Shown: positions 1 through 34,434 of the stretch, in pieces
Layout of the letters: each line of letters starts with the position of its first letter
Position numbering within the stretch: position 1 is the first letter of the stretch
Source of the DNA: a virus
DNA: 34,434 bases
Strand: one strand, 5' to 3'
IMG/VR virus record: IMGVR_UViG_3300046820_000826
Span: 1 to 34,434 of that record
The notes under the pieces: model-generated
The model's input: only the letters and a program-made list of their open reading frames with translations
Database searches by the model: none
What the model was told of the DNA's origin: nothing
Program-made: the position numbers and the translations under genes

Positions 1-5
1 GTATT

Positions 6-49
6 CATAGGGTTAAGATTAAATTTGTATCACTTTTGTCAGACTTAGC
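6..49 (-). repeat. 44-bp inverted repeat, copy 1: shared leader / candidate attI-like site of array B
   Basis: The reverse complement of 6-49 is identical to 13530-13573, and similarity continues for about 15 more bases into the cassette ends. Read on the minus strand it ends exactly at the ATG of the small gene at the right end of the window (34132-34284), so it is that gene's 5' leader. On its other side it meets the outermost cassette end GTTACCTGC of array B. A TAnnTTTG box (TAAATTTG, 20-27) points on the plus strand into the array, against the cassette ORFs. With an upstream TTG at the joined right end (34275-34277) and an 18-base spacer it could be a promoter, but this is weak. Confidence 0.8.
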
Positions 50-73
50 AATTAGTTACCTGCAAGTGCTACT

Positions 74-123
74 GTGGAGCTTCTATTGAACATTCCGTTA
101 GAAATTTAAAATAAAAGCTCCAC
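74..123 (-). repeat. strong stem-loop inside cassette A5
   Basis: Arms 74-87 and 110-123 pair at 13 of 14 positions (GTGGAGCTT...), and an outer GTGC/GCAC pair lies at 66-69/125-128 beyond unpaired bases. It begins just after the stop codon of the 78-aa gene. It may be a transcription terminator or the attC-like stem of a decayed inner cassette. No clear T-tract follows, which argues against a classical terminator. Confidence 0.55.
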
Positions 124-425
124 CGCACCTGTGTTTACATTCCTCCAGATGATGGCTTGTCTGGAAATTTTTTAATGTTTTGGTCATACCATGAAGTGGT
201 AACAACCCAACCATCTACTAAAGATTTTTGCGCATACTTCATTTCTTCCATCATTAGTTTTTGGCTGATTTCTCCATCAGTTCCAGTGGTTGGCTCTGTG
301 CCTTTCATGTGGCGTTCGTGCCTTCTAATGGCAATTCCAAGCCATTTTTTTGCGTCTGTTGTATTTTCCATTATATTTATTTGTGGGTTTTACGAAGCCC
401 GCCCAAGGCTTTTATTTTAAATTTC
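101..425. repeat. 18-bp inverted repeat bracketing the A5 gene
   Basis: The 18 bases at 101-118 (GAAATTTAAAATAAAAGC) recur inverted at 408-425. They bracket the gene at 135-371. The left copy is preceded by CCGTTA, so GTTAGAAAT at 98-106 looks like a cassette-end box. The right copy has lost the matching AAC. This may be the relic of an older cassette nested in A5. Confidence 0.5.
135..371 (-). CDS. hypothetical cassette protein (78 aa, cassette A5)
   Basis: This is a hydrophilic 78-residue protein with no family I recognise. It has a basic N-terminal helix (KKWLGIAIRRHERHMKG), a middle acidic and methionine-rich stretch, and a tail with WVVTTSWYDQN and PSSGGM. The start is an ATG about 105 bases inside the cassette, so unlike its array neighbours it does not use a start codon in the preceding attC-like loop. 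The stop is followed at once by a strong hairpin (74-123). The antisense frame is open over much of the same stretch but encodes an implausible hydrophobic sequence. It is the cassette nearest the shared 44-bp site. Confidence 0.6.
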   Translation of the reverse strand: MENTTDAKKWLGIAIRRHERHMKGTEPTTGTDGEISQKLMMEEMKYAQKSLVDGWVVTTSWYDQNIKKFPDKPSSGGM

Positions 426-467
426 TTTAGTGTTCCAAATCAACATTCTGCTAAATGAACCGCACCA

Positions 468-564
468 GCAGGTAACAAGGTATTTGCAAAATTGCCCATC
501 AACCTTTGTGCTTAATTTGAAGTATCTGCAAGGGCAACTTCGCAAATACCCCACCGTTAGCGGT
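468..564 (-). repeat. attC-like site between cassettes A4 and A5
   Basis: The outer boxes are GCAGGTAAC (468-476) and GTTAGCGGT (556-564). The inner arms at 479-497 and 532-550 pair at 17 of 19 positions around a 34-base loop. Both mismatches are A-C on the plus strand and G-T wobbles on the minus strand, so the minus strand folds better. The site is 97 bp long, within the usual attC range. Confidence 0.75.
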
Positions 565-568
565 AATA

Positions 569-730
569 TTACCCGACAAAACTGAATCCGCATTTGCAAC
601 ATTTAGTGTAATGGTCATCAATATCTACCAAGTCATCACTTTTGCAAATCGGGCAATACTCACCGCTAACATCGGCTATAAGTAATGGCTGGTCTTGTGG
701 TTCATTTATGTTTTCTACTTCTAAATTCAT
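569..730 (-). CDS. zinc-ribbon cassette protein (cassette A4)
   Basis: The product has 53 residues from the ATG at 728-730; an in-frame GTG at 767-769 would give 66. The C-terminal half carries two CxxC pairs (CPIC and CCKC, about 20 residues apart), a zinc-ribbon pattern often found in small DNA- or RNA-binding proteins. The ATG lies in the loop of the preceding attC-like hairpin. The reading frame crosses the boundary box GTTAGCGGT, which is translated as DVSG, so about 20 N-terminal residues come from the recombination site. The cassette itself (556-670) is only 115 bp. The function is unknown. Confidence 0.6.
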   Translation of the reverse strand: MNLEVENINEPQDQPLLIADVSGEYCPICKSDDLVDIDDHYTKCCKCGFSFVG

Positions 731-796
731 TTTGTGTTTATTTAAAGTGAGTAGTTCTAAATCAGCCACTACTCATAGCCGTTTACCGTTGGCAGC
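662..796 (-). repeat. attC-like site between cassettes A3 and A4
   Basis: The boxes are ACCGCTAAC (662-670) and GTTGGCAGC (788-796). The arms at 673-691 and 763-781 pair at 17 of 19 positions (CGGCTATAAGTAATGGCTG against its near-complement). The mismatches become G-T wobbles on the minus strand. The loop holds the start codon of the zinc-ribbon gene. Confidence 0.77.
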
Positions 797-798
797 AA

Positions 799-969
799 TT
801 ATACAGCCACCCATTTACCGTGTTTAATACCAAAAATGACAGAGTTCAAGCCTTGTTGTTTGCCGATTTCTCGAAGATTAACCGCACGTTCAATGGTTAC
901 ACAATATTTCCAAAACTCTTTGCCATTTTTGTTGAGAATGTTTACCTTAAAATTGTTTACTCGTTCCAT
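799..969 (-). CDS. small hypothetical cassette protein (56 aa, cassette A3)
   Basis: This 56-residue basic protein begins MERVNNFKVNILNKNGKEFW and ends in a short hydrophobic GKWVAV. It sits inside the 206-bp cassette 788-993 with an ATG 16 bases from the cassette's 5' end. The stop codon is just before the closing box GTTGGCAGC. I recognise no family. The one-gene-per-cassette fit and protein-like composition support it as real. A longer overlapping plus-strand frame looks like a shadow. Confidence 0.55.
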   Translation of the reverse strand: MERVNNFKVNILNKNGKEFWKYCVTIERAVNLREIGKQQGLNSVIFGIKHGKWVAV

Positions 970-984
970 AATTATAAAATAAAT

Positions 985-1119
985 GCTGCCAACAAATGCT
1001 ATACAAAAGCGAAGCAGCGTTCCGCAATTGAAAGTTTGTGCATCTATTTATCATTTGTGCAAGGCTGAAAGGGAGTGCATCTTAACCCCTGCCTTCGTAT
1101 AGCGTCAGCCGTTATAAGC
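985..1119 (-). repeat. attC-like site between cassettes A2 and A3
   Basis: The boxes are GCTGCCAAC (985-993) and GTTATAAGC (1111-1119). The arms GCTATACAAAAGC (998-1010) and GCCTTCGTATAGC (1091-1103) pair at 11 of 13 positions. The two mismatches are G-T wobbles on the minus strand. The loop is about 80 bases. Confidence 0.7.
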
Positions 1120-1125
1120 AAGCTG

Positions 1126-1761
1126 CTACATTCCGTTTCCAAACAAGCTGTGTTGCTCATAATCTTTTTTAATTAAAATTTTTCCCACAGCACAATTAAG
1201 AATGTGAAGTCCTAACTCCGAATTAACAGCGTTTCTATCTTCCAAACTTTTATCATGGGCATGTTTCCCAGTTCCTACATATTCTTTCATCATTGTTCCT
1301 ATTTCGTTTTTAGGCATTTCAATTACGGGTATTTTAAAATTGCTCCAAATAAAGTGCCTGCCAATTTTAGTGTATTGTGGTAAAAATGGTTCGTAAAATG
1401 GTATTACATTTTCAACCATCCATAAGCCTTTAAAAAATTGGTTTAAGAATATTATCTCTTGCCACAATTTCATATCTGGGTATGTAGGCACTTTTCTTAT
1501 TGCTTGAGTAAAGTAATTAGTTCGGCTGTGAGTTGGGCAAGGTGGTGAAGTCCAAATGATATTAAACCGCTTGTAATTAAGCAATAAGTATTCGTGTGCA
1601 TCAGCTACAATTACAATATCATTTGGGTATCTTCTTTGATATTCAGCAGCAACTTTAGGATTAATTTCAACGGCTGTAATTTCGTATTCATCACCCCAAA
1701 GTTCTCGGTTTCCACCAATGCCACAATACAAGTTTAATATTTTAATTTTTTCTATTTCCAC
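1126..1761 (-). CDS. small cytosine-C5 DNA methyltransferase (cassette A2)
   Basis: The 211-residue enzyme has the core C5-methyltransferase motifs in order: motif I LNLYCGIGGN near residue 10 (SAM binding), motif IV SPPCPTHSR with the catalytic PC dipeptide near residue 75, and motif VI ENV near residue 118. The C-terminal target-recognition region is much shorter than in full-size Dcm-like enzymes (usually 300-420 residues), so specificity is unclear. The start is a GTG; no ATG precedes motif I. The gene fills cassette 1111-1839 and its stop lies 6 bases before the closing box. Phage methyltransferases usually protect the genome from host restriction. It is unrelated in detail to the second methyltransferase in array A. 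Confidence 0.85.
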   Translation of the reverse strand: MEIEKIKILNLYCGIGGNRELWGDEYEITAVEINPKVAAEYQRRYPNDIVIVADAHEYLLLNYKRFNIIWTSPPCPTHSRTNYFTQAIRKVPTYPDMKLWQEIIFLNQFFKGLWMVENVIPFYEPFLPQYTKIGRHFIWSNFKIPVIEMPKNEIGTMMKEYVGTGKHAHDKSLEDRNAVNSELGLHILNCAVGKILIKKDYEQHSLFGNGM

Positions 1762-1830
1762 GCTTCAAAATTTTTAATTAAAAAAAAGGTTTCGTTTTCA
1801 AATGAGCTTTATCTTTAATAACCGCAGCCA

Positions 1831-1889
1831 GCTTATAACAGCACCTAATAAACAGCAAGCCGATTTATTAGCTACAAAACGTTATGGGC
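1831..1889 (-). repeat. compact 59-bp attC-like site between cassettes A1 and A2
   Basis: The boxes are GCTTATAAC (1831-1839) and GTTATGGGC (1881-1889). The stem is AGC (1840-1842) plus TAATAAA (1846-1852) with TTTATTAGCT (1864-1873), which leaves the three bases ACC (1843-1845) extrahelical. Extrahelical bases on one arm are a hallmark of attC sites. The length matches the classic 59-base element. Confidence 0.75.
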
Positions 1890-2184
1890 AATGGCTCGGA
1901 CAAACCAAACCAGACCATCTAACAAGCCAATACGCAAAGCCGTAAAAACTTGGTTCGTATTTTGGTTTGGTTTCTTTCATGTTTGCATAATGCGTTTCCC
2001 ATTGCTCCATAATAGTATCAAGTAAATCCCGTGCTTCGGGCGTAATGCAACCCAAAGTTATTTGTATTCCATCTTTGCTTCCTGCGTAATTAAATCTGCT
2101 TCCGTGAAAGCCACTGCCCATAACATCGGCTAAAACTTGATTGCCTATATTAGTGTTGTTTTGAACTTCATTACTATTTTCCAT
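1882..2184 (-). CDS. hypothetical cassette protein (100 aa, cassette A1)
   Basis: The protein has 100 residues and no recognised family. The ATG (2182-2184) lies in the loop of the upstream attC-like hairpin. The frame runs through the R' box GTTATGGGC, read as DVMGSG, so the first 20-odd residues (Asn-rich NEVQNNTNIGNQ) belong to the recombination site. The cassette-specific part has a WETHYANMKE helix and ends in a tryptophan- and cysteine-containing tail. The TAA stop lies inside the closing R'' box itself, as in cassette 1 of array A. Confidence 0.6.
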   Translation of the reverse strand: MENSNEVQNNTNIGNQVLADVMGSGFHGSRFNYAGSKDGIQITLGCITPEARDLLDTIMEQWETHYANMKETKPKYEPSFYGFAYWLVRWSGLVCPSHCP

Positions 2185-2254
2185 GTTTATCTTATTTTGA
2201 AAGTTATCTGCATTTTATTCGGCAACTCAGTTTAGCCTAGTACCGTTACAATGC
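2116..2254 (-). repeat. attC-like site at the high-coordinate edge of array B
   Basis: The cassette box is GCCCATAAC (2116-2124). The arms 2128-2145 and 2221-2237 (GGCAACTCAGTTTAGCC) pair well, with one extra A on the left arm. The outer box is GTTACAATGC (2245-2254), whose complement contains the stop codon of the next gene. No partner for this outer box was found further right, so the array appears to end here. Confidence 0.65.
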
Positions 2255-2404
2255 TAATTTTTGAATATACTCAAACACTCCGTTCATATCTCTAAATGTT
2301 TTATGAGTTGTTTTAAGGTCTTTTCTTAGCGTAATGGTAAGTTTATACCTTTCGTCTTTTTTTCGCCCCGCATTTGGTCGTTTTCCGCCTCGTTTGTTTT
2401 GCAT
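2246..2404 (-). CDS. small basic GGKRPNAGRK protein (52 aa)
   Basis: The 52-residue basic protein begins MQNKRGGKRPNAGRKKDERY and continues with a KLTITLRKDLK strand-like segment, as in small phage DNA-binding proteins of ribbon-helix-helix type. The GGxRxxAGRK leader is common in phage-encoded proteins, but the exact role is unknown. The stop codon lies in the outer box of array B, so this gene is where the early operon meets the cassettes. A small palindrome (GTGCG...CGCAC, about 2412-2428) lies just upstream. Confidence 0.6.
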   Translation of the reverse strand: MQNKRGGKRPNAGRKKDERYKLTITLRKDLKTTHKTFRDMNGVFEYIQKLAL

Positions 2405-2447
2405 AAAAAATGTGCGTTACAGTCGCACCCCTGAGTTGGTTGTTATC

Positions 2448-2630
2448 TTATTTGACTTTAATTTCTGCCGTTTCAATATCTAAAAATGAATATAATTTAG
2501 GATTTTTTTTAGCTGAATCTATATGCCTTTGTATATCTCTTTTTGCAGAATCAATAAATGATTTTCCAATATAGGTTTTAAACATTTCTGCTCCATTTTT
2601 ATCGGTTAAATATATGATTGCTGTTTCCAT
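2448..2630 (-). CDS. hypothetical protein (60 aa)
   Basis: This 60-residue protein begins METAIIYLTDKNGAEMFKTY with an alternating strand pattern and then has a charged helix (SAKRDIQRHIDSAKKN). No family is recognised. It is the first gene behind the promoter at 2660-2667, about 30 bases from the -7 box. It forms an operon end with the GGKRPNAGRK gene before array B begins. Confidence 0.6.
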   Translation of the reverse strand: METAIIYLTDKNGAEMFKTYIGKSFIDSAKRDIQRHIDSAKKNPKLYSFLDIETAEIKVK

Positions 2631-2659
2631 AATATTTGTTTTTGTTGTTATTTCTTCTA

Positions 2660-2733
2660 CAAATATACGGCTACTTTTGAATTACGTAAACAAAAATCAA
2701 ATTATTTTTGTAATTTAGAATTAGTCTAAATAA
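2660..2733 (-). promoter_or_regulatory. promoter with distal palindromic operator
   Basis: The minus strand carries TATATTTG (2660-2667) inside AGCCGTATATTTGTA. The same core occurs upstream of the other early promoter at 9545. A degenerate copy of the phage-wide palindrome lies at 2711-2733 (half-sites near TTATTTAGAAT), 43 bases upstream of the box, and overlaps the 3' end of the preceding small gene. The fit to the Bacteroidetes TAnnTTTG consensus is exact; a -33 element is not clear. Confidence 0.6.
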
Positions 2734-2866
2734 AACCCCAAAATATCCAATCGATATACTGCTTTAATTCCTTAGCTTTTTGTGGGTTGGTTAGTAAATA
2801 TTTGTTGTAATCTTTTATTTTTTGGTCTAGTGTGTATGTTATAGTGCGTTTACTTTGTTTAGTCAT
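2726..2866 (-). CDS. hypothetical protein (46 aa)
   Basis: This 46-residue protein begins MTKQSKRTITYTLDQKIKDY and ends IDWIFWGFI. The ATG overlaps the stop of the ninG-like gene by 8 bases, which suggests translational coupling. The C-terminal hydrophobic stretch is too short for a convincing membrane anchor. The function is unknown. Confidence 0.5.
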   Translation of the reverse strand: MTKQSKRTITYTLDQKIKDYNKYLLTNPQKAKELKQYIDWIFWGFI

Positions 2867-3452
2867 TCTTAATCATTTGTAAGTATTTATTCTTAATCTC
2901 TATTAACTCTTCTTTAGTGTACTTATAGTTTCGTTTAACTATACTATCCGCTTCTAGTCCTTCGACAAATTCTTTTCCGTATCGGTTAACTAATCCTATT
3001 CTATACGCTGATAAATTACCCGAAAGATACATATTGCAATATGAATTACATTGTGCGTGGCAATTCCTTTCGTCGAATATTAAACCGCTATAAACGCCCG
3101 CTGGGAAATAATGGCCTCCGCTCCAATCTTTAGGGTTATGATTATTACAACTTATACAAGGTTTGCCACTGTCACGCATTCTAATCCACTTTTGAAACAC
3201 TTTTTTAGCTTCTCCTTCGTAGTCTGACAAAGTTTTAAGTTTCTCTCTTAAATCGCTTTTAAATGCATTATCGCTTTTTTTCTTGTTTTTTATCTTTAGG
3301 CGTTCAAACATAATTTTACCTACTTCATTTGTGGTATACCAATCGTAAAGGCAACTATCACAAATACCGTATTTTCTCTTATAGCTTTCTTTTCCACATC
3401 CGTAGCCTTTAGCTAATCCGTTGCCGTGGCAAGGTTTCTTTTTTAGTTCCAT
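2859..3452 (-). CDS. ninG: NinG / Rap-like recombination nuclease
   Basis: The 197-residue protein matches the lambda NinG (Rap) family, structure-specific endonucleases that cut branched recombination intermediates. Cysteine pairs near the N-terminus (CHGNGLAKGYGCG, CDSC) can bind zinc. The core has the family pattern CISCNN, then GGHYFPAG, then ERNCHAQCNSYCN, with conserved His and Asn of an HNH-like fold. It follows the primase-helicase in the early operon and would act with the Rad52-like annealing protein upstream. Confidence 0.85.
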   Translation of the reverse strand: MELKKKPCHGNGLAKGYGCGKESYKRKYGICDSCLYDWYTTNEVGKIMFERLKIKNKKKSDNAFKSDLREKLKTLSDYEGEAKKVFQKWIRMRDSGKPCISCNNHNPKDWSGGHYFPAGVYSGLIFDERNCHAQCNSYCNMYLSGNLSAYRIGLVNRYGKEFVEGLEADSIVKRNYKYTKEELIEIKNKYLQMIKND

Positions 3453-3454
3453 AG

Positions 3455-3598
3455 TTATTTTTTTAGTCGTTGTCTTATACTTCTAATAGTTCCTAATTTT
3501 ATTTTATCTACATACTCAATCGGTTTGCTATTTATTTTTCTGCACCAATTTTGTATTTTAATTTCATTTACTAAATATTCTGTTATTTTATCGCTCAT
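3455..3598 (-). CDS. hypothetical basic protein (47 aa)
   Basis: This 47-residue lysine-rich protein begins MSDKITEYLVNEIKIQNWCR and ends RQRLKK. It fills the gap between the primase-helicase and ninG genes with 9 and 2 intervening bases, which supports it as an operon member. No known domain. Confidence 0.5.
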   Translation of the reverse strand: MSDKITEYLVNEIKIQNWCRKINSKPIEYVDKIKLGTIRSIRQRLKK

Positions 3599-3607
3599 AA
3601 TTATAAT

Positions 3608-5416
3608 TTAAAAAGGTATAATATCGTTTTGATTATAAGTATTTCCAAAAGCATCCTCAGGCGTTATAATAGGAAATGGTACTAACTCCTGAACAAACTC
3701 TACTTCTTTTTGTTCTTTGCTTTTTAATAAGTTATGCAGTTGTGGATTTTGATGTCTAGGGTAATAACGTCCGCTAGGTTTATGATAATCAAACTCTACC
3801 ATTTCGCCAATAGTACCCTGAAAAGAATATTTAGTTTTTAGGTTTCTAAATGTACTATAACCATCATCCCCAAAGTATCTATAAATACAAAAACCGTCGT
3901 GAGTTTGGTTTCTAAAATCGGCACTACCTGAAACATCGTAAAGAGTTGGCTCATCATATACGCCCGCTTCTTTTTTCATTTTAGTAGGGTGCGCTATCAC
4001 AATTATTAAAACGTTATTTTGTTGTGCAAATTGTGTTAATCGTGAGAGTGTACGACTTATGTTTTCTCTTTCGGTACGGTTACCCGTAAACTCGACTTTA
4101 TTCCACGCATCTATTACAAAAATGTTTATTCCAAAACTAAATATTTGCTCTTTGAACTTTTCAAAAATCCAATCCCAATTCGCATACTCACCGTTTTCAG
4201 GACTTGTAAGGTAAAGTTTTTGGTTTGCCCAATTATGAAACTGCATAACCTCTAATTTACTACACCGCTCTGTTCCGTCAATCTCAAAGAAGTAGTTTTT
4301 GCCTATTACCTTTTGCACAAATGTACTCATATGTAATTCCATAGGTTGGTGTTCAGGACTAAAAAAACTCGCCTTAATATCGTTTTCAAGTAGGTAGTTT
4401 ACAACTAGCCATTCTGTAAAATTTGATTTGCCGTGTGAGGGTATTCCCGTACCTACAACCAAATGCCCAAACATAAGTTTGAAAATATTGTTTAGATTTC
4501 CGAAGTATTCATTTTTCAACTCTATGCAGTTAGGTAAGCCACTATCGTATAAATCGACCATTTTTTCCAATAGGTCTTCGGTTGTGAAACTTCCTGAAAC
4601 TGGGTACTTCTTTTTATTATGTATTGTTTTTTCAAGTACGCCCTCTATTAGGTCGCTATTTGCATCTTTATTGTCAAAAATAATCCTTTCACATCGGTAA
4701 CGCCCTAATCTTTGCGCTATCTTTTCAGCTACTATATTCCCGCTATTATCGTTATCGGTAGCAATATAGAATTTTTTAATATCGGTTAAATACTTTTCAG
4801 AATTAATCCAATAGTTATCATTATCATTTGCACCTGATGGCAAAGAAACTACATTCTTAATTCCTATTTCGTGAAGTGCCAATACATCAAACTCCCCCTC
4901 AACTATGTAGGCTTCATTTTGGCCAATAATAGAATTTATATTATAAAGAATAGGTTTACCATTTTTACTTTGTGTAAATTTCTTATCCCCTGAACGGTAC
5001 TTTTTGTTTACTAAAGTATCCCCCTCAAAGTAATTAAAAACAATATTATTAACCTCTTTTTGTAATTGTGGTTGGTATTGTGTCTCTTCGGTTATATTAA
5101 ACTCTTTAAGAGTGTATTGGTTTATTTTACGGCTTTCACAATATTTAACCAACTTATCCGATATTTTAGTATAGTTTTTCCACGTTTGCTCAGGTAGTGT
5201 ATAATTGTTTTGTACTATCGATTTTTGTACGCTATCACGAAAAAACAAGGCTTCACAACCAATATTGTAACATTTAGCCACTCCTATATCAAACCAAACC
5301 ATTAACGACTTATCCGCTTTATTTCGTCGAGTATCGGTACAAGCTGGGCATTTTAGTTTATGCCGTCCGCTATCTTTGTTCGTTTGGATTAAATCCCAAT
5401 TTTGTATATTACTCAT
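3608..5416 (-). CDS. TOPRIM primase - DnaB-like helicase (T7 gp4-like)
   Basis: The 602-residue replication protein has an N-terminal zinc finger (CPAC at 23-26, Cys49 and Cys54) and a TOPRIM primase domain (IVEGEFDVLALHEIG near 170-185 and ATDNDNSG near 220). The C-terminal RecA-like helicase has a Walker A variant VGTGIPSHGKSNF near 320 and a Walker B-like FVIDAWNKVEF near 430. T7 gp4 has the same primase-helicase order: it unwinds the fork and makes primers. The ATG overlaps the stop of the preceding replication gene by one base. Confidence 0.9.
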   Translation of the reverse strand: MSNIQNWDLIQTNKDSGRHKLKCPACTDTRRNKADKSLMVWFDIGVAKCYNIGCEALFFRDSVQKSIVQNNYTLPEQTWKNYTKISDKLVKYCESRKINQYTLKEFNITEETQYQPQLQKEVNNIVFNYFEGDTLVNKKYRSGDKKFTQSKNGKPILYNINSIIGQNEAYIVEGEFDVLALHEIGIKNVVSLPSGANDNDNYWINSEKYLTDIKKFYIATDNDNSGNIVAEKIAQRLGRYRCERIIFDNKDANSDLIEGVLEKTIHNKKKYPVSGSFTTEDLLEKMVDLYDSGLPNCIELKNEYFGNLNNIFKLMFGHLVVGTGIPSHGKSNFTEWLVVNYLLENDIKASFFSPEHQPMELHMSTFVQKVIGKNYFFEIDGTERCSKLEVMQFHNWANQKLYLTSPENGEYANWDWIFEKFKEQIFSFGINIFVIDAWNKVEFTGNRTERENISRTLSRLTQFAQQNNVLIIVIAHPTKMKKEAGVYDEPTLYDVSGSADFRNQTHDGFCIYRYFGDDGYSTFRNLKTKYSFQGTIGEMVEFDYHKPSGRYYPRHQNPQLHNLLKSKEQKEVEFVQELVPFPIITPEDAFGNTYNQNDIIPF

Positions 5417-6078
5417 TATGCGGGTGAATTGAAAAATGGTTTTACTTTTGTATTTTCTTGCTTATTTAACCAACTTATAAAATGACTTGCAAATTCAGTT
5501 TTATTTTGTTTAATATCAAATTTTAAATCTAAGTCAATAGCAAATGTATTTAGTTTTTCTTTAACCTGAATTAAAGTAAATTTCTTTTGGTTATTCATTG
5601 TAACAGATTCTAACCAACTTTGAGAATCTAATAACTCGGTTAAAAACTCTTTGTTCTTTGTATATTTGTTTATTTGTATATTGGTATCTTGTTTATCTAT
5701 ACTATCAATGCTTTCACTAGTGCTTTCACTTTGCTTTGTCGCGTGGTTTATAAATGCTTTATCAAGTGCTTTATCTACTGCTTTATCAAAATTTGATATA
5801 GCAACTATATTGCTACTGTATTGATTTTTTGATTTTTCTATCAACTCAATCAATCCAAATTCTACTAAATCATTAAGAGTAATAATATAAGTATTGTAGC
5901 TTCTTATCCCTATTGCATCTTTTGCCATTGTAGTAGGTAAACCAAACTTTTTTTTCCAACCCAATCTATTACAATGCTCAACTATAAAAAGATATAGTGC
6001 GCAATGGTTAGGTTTAATTTTTTCAGGGTTTTCAAATGCGTAATCCCAAAACGCTCTTGTTAATTTAAAATAGTCCAT
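5416..6078 (-). CDS. winged-helix replication initiation protein
   Basis: This 220-residue protein has an N-terminal winged-helix region (YFKLTRAFWDYAFENPEKI, then LGWKKKFGLPTTMAKDAIGI) of the kind seen in Bacteroidetes phage replication proteins, and a low-complexity Ser/Asp/Asn linker near 115-145. The C-terminal helical region (WLNKQENTKVKPF) resembles helicase-loader contact domains. Its place directly before the primase-helicase suggests an O-protein or DnaD-like role in origin melting or helicase loading. The start codon lies just after the T-tract of a terminator-like hairpin (6089-6128). Function is inferred from domain type and context. Confidence 0.7.
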   Translation of the reverse strand: MDYFKLTRAFWDYAFENPEKIKPNHCALYLFIVEHCNRLGWKKKFGLPTTMAKDAIGIRSYNTYIITLNDLVEFGLIELIEKSKNQYSSNIVAISNFDKAVDKALDKAFINHATKQSESTSESIDSIDKQDTNIQINKYTKNKEFLTELLDSQSWLESVTMNNQKKFTLIQVKEKLNTFAIDLDLKFDIKQNKTEFASHFISWLNKQENTKVKPFFNSPA

Positions 6079-6082
6079 AAAA

Positions 6083-6128
6083 ATAAAAAACCCCTTACGC
6101 CCCGCTTCTACTCGGTTTGTAAGAGGTT
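6083..6128 (-). terminator. nested-stem terminator upstream of the replication genes
   Basis: On the minus strand the outer stem pairs 6119-6128 with 6089-6098 (AACCTCTTAC with GTAAGGGGTT, one G-T wobble) and is followed by TTTTTTAT. An inner CCG/CGG pair lies at 6102-6104/6113-6115. The U-tract ends only a few bases before the ATG at 6078, so it may also attenuate the primase operon or shape its translation. Confidence 0.65.
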
Positions 6129-6215
6129 GTGGTTATGGTTAACCAATTTCTTAATAGTGGTAGAAGTTCACTAATACAATATTACAAAATGTTATTCAAA
6201 TAAACTAATTTTAAT

Positions 6216-6632
6216 CTAAAAATATTGTTGTACGTTTTCTAAAATTTCGTTCTTATCGAATAGAAATTTATCGCAAATAACGTTTAACACATCGCTATAC
6301 AGTTTGTTAAATTCCGTTTCATCCATTTTACTAAATGAAATACTTAGTGCTTCTTTTTTTTGAGTTCCGCTTTCTAAATTAAAAATCAATTCGTAATGTC
6401 CAGCGCAAATAATCAACTCTTTTCGTAAATGCTCGATGTTATTAAACGTTTCTTGGTTTTGGTAGCAAAGATTAATTAAGGAAAAAAATTTACGGTGAAA
6501 ACGTGCGTTTCTTTGTTTGGTATAAACCACTTTAAACGGCTCATTTAGTGGTATTTGTTTGGCTTTCTCATAGTCTGAGTCATAAGCCAATTTAAACGAG
6601 CCGTTAAGGGTTTTAATTAGGTGTAAATCCAT
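6216..6632 (-). CDS. DUF1367-like phage protein
   Basis: This 138-residue protein begins MDLHLIKTLNGSFKLAYDSD and has the pattern QRNARFHRKFFSLINLCYQNQE typical of DUF1367, a family of small phage proteins in recombination and replication clusters. Its biochemical role is unknown. It is followed by a terminator and preceded by the SSB-like gene. Confidence 0.7.
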   Translation of the reverse strand: MDLHLIKTLNGSFKLAYDSDYEKAKQIPLNEPFKVVYTKQRNARFHRKFFSLINLCYQNQETFNNIEHLRKELIICAGHYELIFNLESGTQKKEALSISFSKMDETEFNKLYSDVLNVICDKFLFDKNEILENVQQYF

Positions 6633-6668
6633 TGTAAGTCATATAACTTAGTTAGGTAGTCTAAACCG

Positions 6669-7016
6669 TTAAAAGGGTAAATCGTCTGCTGGTGTTACTA
6701 ATTCTGTAACAGTTTCAAATGGTTGTGTACTCGGTGCGCTAGATTCTGCTTTACTAATTTTCCAACCTTGAATATCGTTAAAATACTTTGTTTCTCCTTG
6801 TGGATTAACCCACTCACGACCTCTTAAATTTATTCCTACGGCTACGCTATCTCCTACTTTATATCCGTTTAGAACATCGCATTTATCTTGCACAAAATTG
6901 ATGCTTATAAATTGCGGATATTGCTCCTCTGTAGCGATTACTAATTCACGCTTTTTAAAAGACGGCGTTACTAACTCTTCATTTCCTATTTTCTTAATTT
7001 TTCCTAATACTTCCAT
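6669..7016 (-). CDS. DUF3127 single-stranded-DNA-binding-like protein
   Basis: The 115-residue protein fits DUF3127, an OB-fold SSB-like family common in Bacteroidetes and their phages. The strand pattern MEVLGKIKKIG, RELVIATEE, FISINFVQDK, VGINLRGREW and YFNDIQGWKI spans residues 1-90. It is followed by a flexible Ser/Pro tail ending in an acidic ADDLPF, like the acidic tip of SSB proteins that recruits partners. It lies between the Rad52-like operon and the replication genes. Confidence 0.8.
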   Translation of the reverse strand: MEVLGKIKKIGNEELVTPSFKKRELVIATEEQYPQFISINFVQDKCDVLNGYKVGDSVAVGINLRGREWVNPQGETKYFNDIQGWKISKAESSAPSTQPFETVTELVTPADDLPF

Positions 7017-7019
7017 AAT

Positions 7020-7472
7020 TTAAAATTTAATTATTAAACTGCTTTTACTATTTGTTGTTGTTACTTTTGTTACTTCTATTCCTTCGCTATCATAAATAGT
7101 GTCATCCGATTTTAAAGCTACTTTTAAAAGGTCTTCACGTTGTTTAATTTTGTTGTTTAATTCATTCCAAACAAAGTCTTCTTTAAAGTTGTACATTATA
7201 CGCCCATTTGTTGGGGTAAATTCTACGCCTAAAACGGTTACTTTCTCAAATATAACGCTTTCCTTTATTTCCGTTATTGCGTTGCTTATAACCTCGTTTA
7301 AACGCACTAAATTAGCTAGTGCTTCGTGCTTTGAAACTTCGCCACCATTTATAATTTGTGTTGCTAAATTTAACCCAGTTTTTTGTGCTTCTTTTTTTGT
7401 GAAAGTTGCATCATAAAGAGTAACAATATCTTGTTCTCTTAATTGTAAAAATGTTTCGCTATTTACTCCCAT
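7020..7472 (-). CDS. hypothetical recombination-cluster protein (150 aa)
   Basis: This 150-residue protein begins MGVNSETFLQLREQDIVTLY and is helical in its first half (EALANLVRLNEVISNAITEIKE), with strand-rich segments after residue 95. It resembles conserved proteins beside Rad52-like and SSB-like genes in Bacteroidetes phages, but I cannot name a function. It overlaps the Rad52-like gene by one base and lies 3 bases from the SSB-like gene, so the three are probably co-translated. Confidence 0.6.
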   Translation of the reverse strand: MGVNSETFLQLREQDIVTLYDATFTKKEAQKTGLNLATQIINGGEVSKHEALANLVRLNEVISNAITEIKESVIFEKVTVLGVEFTPTNGRIMYNFKEDFVWNELNNKIKQREDLLKVALKSDDTIYDSEGIEVTKVTTTNSKSSLIIKF

Positions 7473-7960
7473 TATTTTTTAATTAAAGATTCACACCACA
7501 ACGTTATATCTTCGGGGCTAGAAATAAACTTTTGTTTACTTTCTGAATAAGGATAGTATTTACCATTTTTTTCTTTTACGGGTAACTTAACTATTTTTTT
7601 AGCATAAAGGAAACGACCTATTCCCCACATAACACCAGCACGTTTAAAAGCATCGCTAGCCTCTCCCTTTTCTTTTTCAACTTGGCTTTCAGTTCCGCAG
7701 TCAGATTTCCAAACCCAATACTCTACAATATCGCCTTTTGATACATCAAGAACGCTTTTAACTTTGATACCTATACTAGCGAATAAGTTACCTTTATGCT
7801 CTTCATATTTAACTTGCCAATTTTCTTGACCGCAAACGTCATCTAGTAAGTCTTGAACAAAGCGGGCATCGATATAAGCAACACAAGTCGCTCCCCATTG
7901 ATTTGCTGATTGTACCCTCCACTTATACGGGAGTTCTTTTTTTAAGTCTTGTAAATCCAT
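7472..7960 (-). CDS. Rad52-family single-strand annealing protein
   Basis: The 162-residue protein has the Rad52/Rad22 core: AYIDARFVQDLLDDVCGQENW near residues 30-50, the GNLFASIGIKV strand, and GTESQVEKEKGEASDAFKRA followed by GIGRFLY near 90-120. Such proteins coat ssDNA and anneal complementary strands in phage recombination. It would work with the SSB-like protein next to it and with NinG further along. A TAnnTTTG promoter lies 22 bases upstream. Confidence 0.85.
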   Translation of the reverse strand: MDLQDLKKELPYKWRVQSANQWGATCVAYIDARFVQDLLDDVCGQENWQVKYEEHKGNLFASIGIKVKSVLDVSKGDIVEYWVWKSDCGTESQVEKEKGEASDAFKRAGVMWGIGRFLYAKKIVKLPVKEKNGKYYPYSESKQKFISSPEDITLWCESLIKK

Positions 7961-7981
7961 AATTTAATTTTTAAAGTTTGT

Positions 7982-8020
7982 CAAATTTACGAATTAAGTA
8001 GTTAAGAATGAAACTAAATA
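7982..8020 (-). promoter_or_regulatory. promoter of the recombination operon with degenerate operator
   Basis: TAAATTTG (7982-7989, minus strand) is an exact -7 box 21 bases upstream of the Rad52-like ATG. A degenerate match to the phage palindrome (GTTAAGAATGAAACTAAATA at 8001-8020) lies just upstream, at about the spacing seen in the late promoters. The palindrome match is weak. Confidence 0.5.
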
Positions 8021-8151
8021 GGCTTATTTGCGGTTACTTGTTTGCTAATTCCTTTGCTTATATACTTGAAATTTGTATGCGCCTTAACGCTCATTTTAGC
8101 GAGTTGTTTCAAGTGCCAATTTTCTTCTGCTATTGTTAGGTGTTTTTTCAT
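8014..8151 (-). CDS. hypothetical basic protein (45 aa)
   Basis: This 45-residue protein begins MKKHLTIAEENWHLKQLAKM. Its ATG overlaps the stop of the preceding coiled-coil gene in an ATGA arrangement, which supports translation. No domain is recognised. Confidence 0.5.
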   Translation of the reverse strand: MKKHLTIAEENWHLKQLAKMSVKAHTNFKYISKGISKQVTANKPI

Positions 8152-8393
8152 AACTCTTTGCCTTTCGTGTCTATAAATTTCACATCTTTTAAAATAATAC
8201 TTACTATTTTTTCAGAAACATTTTTCTTTTTGCATTCGCTTTCAATCATTAAAGGAATGGTATTATTAGTTTCTTTTTGTATTCTTTTGACCTCTGAATT
8301 AAGTTCGTTTACTTCCTCTTTTTTCTGCTCAAAATAAGCATTTATCTTATTACAAATTCTTTCGATTTCTTTTGTTTTTTCTTTTGGTGTCAT
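8148..8393 (-). CDS. coiled-coil hypothetical protein (81 aa)
   Basis: This 81-residue, strongly charged protein has a heptad-like region over about residues 5-45 (KINAYFEQKKEEVNELNSEV), which suggests a coiled coil. The tail is VKFIDTKGKEL. It starts 2 bases after the DNA-binding HTH gene ends and overlaps the next gene by 4 bases. The function is unknown. Confidence 0.6.
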   Translation of the reverse strand: MTPKEKTKEIERICNKINAYFEQKKEEVNELNSEVKRIQKETNNTIPLMIESECKKKNVSEKIVSIILKDVKFIDTKGKEL

Positions 8394-8395
8394 AA

Positions 8396-8653
8396 TTACA
8401 TAAAATTCAGTTTACTTTCTCTTATTTCCCACGTTGTATGAACGTAGATGATTTCTGGGTCGAATAATTTACCCTTATTAGGTTTTTTCAGCTTTCCTTT
8501 TAAAAACTCAATTTCATCATAGGTAAATCTATATTCACTCCCAAACTTTGTTATGTAGGGGACTAGATTATACTTTCGTGCCAATCTAGTTATTGTTGCC
8601 TTTGATACTCCAAATAATTGTGATATATCTTTGGTATTGTAAATCGCCCTCAT
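8396..8653 (-). CDS. MerR/excisionase-like helix-turn-helix protein
   Basis: This 85-residue protein has an N-terminal winged HTH of HTH_17/excisionase type: IYNTKDISQLFGVSKATITR (helix-turn-helix, residues 4-23), then YRFTYDEIEFLKG (wing and third helix). With no integrase in the genome it is more likely a transcription factor than an excisionase. It is one candidate for the protein that binds the repeated 23-bp palindrome. The ATG overlaps the preceding stop by 4 bases. Confidence 0.7.
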   Translation of the reverse strand: MRAIYNTKDISQLFGVSKATITRLARKYNLVPYITKFGSEYRFTYDEIEFLKGKLKKPNKGKLFDPEIIYVHTTWEIRESKLNFM

Positions 8654-8796
8654 AATACCTCAGGCTCTAACACTTCAAACTCGTTTATAAACTCTTGAAA
8701 TAAGTCTTTAGCTTTTGATAATTCACTTTCTAAGTAGGCGTTACGTTTCTGCAACGCCTCTATTTGTGCTTGTTGTAATTTTAGTAAATCGTTCAT
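8650..8796 (-). CDS. small coiled-coil protein (48 aa)
   Basis: This 48-residue, Leu/Glu/Gln-rich protein begins MNDLLKLQQAQIEALQKRNA and is probably a single amphipathic helix. It has 4-base ATGA overlaps with the genes on both sides, which is good evidence that it is translated. Function unknown. Confidence 0.55.
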   Translation of the reverse strand: MNDLLKLQQAQIEALQKRNAYLESELSKAKDLFQEFINEFEVLEPEVL

Positions 8797-8972
8797 AATC
8801 CTTTAATAATTTTAATTAATTTTTCAGTTTTTAAATTTAGTTTTAATTCTTGTTTAGGAGTTAATCCTCCTATAACTCCGAACATTGTTTGTAATTCTTT
8901 TAGGCTTTCTATTTCTCTTGCCAGCTTTTTTAGCTTTCTGACTTTAGCGGGGTCTATTACTGTTCCGTTCAT
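8793..8972 (-). CDS. small helical protein (59 aa)
   Basis: This 59-residue basic protein begins MNGTVIDPAKVRKLKKLARE and is mostly helical. It overlaps its upstream and downstream neighbours by 4 bases. No family is recognised; it is an early-operon gene. Confidence 0.55.
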   Translation of the reverse strand: MNGTVIDPAKVRKLKKLAREIESLKELQTMFGVIGGLTPKQELKLNLKTEKLIKIIKGL

Positions 8973-9184
8973 AATTTATCGTGTAAAATGTTAATAATGT
9001 CTTCTTCTTGGTCTTCGTTAAGAATAGGTAGCAAATTAATACAACTATCTAATGTAGCAACCTCTTTTAGAATGATATCGGGATACTCTGCTGGGGTTTC
9101 TCTAGTAGCTGGATAATGTTTACCATCTACTTCAAACCCTATTACTAAATCTACTGTTAAATAGTTTATTGTTTGATATTCCAT
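8969..9184 (-). CDS. hypothetical acidic protein (71 aa)
   Basis: This 71-residue acidic protein begins MEYQTINYLTVDLVIGFEVD with a beta-rich first half and ends in a helical NEDQEEDIINILHDKL. It shares one base with the preceding stop and four with the next start. It could be a small inhibitor or DNA mimic, but nothing in the sequence proves it. Confidence 0.55.
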   Translation of the reverse strand: MEYQTINYLTVDLVIGFEVDGKHYPATRETPAEYPDIILKEVATLDSCINLLPILNEDQEEDIINILHDKL

Positions 9185-9327
9185 TACTTCTTAGTTTTTA
9201 AATTTTCGCAAATTTTGTTAATTGCGTTGTCGATTTCGGTTATTTTTTCTATCGGTACTCTTCTTGTGATTGCTATTGTTGGGGCGTTCCAATTTGGTTT
9301 ACGCCCCGAAGTTGATTTTTTAGTCAT
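9184..9327 (-). CDS. small ribbon-helix-helix-like protein (47 aa)
   Basis: Starting at the ATG at 9325-9327, one base after the preceding gene's stop, this encodes 47 residues: a basic arm (KKSTSGRKPNWN), a strand-like TIAITRRVP and helix-forming segments IEKITEIDNAINKI. That strand-helix-helix order is the ribbon-helix-helix plan of small phage repressors. A start 48 bases further upstream would add a hydrophobic peptide that overlaps the previous gene and is unlikely. It is a candidate regulator. Confidence 0.5.
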   Translation of the reverse strand: MTKKSTSGRKPNWNAPTIAITRRVPIEKITEIDNAINKICENLKTKK

Positions 9328-9328
9328 A

Positions 9329-9508
9329 CTATAAACAATAAGGTGATGAAAAGTCAATAATGTAGGCTTGAACATTTTTAGCTACTCTTTCAGTAATTCT
9401 AAAAGATTGTAAATAAGATTGAATTGCTTTTCTAGCTTCTTTTTTTGTTTTAAAATCTGACACTTTAACCTCTGTTCCGTTTTCGATAAATCTAACTGAT
9501 GCTTTCAT
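9329..9508 (-). CDS. hypothetical protein (59 aa), first gene of the early operon
   Basis: This 59-residue protein begins MKASVRFIENGTEVKVSDFK and has a basic helix (TKKEARKAIQSYLQS). It is the first gene behind the early promoter at 9545-9552. No family is recognised. It heads a tightly packed series of eight small genes with 1-4 base overlaps or gaps. Confidence 0.55.
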   Translation of the reverse strand: MKASVRFIENGTEVKVSDFKTKKEARKAIQSYLQSFRITERVAKNVQAYIIDFSSPYCL

Positions 9509-9544
9509 AATATTTAATTTTAGTTTTTAGCTTTATTGCTGGTA

Positions 9545-9628
9545 CAAATATACGGCTATAATTCTAATTTCAAAATTAAAATACAATTATTTTTAGTTTT
9601 ATAGCTTATTTATAATCATTCTAAATAA
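9545..9628 (-). promoter_or_regulatory. early promoter with palindromic operator
   Basis: TATATTTG (9545-9552, minus strand) lies in the context AGCCGTATATTTGTA, shared with the promoter at 2660. An excellent copy of the 23-bp palindrome (half-sites TTATTTATAAT and TTATTTAGAAT around a central C) lies at 9606-9628, 53 bases upstream of the box. The spacing differs from the late promoters, so its effect here may be the opposite. No -33 TTTG at canonical distance is obvious. Confidence 0.6.
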
Positions 9629-9650
9629 CAACTATAAATTTATTAAATAA

Positions 9651-9695
9651 AAAACCCCTTAAACATTCAGTACCAATACTGCAATATCTAAGGGG
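9651..9695 (-). terminator. nested-stem terminator after the u-spanin gene
   Basis: The outer stem CCCCTTA (9655-9661) pairs with TAAGGGG (9689-9695), and on the minus strand a TTTTTTATTT tract follows. The loop holds a second hairpin CAGTA/TACTG (9668-9672/9677-9681). It ends the phosphoesterase - HNH - spanin transcript before the early operon starts. Confidence 0.75.
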
Positions 9696-9726
9696 AAACT
9701 TTAACCAAAAAACTAAATTATGAAAA

Positions 9727-10242
9727 TCAAAGATAACTATTCTTTTTTAAATAATACCAAAATCCCAAAGGAATTAATAAAAGTAATAACCACCACCAAT
9801 TAAACCCCTCACTCTCGGTATTTTTAACAGCTTCAACTCTTTTACTTTGCGTTACCGATTTGCTTTGCGTTTTAACCGCTTTTTGTTCGATTTGCGCAAC
9901 TTTAGTAGATTGGTTGGTAGTTACGTTTTTTTTAACTTTAGACTGCGTTAAAATAGTATTAAAATAACTTTTCCCGTTTACAACCATTGGCTTGCTATTA
10001 TCAAGAGGTTGTAGGGTAAGTTGATGGGTACTAGATTGGTCTACTACTTCTATATTACTATCTTCGGTTATAACAGTCTTACTACTATCTACTGTCGAGG
10101 CTTGCGCTTCGGTTTTAGTTGTTTCTGTTACGTTTGATTTGGCTACCTTTCGAGAGGCGCAACTACTGCATAAGATTAATACCGTTATAGCTATCGCTAG
10201 CCATATTAATATACTGTTTTTTTGTGGGTTGTTTGGTGTCAT
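9727..10242 (-). CDS. probable unimolecular spanin (u-spanin)
   Basis: The 171-residue protein has an N-terminal hydrophobic signal (SILIWLAIAITVLILC) with lipidation-type cysteines at 25 and 28. A Ser/Thr/Lys/Gln-rich periplasmic region follows (about 30-145), then a C-terminal membrane helix (WWWLLLLLIPLGFWYYL) with a short basic tail. A lipoprotein with a C-terminal inner-membrane anchor is the u-spanin plan (as in T1 gp11), which joins the two membranes in the last step of lysis. It lies more than 3.6 kb from the lysozyme, with array A in between. A bare structural lipoprotein is the alternative. Confidence 0.6.
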   Translation of the reverse strand: MTPNNPQKNSILIWLAIAITVLILCSSCASRKVAKSNVTETTKTEAQASTVDSSKTVITEDSNIEVVDQSSTHQLTLQPLDNSKPMVVNGKSYFNTILTQSKVKKNVTTNQSTKVAQIEQKAVKTQSKSVTQSKRVEAVKNTESEGFNWWWLLLLLIPLGFWYYLKKNSYL

Positions 10243-10271
10243 ATTTCTGTTTTAAAAGTTTTCTAATTATG

Positions 10272-10661
10272 TTATTTATTAAACCTACTATTCGCTCCTC
10301 GTTTACAATTTTCTGAAAATGTTATCCATTGGATATTATCTTCTGTATAGCCTTTTTTACTATCTATTCTGTCAATACTAGGGGTAAGTGTTCTTTTATA
10401 TTCTGAATTAATCCATTCATTGTATAAATTCCAAAAATTATCTTGAACTAAAGACCATTTATAAAATGTTTTTTTATCTAAAATTTCAAGTCCTAAATAT
10501 AAATGATTTTTATTTTTAGTAACACCGCTTACTCTAGATAACATATTTCGATATGTTCTAACCAAAAAACCTTTAGGTGTTTTCTCATACCGCTTAGTGT
10601 GTATGTTATTATTCAAGGCTCTTTGTTCTCTTTGATGCTTGTTTTTTTCTTCTTTAGTCAT
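10272..10661 (-). CDS. HNH-like endonuclease (homing-type)
   Basis: The 129-residue basic protein has a C-terminal block PSIDRIDSKKGYTEDNIQWI followed by CKRGANSR, the HNH-fold signature of small phage endonucleases (the Asp-Arg-Ile-Asp strand and the Asn-Ile-Gln helix). An N-terminal basic region (KHQREQRALNNNIHTKRYEK) could contact DNA. It may be a free-standing homing endonuclease, and so a selfish element, or act in packaging. It has its own promoter (10685-10692) between it and the phosphoesterase. Confidence 0.7.
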   Translation of the reverse strand: MTKEEKNKHQREQRALNNNIHTKRYEKTPKGFLVRTYRNMLSRVSGVTKNKNHLYLGLEILDKKTFYKWSLVQDNFWNLYNEWINSEYKRTLTPSIDRIDSKKGYTEDNIQWITFSENCKRGANSRFNK

Positions 10662-10684
10662 ATTTATATATTTATTGATTTATA

Positions 10685-10717
10685 CAAATATACAAATATT
10701 TTCGTGCTTAACACGAA
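10685..10717 (-). promoter_or_regulatory. promoter of the HNH-spanin unit and preceding hairpin
   Basis: TATATTTG (10685-10692, minus) lies 23 bases upstream of the HNH gene's ATG. A small stem TTCGTG/CACGAA (10701-10706/10712-10717) directly follows the phosphoesterase stop and may be a weak terminator whose AT-rich tail merges into the promoter. Confidence 0.5.
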
Positions 10718-10720
10718 TAA

Positions 10721-11743
10721 CTAAACAATTTTACCATTAATTATTCTAATATTATTAACGTGATACGTTCCGTCTTTATTTACTTTCACATGTGTAAAGC
10801 CATGATTCCAATTATTGAAAGGCATATACTCAGGCTCTAATCCACAAAGACAACCAGTTGACCACGTTGTCGTAACTTCGCCTCCTAAGTTCTTTTCGGA
10901 ATGCTCACTGCTACGGTGGTGATGCCCAATAATGCAAGATTGTTTAGCTTTTAGATATAATCCACGTGCGGGATTTACGGGAGGTGCGAAGCCTCCAAAC
11001 CATTCGTGTCCGTGCATAATAGCAAGTTTACCCGCATAAGCTATCTGTTTACTTCCAACTAACGTACATCCAAACTCCCTTAGTCTTAATATTTGTTCCA
11101 ATTTAAAATCGTCAATCCCTAATAATTCGGGTGCTTTAATTTTTAAGAAATTTTCCCAACGGTCGCAATGGTTGCCTATCTTAAAATAAATAGGGCATTT
11201 AAACGTATCTTGAAGCATTTTCAAAAACTGTCTAGTTAACTCTAACTCCCCCGCTAAATTTCTTAATCTAGGGTCTTTAATAAACCTACTACCGTGATAC
11301 ATATCTATTGTATCGCCGTTTAAATAAACCGCATTCACATTATTATCTAAACCGTATTGTAATGCCAATTCTAAGGCCTTATTATCTTGGTAAGGTATAT
11401 GTATATCCGATAAAACTAATATGTTATTTTGCCCTTTTGGTAGCTTAAACGGTTTAGTAGCCTCGTAGTCGCTTTCAGGAAGTTCAAATGATTTAGTAAT
11501 CATTTCCCTTTTTTCTTCTTTTGTTCGCTCCCCTACCTTTTCCATAGGCATCTTATTGCTTTTTTCGCCTCTGTAATATCTTATCGATGCCCGACAAGCA
11601 TCTAAGCTATTAAAACTAAGTGGATTTTCTTTGTAAAGTATTCGAGCTAATGCCATAGTTGAAGCCTTTGGCATACTTTCAATTAGCTTAACTGCTAACT
11701 CTTTTTTATAGGTTGCCCCATTTTGATTTCCTTTTACACTCAT
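10721..11743 (-). CDS. calcineurin-like metallophosphoesterase
   Basis: The 340-residue protein has the metallophosphoesterase motifs in order: SDIHIP (DxH) near residue 112, NGDTID near 142, GNHCDR near 190, MHGHEW near 244 and IGHHH near 273, enough to bind two metal ions. Residues 1-95 form a charged N-terminal domain (YKKELAVKLIESMPKASTMA). Phage enzymes of this type may process DNA ends, nucleotides or 2',3'-cyclic phosphates; the substrate cannot be told here. It is transcribed leftward from 11765-11772, divergent from array A. Confidence 0.85.
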   Translation of the reverse strand: MSVKGNQNGATYKKELAVKLIESMPKASTMALARILYKENPLSFNSLDACRASIRYYRGEKSNKMPMEKVGERTKEEKREMITKSFELPESDYEATKPFKLPKGQNNILVLSDIHIPYQDNKALELALQYGLDNNVNAVYLNGDTIDMYHGSRFIKDPRLRNLAGELELTRQFLKMLQDTFKCPIYFKIGNHCDRWENFLKIKAPELLGIDDFKLEQILRLREFGCTLVGSKQIAYAGKLAIMHGHEWFGGFAPPVNPARGLYLKAKQSCIIGHHHRSSEHSEKNLGGEVTTTWSTGCLCGLEPEYMPFNNWNHGFTHVKVNKDGTYHVNNIRIINGKIV

Positions 11744-11764
11744 AATCTATTTTTTAAAGTTTCT

Positions 11765-11828
11765 CAAAATTAGTAATTTTCTTTAATACTTAGACGTTTA
11801 GCGTATTATTTAGAATGAATATAAATAG
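11765..11828 (-). promoter_or_regulatory. divergent promoter region between phosphoesterase and array A, with operator copy
   Basis: TAATTTTG (11765-11772, minus strand) is a -7 box 21 bases upstream of the phosphoesterase ATG. A degenerate copy of the palindrome (left half TTATTTAGAAT exact, right half altered) lies at 11806-11828, between this gene and the plus-strand array A, so it could govern both directions. No confident plus-strand -7 box was found in the T-rich stretch 11829-11866. Confidence 0.5.
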
Positions 11829-11866
11829 TAAGTATTATTTTTTTGTATTACTTTTTTTTGTAGTAT

Positions 11867-11994
11867 TGCATAACGGATAGGTATTGGCGAAGTTGCCGAA
11901 CACAAAACTTCAATAGAATTACAAATGTTTAAATTAAAGATATAATGTCAAACGAAGCACAAAACGGCTTTTTTGCCAAACCGATGTTAGGCGA
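11867..11994 (+). repeat. attC-like site upstream of cassette 1
   Basis: The outer box is TGCATAAC (11867-11874) and the inner box GTTAGGCGA (11986-11994). The arms TTGGCGAAGTTGCCG (11884-11898) and CGGCTTTTTTGCCAA (11965-11979) pair at 11 of 15 positions, with two of the four mismatches being G-T wobbles on the plus strand. The start codon of the cassette 1 gene lies in the loop. Confidence 0.65.
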
Positions 11995-12289
11995 TGTTTT
12001 TATTCGTGTTTTCTGTGGAGTTTCCATTGAAGATAAGTGTAGGCATCAATTACATCCGTTAAACGAAGTAATACAAGCACAGAAATCATTGTCGTTAAAC
12101 AAATCAATGGACTTTTATTCAAACAGTCCTGACTTTGTTTCTGCTATAAAATATTTGTGTCAAGAAAAAGGTGTTAAATATGAATTTTTCTTGGATGGAG
12201 AAAGTACAGGCAATGATATAGAACCCATATTCGAGAATTTTAATAAGTCTTTTGATTTGTTGAATGAGTTGTGTCCAAATATCGCCTAA
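11945..12289 (+). CDS. hypothetical cassette protein (114 aa, cassette 1)
   Basis: The protein has 114 residues and no recognised family. The first 14 residues (MSNEAQNGFFAKPM) are encoded by the upstream attC-like hairpin, and the frame crosses the R' box as MLGDV. The cassette-specific part is acidic and helical, with EKGVKYEFFLDGESTGNDIE and a C-terminal helix FNKSFDLLNELC. The TAA stop lies inside the closing R'' box TCGCCTAAC. Because the next gene is a DNA methyltransferase it could have a defence-related role, but nothing in the sequence shows this. Confidence 0.6.
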   Translation: MSNEAQNGFFAKPMLGDVFIRVFCGVSIEDKCRHQLHPLNEVIQAQKSLSLNKSMDFYSNSPDFVSAIKYLCQEKGVKYEFFLDGESTGNDIEPIFENFNKSFDLLNELCPNIA

Positions 12290-12417
12290 CGTTTACAGAT
12301 TGGCGATGTTGGGGATTAGAAAGTACAAATGTTCAAATTATTACAAATGATATTAGAAAGCACAGAAGTTCAAATTAAGCACGAAAGCCCCAATATTGCC
12401 AATGTGGTGTTAGGTGC
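12282..12417 (+). repeat. attC-like site between cassettes 1 and 2
   Basis: This is the clearest attC in the window. R'' is GCCTAAC (12284-12290) and R' is GTTAGGT (12409-12415), both exact matches to RYYYAAC / GTTRRRY. The arms ATTGGCGATGTTGGGG (12299-12314) and CCCCAATATTGCCAAT (12388-12403) pair at 14 of 16 positions. Both mismatches are G-T wobbles on the plus strand. The loop of about 73 bases contains candidate start codons of the methyltransferase gene. Confidence 0.82.
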
Positions 12418-13498
12418 AGTTCCTGTTCACAAATTTCCCTACAATTGGAATTTAAAAGATACAAACTTTACAAAAGATAAAGGCAAAGTGTTTAGTTGTT
12501 TTGCTTGTGGTGGTGGTTCAACAATGGGATATAAATTGGCTGGATTTGACGTAATAGGACACAATGATATTGATAAAAAAATGATTGAAGTTTACAAAGA
12601 AAATCATAAACCAAAATATTCATTTTTAGAAAGTATTACAACTTTTGCTAAAAGAAAAGATTTGCCAAAAGAACTTTATGAACTTGATATTTTAGATGGT
12701 TCGCCACCTTGTAGCAGTTTTTCAATGGCTGGAAATAGAGAAAAAGACTGGGGCAAAGAAAAGGTATTTAGAGAAGGACAAGCTGAACAAGTTTTAGATA
12801 CGTTATTCTTTGATTTTATTGATTTAGCAAAAGAATTACAACCGAAAGTAGTTGTAGCTGAAAACGTAAAAGGTTTGCTATTAGGCGAAGCGAAAGAATA
12901 CGTTATTAAAATTTATAAGGAGTTTGATAGAGCTGGATATTATGTGCAACATTTTTTACTTGATGCTTCAAAAATGGGAGTGCCACAACGTAGAGAAAGA
13001 GTTTTCTTTATTGCACTAAGAAAAGATATAGCACAACCATTTTTATATTATGCAGATATGTTTACTGAATTGCCAAAAATTGATATGCAATTTAACGAAC
13101 CAACAATTACATTAAATGACATCAAAGACAATAGTGCTAATGATGAAAAATGCGAAATGACTGATGTAAAAAGAAACATCTGGAACAATAGAATTAATGG
13201 AGATAGTGATTTTAGCTGTACATTAGGGAGAATTGAAAACAGACCAAATTCAATGTTTAACAATAACTATTTATATGGAAATAAACCATTAAATACTATT
13301 ACATCAAAAAAGAATGATGTGCTTTTTGATGAACCAAGACATTGTAATTTTAACGAAAACACATCCGGGCAAACATATCCTAAAGATTATAACTTTTTAA
13401 ATATGCCTTATTTATATTTATTAGGAATGAGTGTGCCACCTGTAATGACTGCACAAATATCAACTAAAATATATGAACAATGGTTGTCGAAGTTGTAG
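12329..13498 (+). CDS. cytosine-C5 DNA methyltransferase (cassette 2)
   Basis: This is a full-length enzyme (389 residues) with motif I KVFSCFACGGGSTMGYKLAG near 53-72, motif IV GSPPCSSFSMAG near 130 (catalytic Cys), motif VI AENVKGLL near 175, motif VIII VPQRRERVFFIA near 215, a target-recognition region, and a C-terminal motif X-like LLGMSVPPVMT. The first 30 or so residues come from the preceding attC-like hairpin (boundary read as VVLGAVP). An ATG at 12350 in the same loop would shorten it by 7. It probably protects phage DNA from host restriction. Confidence 0.9.
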   Translation: MFKLLQMILESTEVQIKHESPNIANVVLGAVPVHKFPYNWNLKDTNFTKDKGKVFSCFACGGGSTMGYKLAGFDVIGHNDIDKKMIEVYKENHKPKYSFLESITTFAKRKDLPKELYELDILDGSPPCSSFSMAGNREKDWGKEKVFREGQAEQVLDTLFFDFIDLAKELQPKVVVAENVKGLLLGEAKEYVIKIYKEFDRAGYYVQHFLLDASKMGVPQRRERVFFIALRKDIAQPFLYYADMFTELPKIDMQFNEPTITLNDIKDNSANDEKCEMTDVKRNIWNNRINGDSDFSCTLGRIENRPNSMFNNNYLYGNKPLNTITSKKNDVLFDEPRHCNFNENTSGQTYPKDYNFLNMPYLYLLGMSVPPVMTAQISTKIYEQWLSKL

Positions 13499-13529
13499 AT
13501 GCGTCTTTTGGAATTGCACCTAACTAATC

Positions 13530-13573
13530 GCTAAGTCTGACAAAAGTGATACAAATTTAATCTTAACCCTATG
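13530..13573 (+). repeat. 44-bp inverted repeat, copy 2: shared leader / candidate attI-like site of array A
   Basis: This is identical to the reverse complement of 6-49. It runs from six bases after the last cassette box (GCACCTAAC) to the ATG of the ribbon-helix-helix gene at 13571, so it serves as that gene's leader. Bases 13525-13529 are also similar to the array B side. The minus strand carries TAAATTTG (13552-13559) pointing back into the array. The same sequence at two unrelated loci, each time between a cassette array and a start codon, points to a common insertion site. Confidence 0.8.
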
Positions 13574-13753
13574 ATAGTCTATAATAAACAAATTACGCTT
13601 AAGATAAGCGAAACGCAAAAAAACACCTTAGATAAATTAGCAAAGCGAAAGGTAAAAGTATCTAAATTCATTCGGGATGCTATAAGCGAAAAAATACAAC
13701 GAGAGGCAAAGGATTTAGTCGTTAAGCCTAAAAAAGTTGATGTTCCGTTTTAA
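13571..13753 (+). CDS. ribbon-helix-helix DNA-binding protein (60 aa)
   Basis: The 60-residue protein has an Arc/CopG-type ribbon-helix-helix: the strand NKQITLKIS (residues 5-13), helix ETQKNTLDKLAKRK, turn, and helix VSKFIRDAISEKIQREAK, then a basic tail ending VDVPF. Such proteins bind palindromic operators as dimers or tetramers. It is a strong candidate for the factor that recognises the repeated 23-bp palindrome. It is one of few plus-strand genes, follows array A through the 44-bp leader, and is followed by a terminator. Confidence 0.75.
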   Translation: MIVYNKQITLKISETQKNTLDKLAKRKVKVSKFIRDAISEKIQREAKDLVVKPKKVDVPF

Positions 13754-13810
13754 TTGGACTAAACCAACAATAAGTATAAATTAAGATATTAACGTTGGAT
13801 ATAAACAACA

Positions 13811-13859
13811 AAAAACCCCTAACCGACCGAGGACACCTCAATCCAAAAATTAGGGGTTT
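13811..13859. terminator. bidirectional nested-stem terminator between the RHH gene and lysozyme
   Basis: AAACCCCTAA (13813-13822) pairs with TTAGGGGTTT (13850-13859), and the loop holds GAGG/CCTC (13829-13832/13836-13839). On the minus strand a TTTTTTG tract follows, which ends the long late transcript after lysozyme. On the plus strand it also lies downstream of the RHH gene. Confidence 0.75.
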
Positions 13860-13896
13860 AACTGCATGATGACAAGATTCATTGTAAATATATAGA

Positions 13897-14361
13897 TTAT
13901 TTGCTAAAATACAAAGCACTTTCTTTTATACGTCGTTTAGTTAATCCATTTAATTCTTTACCCCCTTGTTTATTCCACATTAAGAAAGCCTTAGCGATGT
14001 TTGCGTCTTTTGGGTTATTGTTTGCCAATCGCAATACAGTTGATGTCTTAAAAGCGTTAATTCCTATGTTATAGGCAAGGCTTACAAGTGCGTTAAATTG
14101 ATTTTGGTTTACCTCTTTTAAAATTAAGCTATTTACTTTTAAGGCGAAAGCATCCGCTAAAACTGTAAGTAATTCCAAAGCCCGCTCTTTTGTAATAGGC
14201 AAATCAGTTATTTGTACTTTTTTACCGTTATCGTAGAAAGTAGAACCGTATCCAATCGTAACTATTCCTTTTTGCTTTTCCAATTCCGTAGCATAGTAAG
14301 GGGATAATCTTAAACCCTCGAATGATGCTATCAATTCTATTCCGTTTCTGTCTAGTTTCAT
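13897..14361 (-). CDS. phage lysozyme / endolysin (GH24)
   Basis: The 154-residue enzyme matches T4-type lysozyme, a muramidase that cuts peptidoglycan. The catalytic Glu is E15 in IASFEGLRLSPYY, and TIGYGST (T35) supplies the conserved Thr. Downstream ALVSLAYNIGINAFKTSTVL and the FLMWNKQGG...LNGLTKRR signature are typical. At the position of the catalytic Asp (nine after E15) it has Ala24, and a few extra residues (TELEKQKG) follow. No signal peptide is seen, so it needs a holin. It overlaps the preceding gene by 4 bases. Confidence 0.88.
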   Translation of the reverse strand: MKLDRNGIELIASFEGLRLSPYYATELEKQKGIVTIGYGSTFYDNGKKVQITDLPITKERALELLTVLADAFALKVNSLILKEVNQNQFNALVSLAYNIGINAFKTSTVLRLANNNPKDANIAKAFLMWNKQGGKELNGLTKRRIKESALYFSK

Positions 14362-14654
14362 TTCGTAAACACTTTAACCGTTATACTTATAATAGCTAAT
14401 ATTAACCCTCCTATGATAAATTTAGCTTGCTTAAGGTAAACATTGACTTCTTGTTTAAACGTTCTTAATTCGTCTAATTCGTCTTTAATATCTTTTACTT
14501 CTTGTACCATACCGCCTTTATTAAAATCATTACCTACCAACACATTTTTAATATCGATTAATATCGCTCGGTCTTCAATTCGATATTTTTTATCTAAATC
14601 CATGTGATGCCGTATGCGCTCAACTTCTGCGCTTAGTAGTTTCAAATCGTCCAT
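14358..14654 (-). CDS. membrane-anchored coiled-coil protein, holin-associated (XhlA-like)
   Basis: This 98-residue protein has a long charged, heptad-like region (ERIRHHMDLDKK, then VQEVKDIKDELDELRTFKQE) followed by a single C-terminal membrane helix (FIIGGLILAIISITVKVF). This is the plan of XhlA-type proteins that assist holins. It lies between the small holin-like gene and lysozyme and overlaps both by 1-4 bases, so it is a lysis-cassette member by context. Confidence 0.65.
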   Translation of the reverse strand: MDDLKLLSAEVERIRHHMDLDKKYRIEDRAILIDIKNVLVGNDFNKGGMVQEVKDIKDELDELRTFKQEVNVYLKQAKFIIGGLILAIISITVKVFTK

Positions 14655-14872
14655 TATTCTTTATTGTTCTTTAATTTATCTACAATGTTAATTCCAAAAA
14701 GTCCGCATATTAACCCTGCATCAACTGTTAAGACCATTACTAAATTGCTAGCATCAGCAAACCTATGCGAATATAAATAAGCACAAGTAACGGCAAAGGC
14801 AGTTAGCTTTTTACCGCTTGCCCCGTCTGTATTATTATCTAAGCTAGATTTTATAAAATTAAAAAAACTCAT
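14654..14872 (-). CDS. holin-like small membrane protein (72 aa)
   Basis: This 72-residue protein has a basic-polar N-terminus, a first hydrophobic segment (KLTAFAVTCAYLYSHRF) and a second (LVMVLTVDAGLICGLFGINIV) before a charged C-terminal tail (KLKNNKE). Two membrane segments and the charged tail are typical of class II holins. It lies immediately before the coiled-coil membrane protein and lysozyme. The sequence alone does not prove hole-forming activity. Confidence 0.6.
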   Translation of the reverse strand: MSFFNFIKSSLDNNTDGASGKKLTAFAVTCAYLYSHRFADASNLVMVLTVDAGLICGLFGINIVDKLKNNKE

Positions 14873-17223
14873 TACGATATATTACTTGTTGCAGTTAATG
14901 TATTACTTCCTATTTCTATAAATTCACAAAAACTATTAGCCTCTATTTGTGCCGTTGTAACCCCTATTGAAGTGGCGATAGCAGGTTGTATAGTTCCCGC
15001 AGTAGTTACAGTAATAGTACCGCTTAACATCCCCTTAGCCACTGTGTTTGTTGTCGCAGTCGTTACTACTGTTGCGCCCGTTGTTTGTATAGATTGAATA
15101 TTGGCTGCCGTTATGGTTGCAAGTGCATTTTTAGTGGCATTCATTTTATAACTAATCGACGTAATTACTGCCGTTCCTAAAAAACCAAAAGAAATAGTAC
15201 CACTAGTACCACTTAACCCCGTAACATCAAACTCAATTCTAAATCGATAGGTCTTATTAGCACTCGCGTTAAAAGAACCACCTCCACCGCTACCGACGTT
15301 AAACATTTTTTGTAAAGAGGTCGAGTTTGATAGTACATAGGGAGTTAATAAACGCATATAATCGACTGTACCCAATCCTACAGCAGTTCTATCAAGTGTT
15401 TGCCAGCTCTTATCACCTCTGTAATATTGGGATGTAGTACCCGCAGTTATTGTTGGCTCAACTGAAACGTTGCCACTACCTAGCAAAGAAGTTGAATTAA
15501 CTGTTTTAATGTTTGTGCCGCTTACTAAAGTATCTTGTTTAGTTGCTAGTCCACTAGTTAGTGAAGAAGTCGTAGCGTATGAACTTAAAGCCGTTGTTAT
15601 TTGTGTGGCTACTGCGCTAGTAGTGGTGTAAATAGAATCAAAATAAGTCTTTAAAGTAGCCTTAATATTCGCCCATGTTATTTTTTTAGCTAGTGAAACA
15701 CTATTGTCTACAATAATCATTCTGTCAGCATCTACGGGGGTAGTCATAGCCGTAAGACCGTCAACAAATGTGTGCGTATTGCTTGCCGTTAATACGTCTT
15801 GTTTGCTACTCGCTAAACCACTATATTGGCTATTTGTAGCGTTATCACCGCTATTCGTTCCGCTTGTATTGGCTAATTTGGTTATTTCACTAGCATTAAT
15901 TAAACGCTCCCCCGTAACCTTATCTACTTTAGCGTCTAAATCAGTAACGTTTGCCTTTGCTAAACTATTGTAATATGATTCTTTTTGTGTTATAAGAGGT
16001 TGTGAAACGGGGGTTAATTCAATCTTAGAAATCATCCCCGTACCGTTTACCGTATCCCAATTAGTCATATAAATGGAACCGTCTGTAGGTTGCAATAACT
16101 CGTTTGGAAACCCATTACCCCTATACGTGAAAGTGTTACTTGTATATGGTTGTTCAGACTGTAATGCTAGTAACAATGATTGTAAATCCCATACTTGTAT
16201 AAAGCCTTGATTACTCATACTGTATAGCTTAGTGCAATCTGTGCTTTTAAATAACCCTACGGTTGGCAAAATATCAAAAGGACGAATAGTATTATCATCT
16301 ACATTAATAATTACCGCACCTAATCCCGTTCCTACTCCTTTATTTTCACCTCCTAATATTACGGCATTATAACCTAAATTGTTATCATCTACGGGTAAAA
16401 ATACATTATCATCCGTAATAACTTCCATATAATTACGAACATCATTAACCGTATATGTTAAATTAGTATTGTTGACTGTTGCTAAATAACCTCTACTGCT
16501 TGAAGCATAAAAAACACCGTCAATAGAATTAATATCACACCAATGACCGCCTCCGTTACCCGTCCAATTATTAGTTAAAATAGTATTCCAATCGCTTATC
16601 CTAACCTTGAAAAATTTACAGTTGTTTATGTTTTCAACTCCATAGATATAAGTACCGTCCGTACAAATTGCAGGACTATCTTGTAAGTTTACACCCGTAA
16701 TAACGTTATAATTGATATCTGTAAAATCAAGTGGGTCAGCATCCCAAATATAAGAAACACCATTATAATATCGAGTTCCGTAAATTCTACTCTCATCTGA
16801 TTTTTTAACAATGCTTTCTAATCCTAAAGAGCAAGGCACTGTAATAACCTCCTCCAAAGTCGTACCGCTATATCTTAGTAATTTACTATTAGCACCTTGA
16901 CGAGTGCCTATAATCATTTTACTGCCTATCGTTATGGTTCCGTGCGCGTATGCAAATTGATTACTTGGCGTTGCCTCTAAAATAGTAACTACATTCTCAT
17001 TTGAAGCCTCAACGTCGTTTGCCGTTATAAACCCGCTATCATTTGTAAGGTCGCTAGTTAAGGTCGGGATATCTAAAGTAACATCCCCCGTTTGTCCGTT
17101 TACGCTACTTACTGCACCGCTTGACTGCACAACGTTAATTTCAATAGTCGTTACATCGTTAACCGTTTCTACAGTTATATTTTCCTCAATAGGATAAGTA
17201 TTTATTGTAATTGTTTCGTTCAT
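14872..17223 (-). CDS. tail fibre / receptor-binding protein (783 aa)
   Basis: The N-terminal strand-rich segment leads to SSVNGQTGDVTL and LTSDLTNDSGFIT, repeats typical of the shafts of phage tail fibres. Residues 85-410 have repeated strand and WD-like patterns (YIYGVENINN, HWCDINSIDGVFYASS) suggestive of a beta-propeller-like domain. Further shaft repeats follow (ATNSQYSGLASSKQDVLT, TTSSLTSGLATKQDTL). YYRGDKSWQTLD near 615 is a common fibre signature before a C-terminal Ser/Thr/Gly-rich beta domain. It is the last structural gene and most likely contacts the host surface. Confidence 0.8.
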   Translation of the reverse strand: MNETITINTYPIEENITVETVNDVTTIEINVVQSSGAVSSVNGQTGDVTLDIPTLTSDLTNDSGFITANDVEASNENVVTILEATPSNQFAYAHGTITIGSKMIIGTRQGANSKLLRYSGTTLEEVITVPCSLGLESIVKKSDESRIYGTRYYNGVSYIWDADPLDFTDINYNVITGVNLQDSPAICTDGTYIYGVENINNCKFFKVRISDWNTILTNNWTGNGGGHWCDINSIDGVFYASSSRGYLATVNNTNLTYTVNDVRNYMEVITDDNVFLPVDDNNLGYNAVILGGENKGVGTGLGAVIINVDDNTIRPFDILPTVGLFKSTDCTKLYSMSNQGFIQVWDLQSLLLALQSEQPYTSNTFTYRGNGFPNELLQPTDGSIYMTNWDTVNGTGMISKIELTPVSQPLITQKESYYNSLAKANVTDLDAKVDKVTGERLINASEITKLANTSGTNSGDNATNSQYSGLASSKQDVLTASNTHTFVDGLTAMTTPVDADRMIIVDNSVSLAKKITWANIKATLKTYFDSIYTTTSAVATQITTALSSYATTSSLTSGLATKQDTLVSGTNIKTVNSTSLLGSGNVSVEPTITAGTTSQYYRGDKSWQTLDRTAVGLGTVDYMRLLTPYVLSNSTSLQKMFNVGSGGGGSFNASANKTYRFRIEFDVTGLSGTSGTISFGFLGTAVITSISYKMNATKNALATITAANIQSIQTTGATVVTTATTNTVAKGMLSGTITVTTAGTIQPAIATSIGVTTAQIEANSFCEFIEIGSNTLTATSNIS

Positions 17224-17224
17224 A

Positions 17225-17566
17225 TTAATTTGTAACTGTATCGATTATTGTAAAGTTTCCGCCTAACCATGTCTTAATAACCCCGTCCATATTAATCTCA
17301 ATATCATAAATATAGTCGAAAGCTAAAATATCGATTATTTGCTCATTAATTTGAAAGTCTAAAATAGTAGAAGTATTGTTTAATATAGTAATGCCACCTG
17401 TTACACTGCTAAATGTAAGCCTACTTTGGTCGCCATACATTTTTTTAAGTTGGATTTTTACCGTTGCTCCCGTAAAGTCAAATATACTAGAGTTAGATAG
17501 GGTAAATGTAAAGCGGTGCGCCTTAAAGGTATTCCCTTTTAAATGTGTAAAGTCTCGTGTTCCCAT
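17225..17566 (-). CDS. baseplate / fibre-connecting protein (BppU N-domain-like)
   Basis: This 113-residue beta protein contains the pattern FTFTLSNSSIFDFTGATVKIQLKK followed by alternating strands to IKTWLGGNFTI. That pattern resembles the N-terminal baseplate-binding domains of BppU-type upper baseplate proteins. It lies between the collar-like proteins and the large fibre, and its start overlaps the previous stop by one base. It may link the fibre to the tail tip. Confidence in the exact family is moderate. Confidence 0.55.
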   Translation of the reverse strand: MGTRDFTHLKGNTFKAHRFTFTLSNSSIFDFTGATVKIQLKKMYGDQSRLTFSSVTGGITILNNTSTILDFQINEQIIDILAFDYIYDIEINMDGVIKTWLGGNFTIIDTVTN

Positions 17567-18258
17567 TATGTAAGTCTTATTTTAACCACGCCCGCAGTAT
17601 GGTAATATTGTCCTATTGCTATTCCCCCAGCACTTGCCGTAGTATCATTAGTAAAGTTGTCAGCAATATCTACTATGCAAAAAATACCGTCTTTATTAGG
17701 GAGCATTTGGCCTCTGTCTATTGTTAATAAACTAGCGTCTATCGTTGCATTTTTTCCTTCATCGCTAGTTGAGTTTATAGTTATAAACCCAAGAGGACTA
17801 ATTCCCACTCCTTTAGTGTTATCATTAGTTATTGATATGTCATTTGTAGTAGTATTACCTACGTCTGTAACTTGTTGTAAGTTAGGCGAAAAACCAACTA
17901 TTGGTATTCCTACCGCCAACTCCCAATGGTCTGCCAATGACATAACTGCATTAAGTTGCTCGGTACACACTACATCAGGATAACCGCCTACATTTAAATA
18001 AGTACCTGCCCCACATAAAAAGAAACTAGGGTTTTCGGGGACATCGGGTAGTTGTTGACCATCTGTAACGCTTAATGCTAAATAACCAACACCGCTCCCC
18101 GCACCTATTGCAGTCGATATTAAATCAATTAATGACTGTACCGTATCCTGCTTTAAATCTGTGCCTACTTGATGAGGCAATAGACTTGTAGCCGTAATAG
18201 GGTCAAAAGCTAATTGGTCTACTCGTATAGCCGTTATATCATCGGGGTTTATTGACAT
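17566..18258 (-). CDS. tail tip / fibre protein with shared N-terminal module (230 aa)
   Basis: The first 50 residues (INPDDITAIRVDQL, GTDLKQDTVQSLID) are similar to the start of the next gene upstream (18263-18853), so the two are paralogous at the N-terminus and differ after it. The rest is Gly/Ser/Thr-rich beta sequence with LGFITINSTSDEGKN and an AGGIAIGQYYHTAGVVKIRL end. It is likely a virion tail-tip component. The body has no recognised enzyme motif. Confidence 0.65.
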   Translation of the reverse strand: MSINPDDITAIRVDQLAFDPITATSLLPHQVGTDLKQDTVQSLIDLISTAIGAGSGVGYLALSVTDGQQLPDVPENPSFFLCGAGTYLNVGGYPDVVCTEQLNAVMSLADHWELAVGIPIVGFSPNLQQVTDVGNTTTNDISITNDNTKGVGISPLGFITINSTSDEGKNATIDASLLTIDRGQMLPNKDGIFCIVDIADNFTNDTTASAGGIAIGQYYHTAGVVKIRLT

Positions 18259-18262
18259 ATTG

Positions 18263-18853
18263 TTATAATTTCATACATTTTAATAATACTATGAACGGGG
18301 GCATATTGCGCCCGATTGCACTAACTCCTACCGTAGAAGTATAGTAAGTAGTTCCACCTGCTGAGCCGTCACCACTTGTATTTTGAGTAACCGCCCCACT
18401 AGTTTTAATTGGAAATCCCGTAGCTATTGCAGGAAACTCGCCCTCTGCCGTAATATCGTCAGTATAAACGTGACTGTGTGAAATTACCGCTCCATCTTTA
18501 TAACCTCCAAATCCACCTATACTATTATAGTTTGTACCGTATCCAACGCTTACAAGTCCATCCATCGGAGGCGTGCCGTTTTGACCGTTGCAAATAGCTA
18601 AACCTTCACATATACCAATTCCTAATCCCGTAGAATCAAAATTGTCATCTATATACGTAGGCGTTACCCATAAATCAATAATCTGAAATTGTCGAGTACC
18701 CACATTAATATTCATATAGTCTATTAAATCCTGCCCCGTAATTTTATATAAATCCGTTCCGTTTTCAATAGCAATTTTTGAAGTTTCGCTAATTGCTCCC
18801 GTTGGTAATTCCCCTACTCGTACTGCCGTTGTTAATTCTGGGTTTATTGCCAT
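18263..18853 (-). CDS. tail collar / short fibre-like protein (196 aa)
   Basis: The N-terminal module (INPELTTAVRVGEL, NGTDLYKITGQDLIDYM) is shared with the next gene. The C-terminal half has the collar-type pattern CNGQNGTPPMDGLVSVGYG, then HSHVYTDD and the ending NMPPFIVLLKCMKL, typical of the tail collar domain that forms fibre tips. It probably trimerises on the baseplate. The start overlaps the stop of the second tail-tube-like gene by one base. Confidence 0.7.
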   Translation of the reverse strand: MAINPELTTAVRVGELPTGAISETSKIAIENGTDLYKITGQDLIDYMNINVGTRQFQIIDLWVTPTYIDDNFDSTGLGIGICEGLAICNGQNGTPPMDGLVSVGYGTNYNSIGGFGGYKDGAVISHSHVYTDDITAEGEFPAIATGFPIKTSGAVTQNTSGDGSAGGTTYYTSTVGVSAIGRNMPPFIVLLKCMKL

Positions 18854-19365
18854 TATTCTTTTGTTTTAATTATAAAGTTTGCATCTTCATTCGTTACTAT
18901 CAAATGGTTCGGGTTTCCATCGCTTAAAACAAAGTCTCCTAGTCCTTTTGTTAGTGGTAATCCATACCCCGTAATACTTCCCGAAAAACTCAATAAGTCC
19001 TCCGCTTGTGAAGCCTCTGATATTTCAGTTATATACCCTTTACCATAGTCTACCGTAGGAAATAAAGAGCCTTGTATTTTCCAATCTAATAGCATTTTTG
19101 AACGTTTCAATAGCTTAAGTCTGTCGTAACTAGCCACTCCAAAATTACCCCCTATTAGGGTTGTATTTAATTGCACCCCTTCAAAACCTATGCTATAATT
19201 TTGGTTTGTAGGTCTCGAAGTCGCCCAGCCATTATTATCCCTTGTTGTAGTTGATAGCATTTCAGCACTTTCAGAAATTGAATTGCCACTTAAACATCCT
19301 ACGGGCAACCAACTACCTAAGTATTTTATATATAATATTCGGTCTGCTCCGCTATACGTTTCCAT
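18853..19365 (-). CDS. second tail-tube-like protein (170 aa), paralogue of the major tail protein
   Basis: The middle aligns with the major tail protein at 24657-25100: EGVQLNTTLIGGNFGVASYD here against EGEFIDTTTIGGDTAKASHD there, both followed by LxLLxxxKxL. It has the beta-rich layout of TP901-1/lambda gpV-type tube proteins. It lies after the tape measure, in the baseplate region, so it may form a distal tail ring or adaptor. It has its own operator-linked promoter (19370-19405), whose -7 box ends 4 bases before the ATG. Confidence 0.7.
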   Translation of the reverse strand: METYSGADRILYIKYLGSWLPVGCLSGNSISESAEMLSTTTRDNNGWATSRPTNQNYSIGFEGVQLNTTLIGGNFGVASYDRLKLLKRSKMLLDWKIQGSLFPTVDYGKGYITEISEASQAEDLLSFSGSITGYGLPLTKGLGDFVLSDGNPNHLIVTNEDANFIIKTKE

Positions 19366-19369
19366 AATC

Positions 19370-19405
19370 CAAAGATATAAAATTATTTATAATCATTCTA
19401 AATAA
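19370..19405 (-). promoter_or_regulatory. late promoter with palindromic operator (baseplate genes)
   Basis: TATCTTTG (19370-19377, minus) is followed by only 4 bases before the ATG, so the transcript would be leaderless or nearly so. The palindrome at 19383-19405 (TTATTTATAAT, C, ATTCTAAATAA) lies 5 bases upstream of the box, where the -33 element would be. It also abuts the stop codon of the upstream gene. Confidence 0.7.
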
Positions 19406-21664
19406 TTACGATTTAATAGTAGGCTTAATTGTATCGTTTCCATAATCAGGCGAAATTACGTATTCAATATCGCCTAAATCGCTTGTATAAAACTGTAATA
19501 GCTTAACTTGTGATATATTAGTTTTATAATCGTAGTCGTAGTGTATAGGCATAAACTTGCCACTAATACCATCGATTGTAATTACTGACATATACTTAAT
19601 TTCGCCAAAAATACTACCTGAGAAGCGTCTTATAGGTGCTGACTGTATTCTCAAATCGTCCATAGCACTTATACCTAACAACTCAATATTTTCAGCCTTA
19701 TTTTTACGTGTCCATAATTCGGTAAGCGTTTCTAAATCATCTGTGTAAATAGAGCCTATTAACATAGCATCTCCATCTCCATTATATACCACTTGATTTT
19801 CTTTAGTAATTGAGCTTGGTGGATTTTTTCGGCTTACAGTATGAAACTCGCCAACTATACCGCTTTCTTTAAATGTGTTATCTAATAATTGAACATAGCT
19901 TATTTTAGATAATCCTTTTTTTGTAAAATCATAGAACGGATCACCCACTGCTCTTACATAAATACCTGGGGAGCATATCACAACCGTAACGCTACAATTA
20001 TTGTTTAAAGGAGGTAATAAACGTTCGTGAGTAATGAAGTATTCTTTTGTACTTACATTACCGCATTTAACTACTATGTGTGCATTCGTATCTGTTACCC
20101 ACTCATTGTTATTATTCAAATAATAACCATCACTTGTTTTTATTTGTATGTTAAAATAGTGTATCGTTCTAAGTGTAGAAGCCTTAAATCTAAATGTTAA
20201 TACTTGCCCTTGTGAGGCTGAGAAAGAAGTTGATGTTAAGACCTCTGTTAAAAATGGTACGCCTTGCCTAACTGCCAACTCTAAACCCGTTAAATTTAAA
20301 GGATTGTTTATAATTTCTAATCCCGTATATGGTGCTTCGGGATAAGTAATAGTATCGGTAACTATAATAGGCAAATCAGGGTTAGTAGTCCAATCAGTAT
20401 AAACCATAGCATCACTATGCGAAAGGTTTGTATTTTTCATATACCCATCTAAAAAACCATACTTATAATTTAGCCTATACGCACTTATTGCGCCCACAAC
20501 TTCTATTTGTTGGTCGCTACCACAATGATGCGGATAAAAGTTATTAATCTGACTACCTAAATTTGCATTTAAATTATAAAGTTGTGTTGTGTTTGTTGTT
20601 TGGTTTATAAATGTAGCTACCCCGCTATCTAAGTCATTAGGTCGGTATATAAACCACTTCCCATCTTGTTGTGTAACTACTGCTGACATTAGATTAAGTA
20701 TCGATGTTAATACTTCGTTACAGTCCATTATAACCTCATCTTGTTGTTGCTTTACAAACCTTTCAGCATTTATAAAAACATCCTTTACAATATTAGTTCC
20801 AGAATAACCTACATACTCTAAATCTATATTTGTTAATATATCCATAGATAGTCTAGTTCGGTCTAAACATCCCTTAATCACATCATAGAAAGACATTTTA
20901 CCCGTAAATCGTAAACCGTTACTTTGCACGAATGAAAGGTCTTTCAATAACCCTAATCCATCTACTGTTTCGACATTTACGTACCACGTGTCCGCAATAA
21001 AACTTTGCGTACACCCGTCAGGTTTAATATAGCCTTTGTAGACTAAATTAGTATTTTTTAGTAATTCAACTTTAAATGTAAATTCGTCCTCAAGCAAAAA
21101 CTCATCATAAGTTAATGATTGATTTGCTTCAAGTTGTAAATCTATTCCCGTTCCCCTAATTGGCGTTAAGATAGTTTCAACACTTGATTTTTTTAGTGTA
21201 AACGTTCCAAATATTTCGGTAGCTGACCCTAAATAGTTTTTCTTATAAATGTTAAGCGTGTAATCATCGAAAATAATATAGTACTTTAAATTTTCGTTAG
21301 CTGGTTCTATATCAACTGTGGTAATATCGATAAAGTCATTTATAACGGGGTCTATTGAAATAATACAGTCTGCTTGTACCGTAACTTCAATAGTTTGCCC
21401 TACTATATTGTAATCTATGATATAATTTTGATAATTCTCTTGTAAAAAAGATAGCGTATTTTGAATAGTTAAATCTAAAGTACTGCCTAGATTTACTTGG
21501 TAGTCCTCCGTAATTGTTGCGCCTGCATTTATCCAATCTATACGGCAAAAGTTTTTACCGTTACTATACGTTATGTCAATAGAATTAACTTGTATGCTAT
21601 AAGTGAACCCCGTCGACGTTGTAGAGGGTTGGTCGTTAAATTGTATGATTATTTTCTTTGCCAT
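19406..21664 (-). CDS. large tail / baseplate protein (752 aa)
   Basis: This is a mainly beta-strand protein located directly after the tape measure gene, where Dit and Tal-type proteins are encoded. The N-terminal 110 residues (KKIIIQFNDQPSTTSTGFTY) form a small beta domain. A Dit-like block follows (YDEFLLEDEFTFKVELLKNT, VYKGYIKPDGC), then a long central domain and ISKISYVQLLD. It looks like the baseplate hub protein of Bacteroidetes siphophages. Its start overlaps the tape measure stop by one base. No peptidase motif is obvious. Confidence 0.7.
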   Translation of the reverse strand: MAKKIIIQFNDQPSTTSTGFTYSIQVNSIDITYSNGKNFCRIDWINAGATITEDYQVNLGSTLDLTIQNTLSFLQENYQNYIIDYNIVGQTIEVTVQADCIISIDPVINDFIDITTVDIEPANENLKYYIIFDDYTLNIYKKNYLGSATEIFGTFTLKKSSVETILTPIRGTGIDLQLEANQSLTYDEFLLEDEFTFKVELLKNTNLVYKGYIKPDGCTQSFIADTWYVNVETVDGLGLLKDLSFVQSNGLRFTGKMSFYDVIKGCLDRTRLSMDILTNIDLEYVGYSGTNIVKDVFINAERFVKQQQDEVIMDCNEVLTSILNLMSAVVTQQDGKWFIYRPNDLDSGVATFINQTTNTTQLYNLNANLGSQINNFYPHHCGSDQQIEVVGAISAYRLNYKYGFLDGYMKNTNLSHSDAMVYTDWTTNPDLPIIVTDTITYPEAPYTGLEIINNPLNLTGLELAVRQGVPFLTEVLTSTSFSASQGQVLTFRFKASTLRTIHYFNIQIKTSDGYYLNNNNEWVTDTNAHIVVKCGNVSTKEYFITHERLLPPLNNNCSVTVVICSPGIYVRAVGDPFYDFTKKGLSKISYVQLLDNTFKESGIVGEFHTVSRKNPPSSITKENQVVYNGDGDAMLIGSIYTDDLETLTELWTRKNKAENIELLGISAMDDLRIQSAPIRRFSGSIFGEIKYMSVITIDGISGKFMPIHYDYDYKTNISQVKLLQFYTSDLGDIEYVISPDYGNDTIKPTIKS

Positions 21665-23472
21665 TATCCTAATCCTAATTGACCGCCTAAACGTTTGTTA
21701 CTATTAATCGTATTACTCAACACTCCTATTAATTTTGTTCCTGCAATTTCAAAAACTACTGTACCGCCACCGCTATTTGAAGCAAAGCCACTACTCGTAA
21801 AACTGCTATTATTTGCGCCTGAACCTGACGAACTAGAAGCACCGCCTCCTCCTCCGATACCTCCGCCTATTGAACTAGACTTAGCACTGAAGAAAGACCC
21901 TAAAGCAATTAATGCAACACCCGCACCGATAGCAACGGCAGGATTAAGCGATTTTAAAGCCGTTTTAATAGCTAATAACCCTACACCTACTTGTATAGCC
22001 ATTTTACCCATATCTGTTAATATATTCCCTAACGAACTAAGTAAAGAAGCACCTACTGCGCTTAATATATCCGACCCCGTAGCTAAAGCGTTTCCTATTG
22101 CCTCGCCTAATCCTATAAAAGTGTTGGCTATCGAATCTGTAATTATTGCACCTGCCTTACTATTGAAATCTTGTAAAGCTAAAAGCATTTTTGCAGTTTC
22201 TTCACTTACTGTATTTGAAGCAGGAGGAAAAGAAGTGTGCATAATTCCCGGCAACTCTTTTATTTTATTTCCAAATTCATCTACTTTACCCGTTAAGGCT
22301 TCAAGTTTACTAACGTCTGCTAATCCTGCTGGCAATAATGAACTTTGTACCGCAGTTACTTGCGGGGTTACATAAGTTTTAGTCGCTTTTACTTCTTTTT
22401 CTTTTAACTTAATACTTTCCGCAGTTTTTTCGTTTAGCATTCCTGCTAATTTATCTTGTTGCGTTTGTACTTCTAAAATTTGTACGTTTAAATCTTTTAC
22501 TCTCGATGTCGCACTTGCTAATTGCCCTTCATTACTTAAACCCGTCGCTCCCATTGTGCCACCAGTAACAGTAACCGCTCCTTTTACATTAGCCTGCGCC
22601 TCTTTAAGTTTAAGTATTGCTTTTTCCTTTTGTATCTGTAAATCTAATTTTTGAGAGGCTAATTTTCCAATTTCATCAGCTAAAGCCGTAGCCTCTGCAC
22701 GTGCTATAATTGCCCTTGTTAATTCATTTGTAGCACCCGTTAAATTACCATTTAAAATATATTCTTTTGACAAATTTCCAAAGTAAGCAGGGTAAGTACT
22801 TTGTAATTCTTGAACTGCCAATAATCTATCTTTTCGTGATTTAGTATCGTCCTGAGCAACAGAAACCAAAGCCTTCATAGTTGATATTTCAGAAGCACTA
22901 TTTTTAGCGGAATCCGTCGCAATTTTATCGATAGTCTGTTTATAGCTATCAAAACTTCCCGTTAACTTATCTATAACATCCCCAACGCTTAAACCGCTTT
23001 GCGCCATATAAGTCAACCCCGTAGTAAGCAAAGAAACGCCTAGTAATATACCGCCACTCCCCATAATAGACTGCCCTAACGCCTTTAAAGCTCCACCCGT
23101 AGACCCCGTAGCGTTTTTAAGATAGCCAAAACTTTCAACCGTTGCCGTAATATTGTTACCTATACCAATAATTCCAAATGGTGCATCCTGCGCTATACGG
23201 CTAAACTGCATTAAAGCATTTCCTCCATTGGCAACTTTTGGAGCCATACCGCTAAACGTTTGCCCCGTATCTTTTACAGTAGATTTTAATTGATTAAGGT
23301 TATTTTTAGCATCTTTAATTTGAGAGTTTATTTCGGTAGTATCTAAACCAACTTTTAAACGGTCTAGTTTTACCTTAGATAACTCTTTAATATCATACTC
23401 AATCTCTTTGATTTTTTTATCAAAGTCCGTTTTGTCCGCTCCTATCTGTACCTCTAATTTTCCGCCACTCAT
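21664..23472 (-). CDS. tape measure protein (602 aa)
   Basis: The N-terminal coiled-coil domain (MSGGKLEVQIGADKTDFDKK, then EIEYDIKELSKVKLDRLKVG) is characteristic of tape measure proteins. Hydrophobic segments follow (GGILLGVSLLTTGLTYMAQS near 145, and MAIQVGVGLLAIKTAL...AIGAGVALIALGSFF near 500-540). Next come a Gly/Ser-rich stretch (GGGIGGGGGASSSSGSG) and a C-terminal strand VVFEIAGTKL. At roughly 1.5 angstrom per residue it implies a tail of about 90 nm. It follows the frameshifted chaperone genes, as in lambda-like phages. Confidence 0.88.
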   Translation of the reverse strand: MSGGKLEVQIGADKTDFDKKIKEIEYDIKELSKVKLDRLKVGLDTTEINSQIKDAKNNLNQLKSTVKDTGQTFSGMAPKVANGGNALMQFSRIAQDAPFGIIGIGNNITATVESFGYLKNATGSTGGALKALGQSIMGSGGILLGVSLLTTGLTYMAQSGLSVGDVIDKLTGSFDSYKQTIDKIATDSAKNSASEISTMKALVSVAQDDTKSRKDRLLAVQELQSTYPAYFGNLSKEYILNGNLTGATNELTRAIIARAEATALADEIGKLASQKLDLQIQKEKAILKLKEAQANVKGAVTVTGGTMGATGLSNEGQLASATSRVKDLNVQILEVQTQQDKLAGMLNEKTAESIKLKEKEVKATKTYVTPQVTAVQSSLLPAGLADVSKLEALTGKVDEFGNKIKELPGIMHTSFPPASNTVSEETAKMLLALQDFNSKAGAIITDSIANTFIGLGEAIGNALATGSDILSAVGASLLSSLGNILTDMGKMAIQVGVGLLAIKTALKSLNPAVAIGAGVALIALGSFFSAKSSSIGGGIGGGGGASSSSGSGANNSSFTSSGFASNSGGGTVVFEIAGTKLIGVLSNTINSNKRLGGQLGLG

Positions 23473-23473
23473 A

Positions 23474-23755
23474 CTATTGTTTTTTTACAGTTTCCTGCCA
23501 TTTCTTATACTCTCCTATAAATATTTGTTTCATTTCGTCGGATATGCCTCCTTTAACTTCTTTATCCCCTTCTAACTTAAGAAACTGCTCTTTTCGTTTA
23601 ACCATCTTTTTAGGGTCTTGATGTGGTGCAATATAGCTAACCCACATTAACTCCCTTAGCTTAATCCAATCGTATTTATCTTTCCTTTTATAAGCAAAAA
23701 GTCGAATTTGAAACTCCGCCCACGTCATTTCGTAAACTGATTCCAAATTCGACAT
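23474..23755 (-). CDS. tail assembly chaperone, downstream frame (gpT-like part)
   Basis: An internal ATG could give 93 residues (MSNLESVYEMTWAEFQIRLF...), with a Trp/Tyr-rich helix (WIKLRELMWVSYIAPHQDP). The frame is open upstream of this ATG through NWSEDVISFALGELR, back to the A10 run in the preceding gene. It is therefore more likely the C-terminal part of a frameshift product. It lies next to the tape measure gene, 2 bases apart. Confidence 0.75.
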   Translation of the reverse strand: MSNLESVYEMTWAEFQIRLFAYKRKDKYDWIKLRELMWVSYIAPHQDPKKMVKRKEQFLKLEGDKEVKGGISDEMKQIFIGEYKKWQETVKKQ

Positions 23756-24153
23756 TCTTAATTCGCCTAAAGCAAAAGAAATTACATCCTCACTCCAATT
23801 TATTTTTTCACTATTTTTTTTTTACTACTTTTATCCTCAGGGACATCCTTAGTCAAAGACTTTACAAAAGCATCCTGCCACTGCAAAAACAATTCCCCTT
23901 CAAAACCTCCTGCCTCTTCTATCCATTCGGTAACGTCGAAAGCATCGAATAAAGGACGTTCATTTTTACGAGTAAATCCATACGCACAAGAATAGTACAT
24001 TATTAACGGATTCCATTTATAAGGGTTTTGTACGGTCTTTTCGCCTATATCTTGAATAGATATATTTTCACTTTCTAAAAGGTTTCCTAAGAAGCCTAAA
24101 CCAAAGTAAAAATCACGATATTGACCGCCTATTTGAAGGTTAATTTTTTTCAT
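23474..24153 (-). CDS. tail assembly chaperone fusion made by -1 frameshift (gpGT-like)
   Basis: The upstream frame reads GAT AAA AGT AGT AAA AAA AAA ATA to a stop at 23800. A -1 slip on the run of ten A (23814-23823) moves ribosomes into the downstream frame, which is open from there: K N S E K I N W S E D V I S F A L G E L R, then the 93-residue part. The fusion would be about 226 residues. A homopolymer slip before the tape measure gene is the conserved G/GT strategy of lambda and many siphophages. The ratio of products is not visible from sequence. Confidence 0.75.
23800..24153 (-). CDS. tail assembly chaperone (gpG-like)
   Basis: This 117-residue protein begins MKKINLQIGGQYRDFYFGLG and has helices EWIEEAGGFEGELFLQWQDAF. 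It ends in a basic KSSKKKIVKK encoded by A-runs that form the slippery site. Size and position (tail tube gene, chaperones, tape measure) fit tail assembly chaperone G, which coats the tape measure during tube growth. Confidence 0.75.
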   Translation of the reverse strand: MKKINLQIGGQYRDFYFGLGFLGNLLESENISIQDIGEKTVQNPYKWNPLIMYYSCAYGFTRKNERPLFDAFDVTEWIEEAGGFEGELFLQWQDAFVKSLTKDVPEDKSSKKKIVKK

Positions 24154-24156
24154 AGA

Positions 24157-24597
24157 TTAATTGTAAATTCTTATTTCTATAAAAGCATCTGTAATTATTC
24201 CATCCGTTGCTGTTGTTGCATTGTAAGTTTCAATAGTAAAAAATTGTGCGCCAATAGAATATACATACATTCTACTATTTGAAAATGAACCGTTTGTATT
24301 TATTGAATGAATTATAGCAGTTTGGTCAGTTGTAAAAACATTTGACGAACCCGTAATCATATAATTCCCTGCCGAATTTCTACTAAAAGAAAATGTAACT
24401 CCTGTTGTGTTGTTTAATACTTTAGCAATAGGACTATCTGTTCCTGATTGAGATATTAAAGCCGTATATGAATTGTAATTAATGAAATCTACAACCGCTT
24501 TTAAATTTGTTCCAACGTCTGTTGGTGTTATGGCGTTAGCCGACGTTTCGTTTGTAATTTGGCTATCAATTTGCGCCTTTAATTCTGTATTTGTCAT
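24157..24597 (-). CDS. hypothetical virion-module protein (146 aa)
   Basis: This 146-residue protein has an N-terminal helix with the fibre-like phrase LKAQIDSQITNETSANAITPTDVGTNLK, then a beta-rich body with FSFSRNSAGNYMITGSSNVF. The leader resembles the attachment segments of small phage fibre or decoration proteins. It lies between the tail tube and chaperone genes, so it may decorate the tail tube. Function is not established. Confidence 0.5.
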   Translation of the reverse strand: MTNTELKAQIDSQITNETSANAITPTDVGTNLKAVVDFINYNSYTALISQSGTDSPIAKVLNNTTGVTFSFSRNSAGNYMITGSSNVFTTDQTAIIHSINTNGSFSNSRMYVYSIGAQFFTIETYNATTATDGIITDAFIEIRIYN

Positions 24598-24656
24598 TTT
24601 ATTGATTTTTAAGGTTAAGCAAATTCACTGCCAAAAACACTATCGAAAACGCTAGT

Positions 24657-25100
24657 TCAATCCATTGGGTCTGTCAACAAGATAGCACCATCAACATCGA
24701 TTGTTACGGTAAAAGTAGATACTTCATCGCCTGAACCTTGCGTAAGTTGTAAGTCTGTGAAATATGCAGTTCCGAAATATTTTGTAGATGATGAATTTGT
24801 TATATCAGTATCATATTTGAAGTTTACAAGTGTTTTAGCTTGTTGCAACAAAAATAATTTATCGTGTGAAGCCTTTGCAGTATCCCCTCCGATAGTTGTA
24901 GTGTCTATGAACTCGCCTTCTGCACTAATTGAATTGTTTAAAACACCAGGCGTTTTCTTAACAACCCCAGGGAAACATTTTGTTCTGCTTTCAATCATAG
25001 AAAGCTGAGAACTTAACCCACTTGAAGTTAAGCAGGCAATAGGTTTATAAGTTGAAGTATCCCATATATATACGATACCGTTTTCTCCTTTTATACTCAT
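24657..25100 (-). CDS. major tail (tube) protein
   Basis: This 147-residue beta-rich protein has the TP901-1-type tube pattern: KPIACLTSSGLSSQLSMIES near 18-38, FPGVVKKTPG, then EGEFIDTTTIGGDTAKASHD and TFTVTIDVDGAILL at the end. Its place after the connector genes and before the chaperones and tape measure supports tail-tube function. A promoter-operator pair lies upstream (25134-25170), consistent with strong late expression. A paralogue is encoded at 18853-19365. Confidence 0.82.
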   Translation of the reverse strand: MSIKGENGIVYIWDTSTYKPIACLTSSGLSSQLSMIESRTKCFPGVVKKTPGVLNNSISAEGEFIDTTTIGGDTAKASHDKLFLLQQAKTLVNFKYDTDITNSSSTKYFGTAYFTDLQLTQGSGDEVSTFTVTIDVDGAILLTDPMD

Positions 25101-25133
25101 ATCTTATTATTTTTATTAATTACTAATTTATTT

Positions 25134-25170
25134 CAAAGATATAAAATTTATTTAGATTAATTCTAAATAA
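25134..25170 (-). promoter_or_regulatory. late promoter with palindromic operator (tail tube)
   Basis: TATCTTTG (25134-25141, minus) lies 33 bases upstream of the tail tube ATG. The palindrome copy (left half TTATTTAGATT, right half the complement of TTATTTAGAAT) lies at 25148-25170, 6 bases from the box. Confidence 0.7.
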
Positions 25171-25179
25171 TATTATTTT

Positions 25180-25581
25180 TTATTGTAAGGTTAAAATAAC
25201 TCGAATAAAAGACCTAAATACAGTTTGTGTAGTTGTTGAAGTTTCTATACCATTAGGAAACTCATAGCGGGTATTAACAACTGTATAGCCGTCTATTTCT
25301 AAGTTATTAATCAAGGCTAAAATATCGTTTTTCATATCGTCAACCGCAACCCTACTACCTACGTTTCCTGCACCATTATAAATAGTAACTAAGTCTAAAA
25401 GTGTATAACTCTCCCATCGATAATTACATTTATTTGCTTTATCTATGTTCTCGTTTTGAGTTGAAATAATAACGTATTGCGTTTTATTTTGGTTACCAGT
25501 CACATTAGTGTCAAAGCAATCGTAATCGTTTTTAATAGCATCGTATATAGCTTTACGGACGTGTTTATTTGGTAGTACCAT
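25180..25581 (-). CDS. tail completion / terminator protein (DUF3168, SPP1 gp17-like)
   Basis: The 133-residue protein begins MVLPNKHVRKAIYDAIKNDY and has YVIISTQNENIDKANKC, LLDLVTIYN and a final RSFIRVILTLQ strand, in the layout of DUF3168-type tail completion proteins that cap the tail and join it to the head. It overlaps the HK97 gp10-like gene by 17 bases and directly precedes the tail tube promoter. Confidence 0.7.
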   Translation of the reverse strand: MVLPNKHVRKAIYDAIKNDYDCFDTNVTGNQNKTQYVIISTQNENIDKANKCNYRWESYTLLDLVTIYNGAGNVGSRVAVDDMKNDILALINNLEIDGYTVVNTRYEFPNGIETSTTTQTVFRSFIRVILTLQ

Positions 25582-25993
25582 ATTTTTTTAATACCTTTTT
25601 TAATTTATCTAAATACTCAACTCGACCTTGCAACAAAGCGGGATATAAATATGGTCTCGCTCTTAGGTTTACTTTTCGTATTCCTTTACCTTTGAACTTA
25701 ATAGCCATTTCTTTCAATTCAGTAGGCACTTCTACTAATCCACCCGTTCCAAACTCAACAAAAGGAGCGTAAGGAGCAATTACCCCGCCAGCTTCAATTT
25801 TCCAAGTATCGTTATCAATCTTAACGGCTTGTATAGACTGTCCTAACTTCCCAAAGTTTGCAGGAGCGTTAACTTTAGCATTCTTTTCGATATTTCGTGC
25901 TACTTGCTCGGTTACGCCTTCAATATCTTTAGTCGCTTCTGCTCCGTATCTTTTAATATTAGCTATTACAGTATTGATACCCTTAATTTGCAT
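25565..25993 (-). CDS. HK97 gp10-like tail component
   Basis: The 142-residue protein starts IKGINTVIANIKRYGAEATK, followed by an amphipathic helix (VTEQVARNIEKNAKVNAPAN), GKLGQSI, and YAPFVEFGTGG near 75-85. The phrase YAxxVExGT is the signature of the HK97 gp10 family, in which it forms part of the neck or tail completion complex. Neighbours on both sides are connector genes with overlapping ends. Confidence 0.85.
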   Translation of the reverse strand: MQIKGINTVIANIKRYGAEATKDIEGVTEQVARNIEKNAKVNAPANFGKLGQSIQAVKIDNDTWKIEAGGVIAPYAPFVEFGTGGLVEVPTELKEMAIKFKGKGIRKVNLRARPYLYPALLQGRVEYLDKLKKVLKKYGTTK

Positions 25994-26322
25994 TACTCTC
26001 GTTGCGTTGCGTAAATCTCAATATCTATGTTATTAAGGTCTACATTAAACAAGCTATCAATATCGTAAATTAAGCCGTTATACTTAATGAAATTATCTTT
26101 TATACTTAAGGCTAAATTAACTCTATTACGGACTATAAAAATAGTTTGTACAAAGTTATCCGCCTGCCCGTTTTCGTTCGTTCTAAATGACCGCTTTACT
26201 TTTACATTTGCCCACATATTGAAATCTAAGGCAGTAGTAACGGTATTGCCACCGTATCCATCAGGCTCTGTGGTTGTTTTCCAAACTTGAATATTCTTAG
26301 TATAATTTCTAGCTTGTGCCAT
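25993..26322 (-). CDS. head closure / head-tail joining protein (SPP1 gp16-like)
   Basis: This 109-residue beta-barrel-like protein contains IQVWKTTTEPDGYGG near 11-25 and the regular strands of the head-tail joining family (WANVKVKRS, TIFIVRNRVNL, IKYNGLIYDIDSL, IEIYATQ). It shares one base with the flanking genes. The family closes the filled head and docks the tail. Confidence 0.78.
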   Translation of the reverse strand: MAQARNYTKNIQVWKTTTEPDGYGGNTVTTALDFNMWANVKVKRSFRTNENGQADNFVQTIFIVRNRVNLALSIKDNFIKYNGLIYDIDSLFNVDLNNIDIEIYATQRE

Positions 26323-26783
26323 TATATAAATCTACGGTTAACGTCTATATTATTACCTATAAAATCAGGGATGCTATTTTGAGCGTTTCTAGTTTCTTGA
26401 TTATAAAACCAAAAATTAATAAGTTGTAAAGCACAATCTATTAACTCGCTGGGAATATCGTCAAAATTGGTATAACCACAAGTTACAGTAACATAATCGT
26501 TAATAGTTGGCACAATAGCATAATTAGGCTTATAAGTAATATCTAATAAGGTTACAGTATTATCAATAGGATAATCATATACCTTAACTTGTTGCACCAA
26601 AGCGCAATCTTTGTAATATACCTTATCCCTAGTTTTGAAAATATGATTTGTGCGCTTTTCGATATACGACAAAGCACTATTAATCATACCTAAAATTTCG
26701 TTATCCGTAGCAGTTTCGCCTACATCAATTTTAAGGTAGTTTTTAGCCGTTTGCAACGATATTACATCGGTGTAGTTAGTCAT
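26322..26783 (-). CDS. head-tail connector protein (HK97 gp6-like)
   Basis: This 153-residue protein has the helical gp6/gp15-like N-terminus (ISLQTAKNYLKIDVGETATD, EILGMINSALSYIEKRTN) and a C-terminal helix (ELIDCALQLINFWFYNQET). It is the adaptor that sits below the portal. It overlaps the preceding small gene by 8 bases and the next by one. Confidence 0.82.
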   Translation of the reverse strand: MTNYTDVISLQTAKNYLKIDVGETATDNEILGMINSALSYIEKRTNHIFKTRDKVYYKDCALVQQVKVYDYPIDNTVTLLDITYKPNYAIVPTINDYVTVTCGYTNFDDIPSELIDCALQLINFWFYNQETRNAQNSIPDFIGNNIDVNRRFI

Positions 26784-27000
26784 TATCTTTTTGTTTAGTA
26801 GAAGTGGTAAAACTTACCTTTTCAACATCTTTTGTTTGCGGTTTTTCTTTTGCAGTAGCTTCTTTTTCCTTTGTGGTCTCAATATACCCTTCATTAAGTA
26901 AAGACTCTGCACGCTCTTTAGTTAAATTGATAACATCGCCGACGTTAAAGTTTTGTTTTTCCGTATGCGTGTAAAATGGTTTTAATACTTTGTAATTCAT
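26776..27000 (-). CDS. hypothetical protein with N-terminal SH3-like strand (74 aa)
   Basis: This 74-residue protein begins MNYKVLKPFYTHTEKQNFNV then GDVINLTKERAESLLNEGYI, which resembles small phage proteins with a GDVIxL barrel and a following helix. The C-terminal third is a charged Lys/Glu/Thr tail. It overlaps the lipoprotein stop by 3 bases. It lies between the capsid and connector genes, where head decoration or assembly proteins are common. Confidence 0.55.
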   Translation of the reverse strand: MNYKVLKPFYTHTEKQNFNVGDVINLTKERAESLLNEGYIETTKEKEATAKEKPQTKDVEKVSFTTSTKQKDND

Positions 27001-27221
27001 AGTGGTTGTTCTGTTAAATTAATAGGTTCACACAATTCTGTCATATTATCATAAATTGACATATTCAATACTTTATAACGTTTGTTATTATCGAGTATTA
27101 GATACTTTCCTCTAGTGTCTTCTCCTCTAGTGATAATGTAATGGCATTCGTCTTTTGTTGTTGTGCTATCGGTACTGCATCCTGCTAGTCCTAAAGCTAA
27201 AAAAATAAATAGTTTTTTCAT
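26997..27221 (-). CDS. small lipoprotein (74 aa) inside the head module
   Basis: From the ATG at 27219-27221 the product starts MKKLFIFLALGLAGC, a short signal peptide with lipobox LAGC (lipidated Cys15). The mature part is polar and beta-like (YIITRGEDTRGKYLILDN). An in-frame start 24 bases upstream would add MILLKTFI before the signal and is less likely. It has its own promoter (27243-27250) after a terminator. An envelope lipoprotein of this kind could block superinfection or receptor use, but that is inference. Confidence 0.7.
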   Translation of the reverse strand: MKKLFIFLALGLAGCSTDSTTTKDECHYIITRGEDTRGKYLILDNNKRYKVLNMSIYDNMTELCEPINLTEQPL

Positions 27222-27242
27222 AATAAAAGTTTTTAATAAAAT

Positions 27243-27279
27243 CAAAGGTATAAAAAAAACCGTTACAATAATGCAACGG
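27243..27279 (-). promoter_or_regulatory. terminator after the capsid gene overlapping the lipoprotein promoter
   Basis: On the minus strand CCGTTGCA/TGTAACGG (27260-27279, loop TTAT) is followed by eight T (27252-27259), a good intrinsic terminator for the capsid transcript. Its T-tract runs directly into TACCTTTG (27243-27250), a -7 box for the lipoprotein gene 21 bases further on. The palindromic operator is not present here. Confidence 0.7.
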
Positions 27280-27303
27280 TCTTTAAAAATATTAACTTAA
27301 CTA

Positions 27304-28473
27304 CTATACTGCGGTAAAGTCTCCGTAAACAACTGCTAAAGGTTGTTCTACTGCTAACGCTACTTGCGCTTCAATACGAGCGGTAATGTTATTTTTAACA
27401 AAGTTAGTGCCTTCTGTTTCTGAAAACTCTAATCCTAACCCTTGAGTAACTACTTTGTTAACTCTAGTCCAATCGGCAACGTAATATTTATTTGCTGCTA
27501 ACCAAGTGGCTTTATAAATTGGGATTCCGTTAATTCTCAATACTCCATTATCTTGAGTAACAACCCCAGGCAATCCGTAACCTGCTCCCGTAGATTTTTC
27601 AGTTTTAAGAATATCCCAATAGTCTGAAGGACGTACTACAATACCGTTAACTGAGTAATCCGAGTTTTCTAAATTTGCAATCTCATTGATTAACATTTCA
27701 ACTTTATTTTTACCTGTGATAATCTGAGTTGAAGCCGTAGCCGCAGCCGCTAAAACAGTATTAAATGCGCTATTTTCTGCTTTCGCATAGTCTCTTCTTA
27801 ATGCTTTAGGAATGAAAGACGTTAAGAAAGGCAGGTTATTAGCCATTTTTTTAGAGTAGCGTGTAAATCCTGCTAAGAAGTCAGTATTCACATCAACCAT
27901 AGTAATATCGTAATCTCTTTGTGATTTAGAACTGCCTTCTGTTTGAGTAGAAATAGACCCCTCGCCTGCTCCCGTTTCACGTACGTATGTATATGTACCG
28001 CCACTAATATTAACAGAACCTACCAAGTCAGCAACGTTTACAAGTTGAGACGGTATCATTACTGGGTCGAAGTTATAATCTTTAGGTTGCGCTCCCGTTA
28101 AGTTTGCACTTAAAGTCATATCTCCTACTGCTTTAGTAGCATATTTTTTAGAGTTACCTGCTTCAACTTCTTTAATGTTTTCAAATCCTTCTGTAATAGC
28201 TTTTACAAGAATATCATCTTTTGAATTTTCTGTATTTTTTGCTTGAAGTTTCACATCCAATTTATCAGCGTGGTCTTGAACCGCTTTTAAATCTTCTGCA
28301 AATTTCTTTTCCATTTCTTCTCTAACGGCTTTAATCTCTAAATCAAAAGTTGATTTAATTGCATTAGGTAGATTTTTTTCAAACGCATCTATTGCGCTTT
28401 TTACTTCTGCGGTTGTTTTTGTTTCTAAACCGCTTTTGATGTTTGCCAATTCGGCTAATAATTTTTCGTCCAT
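27304..28473 (-). CDS. major capsid protein (HK97 fold)
   Basis: The 389-residue protein has an N-terminal charged coiled-coil delta domain (about 1-100, IKAVREEMEKKFAEDLKAVQ), probably removed by the protease encoded upstream. The coat begins around 115 (TGAQPKDYNFDPVMIPSQLV). E-loop-like TYTYVRETGAGEGS, helix FTRYSKKMANNLPFLTSF, A-domain VNGIVVRPSDYWDILKTEKS and the C-terminal FVKNNITARIEAQVALAVEQ are typical of HK97-type capsids. Position after portal, MuF and protease confirms it. Confidence 0.93.
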   Translation of the reverse strand: MDEKLLAELANIKSGLETKTTAEVKSAIDAFEKNLPNAIKSTFDLEIKAVREEMEKKFAEDLKAVQDHADKLDVKLQAKNTENSKDDILVKAITEGFENIKEVEAGNSKKYATKAVGDMTLSANLTGAQPKDYNFDPVMIPSQLVNVADLVGSVNISGGTYTYVRETGAGEGSISTQTEGSSKSQRDYDITMVDVNTDFLAGFTRYSKKMANNLPFLTSFIPKALRRDYAKAENSAFNTVLAAAATASTQIITGKNKVEMLINEIANLENSDYSVNGIVVRPSDYWDILKTEKSTGAGYGLPGVVTQDNGVLRINGIPIYKATWLAANKYYVADWTRVNKVVTQGLGLEFSETEGTNFVKNNITARIEAQVALAVEQPLAVVYGDFTAV

Positions 28474-28474
28474 T

Positions 28475-29146
28475 TTACTTTAAATTTAACGAGTTTGTAA
28501 ATGATTTTAATGTTTCAAGTGCAAGCGACTCATTCTTTAAAGTGTCAGTTTCTGACGGCTCTTCCGTTAGTGCTTTTAATAATGTTTCAATCTGTCTTAA
28601 TCTTGTATCTGAATAGTCTAGGTTGTATGATTTTTCTATTAATTCCATTATACCATAATGACCTTTAATAGATTTAATTCCTTGTACCGTACTCCATTGG
28701 TTTGCTCCCCAACTTGATAAAAAGGAATATTCCCCAAGTTTGTACTCGGTTATGATAGATTTATTTTTGCTATCCCTTTGCATTACTTTATAACCTATAC
28801 TTAATTCAGCATTTAGGTTATTTTCATACATTAATTTAACATCGGTAAACATATCTTTACCCATATCCTTATTCATATTGAATTGGGTAGTTGTTAATAG
28901 TCCGTAAGTATCTTTAGTGTCTATAACCAAAGGCACGCCTACCATCATAGTAGGGTTATGGTCTTTCAGCACTCTAATACGTTTAAAGTTTTCGCTTACA
29001 GTCTTATCAAATGACCCGTAAGCACTTATATCTCCGTCGCTATCCTTAACGTTGTACACATTAGCGTAAGCCGTTACAACCCCTTTACTTTCGTCTAAGT
29101 TCTTAAGGTCGTAGGCTAATTGTTTAAATTCGATTCTCTCTTCCAT
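28475..29146 (-). CDS. prohead protease (HK97 family, S78)
   Basis: The 223-residue protein has the HK97-type prohead protease pattern: YANVYNVKDSDGDISAYGSF near 28-47, catalytic His in RVLKDHNP near 60 and catalytic Ser in NAELSIGYKV near 115. It cleaves the scaffold part of the capsid protein during maturation. It starts the segment controlled by the promoter-operator at 29151-29186, with a start codon only four bases after the -7 box. Confidence 0.88.
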   Translation of the reverse strand: MEERIEFKQLAYDLKNLDESKGVVTAYANVYNVKDSDGDISAYGSFDKTVSENFKRIRVLKDHNPTMMVGVPLVIDTKDTYGLLTTTQFNMNKDMGKDMFTDVKLMYENNLNAELSIGYKVMQRDSKNKSIITEYKLGEYSFLSSWGANQWSTVQGIKSIKGHYGIMELIEKSYNLDYSDTRLRQIETLLKALTEEPSETDTLKNESLALETLKSFTNSLNLK

Positions 29147-29150
29147 GCTA

Positions 29151-29186
29151 CAAATATATAATTTTATTTATAATGATTCTAAATAA
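29151..29186 (-). promoter_or_regulatory. late promoter with palindromic operator (protease-capsid)
   Basis: TATATTTG (29151-29158, minus) is separated from the protease ATG by four bases, implying a leaderless mRNA. The palindrome at 29164-29186 (TTATTTATAAT, G, ATTCTAAATAA) lies 5 bases upstream of the box and overlaps the gap and the last codons of the MuF-like gene. Confidence 0.7.
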
Positions 29187-29188
29187 GG

Positions 29189-29926
29189 TTATTTTATTTT
29201 TCTTAACGGTAATCCGTCGGCATCTTCTTTAATTGTAAATACCACTTTACAACGGCAGTTAATAGTATTGCCTGCTTTACCTTTTGGGTCGGCTGGGTAA
29301 TCGATATATTCCCCACTTGTAAAAAATGATTGCATAGCATCTACTTTTACACCATTCATATCTAAGTGGTCGTAATGAGAATGTGGAGGTCTACGGGTTC
29401 TATTATCTTGTACACTTATCCACGTTTTCTCAAGTTGCCATTCTGAACTTTGGGAAGCTAATACAGTAGCGTAATTGGTTGCGGTTGTTGTTTCTGTTCG
29501 TGCTATCCTTAATGCTTGCGTTTTATACCAACCAAACTTTTTCTGTAAATTACGGGTTATATATGCAACACTGATATTATTTTCATATCCATTTGCTATA
29601 ACCCCAATTATACTATCAATTAATGTACTATGCACTGAAACGATACGATAGCCTGCATTTGTGTTTAACCATTGAATTATAATGCTCTCGAAGTCTATTT
29701 CTGCTTTTAAGCTTCTTTGTGTGCGTTTCATTTGCGGTTGCATTAAAGTAACATACAATTCTTTGTACATCTCTTTAACTTGTGACTCTGTAACATTTGA
29801 ATGTATCAACGCCTCATAAGTCAATTTAGACATATTGAAAAAAGGTATAGAATTAGTTATTTTTAAGACGTTACGCCTTACTATCCTATACGCTTGTACT
29901 TCTTGTCTTATCCTTAACTTATCCAT
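29189..29926 (-). CDS. MuF-like head morphogenesis protein
   Basis: The 245-residue protein is helical in its first 150 residues. It ends in the MuF signature: TARTEttTATN-type segment ALRIARTETTTATNYATVLA near 140-160, WISVQDNRTRRPPHSH near 172, and the closing GNTINCRCKVVF near 222. Members of the Mu F / SPP1 gp7 family bind the portal and enter the head. It starts one base after the portal gene. Confidence 0.85.
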   Translation of the reverse strand: MDKLRIRQEVQAYRIVRRNVLKITNSIPFFNMSKLTYEALIHSNVTESQVKEMYKELYVTLMQPQMKRTQRSLKAEIDFESIIIQWLNTNAGYRIVSVHSTLIDSIIGVIANGYENNISVAYITRNLQKKFGWYKTQALRIARTETTTATNYATVLASQSSEWQLEKTWISVQDNRTRRPPHSHYDHLDMNGVKVDAMQSFFTSGEYIDYPADPKGKAGNTINCRCKVVFTIKEDADGLPLRKIK

Positions 29927-31306
29927 TTAGTCCATTTGTGTTAAATCGGTAATAGTTGGGTCGTTTAAATTGACTATACCACTAGGGATATACATTTCGT
30001 TCATCATTTCATCGTCAATCTCTTCATAGTTGAAAATCTCACGTCTTTCGTTTAGCGTTAAAGGCACTTGGTTAACCCACTTAGACATCGCTACCATATC
30101 ATCCTGCATTTCGGGTAGTTCGCAAATATCGAACTCTAACTCAGCATTCTCGTATCCTTTAAACTTACGGATAAACTCTAAATTCAAATAGCTTGCTAAT
30201 AGGTCTAAATCAGGCTTAATATTATCTACTACAACTCTTTTGCGTGCTTCAATCAAGGTATCAACACCAAAGCCACCCGAAACACTACGCTCCTCATTTA
30301 ATAAATCTACGTTCCAATTTAGGCAGTTTGCTAAAGTACGTCTGTCGTAGCTTAAATAGTCGAACGGTTTTAACTCATCCGTTGTTAATGAAATACGTGT
30401 AAACCCTAATTTAGCACTTGCCCCTGCAATATTAGACAAACGGCTTGAGCTATCGTCCATTTCTATTAAACGGTCTTTAAGTGCTTGCCCTTGCTCTGCG
30501 GTTAAAGGCGTTGCTCCATCGCCTGCGTGTATAAATCCATATACACCACTGTTCTGCATTGTTTTTGTATTATTATCAATAGCGTTGTTTGAACTATTAA
30601 TATTACGGATAGCAGACATTAATTCACTATAACCGTACAAATGTGAACCACTATGGTCGTAGAAAGGATTTGAACGTTTAATGTGGATTATATTTTCAGA
30701 AGGGAATTTAACAAGCCTATTCCCTTGTTGCATTATAAAATAGTCGATTGGATTCTCAATACTCAAAAGACTTGCGTTTGGCTTAAGTACTATTTGCATC
30801 CAATGGGAAGGAAGTATATACAACGCTAACGGCTTGCCTGCATTTGCGCCATCTGATACTGTTTGTTTATATAAATATACATTACCGCAAGTTTTTAGAT
30901 AAACCTTATACAAAAATATAATATCATCCCACGTTTGATTGGGGTTTGGTCTATCTAACGGCATCGGCAATTCCGTATCCGTTTCGTATGCTTTCTGTTT
31001 TAGCTTGTTTATAGCTAACTTTTGTTGGTAGGTTGGATTTTTTGGGTAACGCTTAATTTTCTTTACGGCTTGTTCGTCTTCGATTAACTTAATACAGTAA
31101 GGCACTGCTACACTCTTAGATGCTTGTTGGTTTATTATAGCGTTTACATCGGGATTTTCGCCATACCCTTTTACTATAAGGGTTTCAAGTGTTGCATTAT
31201 AAGTAGAAGTTAACCCTCCTACCATTTTATAAATGCTTTGATTAAAGAGATTCTTATTTGAATTTGTGAGTATATCCCACGCTAAAGCTATTCTATTCTT
31301 TGCCAT
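29927..31306 (-). CDS. portal protein (HK97-like)
   Basis: The 459-residue protein has the portal family layout: an N-terminal stem (NKNLFNQSIYKMVGGLTSTY), the core DVNAIINQQASKSVAVPYCI and WDDIIFLYKVYLKTCGNVYL, GYSELMSAIRNINSSNNAID near 225, and a crown with a conserved RRTLANCLNWNVDLLNE stretch near 325-340. The portal forms the dodecameric DNA gate. Its promoter-operator pair lies upstream at 31324-31359. Confidence 0.9.
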   Translation of the reverse strand: MAKNRIALAWDILTNSNKNLFNQSIYKMVGGLTSTYNATLETLIVKGYGENPDVNAIINQQASKSVAVPYCIKLIEDEQAVKKIKRYPKNPTYQQKLAINKLKQKAYETDTELPMPLDRPNPNQTWDDIIFLYKVYLKTCGNVYLYKQTVSDGANAGKPLALYILPSHWMQIVLKPNASLLSIENPIDYFIMQQGNRLVKFPSENIIHIKRSNPFYDHSGSHLYGYSELMSAIRNINSSNNAIDNNTKTMQNSGVYGFIHAGDGATPLTAEQGQALKDRLIEMDDSSSRLSNIAGASAKLGFTRISLTTDELKPFDYLSYDRRTLANCLNWNVDLLNEERSVSGGFGVDTLIEARKRVVVDNIKPDLDLLASYLNLEFIRKFKGYENAELEFDICELPEMQDDMVAMSKWVNQVPLTLNERREIFNYEEIDDEMMNEMYIPSGIVNLNDPTITDLTQMD

Positions 31307-31323
31307 TCTACAAAAGTTTGTTT

Positions 31324-31359
31324 CAAAGATATAAAATTATTTAGAATGATTATAAATAA
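31324..31359 (-). promoter_or_regulatory. late promoter with palindromic operator (portal)
   Basis: TATCTTTG (31324-31331, minus) lies 17 bases upstream of the portal ATG. The palindrome at 31337-31359 (TTATTTAGAAT, G, ATTATAAATAA) lies 5 bases upstream of the box in the gap after the terminase large subunit gene. Confidence 0.72.
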
Positions 31360-31363
31360 ATGA

Positions 31364-32662
31364 TTAAAAAGTAAAAAAGGTCTGTCTTAGCTCAAAGTAT
31401 AAACGCATTGCTAATGCATCGGAATAGTCAGGGGAATGACCTATTAACTCTTTAACTTTTTCCTTTGGTAGTATCCTTAGTTTGCCGTCTTGGTCTATCT
31501 TATCCCTTTTCACTTGTTCTAATTCTTTGCTGATTGTGTCCTGAACATCGCTATCGTTACAATTAATGTATAGCTTGTTTGATTGTATTAATTCAGCTAA
31601 TTTATAGTAACATTGCGTTTTTAGGTTTTGATACTCAACTACTGTATTGTCTTCTTTAAGTGCTTTAGAGTTGTTTACAAAGCCTTTACATTTAACTATA
31701 TCAACAACGCCTCCGCCTACACCGTCCTCATCAGCTACCACGTTTGAAAGAGGTACTTTGTGTTTATTCATTAAGTCCTTAATAGCTTGTGCGGTTTCTG
31801 TTACGCTTGATTTATCGAGTGTGAATATTTCTATAACCCTAAATCCACTCCATACAAGTATTACCATCTTATCGCTACCGTAACGAGCAATATCGGCACT
31901 AATATACTTATCCCCTTCATCAACAAAATCGTTAGTAAATATATTTTGAATTTTATCGAAGTCTATTAACCTAGCTGGGTCGTTATCAAATTCCCAATTC
32001 CCATAATATAGCCGTTGCTTACTATTTTCATCTAAAGCTAAAAGACTTTCTAAATATGAATGTGGTAAGTTTGGGTTGTCGGTTGGTAATGACTGTATAA
32101 ACTTTCTTGTTGGTTGTATAGTTCCGTTTGCAGTTGGGATATAAAACTTCGAGTAAGTCCAATTCTTAGCAGGGTTACAACTTCCTAAAATCTTAGGGGT
32201 AAGATTATAATCGTTTAACTTATATCGTATCCTAGACGTTACAATTTGCCACGCCTTGAATGATAGTTGGTTGCATTCGTCTATAAATGCGCCCGTAATC
32301 TCCAAAGACCCTAAACTGTCAAAATTAGGGTCTGCTGGGTAAGAATATAGGTCTTTTAGCAATATTTCGCTACCGTTATTCCAAGTGATTACACCTGTCT
32401 GACTATTATAGTTATAGTCATTCGATAGCTTTAGTTTTGATGTAAGTTCAAAGAAAGTATTTAAGGTTGTTTCTTTAAGTGTCTTAAGTTTAGACCTACC
32501 CATTAGCCAACGGGTTTTAGGATAGCTTTGGCATTGTTCTATAAGCCATAACACACCTAAAGCGGACTTACCACCACCCGCAGCACCTCCATAAAGCACT
32601 TCTTTAGTAACTTTGTCTTTTAGGTAATATACTGCGTGTTCTTGCTTAATAAGTAGTCTCAT
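31364..32662 (-). CDS. terL: terminase large subunit
   Basis: The 432-residue packaging motor has an N-terminal ATPase with Walker A GGAAGGGKSALG near 25-36, adenine-binding-like GRSKLK, Walker B ITGAFIDECNQL near 125-135 and coupling motif ILGSCNPA near 158. A C-terminal RNase H-like nuclease follows, with acidic clusters ISADIARYGSDKMVI near 253 and VADEDGVGGG near 310. It resembles PBSX/Terminase_3-type TerL. Its start overlaps the small subunit gene by 17 bases. Confidence 0.93.
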   Translation of the reverse strand: MRLLIKQEHAVYYLKDKVTKEVLYGGAAGGGKSALGVLWLIEQCQSYPKTRWLMGRSKLKTLKETTLNTFFELTSKLKLSNDYNYNSQTGVITWNNGSEILLKDLYSYPADPNFDSLGSLEITGAFIDECNQLSFKAWQIVTSRIRYKLNDYNLTPKILGSCNPAKNWTYSKFYIPTANGTIQPTRKFIQSLPTDNPNLPHSYLESLLALDENSKQRLYYGNWEFDNDPARLIDFDKIQNIFTNDFVDEGDKYISADIARYGSDKMVILVWSGFRVIEIFTLDKSSVTETAQAIKDLMNKHKVPLSNVVADEDGVGGGVVDIVKCKGFVNNSKALKEDNTVVEYQNLKTQCYYKLAELIQSNKLYINCNDSDVQDTISKELEQVKRDKIDQDGKLRILPKEKVKELIGHSPDYSDALAMRLYFELRQTFFTF

Positions 32663-33056
32663 TTGGTTGTATTCCCGAACCTAAAGATATAACGTTTGTA
32701 GTAACTTCTCCGCTATGTTCTTGTTGAATTTTATCCCCGTACATTTTAGCATAATACTTAGACATTTTCCATTTCAGGGTCTGAACTAAAGTATTATAAG
32801 TTGATGCATCTATTTTTTTTGCTAATAACATAGAGCGATAATCGTCCATTTCTTTCTCTAAGGCTTCGGCTTTATCTTGCTGACTATTTATATATAATGT
32901 ACGTAACTCTTCATTATTTCGTTTCCATCGTCTAAATGTAGGCCAACTAGGAAACCTATTATCAGAGTCTAGTGCTGAAATAATATTTTCGCCTTTAGCT
33001 ATTATTTCGCAAATCTCTACACATAAATCAAAATTATATTCACTCGGTCTTGCCAT
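32646..33056 (-). CDS. terS: terminase small subunit (Sf6 gp1-like)
   Basis: From the ATG at 33054-33056 the protein has 136 residues: ARPSEYNFDLCVEICEIIAKGENI (helix), a helix-turn-helix region FPSWPTFRRWKRNNEELRTL, the central DKAEALEKEMDDYRSMLLAK and WKMSKYYAKMYGDKIQ. This is the plan of Sf6-type small terminase subunits, which form a ring that binds packaging DNA. The -7 box TATATTTG (33062-33069) ends only five bases upstream, so the mRNA is probably leaderless. Confidence 0.85.
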   Translation of the reverse strand: MARPSEYNFDLCVEICEIIAKGENIISALDSDNRFPSWPTFRRWKRNNEELRTLYINSQQDKAEALEKEMDDYRSMLLAKKIDASTYNTLVQTLKWKMSKYYAKMYGDKIQQEHSGEVTTNVISLGSGIQPNETTY

Positions 33057-33061
33057 AACCA

Positions 33062-33069
33062 CAAATATA
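33062..33069 (-). promoter_or_regulatory. promoter of the terminase genes
   Basis: TATATTTG on the minus strand, five bases from the terminase small subunit ATG. No copy of the palindromic operator is seen at this promoter, in contrast to those of the portal, protease and tail tube. Confidence 0.6.
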
Positions 33070-33102
33070 CAAATTAATATTTACATTTTAAAAAGTTCGT
33101 CT

Positions 33103-33258
33103 TTAATTTGATTTAAGGCTTTTAGTTTTATACCATTCGTATGGCGTTATTACTGGGTTATTCAAGATATAAAGAGCATATTCTGTCATATCTTTTGCGG
33201 TGTATTTTTTTTCGTAGCCAAACGCTTCGTTTTGTTTAGGTTGGTCTTTACTATTCAT
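33103..33258 (-). CDS. hypothetical protein (51 aa)
   Basis: This 51-residue protein begins MNSKDQPKQNEAFGYEKKYT with a helix KDMTEYALYILNN followed by PYEWYKTKS. It overlaps the upstream gene's stop by 8 bases. No family is recognised; it is the last gene before the terminase promoter. Confidence 0.5.
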   Translation of the reverse strand: MNSKDQPKQNEAFGYEKKYTAKDMTEYALYILNNPVITPYEWYKTKSLKSN

Positions 33259-33490
33259 AATATTTATCTTTAAAGATTTGTAATAGTTCGGTGTATGAAC
33301 GTGTATCGTTTCCTAATTCACAATTACAGTGAGTAGATATATGCATAGCAAACTTAACCGAAAAGTCATCCGCTATTTGTTCGCGTTTTGTTAGAGTATT
33401 TTCATATTCTAAAATATCCTTTTCGGTTGGGCTATGAATTAAAGGAAAATCTATTCTAGCTTTTTTAAACTTCTCTCTTAACTTACTCAT
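33251..33490 (-). CDS. hypothetical protein (79 aa)
   Basis: This 79-residue charged protein begins MSKLREKFKKARIDFPLIHS, with helices KDILEYENTLTKREQIADDF and YTELLQIFKDKYYE. It has two Cys and two His close together (HISTHCNCE), which could bind a metal. It overlaps the previous gene by 4 bases. The function is unknown. Confidence 0.6.
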   Translation of the reverse strand: MSKLREKFKKARIDFPLIHSPTEKDILEYENTLTKREQIADDFSVKFAMHISTHCNCELGNDTRSYTELLQIFKDKYYE

Positions 33491-33996
33491 ATTTCTAAAG
33501 TATTTATATCAATAGCTAATTTTTGTGGAATAAGTTGAAAAATGTCGAAGTGCCATTGAAGTAGCTTTTCTACAACTCCATATTGTAAATATCCCAACTG
33601 AATAACGTTGTACTTTGACATATCTTCTAATAGATTAATCAGTTTCATATTTCCTTTTCCATAGTCAGCAGATAAGTTTTCATCATCGCCAATTTCAAAC
33701 CATTCAATCGGTACAAACTTTTCTCCATTAACCTCAATCTCTTTAGTAAGGTCTGATAGTGGTCTTAGCAAAACATCTATTTCGTCTATTTCTTCAAAAT
33801 CAAAAGAATAAGTTTTTGTAACATACAATTGCCCTGTAATTTCTTCCCCAAAAAATGATATGTTTTTCACAATTCCAACATTATTTGCTTTCTCATTTGG
33901 AATTTCTGCATCAAGATTAAATATTCCTTTTCTACTCAATTTAGCAATCAACCCATAAGGAAAATAAGGTGCAAGGTGTTTTAGTTCTAATTTCAT
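33487..33996 (-). CDS. conserved phage protein (KLELKHLAPYFPYGL-type, 169 aa)
   Basis: From the ATG at 33994-33996 (a TTG two codons earlier is less likely) the protein has 169 residues. The opening MKLELKHLAPYFPYGL is a conserved start seen in many Bacteroidetes phage and prophage proteins of unknown function. The rest is acidic with alternating strands and a helical C-terminus with WHFDIFQLIPQKLAIDINTL. It lies upstream of the terminase genes. Confidence 0.7.
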   Translation of the reverse strand: MKLELKHLAPYFPYGLIAKLSRKGIFNLDAEIPNEKANNVGIVKNISFFGEEITGQLYVTKTYSFDFEEIDEIDVLLRPLSDLTKEIEVNGEKFVPIEWFEIGDDENLSADYGKGNMKLINLLEDMSKYNVIQLGYLQYGVVEKLLQWHFDIFQLIPQKLAIDINTLEI

Positions 33997-33998
33997 AA

Positions 33999-34130
33999 TC
34001 AATTTTTTTTAGTTAAAATCGCAATTTTAATAACTACATCGGATATTGTGTTGGTAACATATATAAATACAATCGCTACTAAAAACCCGATTAATATAGC
34101 TTCTAAATTATTTTTAATGTATTCTTTCAT
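33999..34130 (-). CDS. small single-pass membrane protein (43 aa)
   Basis: This 43-residue protein has one clear membrane segment (AILIGFLVAIVFIYV, about residues 11-25) flanked by a charged N-terminus and a lysine-ending tail. It lies between two genes of the same operon, with 1-3 base spacings. It could be an inner-membrane peptide that affects the host. The function is unknown. Confidence 0.5.
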   Translation of the reverse strand: MKEYIKNNLEAILIGFLVAIVFIYVTNTISDVVIKIAILTKKN

Positions 34131-34131
34131 A

Positions 34132-34284
34132 TCACTCAATTATAGGGTTGCTACTATCTTCAACGTGGTTAGTTAAAGTCTTATATTCAGCTAAAAGTTT
34201 ATTAGCTTTCTTTACATCTTTTAGGCTTATATTATCTTGAAAAAATATAGCCTTGATTTTATGTTCAAGTTCTGTTGTATTCAT
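34132..34284 (-). CDS. small helical protein (50 aa) directly behind the 44-bp leader
   Basis: This 50-residue protein begins MNTTELEHKIKAIFFQDNIS and continues as helix (LKDVKKANKLLAEYKTL). Its ATG lies at the end of the 44-bp leader repeat (right-end copy at 34282-34325, left-end copy at 6-49), just as the RHH gene does at 13571. It heads the small-gene block before terminase. No family is recognised. Confidence 0.6.
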   Translation of the reverse strand: MNTTELEHKIKAIFFQDNISLKDVKKANKLLAEYKTLTNHVEDSSNPIIE

Positions 34285-34434
34285 AGGGTTAAGGTTAAAT
34301 TTGTATTACTTTTGTCAGACTTAGCAATTAGTTACCTGCAAGTGCTACTGTGGAGCTTCTATTGAACATTCCGTTAGAAATTTAAAATAAAAGCTCCACC
34401 GCACCTGTGTTTACATTCCTCCAGATGATGGCTT
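34277..34434. repeat. right-end copy of the contig overlap
   Basis: This repeats 1-158 with two differences in the first 31 bases (34294 G and 34307 T). It contains the leader repeat variant with AAGGTT and TATTAC, against AAGATT and TATCAC at the left end and in the 13530 copy. Confidence 0.85.

Follow-up and report, generated by a model that had tools for sequence, protein, structure and literature searches.

Integrons, exemplified by Vibrio cholerae IntI (2A3V), combine a tyrosine recombinase, an attI site and attC cassettes, with insertion at G|TTRRRY adjacent to attI, and in these features the locus described here and its relatives resemble them. They differ in that the recombinases linked to such sites elsewhere lack the extra (I2) helix of the canonical integrase and that the window (the entire stretch of 34,434 nucleotides analysed) encodes neither a helix-containing integrase nor a linked recombinase; its sites adjoin small non-integrase genes, so that the canonical position of attI beside an integrase gene is not met. 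Neither is the canonical ORF direction, from attI toward attC: ORFs are reversed in the window and in 93 of the 107 scored phage cassettes. In XerCD dif-type modules, two arms of ~11 bp around a 6-bp spacer flank each module; this layout is likewise absent here, where the modules are delimited by a single fixed site together with long hairpin attCs rather than by paired short dif-like sites. For the integron-like subgroup of simple tyrosine recombinases, the available part of the source (PMC8138268) reports no attI, arrays or phage clade for the insertion-less members. Phage CALINs, as described in the accessible portion of Qi et al. 2023 (PMC9892861), are likewise attC arrays without integrase and with methyltransferase cargo, and recombination in trans by an integrase was shown there for some attCs, including recombination of an attC of Polaribacter phage P12002L with attI1 under IntI1. 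They differ from the present case in that neither an attI in Bacteroidetes phages nor recurrent insertion of single cassettes nor an integrase of such phages' own is described in this portion of the paper; as to attC direction, it remarks only on divergent directions in P12002L. The window meets the CALIN definition (at least two attCs, integrase absent).

The window derives from a phage of a Bacteroidetes-type host and carries two copies of a cassette docking site. The sequence at 6-49 is identical over 44 bp to the inverted sequence at 13530-13573, as a preliminary description of this DNA had stated; the longest exact inverted repeat of the window is 45 nt, versus 14-17 nt in 20 doublet shuffles, and repeat plus flanks extend over 61 nt at 95% identity (5-65 / 13514-13574). 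That description was also right in placing each copy between a small gene's ATG (34284 on the minus strand, 13571 on the plus strand) and a cassette end, the latter flank consisting of G|TTA followed by cassettes. Record IMGVR_UViG_3300046820_000826 represents a circle of ~34,276 nt with a terminal overlap of 158 nt that matches exactly only from base 32 on (127 nt). Between 6-49 and the copy of site A that lies in the overlap (34282-34325), 2 of the 44 bases are different, those at positions 18 and 31; thus, the two readings of site A disagree, and one of them is 42/44 identical to site B. An assembly artefact was rejected as the origin of the repeat, both copies being internal on the circle and the site family widespread. 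Although no recombination assay is available, we conclude with high confidence that the repeat represents the constant half of an attI carried by the phage, and the genome a non-autonomous cassette platform served in trans. The variable DNA at G|TTA, the clean insertions and the attC polarity presented below all support the attI-like site that had been proposed as a candidate. The coordinates are given in Table 1.

Table 1. Docking sites, adjoining genes and cassettes (positions in the window).
Feature	Position	Strand	Remarks
attI-like site A	6..58	+	constant part 6-49, AATTA, G|TTA; crossover inferred G55/T56
site A, terminal-overlap view	34282..34334	+	same site as 6..58, two base differences
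small gene abutting site A	34132..34284	-	no family match
cassette A1	56..556	+ (read from site A)	ORF 135-371 minus; attC 470-562
cassette A2	557..788	+	ORF 569-769 minus, ORF start inside attC; attC 664-794
cassette A3	789..1111	+	ORF 799-969 minus; attC 987-1117 by eye, under detector threshold
cassette A4	1112..1881	+	ORF 1126-1761 minus; attC 1833-1887
cassette A5	1882..2245	+	ORF 1882-2184 minus, boundary TTA spells stop codon; attC 2118-2251
cassette A6 (probable, inferred)	2246..2420	+	ORF 2246-2404 minus; distal end of array A unresolved
cassette B2	11874..12289	-	ORF 11945-12289 plus, boundary spells stop codon; attC 11868-11992 (weaker score)
cassette B1	12290..13523	- (read from site B)	ORF 12329-13498 plus; attC 12284-12415
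attI-like site B	13521..13573	-	constant part 13530-13573, G|TTA at 13524-13521; crossover inferred 13524/13523
small gene abutting site B	13571..13753	+	phrog_25647; weak transcriptional-repressor match

The cassettes of the window end in imperfect palindromic attCs with R'' and R' boxes, one of these attCs being recognized by eye. The order site, GTT, cassette, stem, with every stem accounted for, holds when the arrays are read from the site, as had been proposed. A search against Rfam gave no families, and megablast of the window's first 25 kb against phages yielded nothing but the methyltransferase cassette and a single short match.

The layout TTTATAGCG-11 nt-G|TTA was present in 45 IMG/VR stretches and gave only six matches in the genome collection, five of them in three Bacteroidetes MAGs. 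A single Vibrio match to the site pattern falls within a coding region and was set aside as an apparent chance match. The window site deviates from the common TTTATAGCG block; its 18-nt core had no exact match in IMG/VR, and this site was not encountered in an empty state. In most other phages, too, the site borders on a relative of the gene abutting site B. Different cassettes follow sites with identical upstream DNA, and five site pairs had no mismatches in the 40 nt before the boundary and 6-12 of 16 after it. At 30 of 42 viral sites the cassette start was complementary to an R'' downstream, while no R'' partner was seen at the other 12 (two with less than 115 nt of sequence). The preliminary description would have been refuted by relatives that carry the repeat but do not vary at the GTT boundary; the opposite was observed, sequence being kept up to G|TTA and then diverging.

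A related clade of Xer/IntI-like recombinases is found next to sites of this type in Bacteroidia chromosomes as well as in dozens of further phages, and no member of it is encoded by the window or by the Flavobacterium phages. In 24 of 30 chromosomal loci the attI motif lies 83-110 nt after the recombinase match. Of 80 phage recombinase loci we analysed 65; in the other 15, the match was partial or the sequence preceding the gene was mostly short (L171-L173, L178, L179, L183, L193-L195, L203, L215, L220, L226, L227, L238). Oriented attCs numbered 164 versus 4 on the start-codon side of these 65 recombinases and 4 and 7 on the other side, and 53 of the loci had an array beside the recombinase gene. 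The link of enzyme and site is also seen in two contigs that carry both kinds of site (L066/L212 and L068/L213). The linked recombinases have 23-24 residues at the extra-helix region in 104 of 112 cases, compared with ~64 in 2A3V, and score below the TIGR02249 cut-off. The conclusion that they are without the I2 helix rests on sequence, because the AlphaFold model of a phage recombinase, for which 17 recombinases were aligned, was poor (mean pLDDT 74, pTM 0.51); its best PDB matches were the archaeal Xer protein XerA and then IntI 2A3V. The associated recombinases are not canonical IntI and in this respect differ from the Bacteroidetes IntI envisaged in the preliminary description.

The recombinase beside the site in related phages is probably the one that does the docking. 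It is nevertheless possible, though we judge it unlikely, that the same platform and arrays are served by another enzyme, either a canonical host IntI or host XerCD. Such a reading would be consistent with the ability of IntI1 to recombine phage attCs, that of P12002L included, as given in the accessible portion of PMC9892861, with the absence of the clade's recombinase from the window and the Flavobacterium phages, and with the fact that, of the three MAGs having dispersed sites, two lack a close homolog of the chromosomal recombinase (best 37-39%; these MAGs may be incomplete). However, canonical IntI scored above the cut-off in only 1 of 198 Bacteroidia genomes, versus 103 of 198 for the Xer/IntI-like family, and the site layout fits that of the attI sites adjoining genes of this family.

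Insertion at G|TT adjacent to attI is documented by near-isogenic relatives, not by the window itself. Flavobacterium phage FPSV-D35 corresponds to FPSV-D15 with a single 390-nt cassette added precisely at the site, the two being otherwise identical over the 4.8 kb compared. Isolates of Polaribacter phage Freya, compared over parts of 7 of the 10 records, differ at one nucleotide position, adjoining an integrase gene: Freya_10 equals Freya_9 plus 307 nt and Freya_1 plus 4,942 nt, Freya_6 equals Freya_5 plus 472 nt, and Freya_9 equals Freya_5 plus 2,891 nt. These differences always lie at G|TT and the compared parts are otherwise identical; the attC detector rejected most of the Freya inserts. 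These data bear on the view that the repeat is merely a duplicated phage promoter or leader, ready-made arrays having arrived by homologous or illegitimate recombination. The site does lie in the 5' region of a small gene, near-identical stems are possible within one phage and would be a substrate for homologous exchange, and such routes have been proposed for phage CALINs in what is available of PMC9892861. Yet within each of two separate groups of cultured phages the differences concern single cassettes joined cleanly at G|TT by the site, exchange between stems would delete the cassette in between and not the site-proximal one, and the same layout recurs beside recombinase genes. We infer that FPSV-D15 cannot be derived from FPSV-D35 by homologous recombination between attCs, because such an exchange would delete the other cassette. 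The promoter view, rejected on insertion and layout evidence, is judged very improbable.

The attCs are asymmetric, with a 1-nt spacer after R'' and a 5-nt spacer before R', and the polarity of this asymmetry relative to the site agrees with that in the chromosomes of Bacteroidia, whose attI adjoins a recombinase gene. This supports the order constant site, cassette, stem, and makes it unnecessary to assume a last cassette without stem. Taking the repeat as the far end of an array whose last cassette lost its stem, which would restore the usual ORF-then-attC order, requires the same loss at both arrays of the window, at L034 and at dozens of other sites, is contradicted by attC polarity and by the insertion point in FPSV-D35 and Freya, and was rejected as having next to no chance of being correct. 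The attC detector gave 80 matches in real and 9 in shuffled DNA. All eight cassette-ORF candidates point toward their own site (six minus in array A, two plus in array B), which bears out what had been noted for seven. Their direction is indeed opposite to that in usual integrons, but not unusual here, since these phages generally have reversed ORFs: after de-duplication, phage loci contained 93 reversed, 14 forward and 31 unscored ORFs, whereas chromosomal loci contained 17 forward, 3 reversed and 8 unscored ones. Applied to the window, the ORF heuristic scored one cassette as same, one as reversed and two as none, because a slightly longer opposite-strand frame overlaps ORF 135-371.

Sequence comparison establishes the site family, variable DNA starting from its G|TTA boundary, the clean single insertions of cultured relatives, attC polarity, reversed ORFs and, elsewhere, the linkage of recombinase, site and array. 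On this basis, we propose that a tyrosine recombinase would insert circular gene cassettes between G and TTA of a double-stranded attI, so that the newest cassette would sit next to the site and each would read TTA, ORF on the opposite strand, R''-stem-G. A folded single-strand attC as the substrate is inferred, only the sequence asymmetry having been seen. The genome, with two sites, two arrays of about six and two cassettes and no recombinase of the clade, would have to rely on insertion and excision in trans; the enzyme is inferred, and would most likely belong to the Xer/IntI-like clade whose genes adjoin such sites in other phages and in chromosomes of Bacteroidia. Since the ORFs point toward the site, the cassettes are co-directional with the adjoining phage gene, and we infer that they are probably transcribed from upstream phage promoters. 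More broadly, we consider it likely that Bacteroidota and their phages have their own integron class, based on Xer-like recombinases without the IntI extra helix, in which chromosomal members have forward cassettes and a single phage integrase clade has reversed ones; phages of the present type would be non-autonomous attI platforms that use enzymes of the host or a co-infecting phage, and the cassette pool would circulate among phages as quick-change anti-restriction cargo. If true, phages would have their own route for acquiring genes singly at a defined position, and many of the small phage accessory genes could be accounted for in this way. The linked recombinases also raise the question whether the extra helix is needed for attC use at all; with the ten isolates of Freya, all on a single cultured host, this can already be tested.

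As to cargo, Pfam identified the ORF of cassette B1 as a C5 DNA methyltransferase and gave weak matches or none for the other cassette ORFs of the window; that of cassette A4 has a weak DNA methyltransferase match (phrog_363). Scans of the cargo with Pfam and PADLOC revealed little apart from methyltransferases; 90 of the 93 reversed ORFs from phage cassettes, those of at least 55 aa, were included. We infer that such cargo would likely give protection against restriction. P12002L has the same type of attC as found here beside two methyltransferase ORFs, and by inference these attCs are the ones tested experimentally.

The window, an IMG/VR virus record, forms a circle of ~34,276 nt, since positions 1-158 are repeated at 34277-34434; it is nevertheless listed as linear. 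The terminal overlap has two mismatches (positions 18 and 31), both within the 44-bp repeat, and is exact for the 127 nt thereafter. The genome has tailed-phage gene content (terminase, primase/helicase). Sequence comparison confirmed the identity, reported in the preliminary description, of the 44 bp at 6-49 (site A) and, inverted, at 13530-13573 (site B). The longest exact inverted repeat of the genome is 45 nt, versus 14-17 nt in 20 shuffles. On one side each 44-bp copy adjoins the start codon (ATG) of a small gene; on the other come G/TTA (the slash marks the inferred crossover point) and cassettes.

Positions of cassette boundaries in the window arrays, and insertions distinguishing Freya isolates
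Feature	Position or size	Strand and reading
Array A boundaries	G55/T56, 556, 788, 1111, 1881, 2245	plus strand, from site A
Array B boundaries	13524, 12290, 11874	minus strand, from site B
Freya_10 relative to Freya_9	+307 nt	
Freya_6 relative to Freya_5	+472 nt	
Freya_9 relative to Freya_5	+2,891 nt	
Freya_10 relative to Freya_1	+4,942 nt	

Reading outward from sites A and B had been said to account for all stems and to leave every ORF pointing toward its site. Both statements held: each internal stem could be assigned a cassette (for stems 987-1117 and 1833-1887 of array A partly by eye), and all window cassette ORFs run toward their own site. In both arrays the start of the first cassette is complementary to the R'' box of that same cassette. 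The boundary TTA itself spells the stop codon (TAA) of the reversed ORFs at 1882, 2246 and 12289, which places the recombination point within or next to that codon.

Through primase and phosphoesterase neighbours we gathered 45 relative loci. One (L034) has the window's gene order of lysozyme, small gene, site, array and phosphoesterase, and another (L035) has two copies of a site, one heading each array. The pattern derived from such relatives, TTTATAGCGNNTAGCNNNNAGTTA, matched 45 stretches in IMG/VR and only six in a genome collection of 84,980 species. Five of these six lie in three Bacteroidetes MAGs; the sixth, in Vibrio, is probably a chance match. Most phage sites have, upstream, a small gene akin to that at 13571. 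In a set of 40 distinct sites there are five pairs with no difference in the 40 nt preceding G/TTA and with 6-12 differences in the 16 nt following it. The cassette start is complementary to a downstream R'' at 30 of 42 viral sites; at the other 12 no such complementarity was seen. In four contigs (L053, L064, L075 and L085) the DNA that follows the site is almost identical and no R'' was found in it; it may be a cassette that has become fixed or has decayed. Upstream, a terminator-like hairpin replaces the usual small gene. The three MAGs (G001-G003; L110-L119) contain dispersed chromosomal sites of the form TTTATAGCG..TTAGC..G/TTA and near variants, numbering 4, 3 and 3 per MAG with up to two mismatches allowed (control, 0). 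Cassette ORFs after these sites are directed away from them, and no recombinase was seen adjoining them.

Insertion at such sites can be read from cultured phages. Flavobacterium psychrophilum phages and Polaribacter phage P12002S have relatives of the small gene. A comparison of six Flavobacterium phages showed an unchanged site followed by DNA of five forms. FPSV-D35 and FPSV-D15 have their first 236 nt in common, followed by thousands of identical bases offset by 390 nt; the extra 390 nt of FPSV-D35 constitute one cassette (TTA start, reversed ORF, GTGATAAC, 1-nt spacer, stem, 5-nt spacer, G). Clearer still is Polaribacter phage Freya, of which parts of seven out of ten isolates were compared. 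These vary via insertions at a single point in the region before the integrase gene, whose product is 32-34% identical to the site-linked recombinases described below. In the compared parts both flanks of the inserts are identical, and a minimal GTT is common to the joint. All ten record lengths (43,978; 44,820 in three; 45,722; 46,194 in two; 48,018; 48,613; 48,920) can be summed from steps of 842, 902, 472, 2,891 and 307, for Freya_8 by arithmetic only. Only two Freya stems passed the attC detector with the expected direction and a good score. The Freya paper gives 44.0-48.9 kb and 66-78 ORFs, and a text search of it did not return the words integron or cassette (PMC8776804).

A mechanical R''-stem-R' search with spacer lengths left free gave a sharp excess of the spacer pairs (1,5) and (5,1), with 50 and 52 matches (next bin, 17); the stem detector returned 9 matches in shuffled DNA versus 80 in real DNA (27 loci). 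This asymmetry recurs in chromosomal arrays when they are read starting at the recombinase. Scored against stem polarity, ORFs of IMG/VR loci were reversed in 98 cases, forward in 11 and unscored in 29, and those of chromosomal loci in 3, 17 and 8, respectively, the three reversed ones being one place fetched three times. De-duplicated phage ORFs, cultured phages included, gave 93, 14 and 31, and loci with phage recombinases 136, 16 and 34.

In MAG G003 a 401-aa tyrosine recombinase immediately precedes a site with forward cassettes. Its relatives occur in 103 of 198 Bacteroidia genomes (E <= 1e-40), a canonical integron integrase in one. The motif TA[TC]A[AT]NNNA-GTT[AG] lies 83-110 nt past the recombinase match in 24 of 30 chromosomal loci (chance expectation 0.009 per 260 nt), but was derived from the same loci. 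In the window relative L019, the start codon of a 268-aa homolog abuts a site and array. IMG/VR yielded 91 relatives of this type; their contigs reach 362 kb in length. In 53 of 65 analysed loci an oriented stem lies on the side of the start codon, no more than 2.5 kb away; stem polarity on that side is 164 versus 4 (other side, 4 and 7). Phage recombinases form one group separate from the chromosomal ones (tree of 107 rows; support 98/99; root uncertain). At the N terminus, chromosomal recombinases (L120:303-1508) are longer by ~120 residues, for which Pfam gave no match and which are absent from the phage ones.

Alignment columns for the catalytic residues Arg, His, Arg, His and Tyr are conserved in 107-108 of 112 recombinases. 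Two conserved blocks are separated by 23-24 residues in 104 of 112, versus ~64 in the Vibrio IntI structure, indicating that the extra helix, tied to single-strand recombination in the literature (PMC7790495; PMC9024848), is missing. Neither the window nor the inspected regions of the Flavobacterium and P12002 phages contain a recombinase gene of this kind; two IMG/VR contigs (L066/L212 and L068/L213) combine a window-type site with a recombinase that has an array of its own.

The window appears to function like an integron platform. It is not a canonical integron, because it fails on the integrase, its extra helix and ORF direction, and we file it as a CALIN (attC cluster without integrase) having its own attI sites. 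Phage attC clusters without integrase are already published (PMC9892861). Full-text literature searches, which did not cover most subscription papers and preprints, turned up no description of such a phage attI or of phage cassettes in reversed orientation, nor one of array-bearing phages whose helix-less integrases form a clade.

We infer that a recombinase from the host or a co-infecting phage would be supplied in trans and would join a cassette circle, via its attC, to the site in the phage, the joint falling between G and TTA, so that the most recent cassette would adjoin the site. The strand of a reversed ORF would then read through the site into the adjacent phage gene, which may make it expressible by phage transcription. 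A published assay showed recombination by IntI1 of an attC of Polaribacter phage P12002L, on the bottom strand only (PMC9892861). Stems of the window attC type adjoin two methyltransferase ORFs in P12002L; together these observations suggest, but do not prove, that such stems function as attC.

The cargo appears to fit phage needs, an inference: 10 of 90 reversed cassette ORFs matched N6/N4 DNA methylases, and single ones matched the C5, D12 and Mom families. The methyltransferase of the first cassette from site B (12428-13498) shares 87.6% identity across 670 nt with one in Flavobacterium phage tooticki, which has its own reversed cassettes with methyltransferases.

Follow-up and report, generated by a model that had tools for sequence, protein, structure and literature searches.

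Integron cassette genes usually point away from attI, although this is not strictly defining, and cassettes can also insert outside integrons, at G|TT of secondary (attG) sites. Chromosomal integrons of Bacteroidota (L110, L119 and L120 in our set) show attC hairpins, R'/R'' pairs and a hairpin distal to attI, with intI beside the array and the genes running away from attI (mostly so in L119 and L120). Integrase-less attC arrays (CALINs) are reported from the virulent phages Polaribacter P12002L, Tetrasphaera TJE1 and Pseudoalteromonas PH101, and the attC2 site of P12002L is reported there to recombine with IntI1 (Qi et al. 2023, PMC9892861). The two arrays described below likewise lack an integrase and lie in a phage, and their methyltransferase cargo is shared with P12002L, whose genome is weakly matched by our attC covariance model R1 between methyltransferase genes (E 0.06–0.07). 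In contrast to the CALINs in the available part of PMC9892861, where we found none of these features, our arrays have a constant attI-like end that occurs twice in one genome, an inverted gene polarity and, among relatives, unit-precise differences between near-identical isolates.

Like the chromosomal arrays of Bacteroidota, the phage arrays carry attC hairpins, R'/R'' pairs and a hairpin distal to the attI-like end, whereas they have no integrase and their genes run toward that end. As in attG insertion, cassettes enter a non-integron location at G|TT; unlike in attG insertion, one site is used repeatedly, is kept among related phages and is present in two copies. Phage CALINs are already known. 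What appears to be new is that the cassettes are inverted, have a dedicated landing site and are shuffled naturally; in the literature searched, which took in neither preprints nor most subscription journals, we came across no conserved attI-like ends, no inverted cassettes and no differences in cassettes from one isolate to another.

The stretch analysed (the window) is the whole IMG/VR virus record IMGVR_UViG_3300046820_000826 of 34,434 nt. Its first 158 bases are repeated at the end with 99% identity, and circular closure through this overlap gives a genome of ~34.3 kb (about 34,276 bp). The overlap (1–158 versus 34277–34434) is imperfect, with two differences in the attI-like flank (aagatt/aaggtt and gtatca/gtatta) that may represent population variation or sequencing error. 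Tailed-phage genes include those for terminases, portal, capsid, primase-helicase, SSB, NinG and endolysin, and the lack of an integrase together with kinship to virulent Flavobacterium phages suggests that this phage is virulent as well. After closure, array B lies between NinG (2859–3452) and the terminase genes (31364–33062), i.e., at the junction of early and packaging modules where the sequence-only reading had placed it.

Array B consists of five matched-end units (55–476, 556–670, 788–993, 1111–1839 and 1881–2124), each exact over 9 nt, and the earlier proposal of five adjacent self-matched units was thereby confirmed at every position. Five R'/R'' pairs in region 1–2300 compare with a mean of 0.40 and a maximum of 4 in 500 second-order Markov simulations; the array A region (11800–13600) holds two pairs against a mean of 0.35 in simulations of the same type. 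Since isolated 9-nt pairs are common genome-wide (19 observed, 10.7 expected), the argument rests on a chain of tandem units that do not overlap and have hairpins between them. Altogether, seven exact 9-nt pairs stand in chains, with R' and R'' complementary within a cassette and different between cassettes. The gaps hold imperfect hairpins, as first suggested, and the attC-like sites of array B span 97, 135, 135, 59 and 138 nt.

These sites were evaluated with our own attC finder (AAC, stem, GTT; ~2 false hits per Mb at a score of at least 20), by folding and with R1, which was built from 14 phage sites, 13 of them from other phages and only 1831–1889 from the window. The R1 stem has 10 pairs with a fixed internal mismatch and compensatory changes in 9 of the 10. 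At a finder score of at least 20, four of the seven window sites were recovered (468–564, 662–796, 11866–11994 and 12282–12417), together with an isolated hairpin at 6519–6618 (score 20.1) that lies within a coding region and is likely a chance hit. With R1 at E ≤1 over 282 kb, the only window matches were 1831–1889, 12282–12417, 985–1119, 468–564 and 662–796, so that the model matched attC positions only and the refuting condition named in the sequence-only reading, a covariance model without matches, was not borne out; the matches at 985–1119, 468–564 and 662–796 are weak taken singly (E 0.03–0.6). Folding z-scores are strong for some sites only (−4.1 for 468–564 and −4.4 for 662–796), while some fold no better than shuffled sequence. 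Across finder, folding and model, the strongest window sites are 468–564, 662–796 and 12282–12417, and several others are weak on folding or model alone. Thus, the at least two attC sites (hairpins with AAC...GTT boxes) that define a CALIN were detected by both finder and model, with uneven support from site to site; an Rfam scan of the window gave no relevant match. The proposed CALIN-like array in a phage without an integrase is supported, and with no PF00589 match in the window, and hence no integrase in cis, it is not a complete integron.

All five cassettes of array B have their genes on the minus strand. Cassette A (56–556; pair GTTACCTGC/GCAGGTAAC) combines an ORF at 135–371 (78 aa, no assigned function) with site B1 at 468–564 (finder score 24.0, R1 E 0.063, fold z −4.1). 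Cassette B (557–788; pair GTTAGCGGT/ACCGCTAAC) has an ORF at 569–730, zinc-ribbon-like and of 53 aa when counted from an ATG in the attC loop, and site B2 at 662–796 (finder score 24.4, fold z −4.4, weak R1 match with E 0.57). Cassette C (789–1111; pair GTTGGCAGC/GCTGCCAAC) comprises an ORF at 799–969 (56 aa, no assigned function) and site B3 at 985–1119, which is matched by R1 (E 0.027) and absent from the finder list at 17. The ORF of cassette D (1112–1881; pair GTTATAAGC/GCTTATAAC), at 1126–1761 (211 aa), encodes a cytosine-C5 DNA methyltransferase relative (phrog_363 DNA methyltransferase, E 2e-13) and is accompanied by the short site B4 at 1831–1889, whose R1 match arises by construction from its presence in the training set. 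Finally, cassette E (1882–2245; pair GTTATGGGC/GCCCATAAC) has an ORF at 1882–2184 (100 aa, no assigned function) starting inside the attC loop, and site B5 at 2116–2253, with a finder score of only 17.7 and no R1 match, the outer box of which overlaps the stop codon of the phage gene 2246–2404.

Array A contains two cassettes with genes on the plus strand. The first (11874–12289) has an ORF at 11945–12289 (114 aa, no assigned function), site A1 at 11866–11994 (finder score 20.0) and the pair GTTAGGCGA/TCGCCTAAC at 11986–12290. The second (12290–13523; pair GTTAGGTGC/GCACCTAAC) encodes a C5 DNA methyltransferase at 12329–13498 (389 aa; Pfam DNA_methylase, 1e-46), with 73% identity to a methyltransferase in a tooticki6-1 phage cassette, and has site A2 at 12282–12417 (finder 24.6, R1 E 0.0026). 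The methyltransferase aligns to its homologues only from about residue 32–38 onward. Start codons within attC loops appeared at first to be general in the window and were rejected as a rule, being true of a minority of sites only; in this minority of long sites, the protein would gain an attC-encoded leader.

Both arrays end at the same sequence, a feature missed in the sequence-only reading. The constant end of array B (5–65, 61 nt, assigned to no strand; crossover 55|56, G|TT) is 95% complementary to that of array A (13514–13574, likewise unstranded), giving two inverted copies of a ~57-bp phage sequence. Each copy immediately precedes a phage start codon: 5–65 holds the 5' region and start codon of a small gene, 34132–34284, read leftward across the circular junction, and 13514–13574 those of a ribbon-helix-helix (RHH) gene (phrog_25647; 13571–13753, plus strand), which adjoins the array A end. 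We interpret this end as attI-like from its position.

The constant end is placed equally relative to the arrays in related IMG/VR phages, and RHH homologues in L001 and L028 stand directly past the array end. L034 and L036 have the common flank AAC|TATTCGCTAACCGAAACTAACTAAGG, and L009 and L015 the common flank AAC|TTACTTATTTGCG, with different cassettes within each pair, and L028 has different cassettes within the gene order of the window (endolysin, RHH gene, array, phosphoesterase). The search for the same locus in related phages that the sequence-only reading had advised was thus answered by common flanks with different cassettes, contrary to its other refuting condition of conserved genes in a conserved order. 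In viral contigs, the flanks of the two pairs matched only their own contigs, and an exact search with the attI-like sequence of the window gave no match, i.e., no close relative was found there. Two near relatives, L010 and L011, have no array; L010 was considered as a clean empty site and rejected, as it also lacks the attI-like segment.

The exchange of cassettes can be followed in Lillamyvirus and Muminvirus, sequenced virulent Flavobacterium phages with a primase 63% identical to that of the window phage. The three Flavobacterium phage records first examined have 8 to 13 attC-like sites per genome at one attI-like site. Counting RefSeq duplicates, 46 records match the array-side sequence with at least 95% identity and at least 95% query coverage, and many of these matches stop about at the start of the first cassette. 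The flank ATCATGTAATATTGTAG|TT was read in all 15 isolate records compared, which were split automatically into 28 units, some of them probably composites. Six different units adjoin the attI-like end and 14 occur in more than one neighbourhood, while the far array end (k7, k8 and usually k9) is common to the 15 records. Cassettes differ between these isolates exactly at G|TT, and their base-precise gain, loss and movement are seen in these relatives, not in the window phage. For example, a 439-bp unit that is interior in lillamy9-1 stands at the attI-like end in lillamy9-3, and without it the two arrays differ at 3 positions over 7,041 bp. The unit has a hairpin of its own, located distal to attI; the common order of the remaining units suggests the direction of its move. 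Assembly error around repeated hairpins may contribute to order differences among the isolate genomes. The main text of Nilsson et al. (PMC7077304) on these phages uses neither the word integron nor the word cassette. These observations suggest that site-specific recombination of cassettes lets virulent phages exchange single genes in nature, a process visible in public isolate genomes.

Gene polarity separates these arrays from the usual integron orientation, in which the ORF runs from R' to R'' and away from attI. In the window and the Flavobacterium phages, genes run toward the attI-like end, and R1 matches (plus strand in array B, minus in array A) and genes are on opposite strands. Most R1 matches in IMG/VR relatives are also opposite to the gene strand, with two matches in L029 on the other strand from the rest. 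In contrast, in the arrays of this attC type that we examined in Bacteroidota chromosomes, the R1 strand is the prevailing gene strand. A home-made measure of spacer asymmetry was rejected as a polarity test after mixed answers on chromosomal arrays, and polarity was therefore judged by comparing the strand of the R1 match with that of the ORF. Because site-specific recombination at attC cannot invert a gene within its cassette, the cassettes of phages and chromosomes seem to belong to separate pools, and the inverted polarity implies a pool specific to phages.

On balance, we consider it probable that two integrase-less arrays have grown at attI-like sites, their cassettes being moved in trans by an IntI-type tyrosine recombinase. 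Each array would grow at its own copy of the ~57-bp sequence, by cassettes of one ORF (a methyltransferase or a small protein without assigned function) and one attC hairpin. At G|TT, the recombinase would cut both attC in its folded form and the attI-like site; the circular cassettes thereby excised would return to an array at its attI-like end, pass from phage to phage or be lost. Inverted relative to attC and directed toward the attI-like end, the ORFs would be transcribed from upstream phage promoters as part of a phage operon, with no integron promoter. The cargo would most likely alter methylation of phage DNA and so permit escape from restriction in different hosts. An IntI-type enzyme is favoured because the sites have the corresponding anatomy and because a Polaribacter phage attC is reported to work with IntI1 (PMC9892861).

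The enzyme that this main account needs was, however, not found. No tyrosine recombinase (PF00589) was identified in the window record or in 15 related records, which include fragments, and no serine recombinase (PF00239) or Y1 transposase (PF01797) in 11 phage records, with control genomes matched in both searches. Integron integrase over the curated cut-off occurs in 105 of 395 sampled genomes across the phylum Bacteroidota and in none of 397 Flavobacteriaceae or 246 Flavobacteriales genomes (samples without LMO6 and LMO9, the isolates' own hosts). A serious rival, which we regard as possible though clearly the less likely account, keeps the same cassette anatomy and assigns its movement to a different enzyme able to recognise folded attC: this could be Xer or another tyrosine recombinase of the host, or a phage protein that escaped recognition. 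It would explain why Flavobacterium phage cassettes differ by precise units where IntI is absent from the sampled host family and order, and it agrees with the fact that, of the genomes that have attC of this type in a chromosome, most do not appear among those passing the IntI cut-off. However, the three recombinase families searched gave no candidate in the phages, and none of ten proteins within or next to chromosomal arrays of this attC type is a recombinase, although LMO6 and LMO9 lie outside the search, and the reported function of a related phage attC with IntI1 speaks for the IntI-type account. A broader version, put forward tentatively, is that Bacteroidota phages keep an integron-like platform of their own, with dedicated attI-like sites, a pool of phage-only inverted cassettes (anti-restriction methyltransferases among others) and a non-IntI recombinase. 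Since the host order, as sampled, lacks integron integrase, which enzyme moves the cassettes becomes a question that is testable in cultured phages and hosts.

Several chromosomal arrays were noted alongside these searches. Our finder detected six attC-like sites of this type in a chromosome (L104, handle G104, L172) belonging to a family without detected integron integrase, and few Flavobacteriaceae are like it. Two chromosomal arrays with this attC type, in Bacteroidota L156 and L163, include genes for a MutH relative and a reverse transcriptase, and that in L156 is also interrupted by IS110 copies.

The sequence-only reading had further proposed that cassettes are taken from host chromosomal integrons and ferried between hosts by the phage. 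Chromosomal arrays of the same attC type and the occurrence of IntI in part of the phylum agree with such traffic, yet we judge it very unlikely: the opposite polarity of phage and chromosomal cassettes is the main argument against it, IntI is missing from the sampled host order, and other phages supplied the closest matches to window cassettes (one cassette only having been searched in bacterial genomes). Among PF00145-type relatives of cassette D in bacterial genomes, a clear attC array surrounds the gene only in L054, a 4,281-bp contig of a MAG named Candidatus Staskawiczbacteria with ~5 sites. Its polarity is inverted, as in phages, and the contig may be a misbinned phage. The remaining alternative, an ordinary mosaic accessory region of small genes and terminator-like hairpins exchanged by homologous recombination, is the least credible, since it leaves unexplained the 9-nt cassette-specific R'/R'' pairs, the G|TT junctions, the constant end with six different neighbours and the occurrence there of the 439-bp unit, intact and with its hairpin. 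In its favour, mosaicism is general in the accessory regions of phages, and homologous recombination may well have spread shared blocks such as k13-k14-k15-k16.

The cassettes of the window hold mostly DNA methyltransferases and small genes without assigned function, and the recognisable cassette genes are largely DNA methyltransferases. Nilsson et al. (PMC7077304) reported that LMO9 phages without a methyltransferase present in efficient ones plated 3–4 orders of magnitude worse on LMO6. An anti-restriction benefit of methyltransferase cassettes is thus likely, and cassette exchange may tune host range.

Two further repeat families were observed in the window. An intergenic 36-nt family (..TTATTTATAATCATTCTAAATAA), present at 9593–9628, 19370–19405, 29151–29186 and 31324–31359 in both orientations, forms an imperfect palindrome and looks like a phage promoter or operator. 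Two 80-nt stretches, 2630–2709 and 9515–9594, are 71% identical, lie upstream of leftward genes and are possibly duplicated promoter regions.

Follow-up and report, generated by a model that had tools for sequence, protein, structure and literature searches.

Integron cassettes can be inserted at sites other than attI (attG), where they lie outside a complete integron, and bacteria store defence genes in integron cassettes. The sedentary chromosomal integrons of Bacteroidota possess an intI gene, and most of their genes read away from attI with the attC behind the gene. In phages, 17 clusters of attC sites without intI (CALINs) have been described, including one in the Polaribacter phage P12002L, and five of six attCs of virulent phages were recombined by IntI1 (Qi et al. 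2023, PMC9892861). In the part of that paper that is available, these CALINs carry methyltransferases, include one from a Bacteroidota phage (P12002L, the attCs of which point in divergent directions), and are reported without a docking site, an RHH-like gene, recurrence within a lineage, turnover or systematic inversion; neither Flavobacterium nor phage 11b is mentioned there. In the methyltransferase region of P12002L, our strict detector calls one cassette only. PMC10013915 is unrelated as far as its accessible portion goes.

The arrays that we describe here resemble those CALINs in their attC clusters without intI and their methyltransferase cargo, and resemble the Bacteroidota chromosomal integrons in their attC boxes, their asymmetry and bottom-strand bias, and the presence of a simple site at one end and an attC at the other. 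In contrast with the host integrons, they have no intI, their genes point towards the docking site and the attC stands in front of the gene; unlike attG insertions, they use one recurring conserved site, which is reused with different cassettes. We interpret the array that we call array A as an integrase-less integron array in which inverted cassettes were inserted at an attI-like docking site, most likely by an IntI acting in trans, the recombinase itself being unidentified; we hold this reading to be probable, with real room for doubt. We found no published attC sites in Flavobacterium phage genomes, and the landing site, its link with an RHH-like gene, the inversion and the array turnover appear new insofar as they were not found in the literature searched, which left out most subscription papers and all of bioRxiv.

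Two cassette arrays in one phage genome

The window, that is, the whole stretch of DNA analysed, comprises the 34,434 bases of an IMG/VR virus record. The first 158 bases recur at its end with two mismatches, so that it probably represents a circular phage genome, about 34.3 kb in length. It encodes a terminase, a portal, a head protease and a major head protein, and the isolate nearest to it in large terminase sequence (73% identity) is Flavobacterium phage 11b. A search of Rfam gave no match. Of the seven cassettes called across the whole window, array A holds two and array B five (Table 1).

Positions 11868–13524 are an integron-type cassette array. The original prediction had placed matched cassette ends in 11867–13524, with an exact GCCTAAC/GTTAGGT site and stem between the cassettes, and had seen there a plus-strand island in a minus-strand genome that carries a methyltransferase gene, accompanied by a separate array elsewhere in the same phage, all of which held. 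Both end pairs match at 9/9 positions (GTTAGGCGA at 11986 with TCGCCTAAC ending at 12290, and GTTAGGTGC at 12409 with GCACCTAAC ending at 13524), the two cassettes are chained via one common attC with exact boxes and one of the two best stems in the arrays of the window, array A lies on the plus strand of a genome encoded mostly on the minus strand, its second gene codes for a C5 cytosine DNA methyltransferase, and both arrays were found. That prediction did not list the attC at 11868–11992, the common docking site, the RHH-like gene, the inverted arrangement of genes and attCs or the start codons within attCs.

Table 1. Positions of the cassettes, attC sites, docking sites and adjoining genes in the window
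Feature	Position	Strand	Remarks
attC of cassette A1	11868–11992		GCATAAC ... GTTAGGC; holds the A1 start codon and leader; plus (bottom) strand folds better than minus
Cassette A1	11986–12290	+	9/9 matched ends
A1 gene	11945–12289	+	114 aa; start inside own attC; Pfam DUF4840 below cut-off
attC of cassette A2	12284–12415		GCCTAAC 12284–12290; GTTAGGT 12409–12415
Cassette A2	12409–13524	+	9/9 matched ends
A2 gene, C5 cytosine DNA methyltransferase	12329 (or 12347)–13498	+	PF00145, 1e-46; start inside own attC
Docking (attI-like) site A	13521–13572	−	..CAGACTTAGCGATTAG/TTA; right end of array A
Small RHH-like gene	13571–13753	+	60 aa; phrog_25647, phrog_876
Docking site B	7–58	+	1 mismatch to A over 52 bp
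Docking site B, second contig-end copy	34284–34334	+	2 mismatches to the start copy
50-aa gene adjoining docking site B	34132–34284	−	ORF
Cassette B1	55–476	−	9/9 ends; gene 135–371
Cassette B2	556–670	−	gene 569–730, start inside own attC
Cassette B3	788–993	−	gene 799–969 on minus; plus-strand ORF of similar length present
Cassette B4	1111–1839	−	DNA methyltransferase-like gene 1126–1761; GTG start; partial match to the methyltransferase family; phrog_363, 2e-13
Cassette B5	1881–2124	−	gene 1882–2184, start inside own attC

A chance origin of array A was rejected, since two chained cassettes never appeared in 2000 order-2 Markov shuffles of 11700–13700, of which 27 gave at least one cassette. 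Across the whole window, seven one-sided cassettes were observed versus 0–4 in 40 shuffles, none of which (0/40) gave a cassette with a strong stem at each side. Matched R boxes occur at both ends of 7/7 called cassettes, 9/9 each, a match that the detector itself requires. The bottom strand is the more stable one in six of the seven window attCs (for the A2 attC, −16.2 kcal/mol on the plus strand versus −10.6 on the minus strand), and several of them fold no better than shuffles. Array A, with two attCs, and array B, with five, both satisfy the definition of a CALIN (at least two attCs within a few kb and no integrase). We also observed a TTTGTATTACTTTT-type sequence on both sides of array A, at 11840–11867 and 13521–13572, in inverted orientation.

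The docking site and the gene beside it

Arrays A and B abut, on one side only, the same sequence of about 52 bp, ending in TTAGC(A or G)ATTAG/TT, where the slash marks the junction. At docking site A we infer that the cut falls between 13524 and 13523 on the minus strand. Docking site B is seen again near the end of the window because the contig ends overlap by 158 bp; at the two mismatched overlap positions the start copy agrees with site A and the end copy does not, a discrepancy that could be an assembly artefact at the repeat. No attC was found at the docking junctions and the opposite end of each array is an attC, so the geometry is that of an integron, attI–cassette–attC. The RHH-like gene adjoins docking site A, the site overlapping its start region, and is divergent from the docking-to-array direction, in the position that intI takes in an integron. 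Since the copy at array B precedes a different short gene, which has no relatives in 80 TerL sibling loci, a duplication of the docking site seems to have occurred. The RHH-like assignment of the 60-aa protein is weak: it matches DUF6290 below the cut-off and the phrog_876 repressor at 4e-4, and its structure model consists of two helices with no significant PDB match (best E 3.8). Its profile had no match at E≤1e-6 in 296 Flavobacteriales, a search without a positive control.

Relatives were collected by scanning with the metallophosphoesterase encoded next to the array, which gave 29 loci, and with the terminase, which gave 80 more. Among 112 sequences, likely arrays occur in phage 11b, L009, L017, L018, L020, L023, L025, L082, L099 and L101, in addition to the window; L017, one of the 29 metallophosphoesterase loci, has an array with other cassettes at the window's own place. 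Single AT-rich cassette calls in L013, L050, L070 and L098 were dismissed as chance. The lysozyme gene is followed after 11–44 nt by the metallophosphoesterase gene in 10 of 19 sibling loci; the window holds the RHH-like gene, the docking site and the array between the two. Among the siblings compared, none was found with the window's own docking site empty. A scan of genome contigs with an attC core common to L017 and L020 returned nothing.

An alignment of seven RHH-like proteins retrieved 217 relatives in viral contigs, 80 of which were analysed. Near the RHH gene of 60 of these 80 loci a cassette array starts, and its start is a docking point at which AG or TG precedes TT in all 60 except L206, a call discarded for its low-complexity GTTT. 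Removal of L206 and of five duplicates left the 54 arrays and 136 cassettes analysed below. The 20 RHH loci without an array comprise four with too little upstream sequence, six with fewer than 700 nt and a remainder of 10, among them L243, which does carry an array with inexact ends. Four loci (L238, L240, L255 and L263) show an RHH gene and a docking-like sequence with no array detected and are candidate empty sites; L121, at 829–1007, shows the docking motif without any cassette being detected, along with an RHH gene that seems to be broken, and may be a decayed platform.

The docking site is simple and conserved, with arrays beginning at G/TT, in the absence of any IntI-binding data. Its logo (54 arrays) has A at −9 and G at −1 in 54/54, TTT at −21 to −19 in 53–54/54 and, per base, GTAATAC at −29 to −23 in 47–53/54, this last motif being nearly palindromic and about 20 nt upstream of the cut. 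GTAWTAC is not enriched across the window (10 seen, 7.5 expected). The window's docking sequence, searched as 27 letters with one wobble, matched no viral contig; a broader motif found nine viral loci and the stricter GTTRRRY form two. By eye, the phage docking sequence is unlike the host attIs seen.

Inverted genes and array turnover in related phages

The genes of these phages are reversed relative to their own attCs in 133 of the 136 cassettes. The same holds for 71/76 cassettes of another phage set oriented from attC asymmetry alone, whereas Bacteroidota chromosomal integrons oriented in this way have forward genes in 55/62 (Fisher p about 1e-24, the cassettes not being independent). Beside true integron integrases, where the same detector calls cassettes (5 of 20 host regions gave none), 51 of 58 cassettes from 12 regions have genes pointing away from attI, and a single start codon there falls inside an attC. 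The phage arrays lack this canonical order, in which the attC lies downstream of a gene that reads away from attI. The attCs themselves are alike: C precedes GTT in 52/55 host attCs (from the same 12 regions) and in 133/136 of the phage docking arrays, A follows AAC in 135/136 of the latter, and folding favours the bottom strand over the top in 111/136 phage and 36/55 host attCs. From this common bottom-strand bias we infer that the gene has been reversed and the attC has not. Several choices bound these counts. The 55/62 figure rests on 15 of the 20 host regions; the 76-cassette set includes only records with a detected array, was restricted to hand-set regions in 12 of 18 records and lost two of 78 cassettes that had no ORF; boxes beginning GTTT or GTTC were excluded from the host and 76-cassette counts; the 76- and 136-cassette sets overlap (L082/L210, L115/L228 and L116/L232); and cassettes of related phages are not independent.

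These orientations bear on the possibility that the arrays are fragments of host chromosomal integrons captured by accident. Such capture would account for attC boxes and an asymmetry that match those of host integrons, and phage CALINs with methyltransferases have been published, one of them in a Polaribacter phage (PMC9892861, in its available part). It conflicts with the opposite gene direction (133/136 reversed versus 55/62 forward) and with a docking site that keeps one position next to a single gene family in 60 of the 80 loci analysed out of 217. Gene orientation led us to reject capture of host cassettes as the whole story, and accidental capture in general seems to us quite improbable.

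In at least 56 of the 136 phage cassettes the start codon lies within the attC, and the coding sequence crosses the R box, as compared with one start within an attC in 62 host cassettes; ORFs were called from ATG only, so other starts are undercounted. Among 51 readable genes, the frame of the R box is a GTT codon in 25, xxG-TTR in 23 and the third frame in three, this last being mostly closed by a stop in the usual box. The typical Bacteroidota promoter motif, TANNTTTG, is absent from the coding strand of all 136 attCs (0/136), so a promoter inside the attC is unproven. On the same strand, AAGTACAAA recurs in 19/136 and TTAAATTAA in 23/136, possibly as a phage promoter or ribosome-binding region.

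The original prediction had proposed to look for cassette breakpoints at G/TT in sibling phages, and in relatives these are exact in two pairs. Over 5,227 bases up to the docking G/TT, with a few shared letters beyond, L242 and L243 show 99.73% identity; they then hold entirely different two-cassette arrays; they rejoin at the same right flank straight after the last attC (558-base match, 94% identity), some of their four box pairs carrying one mismatch. L114 and L118 have 250 identical bases on the left, different cassettes and the same right flank, where the match spans only 23 bases, up to the end of the L114 contig. A third pair, L023 and L025, breaks at G/TT on the left, the only side compared. 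Homologous exchange of whole arrays cannot be excluded, because the arrays of all donors start at the docking site.

Movement of a single cassette is supported, on comparative grounds only, by a methyltransferase cassette that Flavobacterium phage tooticki and the MAG contig SSF59 share from AAC box to AAC box. It is near-identical through attC and leader and has an unaligned stretch in mid-gene; the weaker similarity before the first AAC box stems from neighbouring methyltransferase genes. This cassette matters for another explanation, namely that the boxes and hairpins are phage regulatory modules for termination or translation control, swapped by homologous recombination at conserved flanks without any present site-specific recombination. 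Conserved sequences on both sides of the swapped arrays, start codons in the hairpin region and the lack of an integrase in cis (0/28 and 0/50 sibling records) are all compatible with regulatory modules. Yet the ends of each cassette match each other and mostly differ from those of its neighbours, the single cassette common to two contigs has its edges at AAC boxes, and the attC asymmetry equals that of IntI-linked hosts, all of which makes us regard regulatory modules as unlikely.

Recombinase, cargo and meaning

No tyrosine recombinase (PF00589) was found in the window record, which does not meet the definition of a complete integron, with intI next to attI, nor was any found in the two sets of sibling records mentioned above. 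PF00589 is present in six of 50 phages with the RHH platform; two of these six recombinases, L267 and L268, were inspected and are Xer-like or phage-type by eye. The integron integrase profile TIGR02249 at E≤1e-60 matched 0/395 genomes of Flavobacteriales, the order to which the known hosts of 11b and tooticki belong, and 107/395 genomes across Bacteroidota at the same threshold, 105 of them over the curated cut-off. None of eight genomes with methyltransferase matches had a TIGR02249 hit over the cut-off, and their best scores, L137 and L138, were ruled out as ordinary Xer-like recombinases by eye. IMG/VR contains 239 IntI relatives, of which 80 were examined: the best is 52% identical to a Bacteroidota IntI, none of the 80 has the docking motif and only one has a GC below 0.42. 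Cellulophaga phage phi18:3 (L123) has cassette-like genes, including a C5 methyltransferase, beside an ordinary phage tyrosine integrase.

The absence of IntI from the 395 sampled genomes of the known hosts' order leaves room for some other phage or host recombinase, for instance a Xer-like one, to move the cassettes, perhaps with the RHH-like protein, whose gene occupies the intI position, as an accessory. Against such a recombinase, the searched records show no recombinase gene linked to the platform and the attC features are those of IntI-linked arrays; we accord it only a slight probability. If, as we prefer, IntI acts in trans, cassettes would enter at the docking G/TT, upstream of the RHH-like gene, as the breakpoints in relatives show. 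We infer that an IntI from the host or a co-infecting element would recombine the docking site with the folded bottom-strand attC of a circular cassette. As observed, the attC precedes the gene and often supplies its start codon and a short leader; a cassette with its own translation start could, by inference, do without a promoter at the docking site, no promoter having been shown inside an attC. Insertion would have brought a C5 DNA methyltransferase and an unknown gene with array A, and array B sits in a copy of the same docking site. More speculatively, and without binding data, the docking region with its GTAATAC motif may be a binding target of the RHH-like protein, which might autoregulate or control access to the site.

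Most of the 110 cassette proteins scanned (four from the window and 106 of the 136 from RHH arrays) have no Pfam match. The matches are led by methyltransferases (N6_N4_Mtase 7, C5 3, D12 2, Dam 1), with Mom in 2, and PHROGs agrees on a methyltransferase-led cargo. Many phage cassettes are likely shields against bacterial defences, and the A2 methyltransferase, judging from its family, probably shields phage DNA from host restriction. Flavobacterium phage tooticki6-1 has four methyltransferase genes in or beside called cassettes near its RHH-like gene, one of them an A2 homologue with 72% protein identity and a different attC-encoded N-terminus. SSF59, from a Chitinophagales MAG, has 16 called cassettes, many of them methyltransferases by eye or similarity, and also encodes a phage-type ribonucleotide reductase and DNA polymerase; since the USDE contig encodes a terminase and a tape measure, at least USDE is a phage contig binned in a MAG. 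The phage-like MAG contig with 16 called cassettes (G079:C166, about 14334–31634; L126 and L148–L149), in which many cassettes encode DNA methyltransferases and some are duplicated, looks like a stockpile of anti-restriction genes.

It may be that Bacteroidota phages maintain a dedicated integrase-free platform, in which a conserved, attI-like landing site linked to an RHH regulator receives phage-only, inverted, self-starting anti-restriction cassettes, exchanged among phages by means of a recombinase acting in trans, a proposal in which we place about as much trust as doubt. Which recombinase acts is a puzzle, since Flavobacterium, the host genus of two array-bearing isolates, belongs to an order in whose sampled genomes no integron integrase was found. 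Laboratory tests are feasible, Flavobacterium phages 11b and tooticki being isolates, and near-identical phages with different cassette sets and a testable landing site provide a natural system. If the proposal is true, integrons would be part of a two-sided arms race, in which phages run a stripped-down version for their counter-defence genes.
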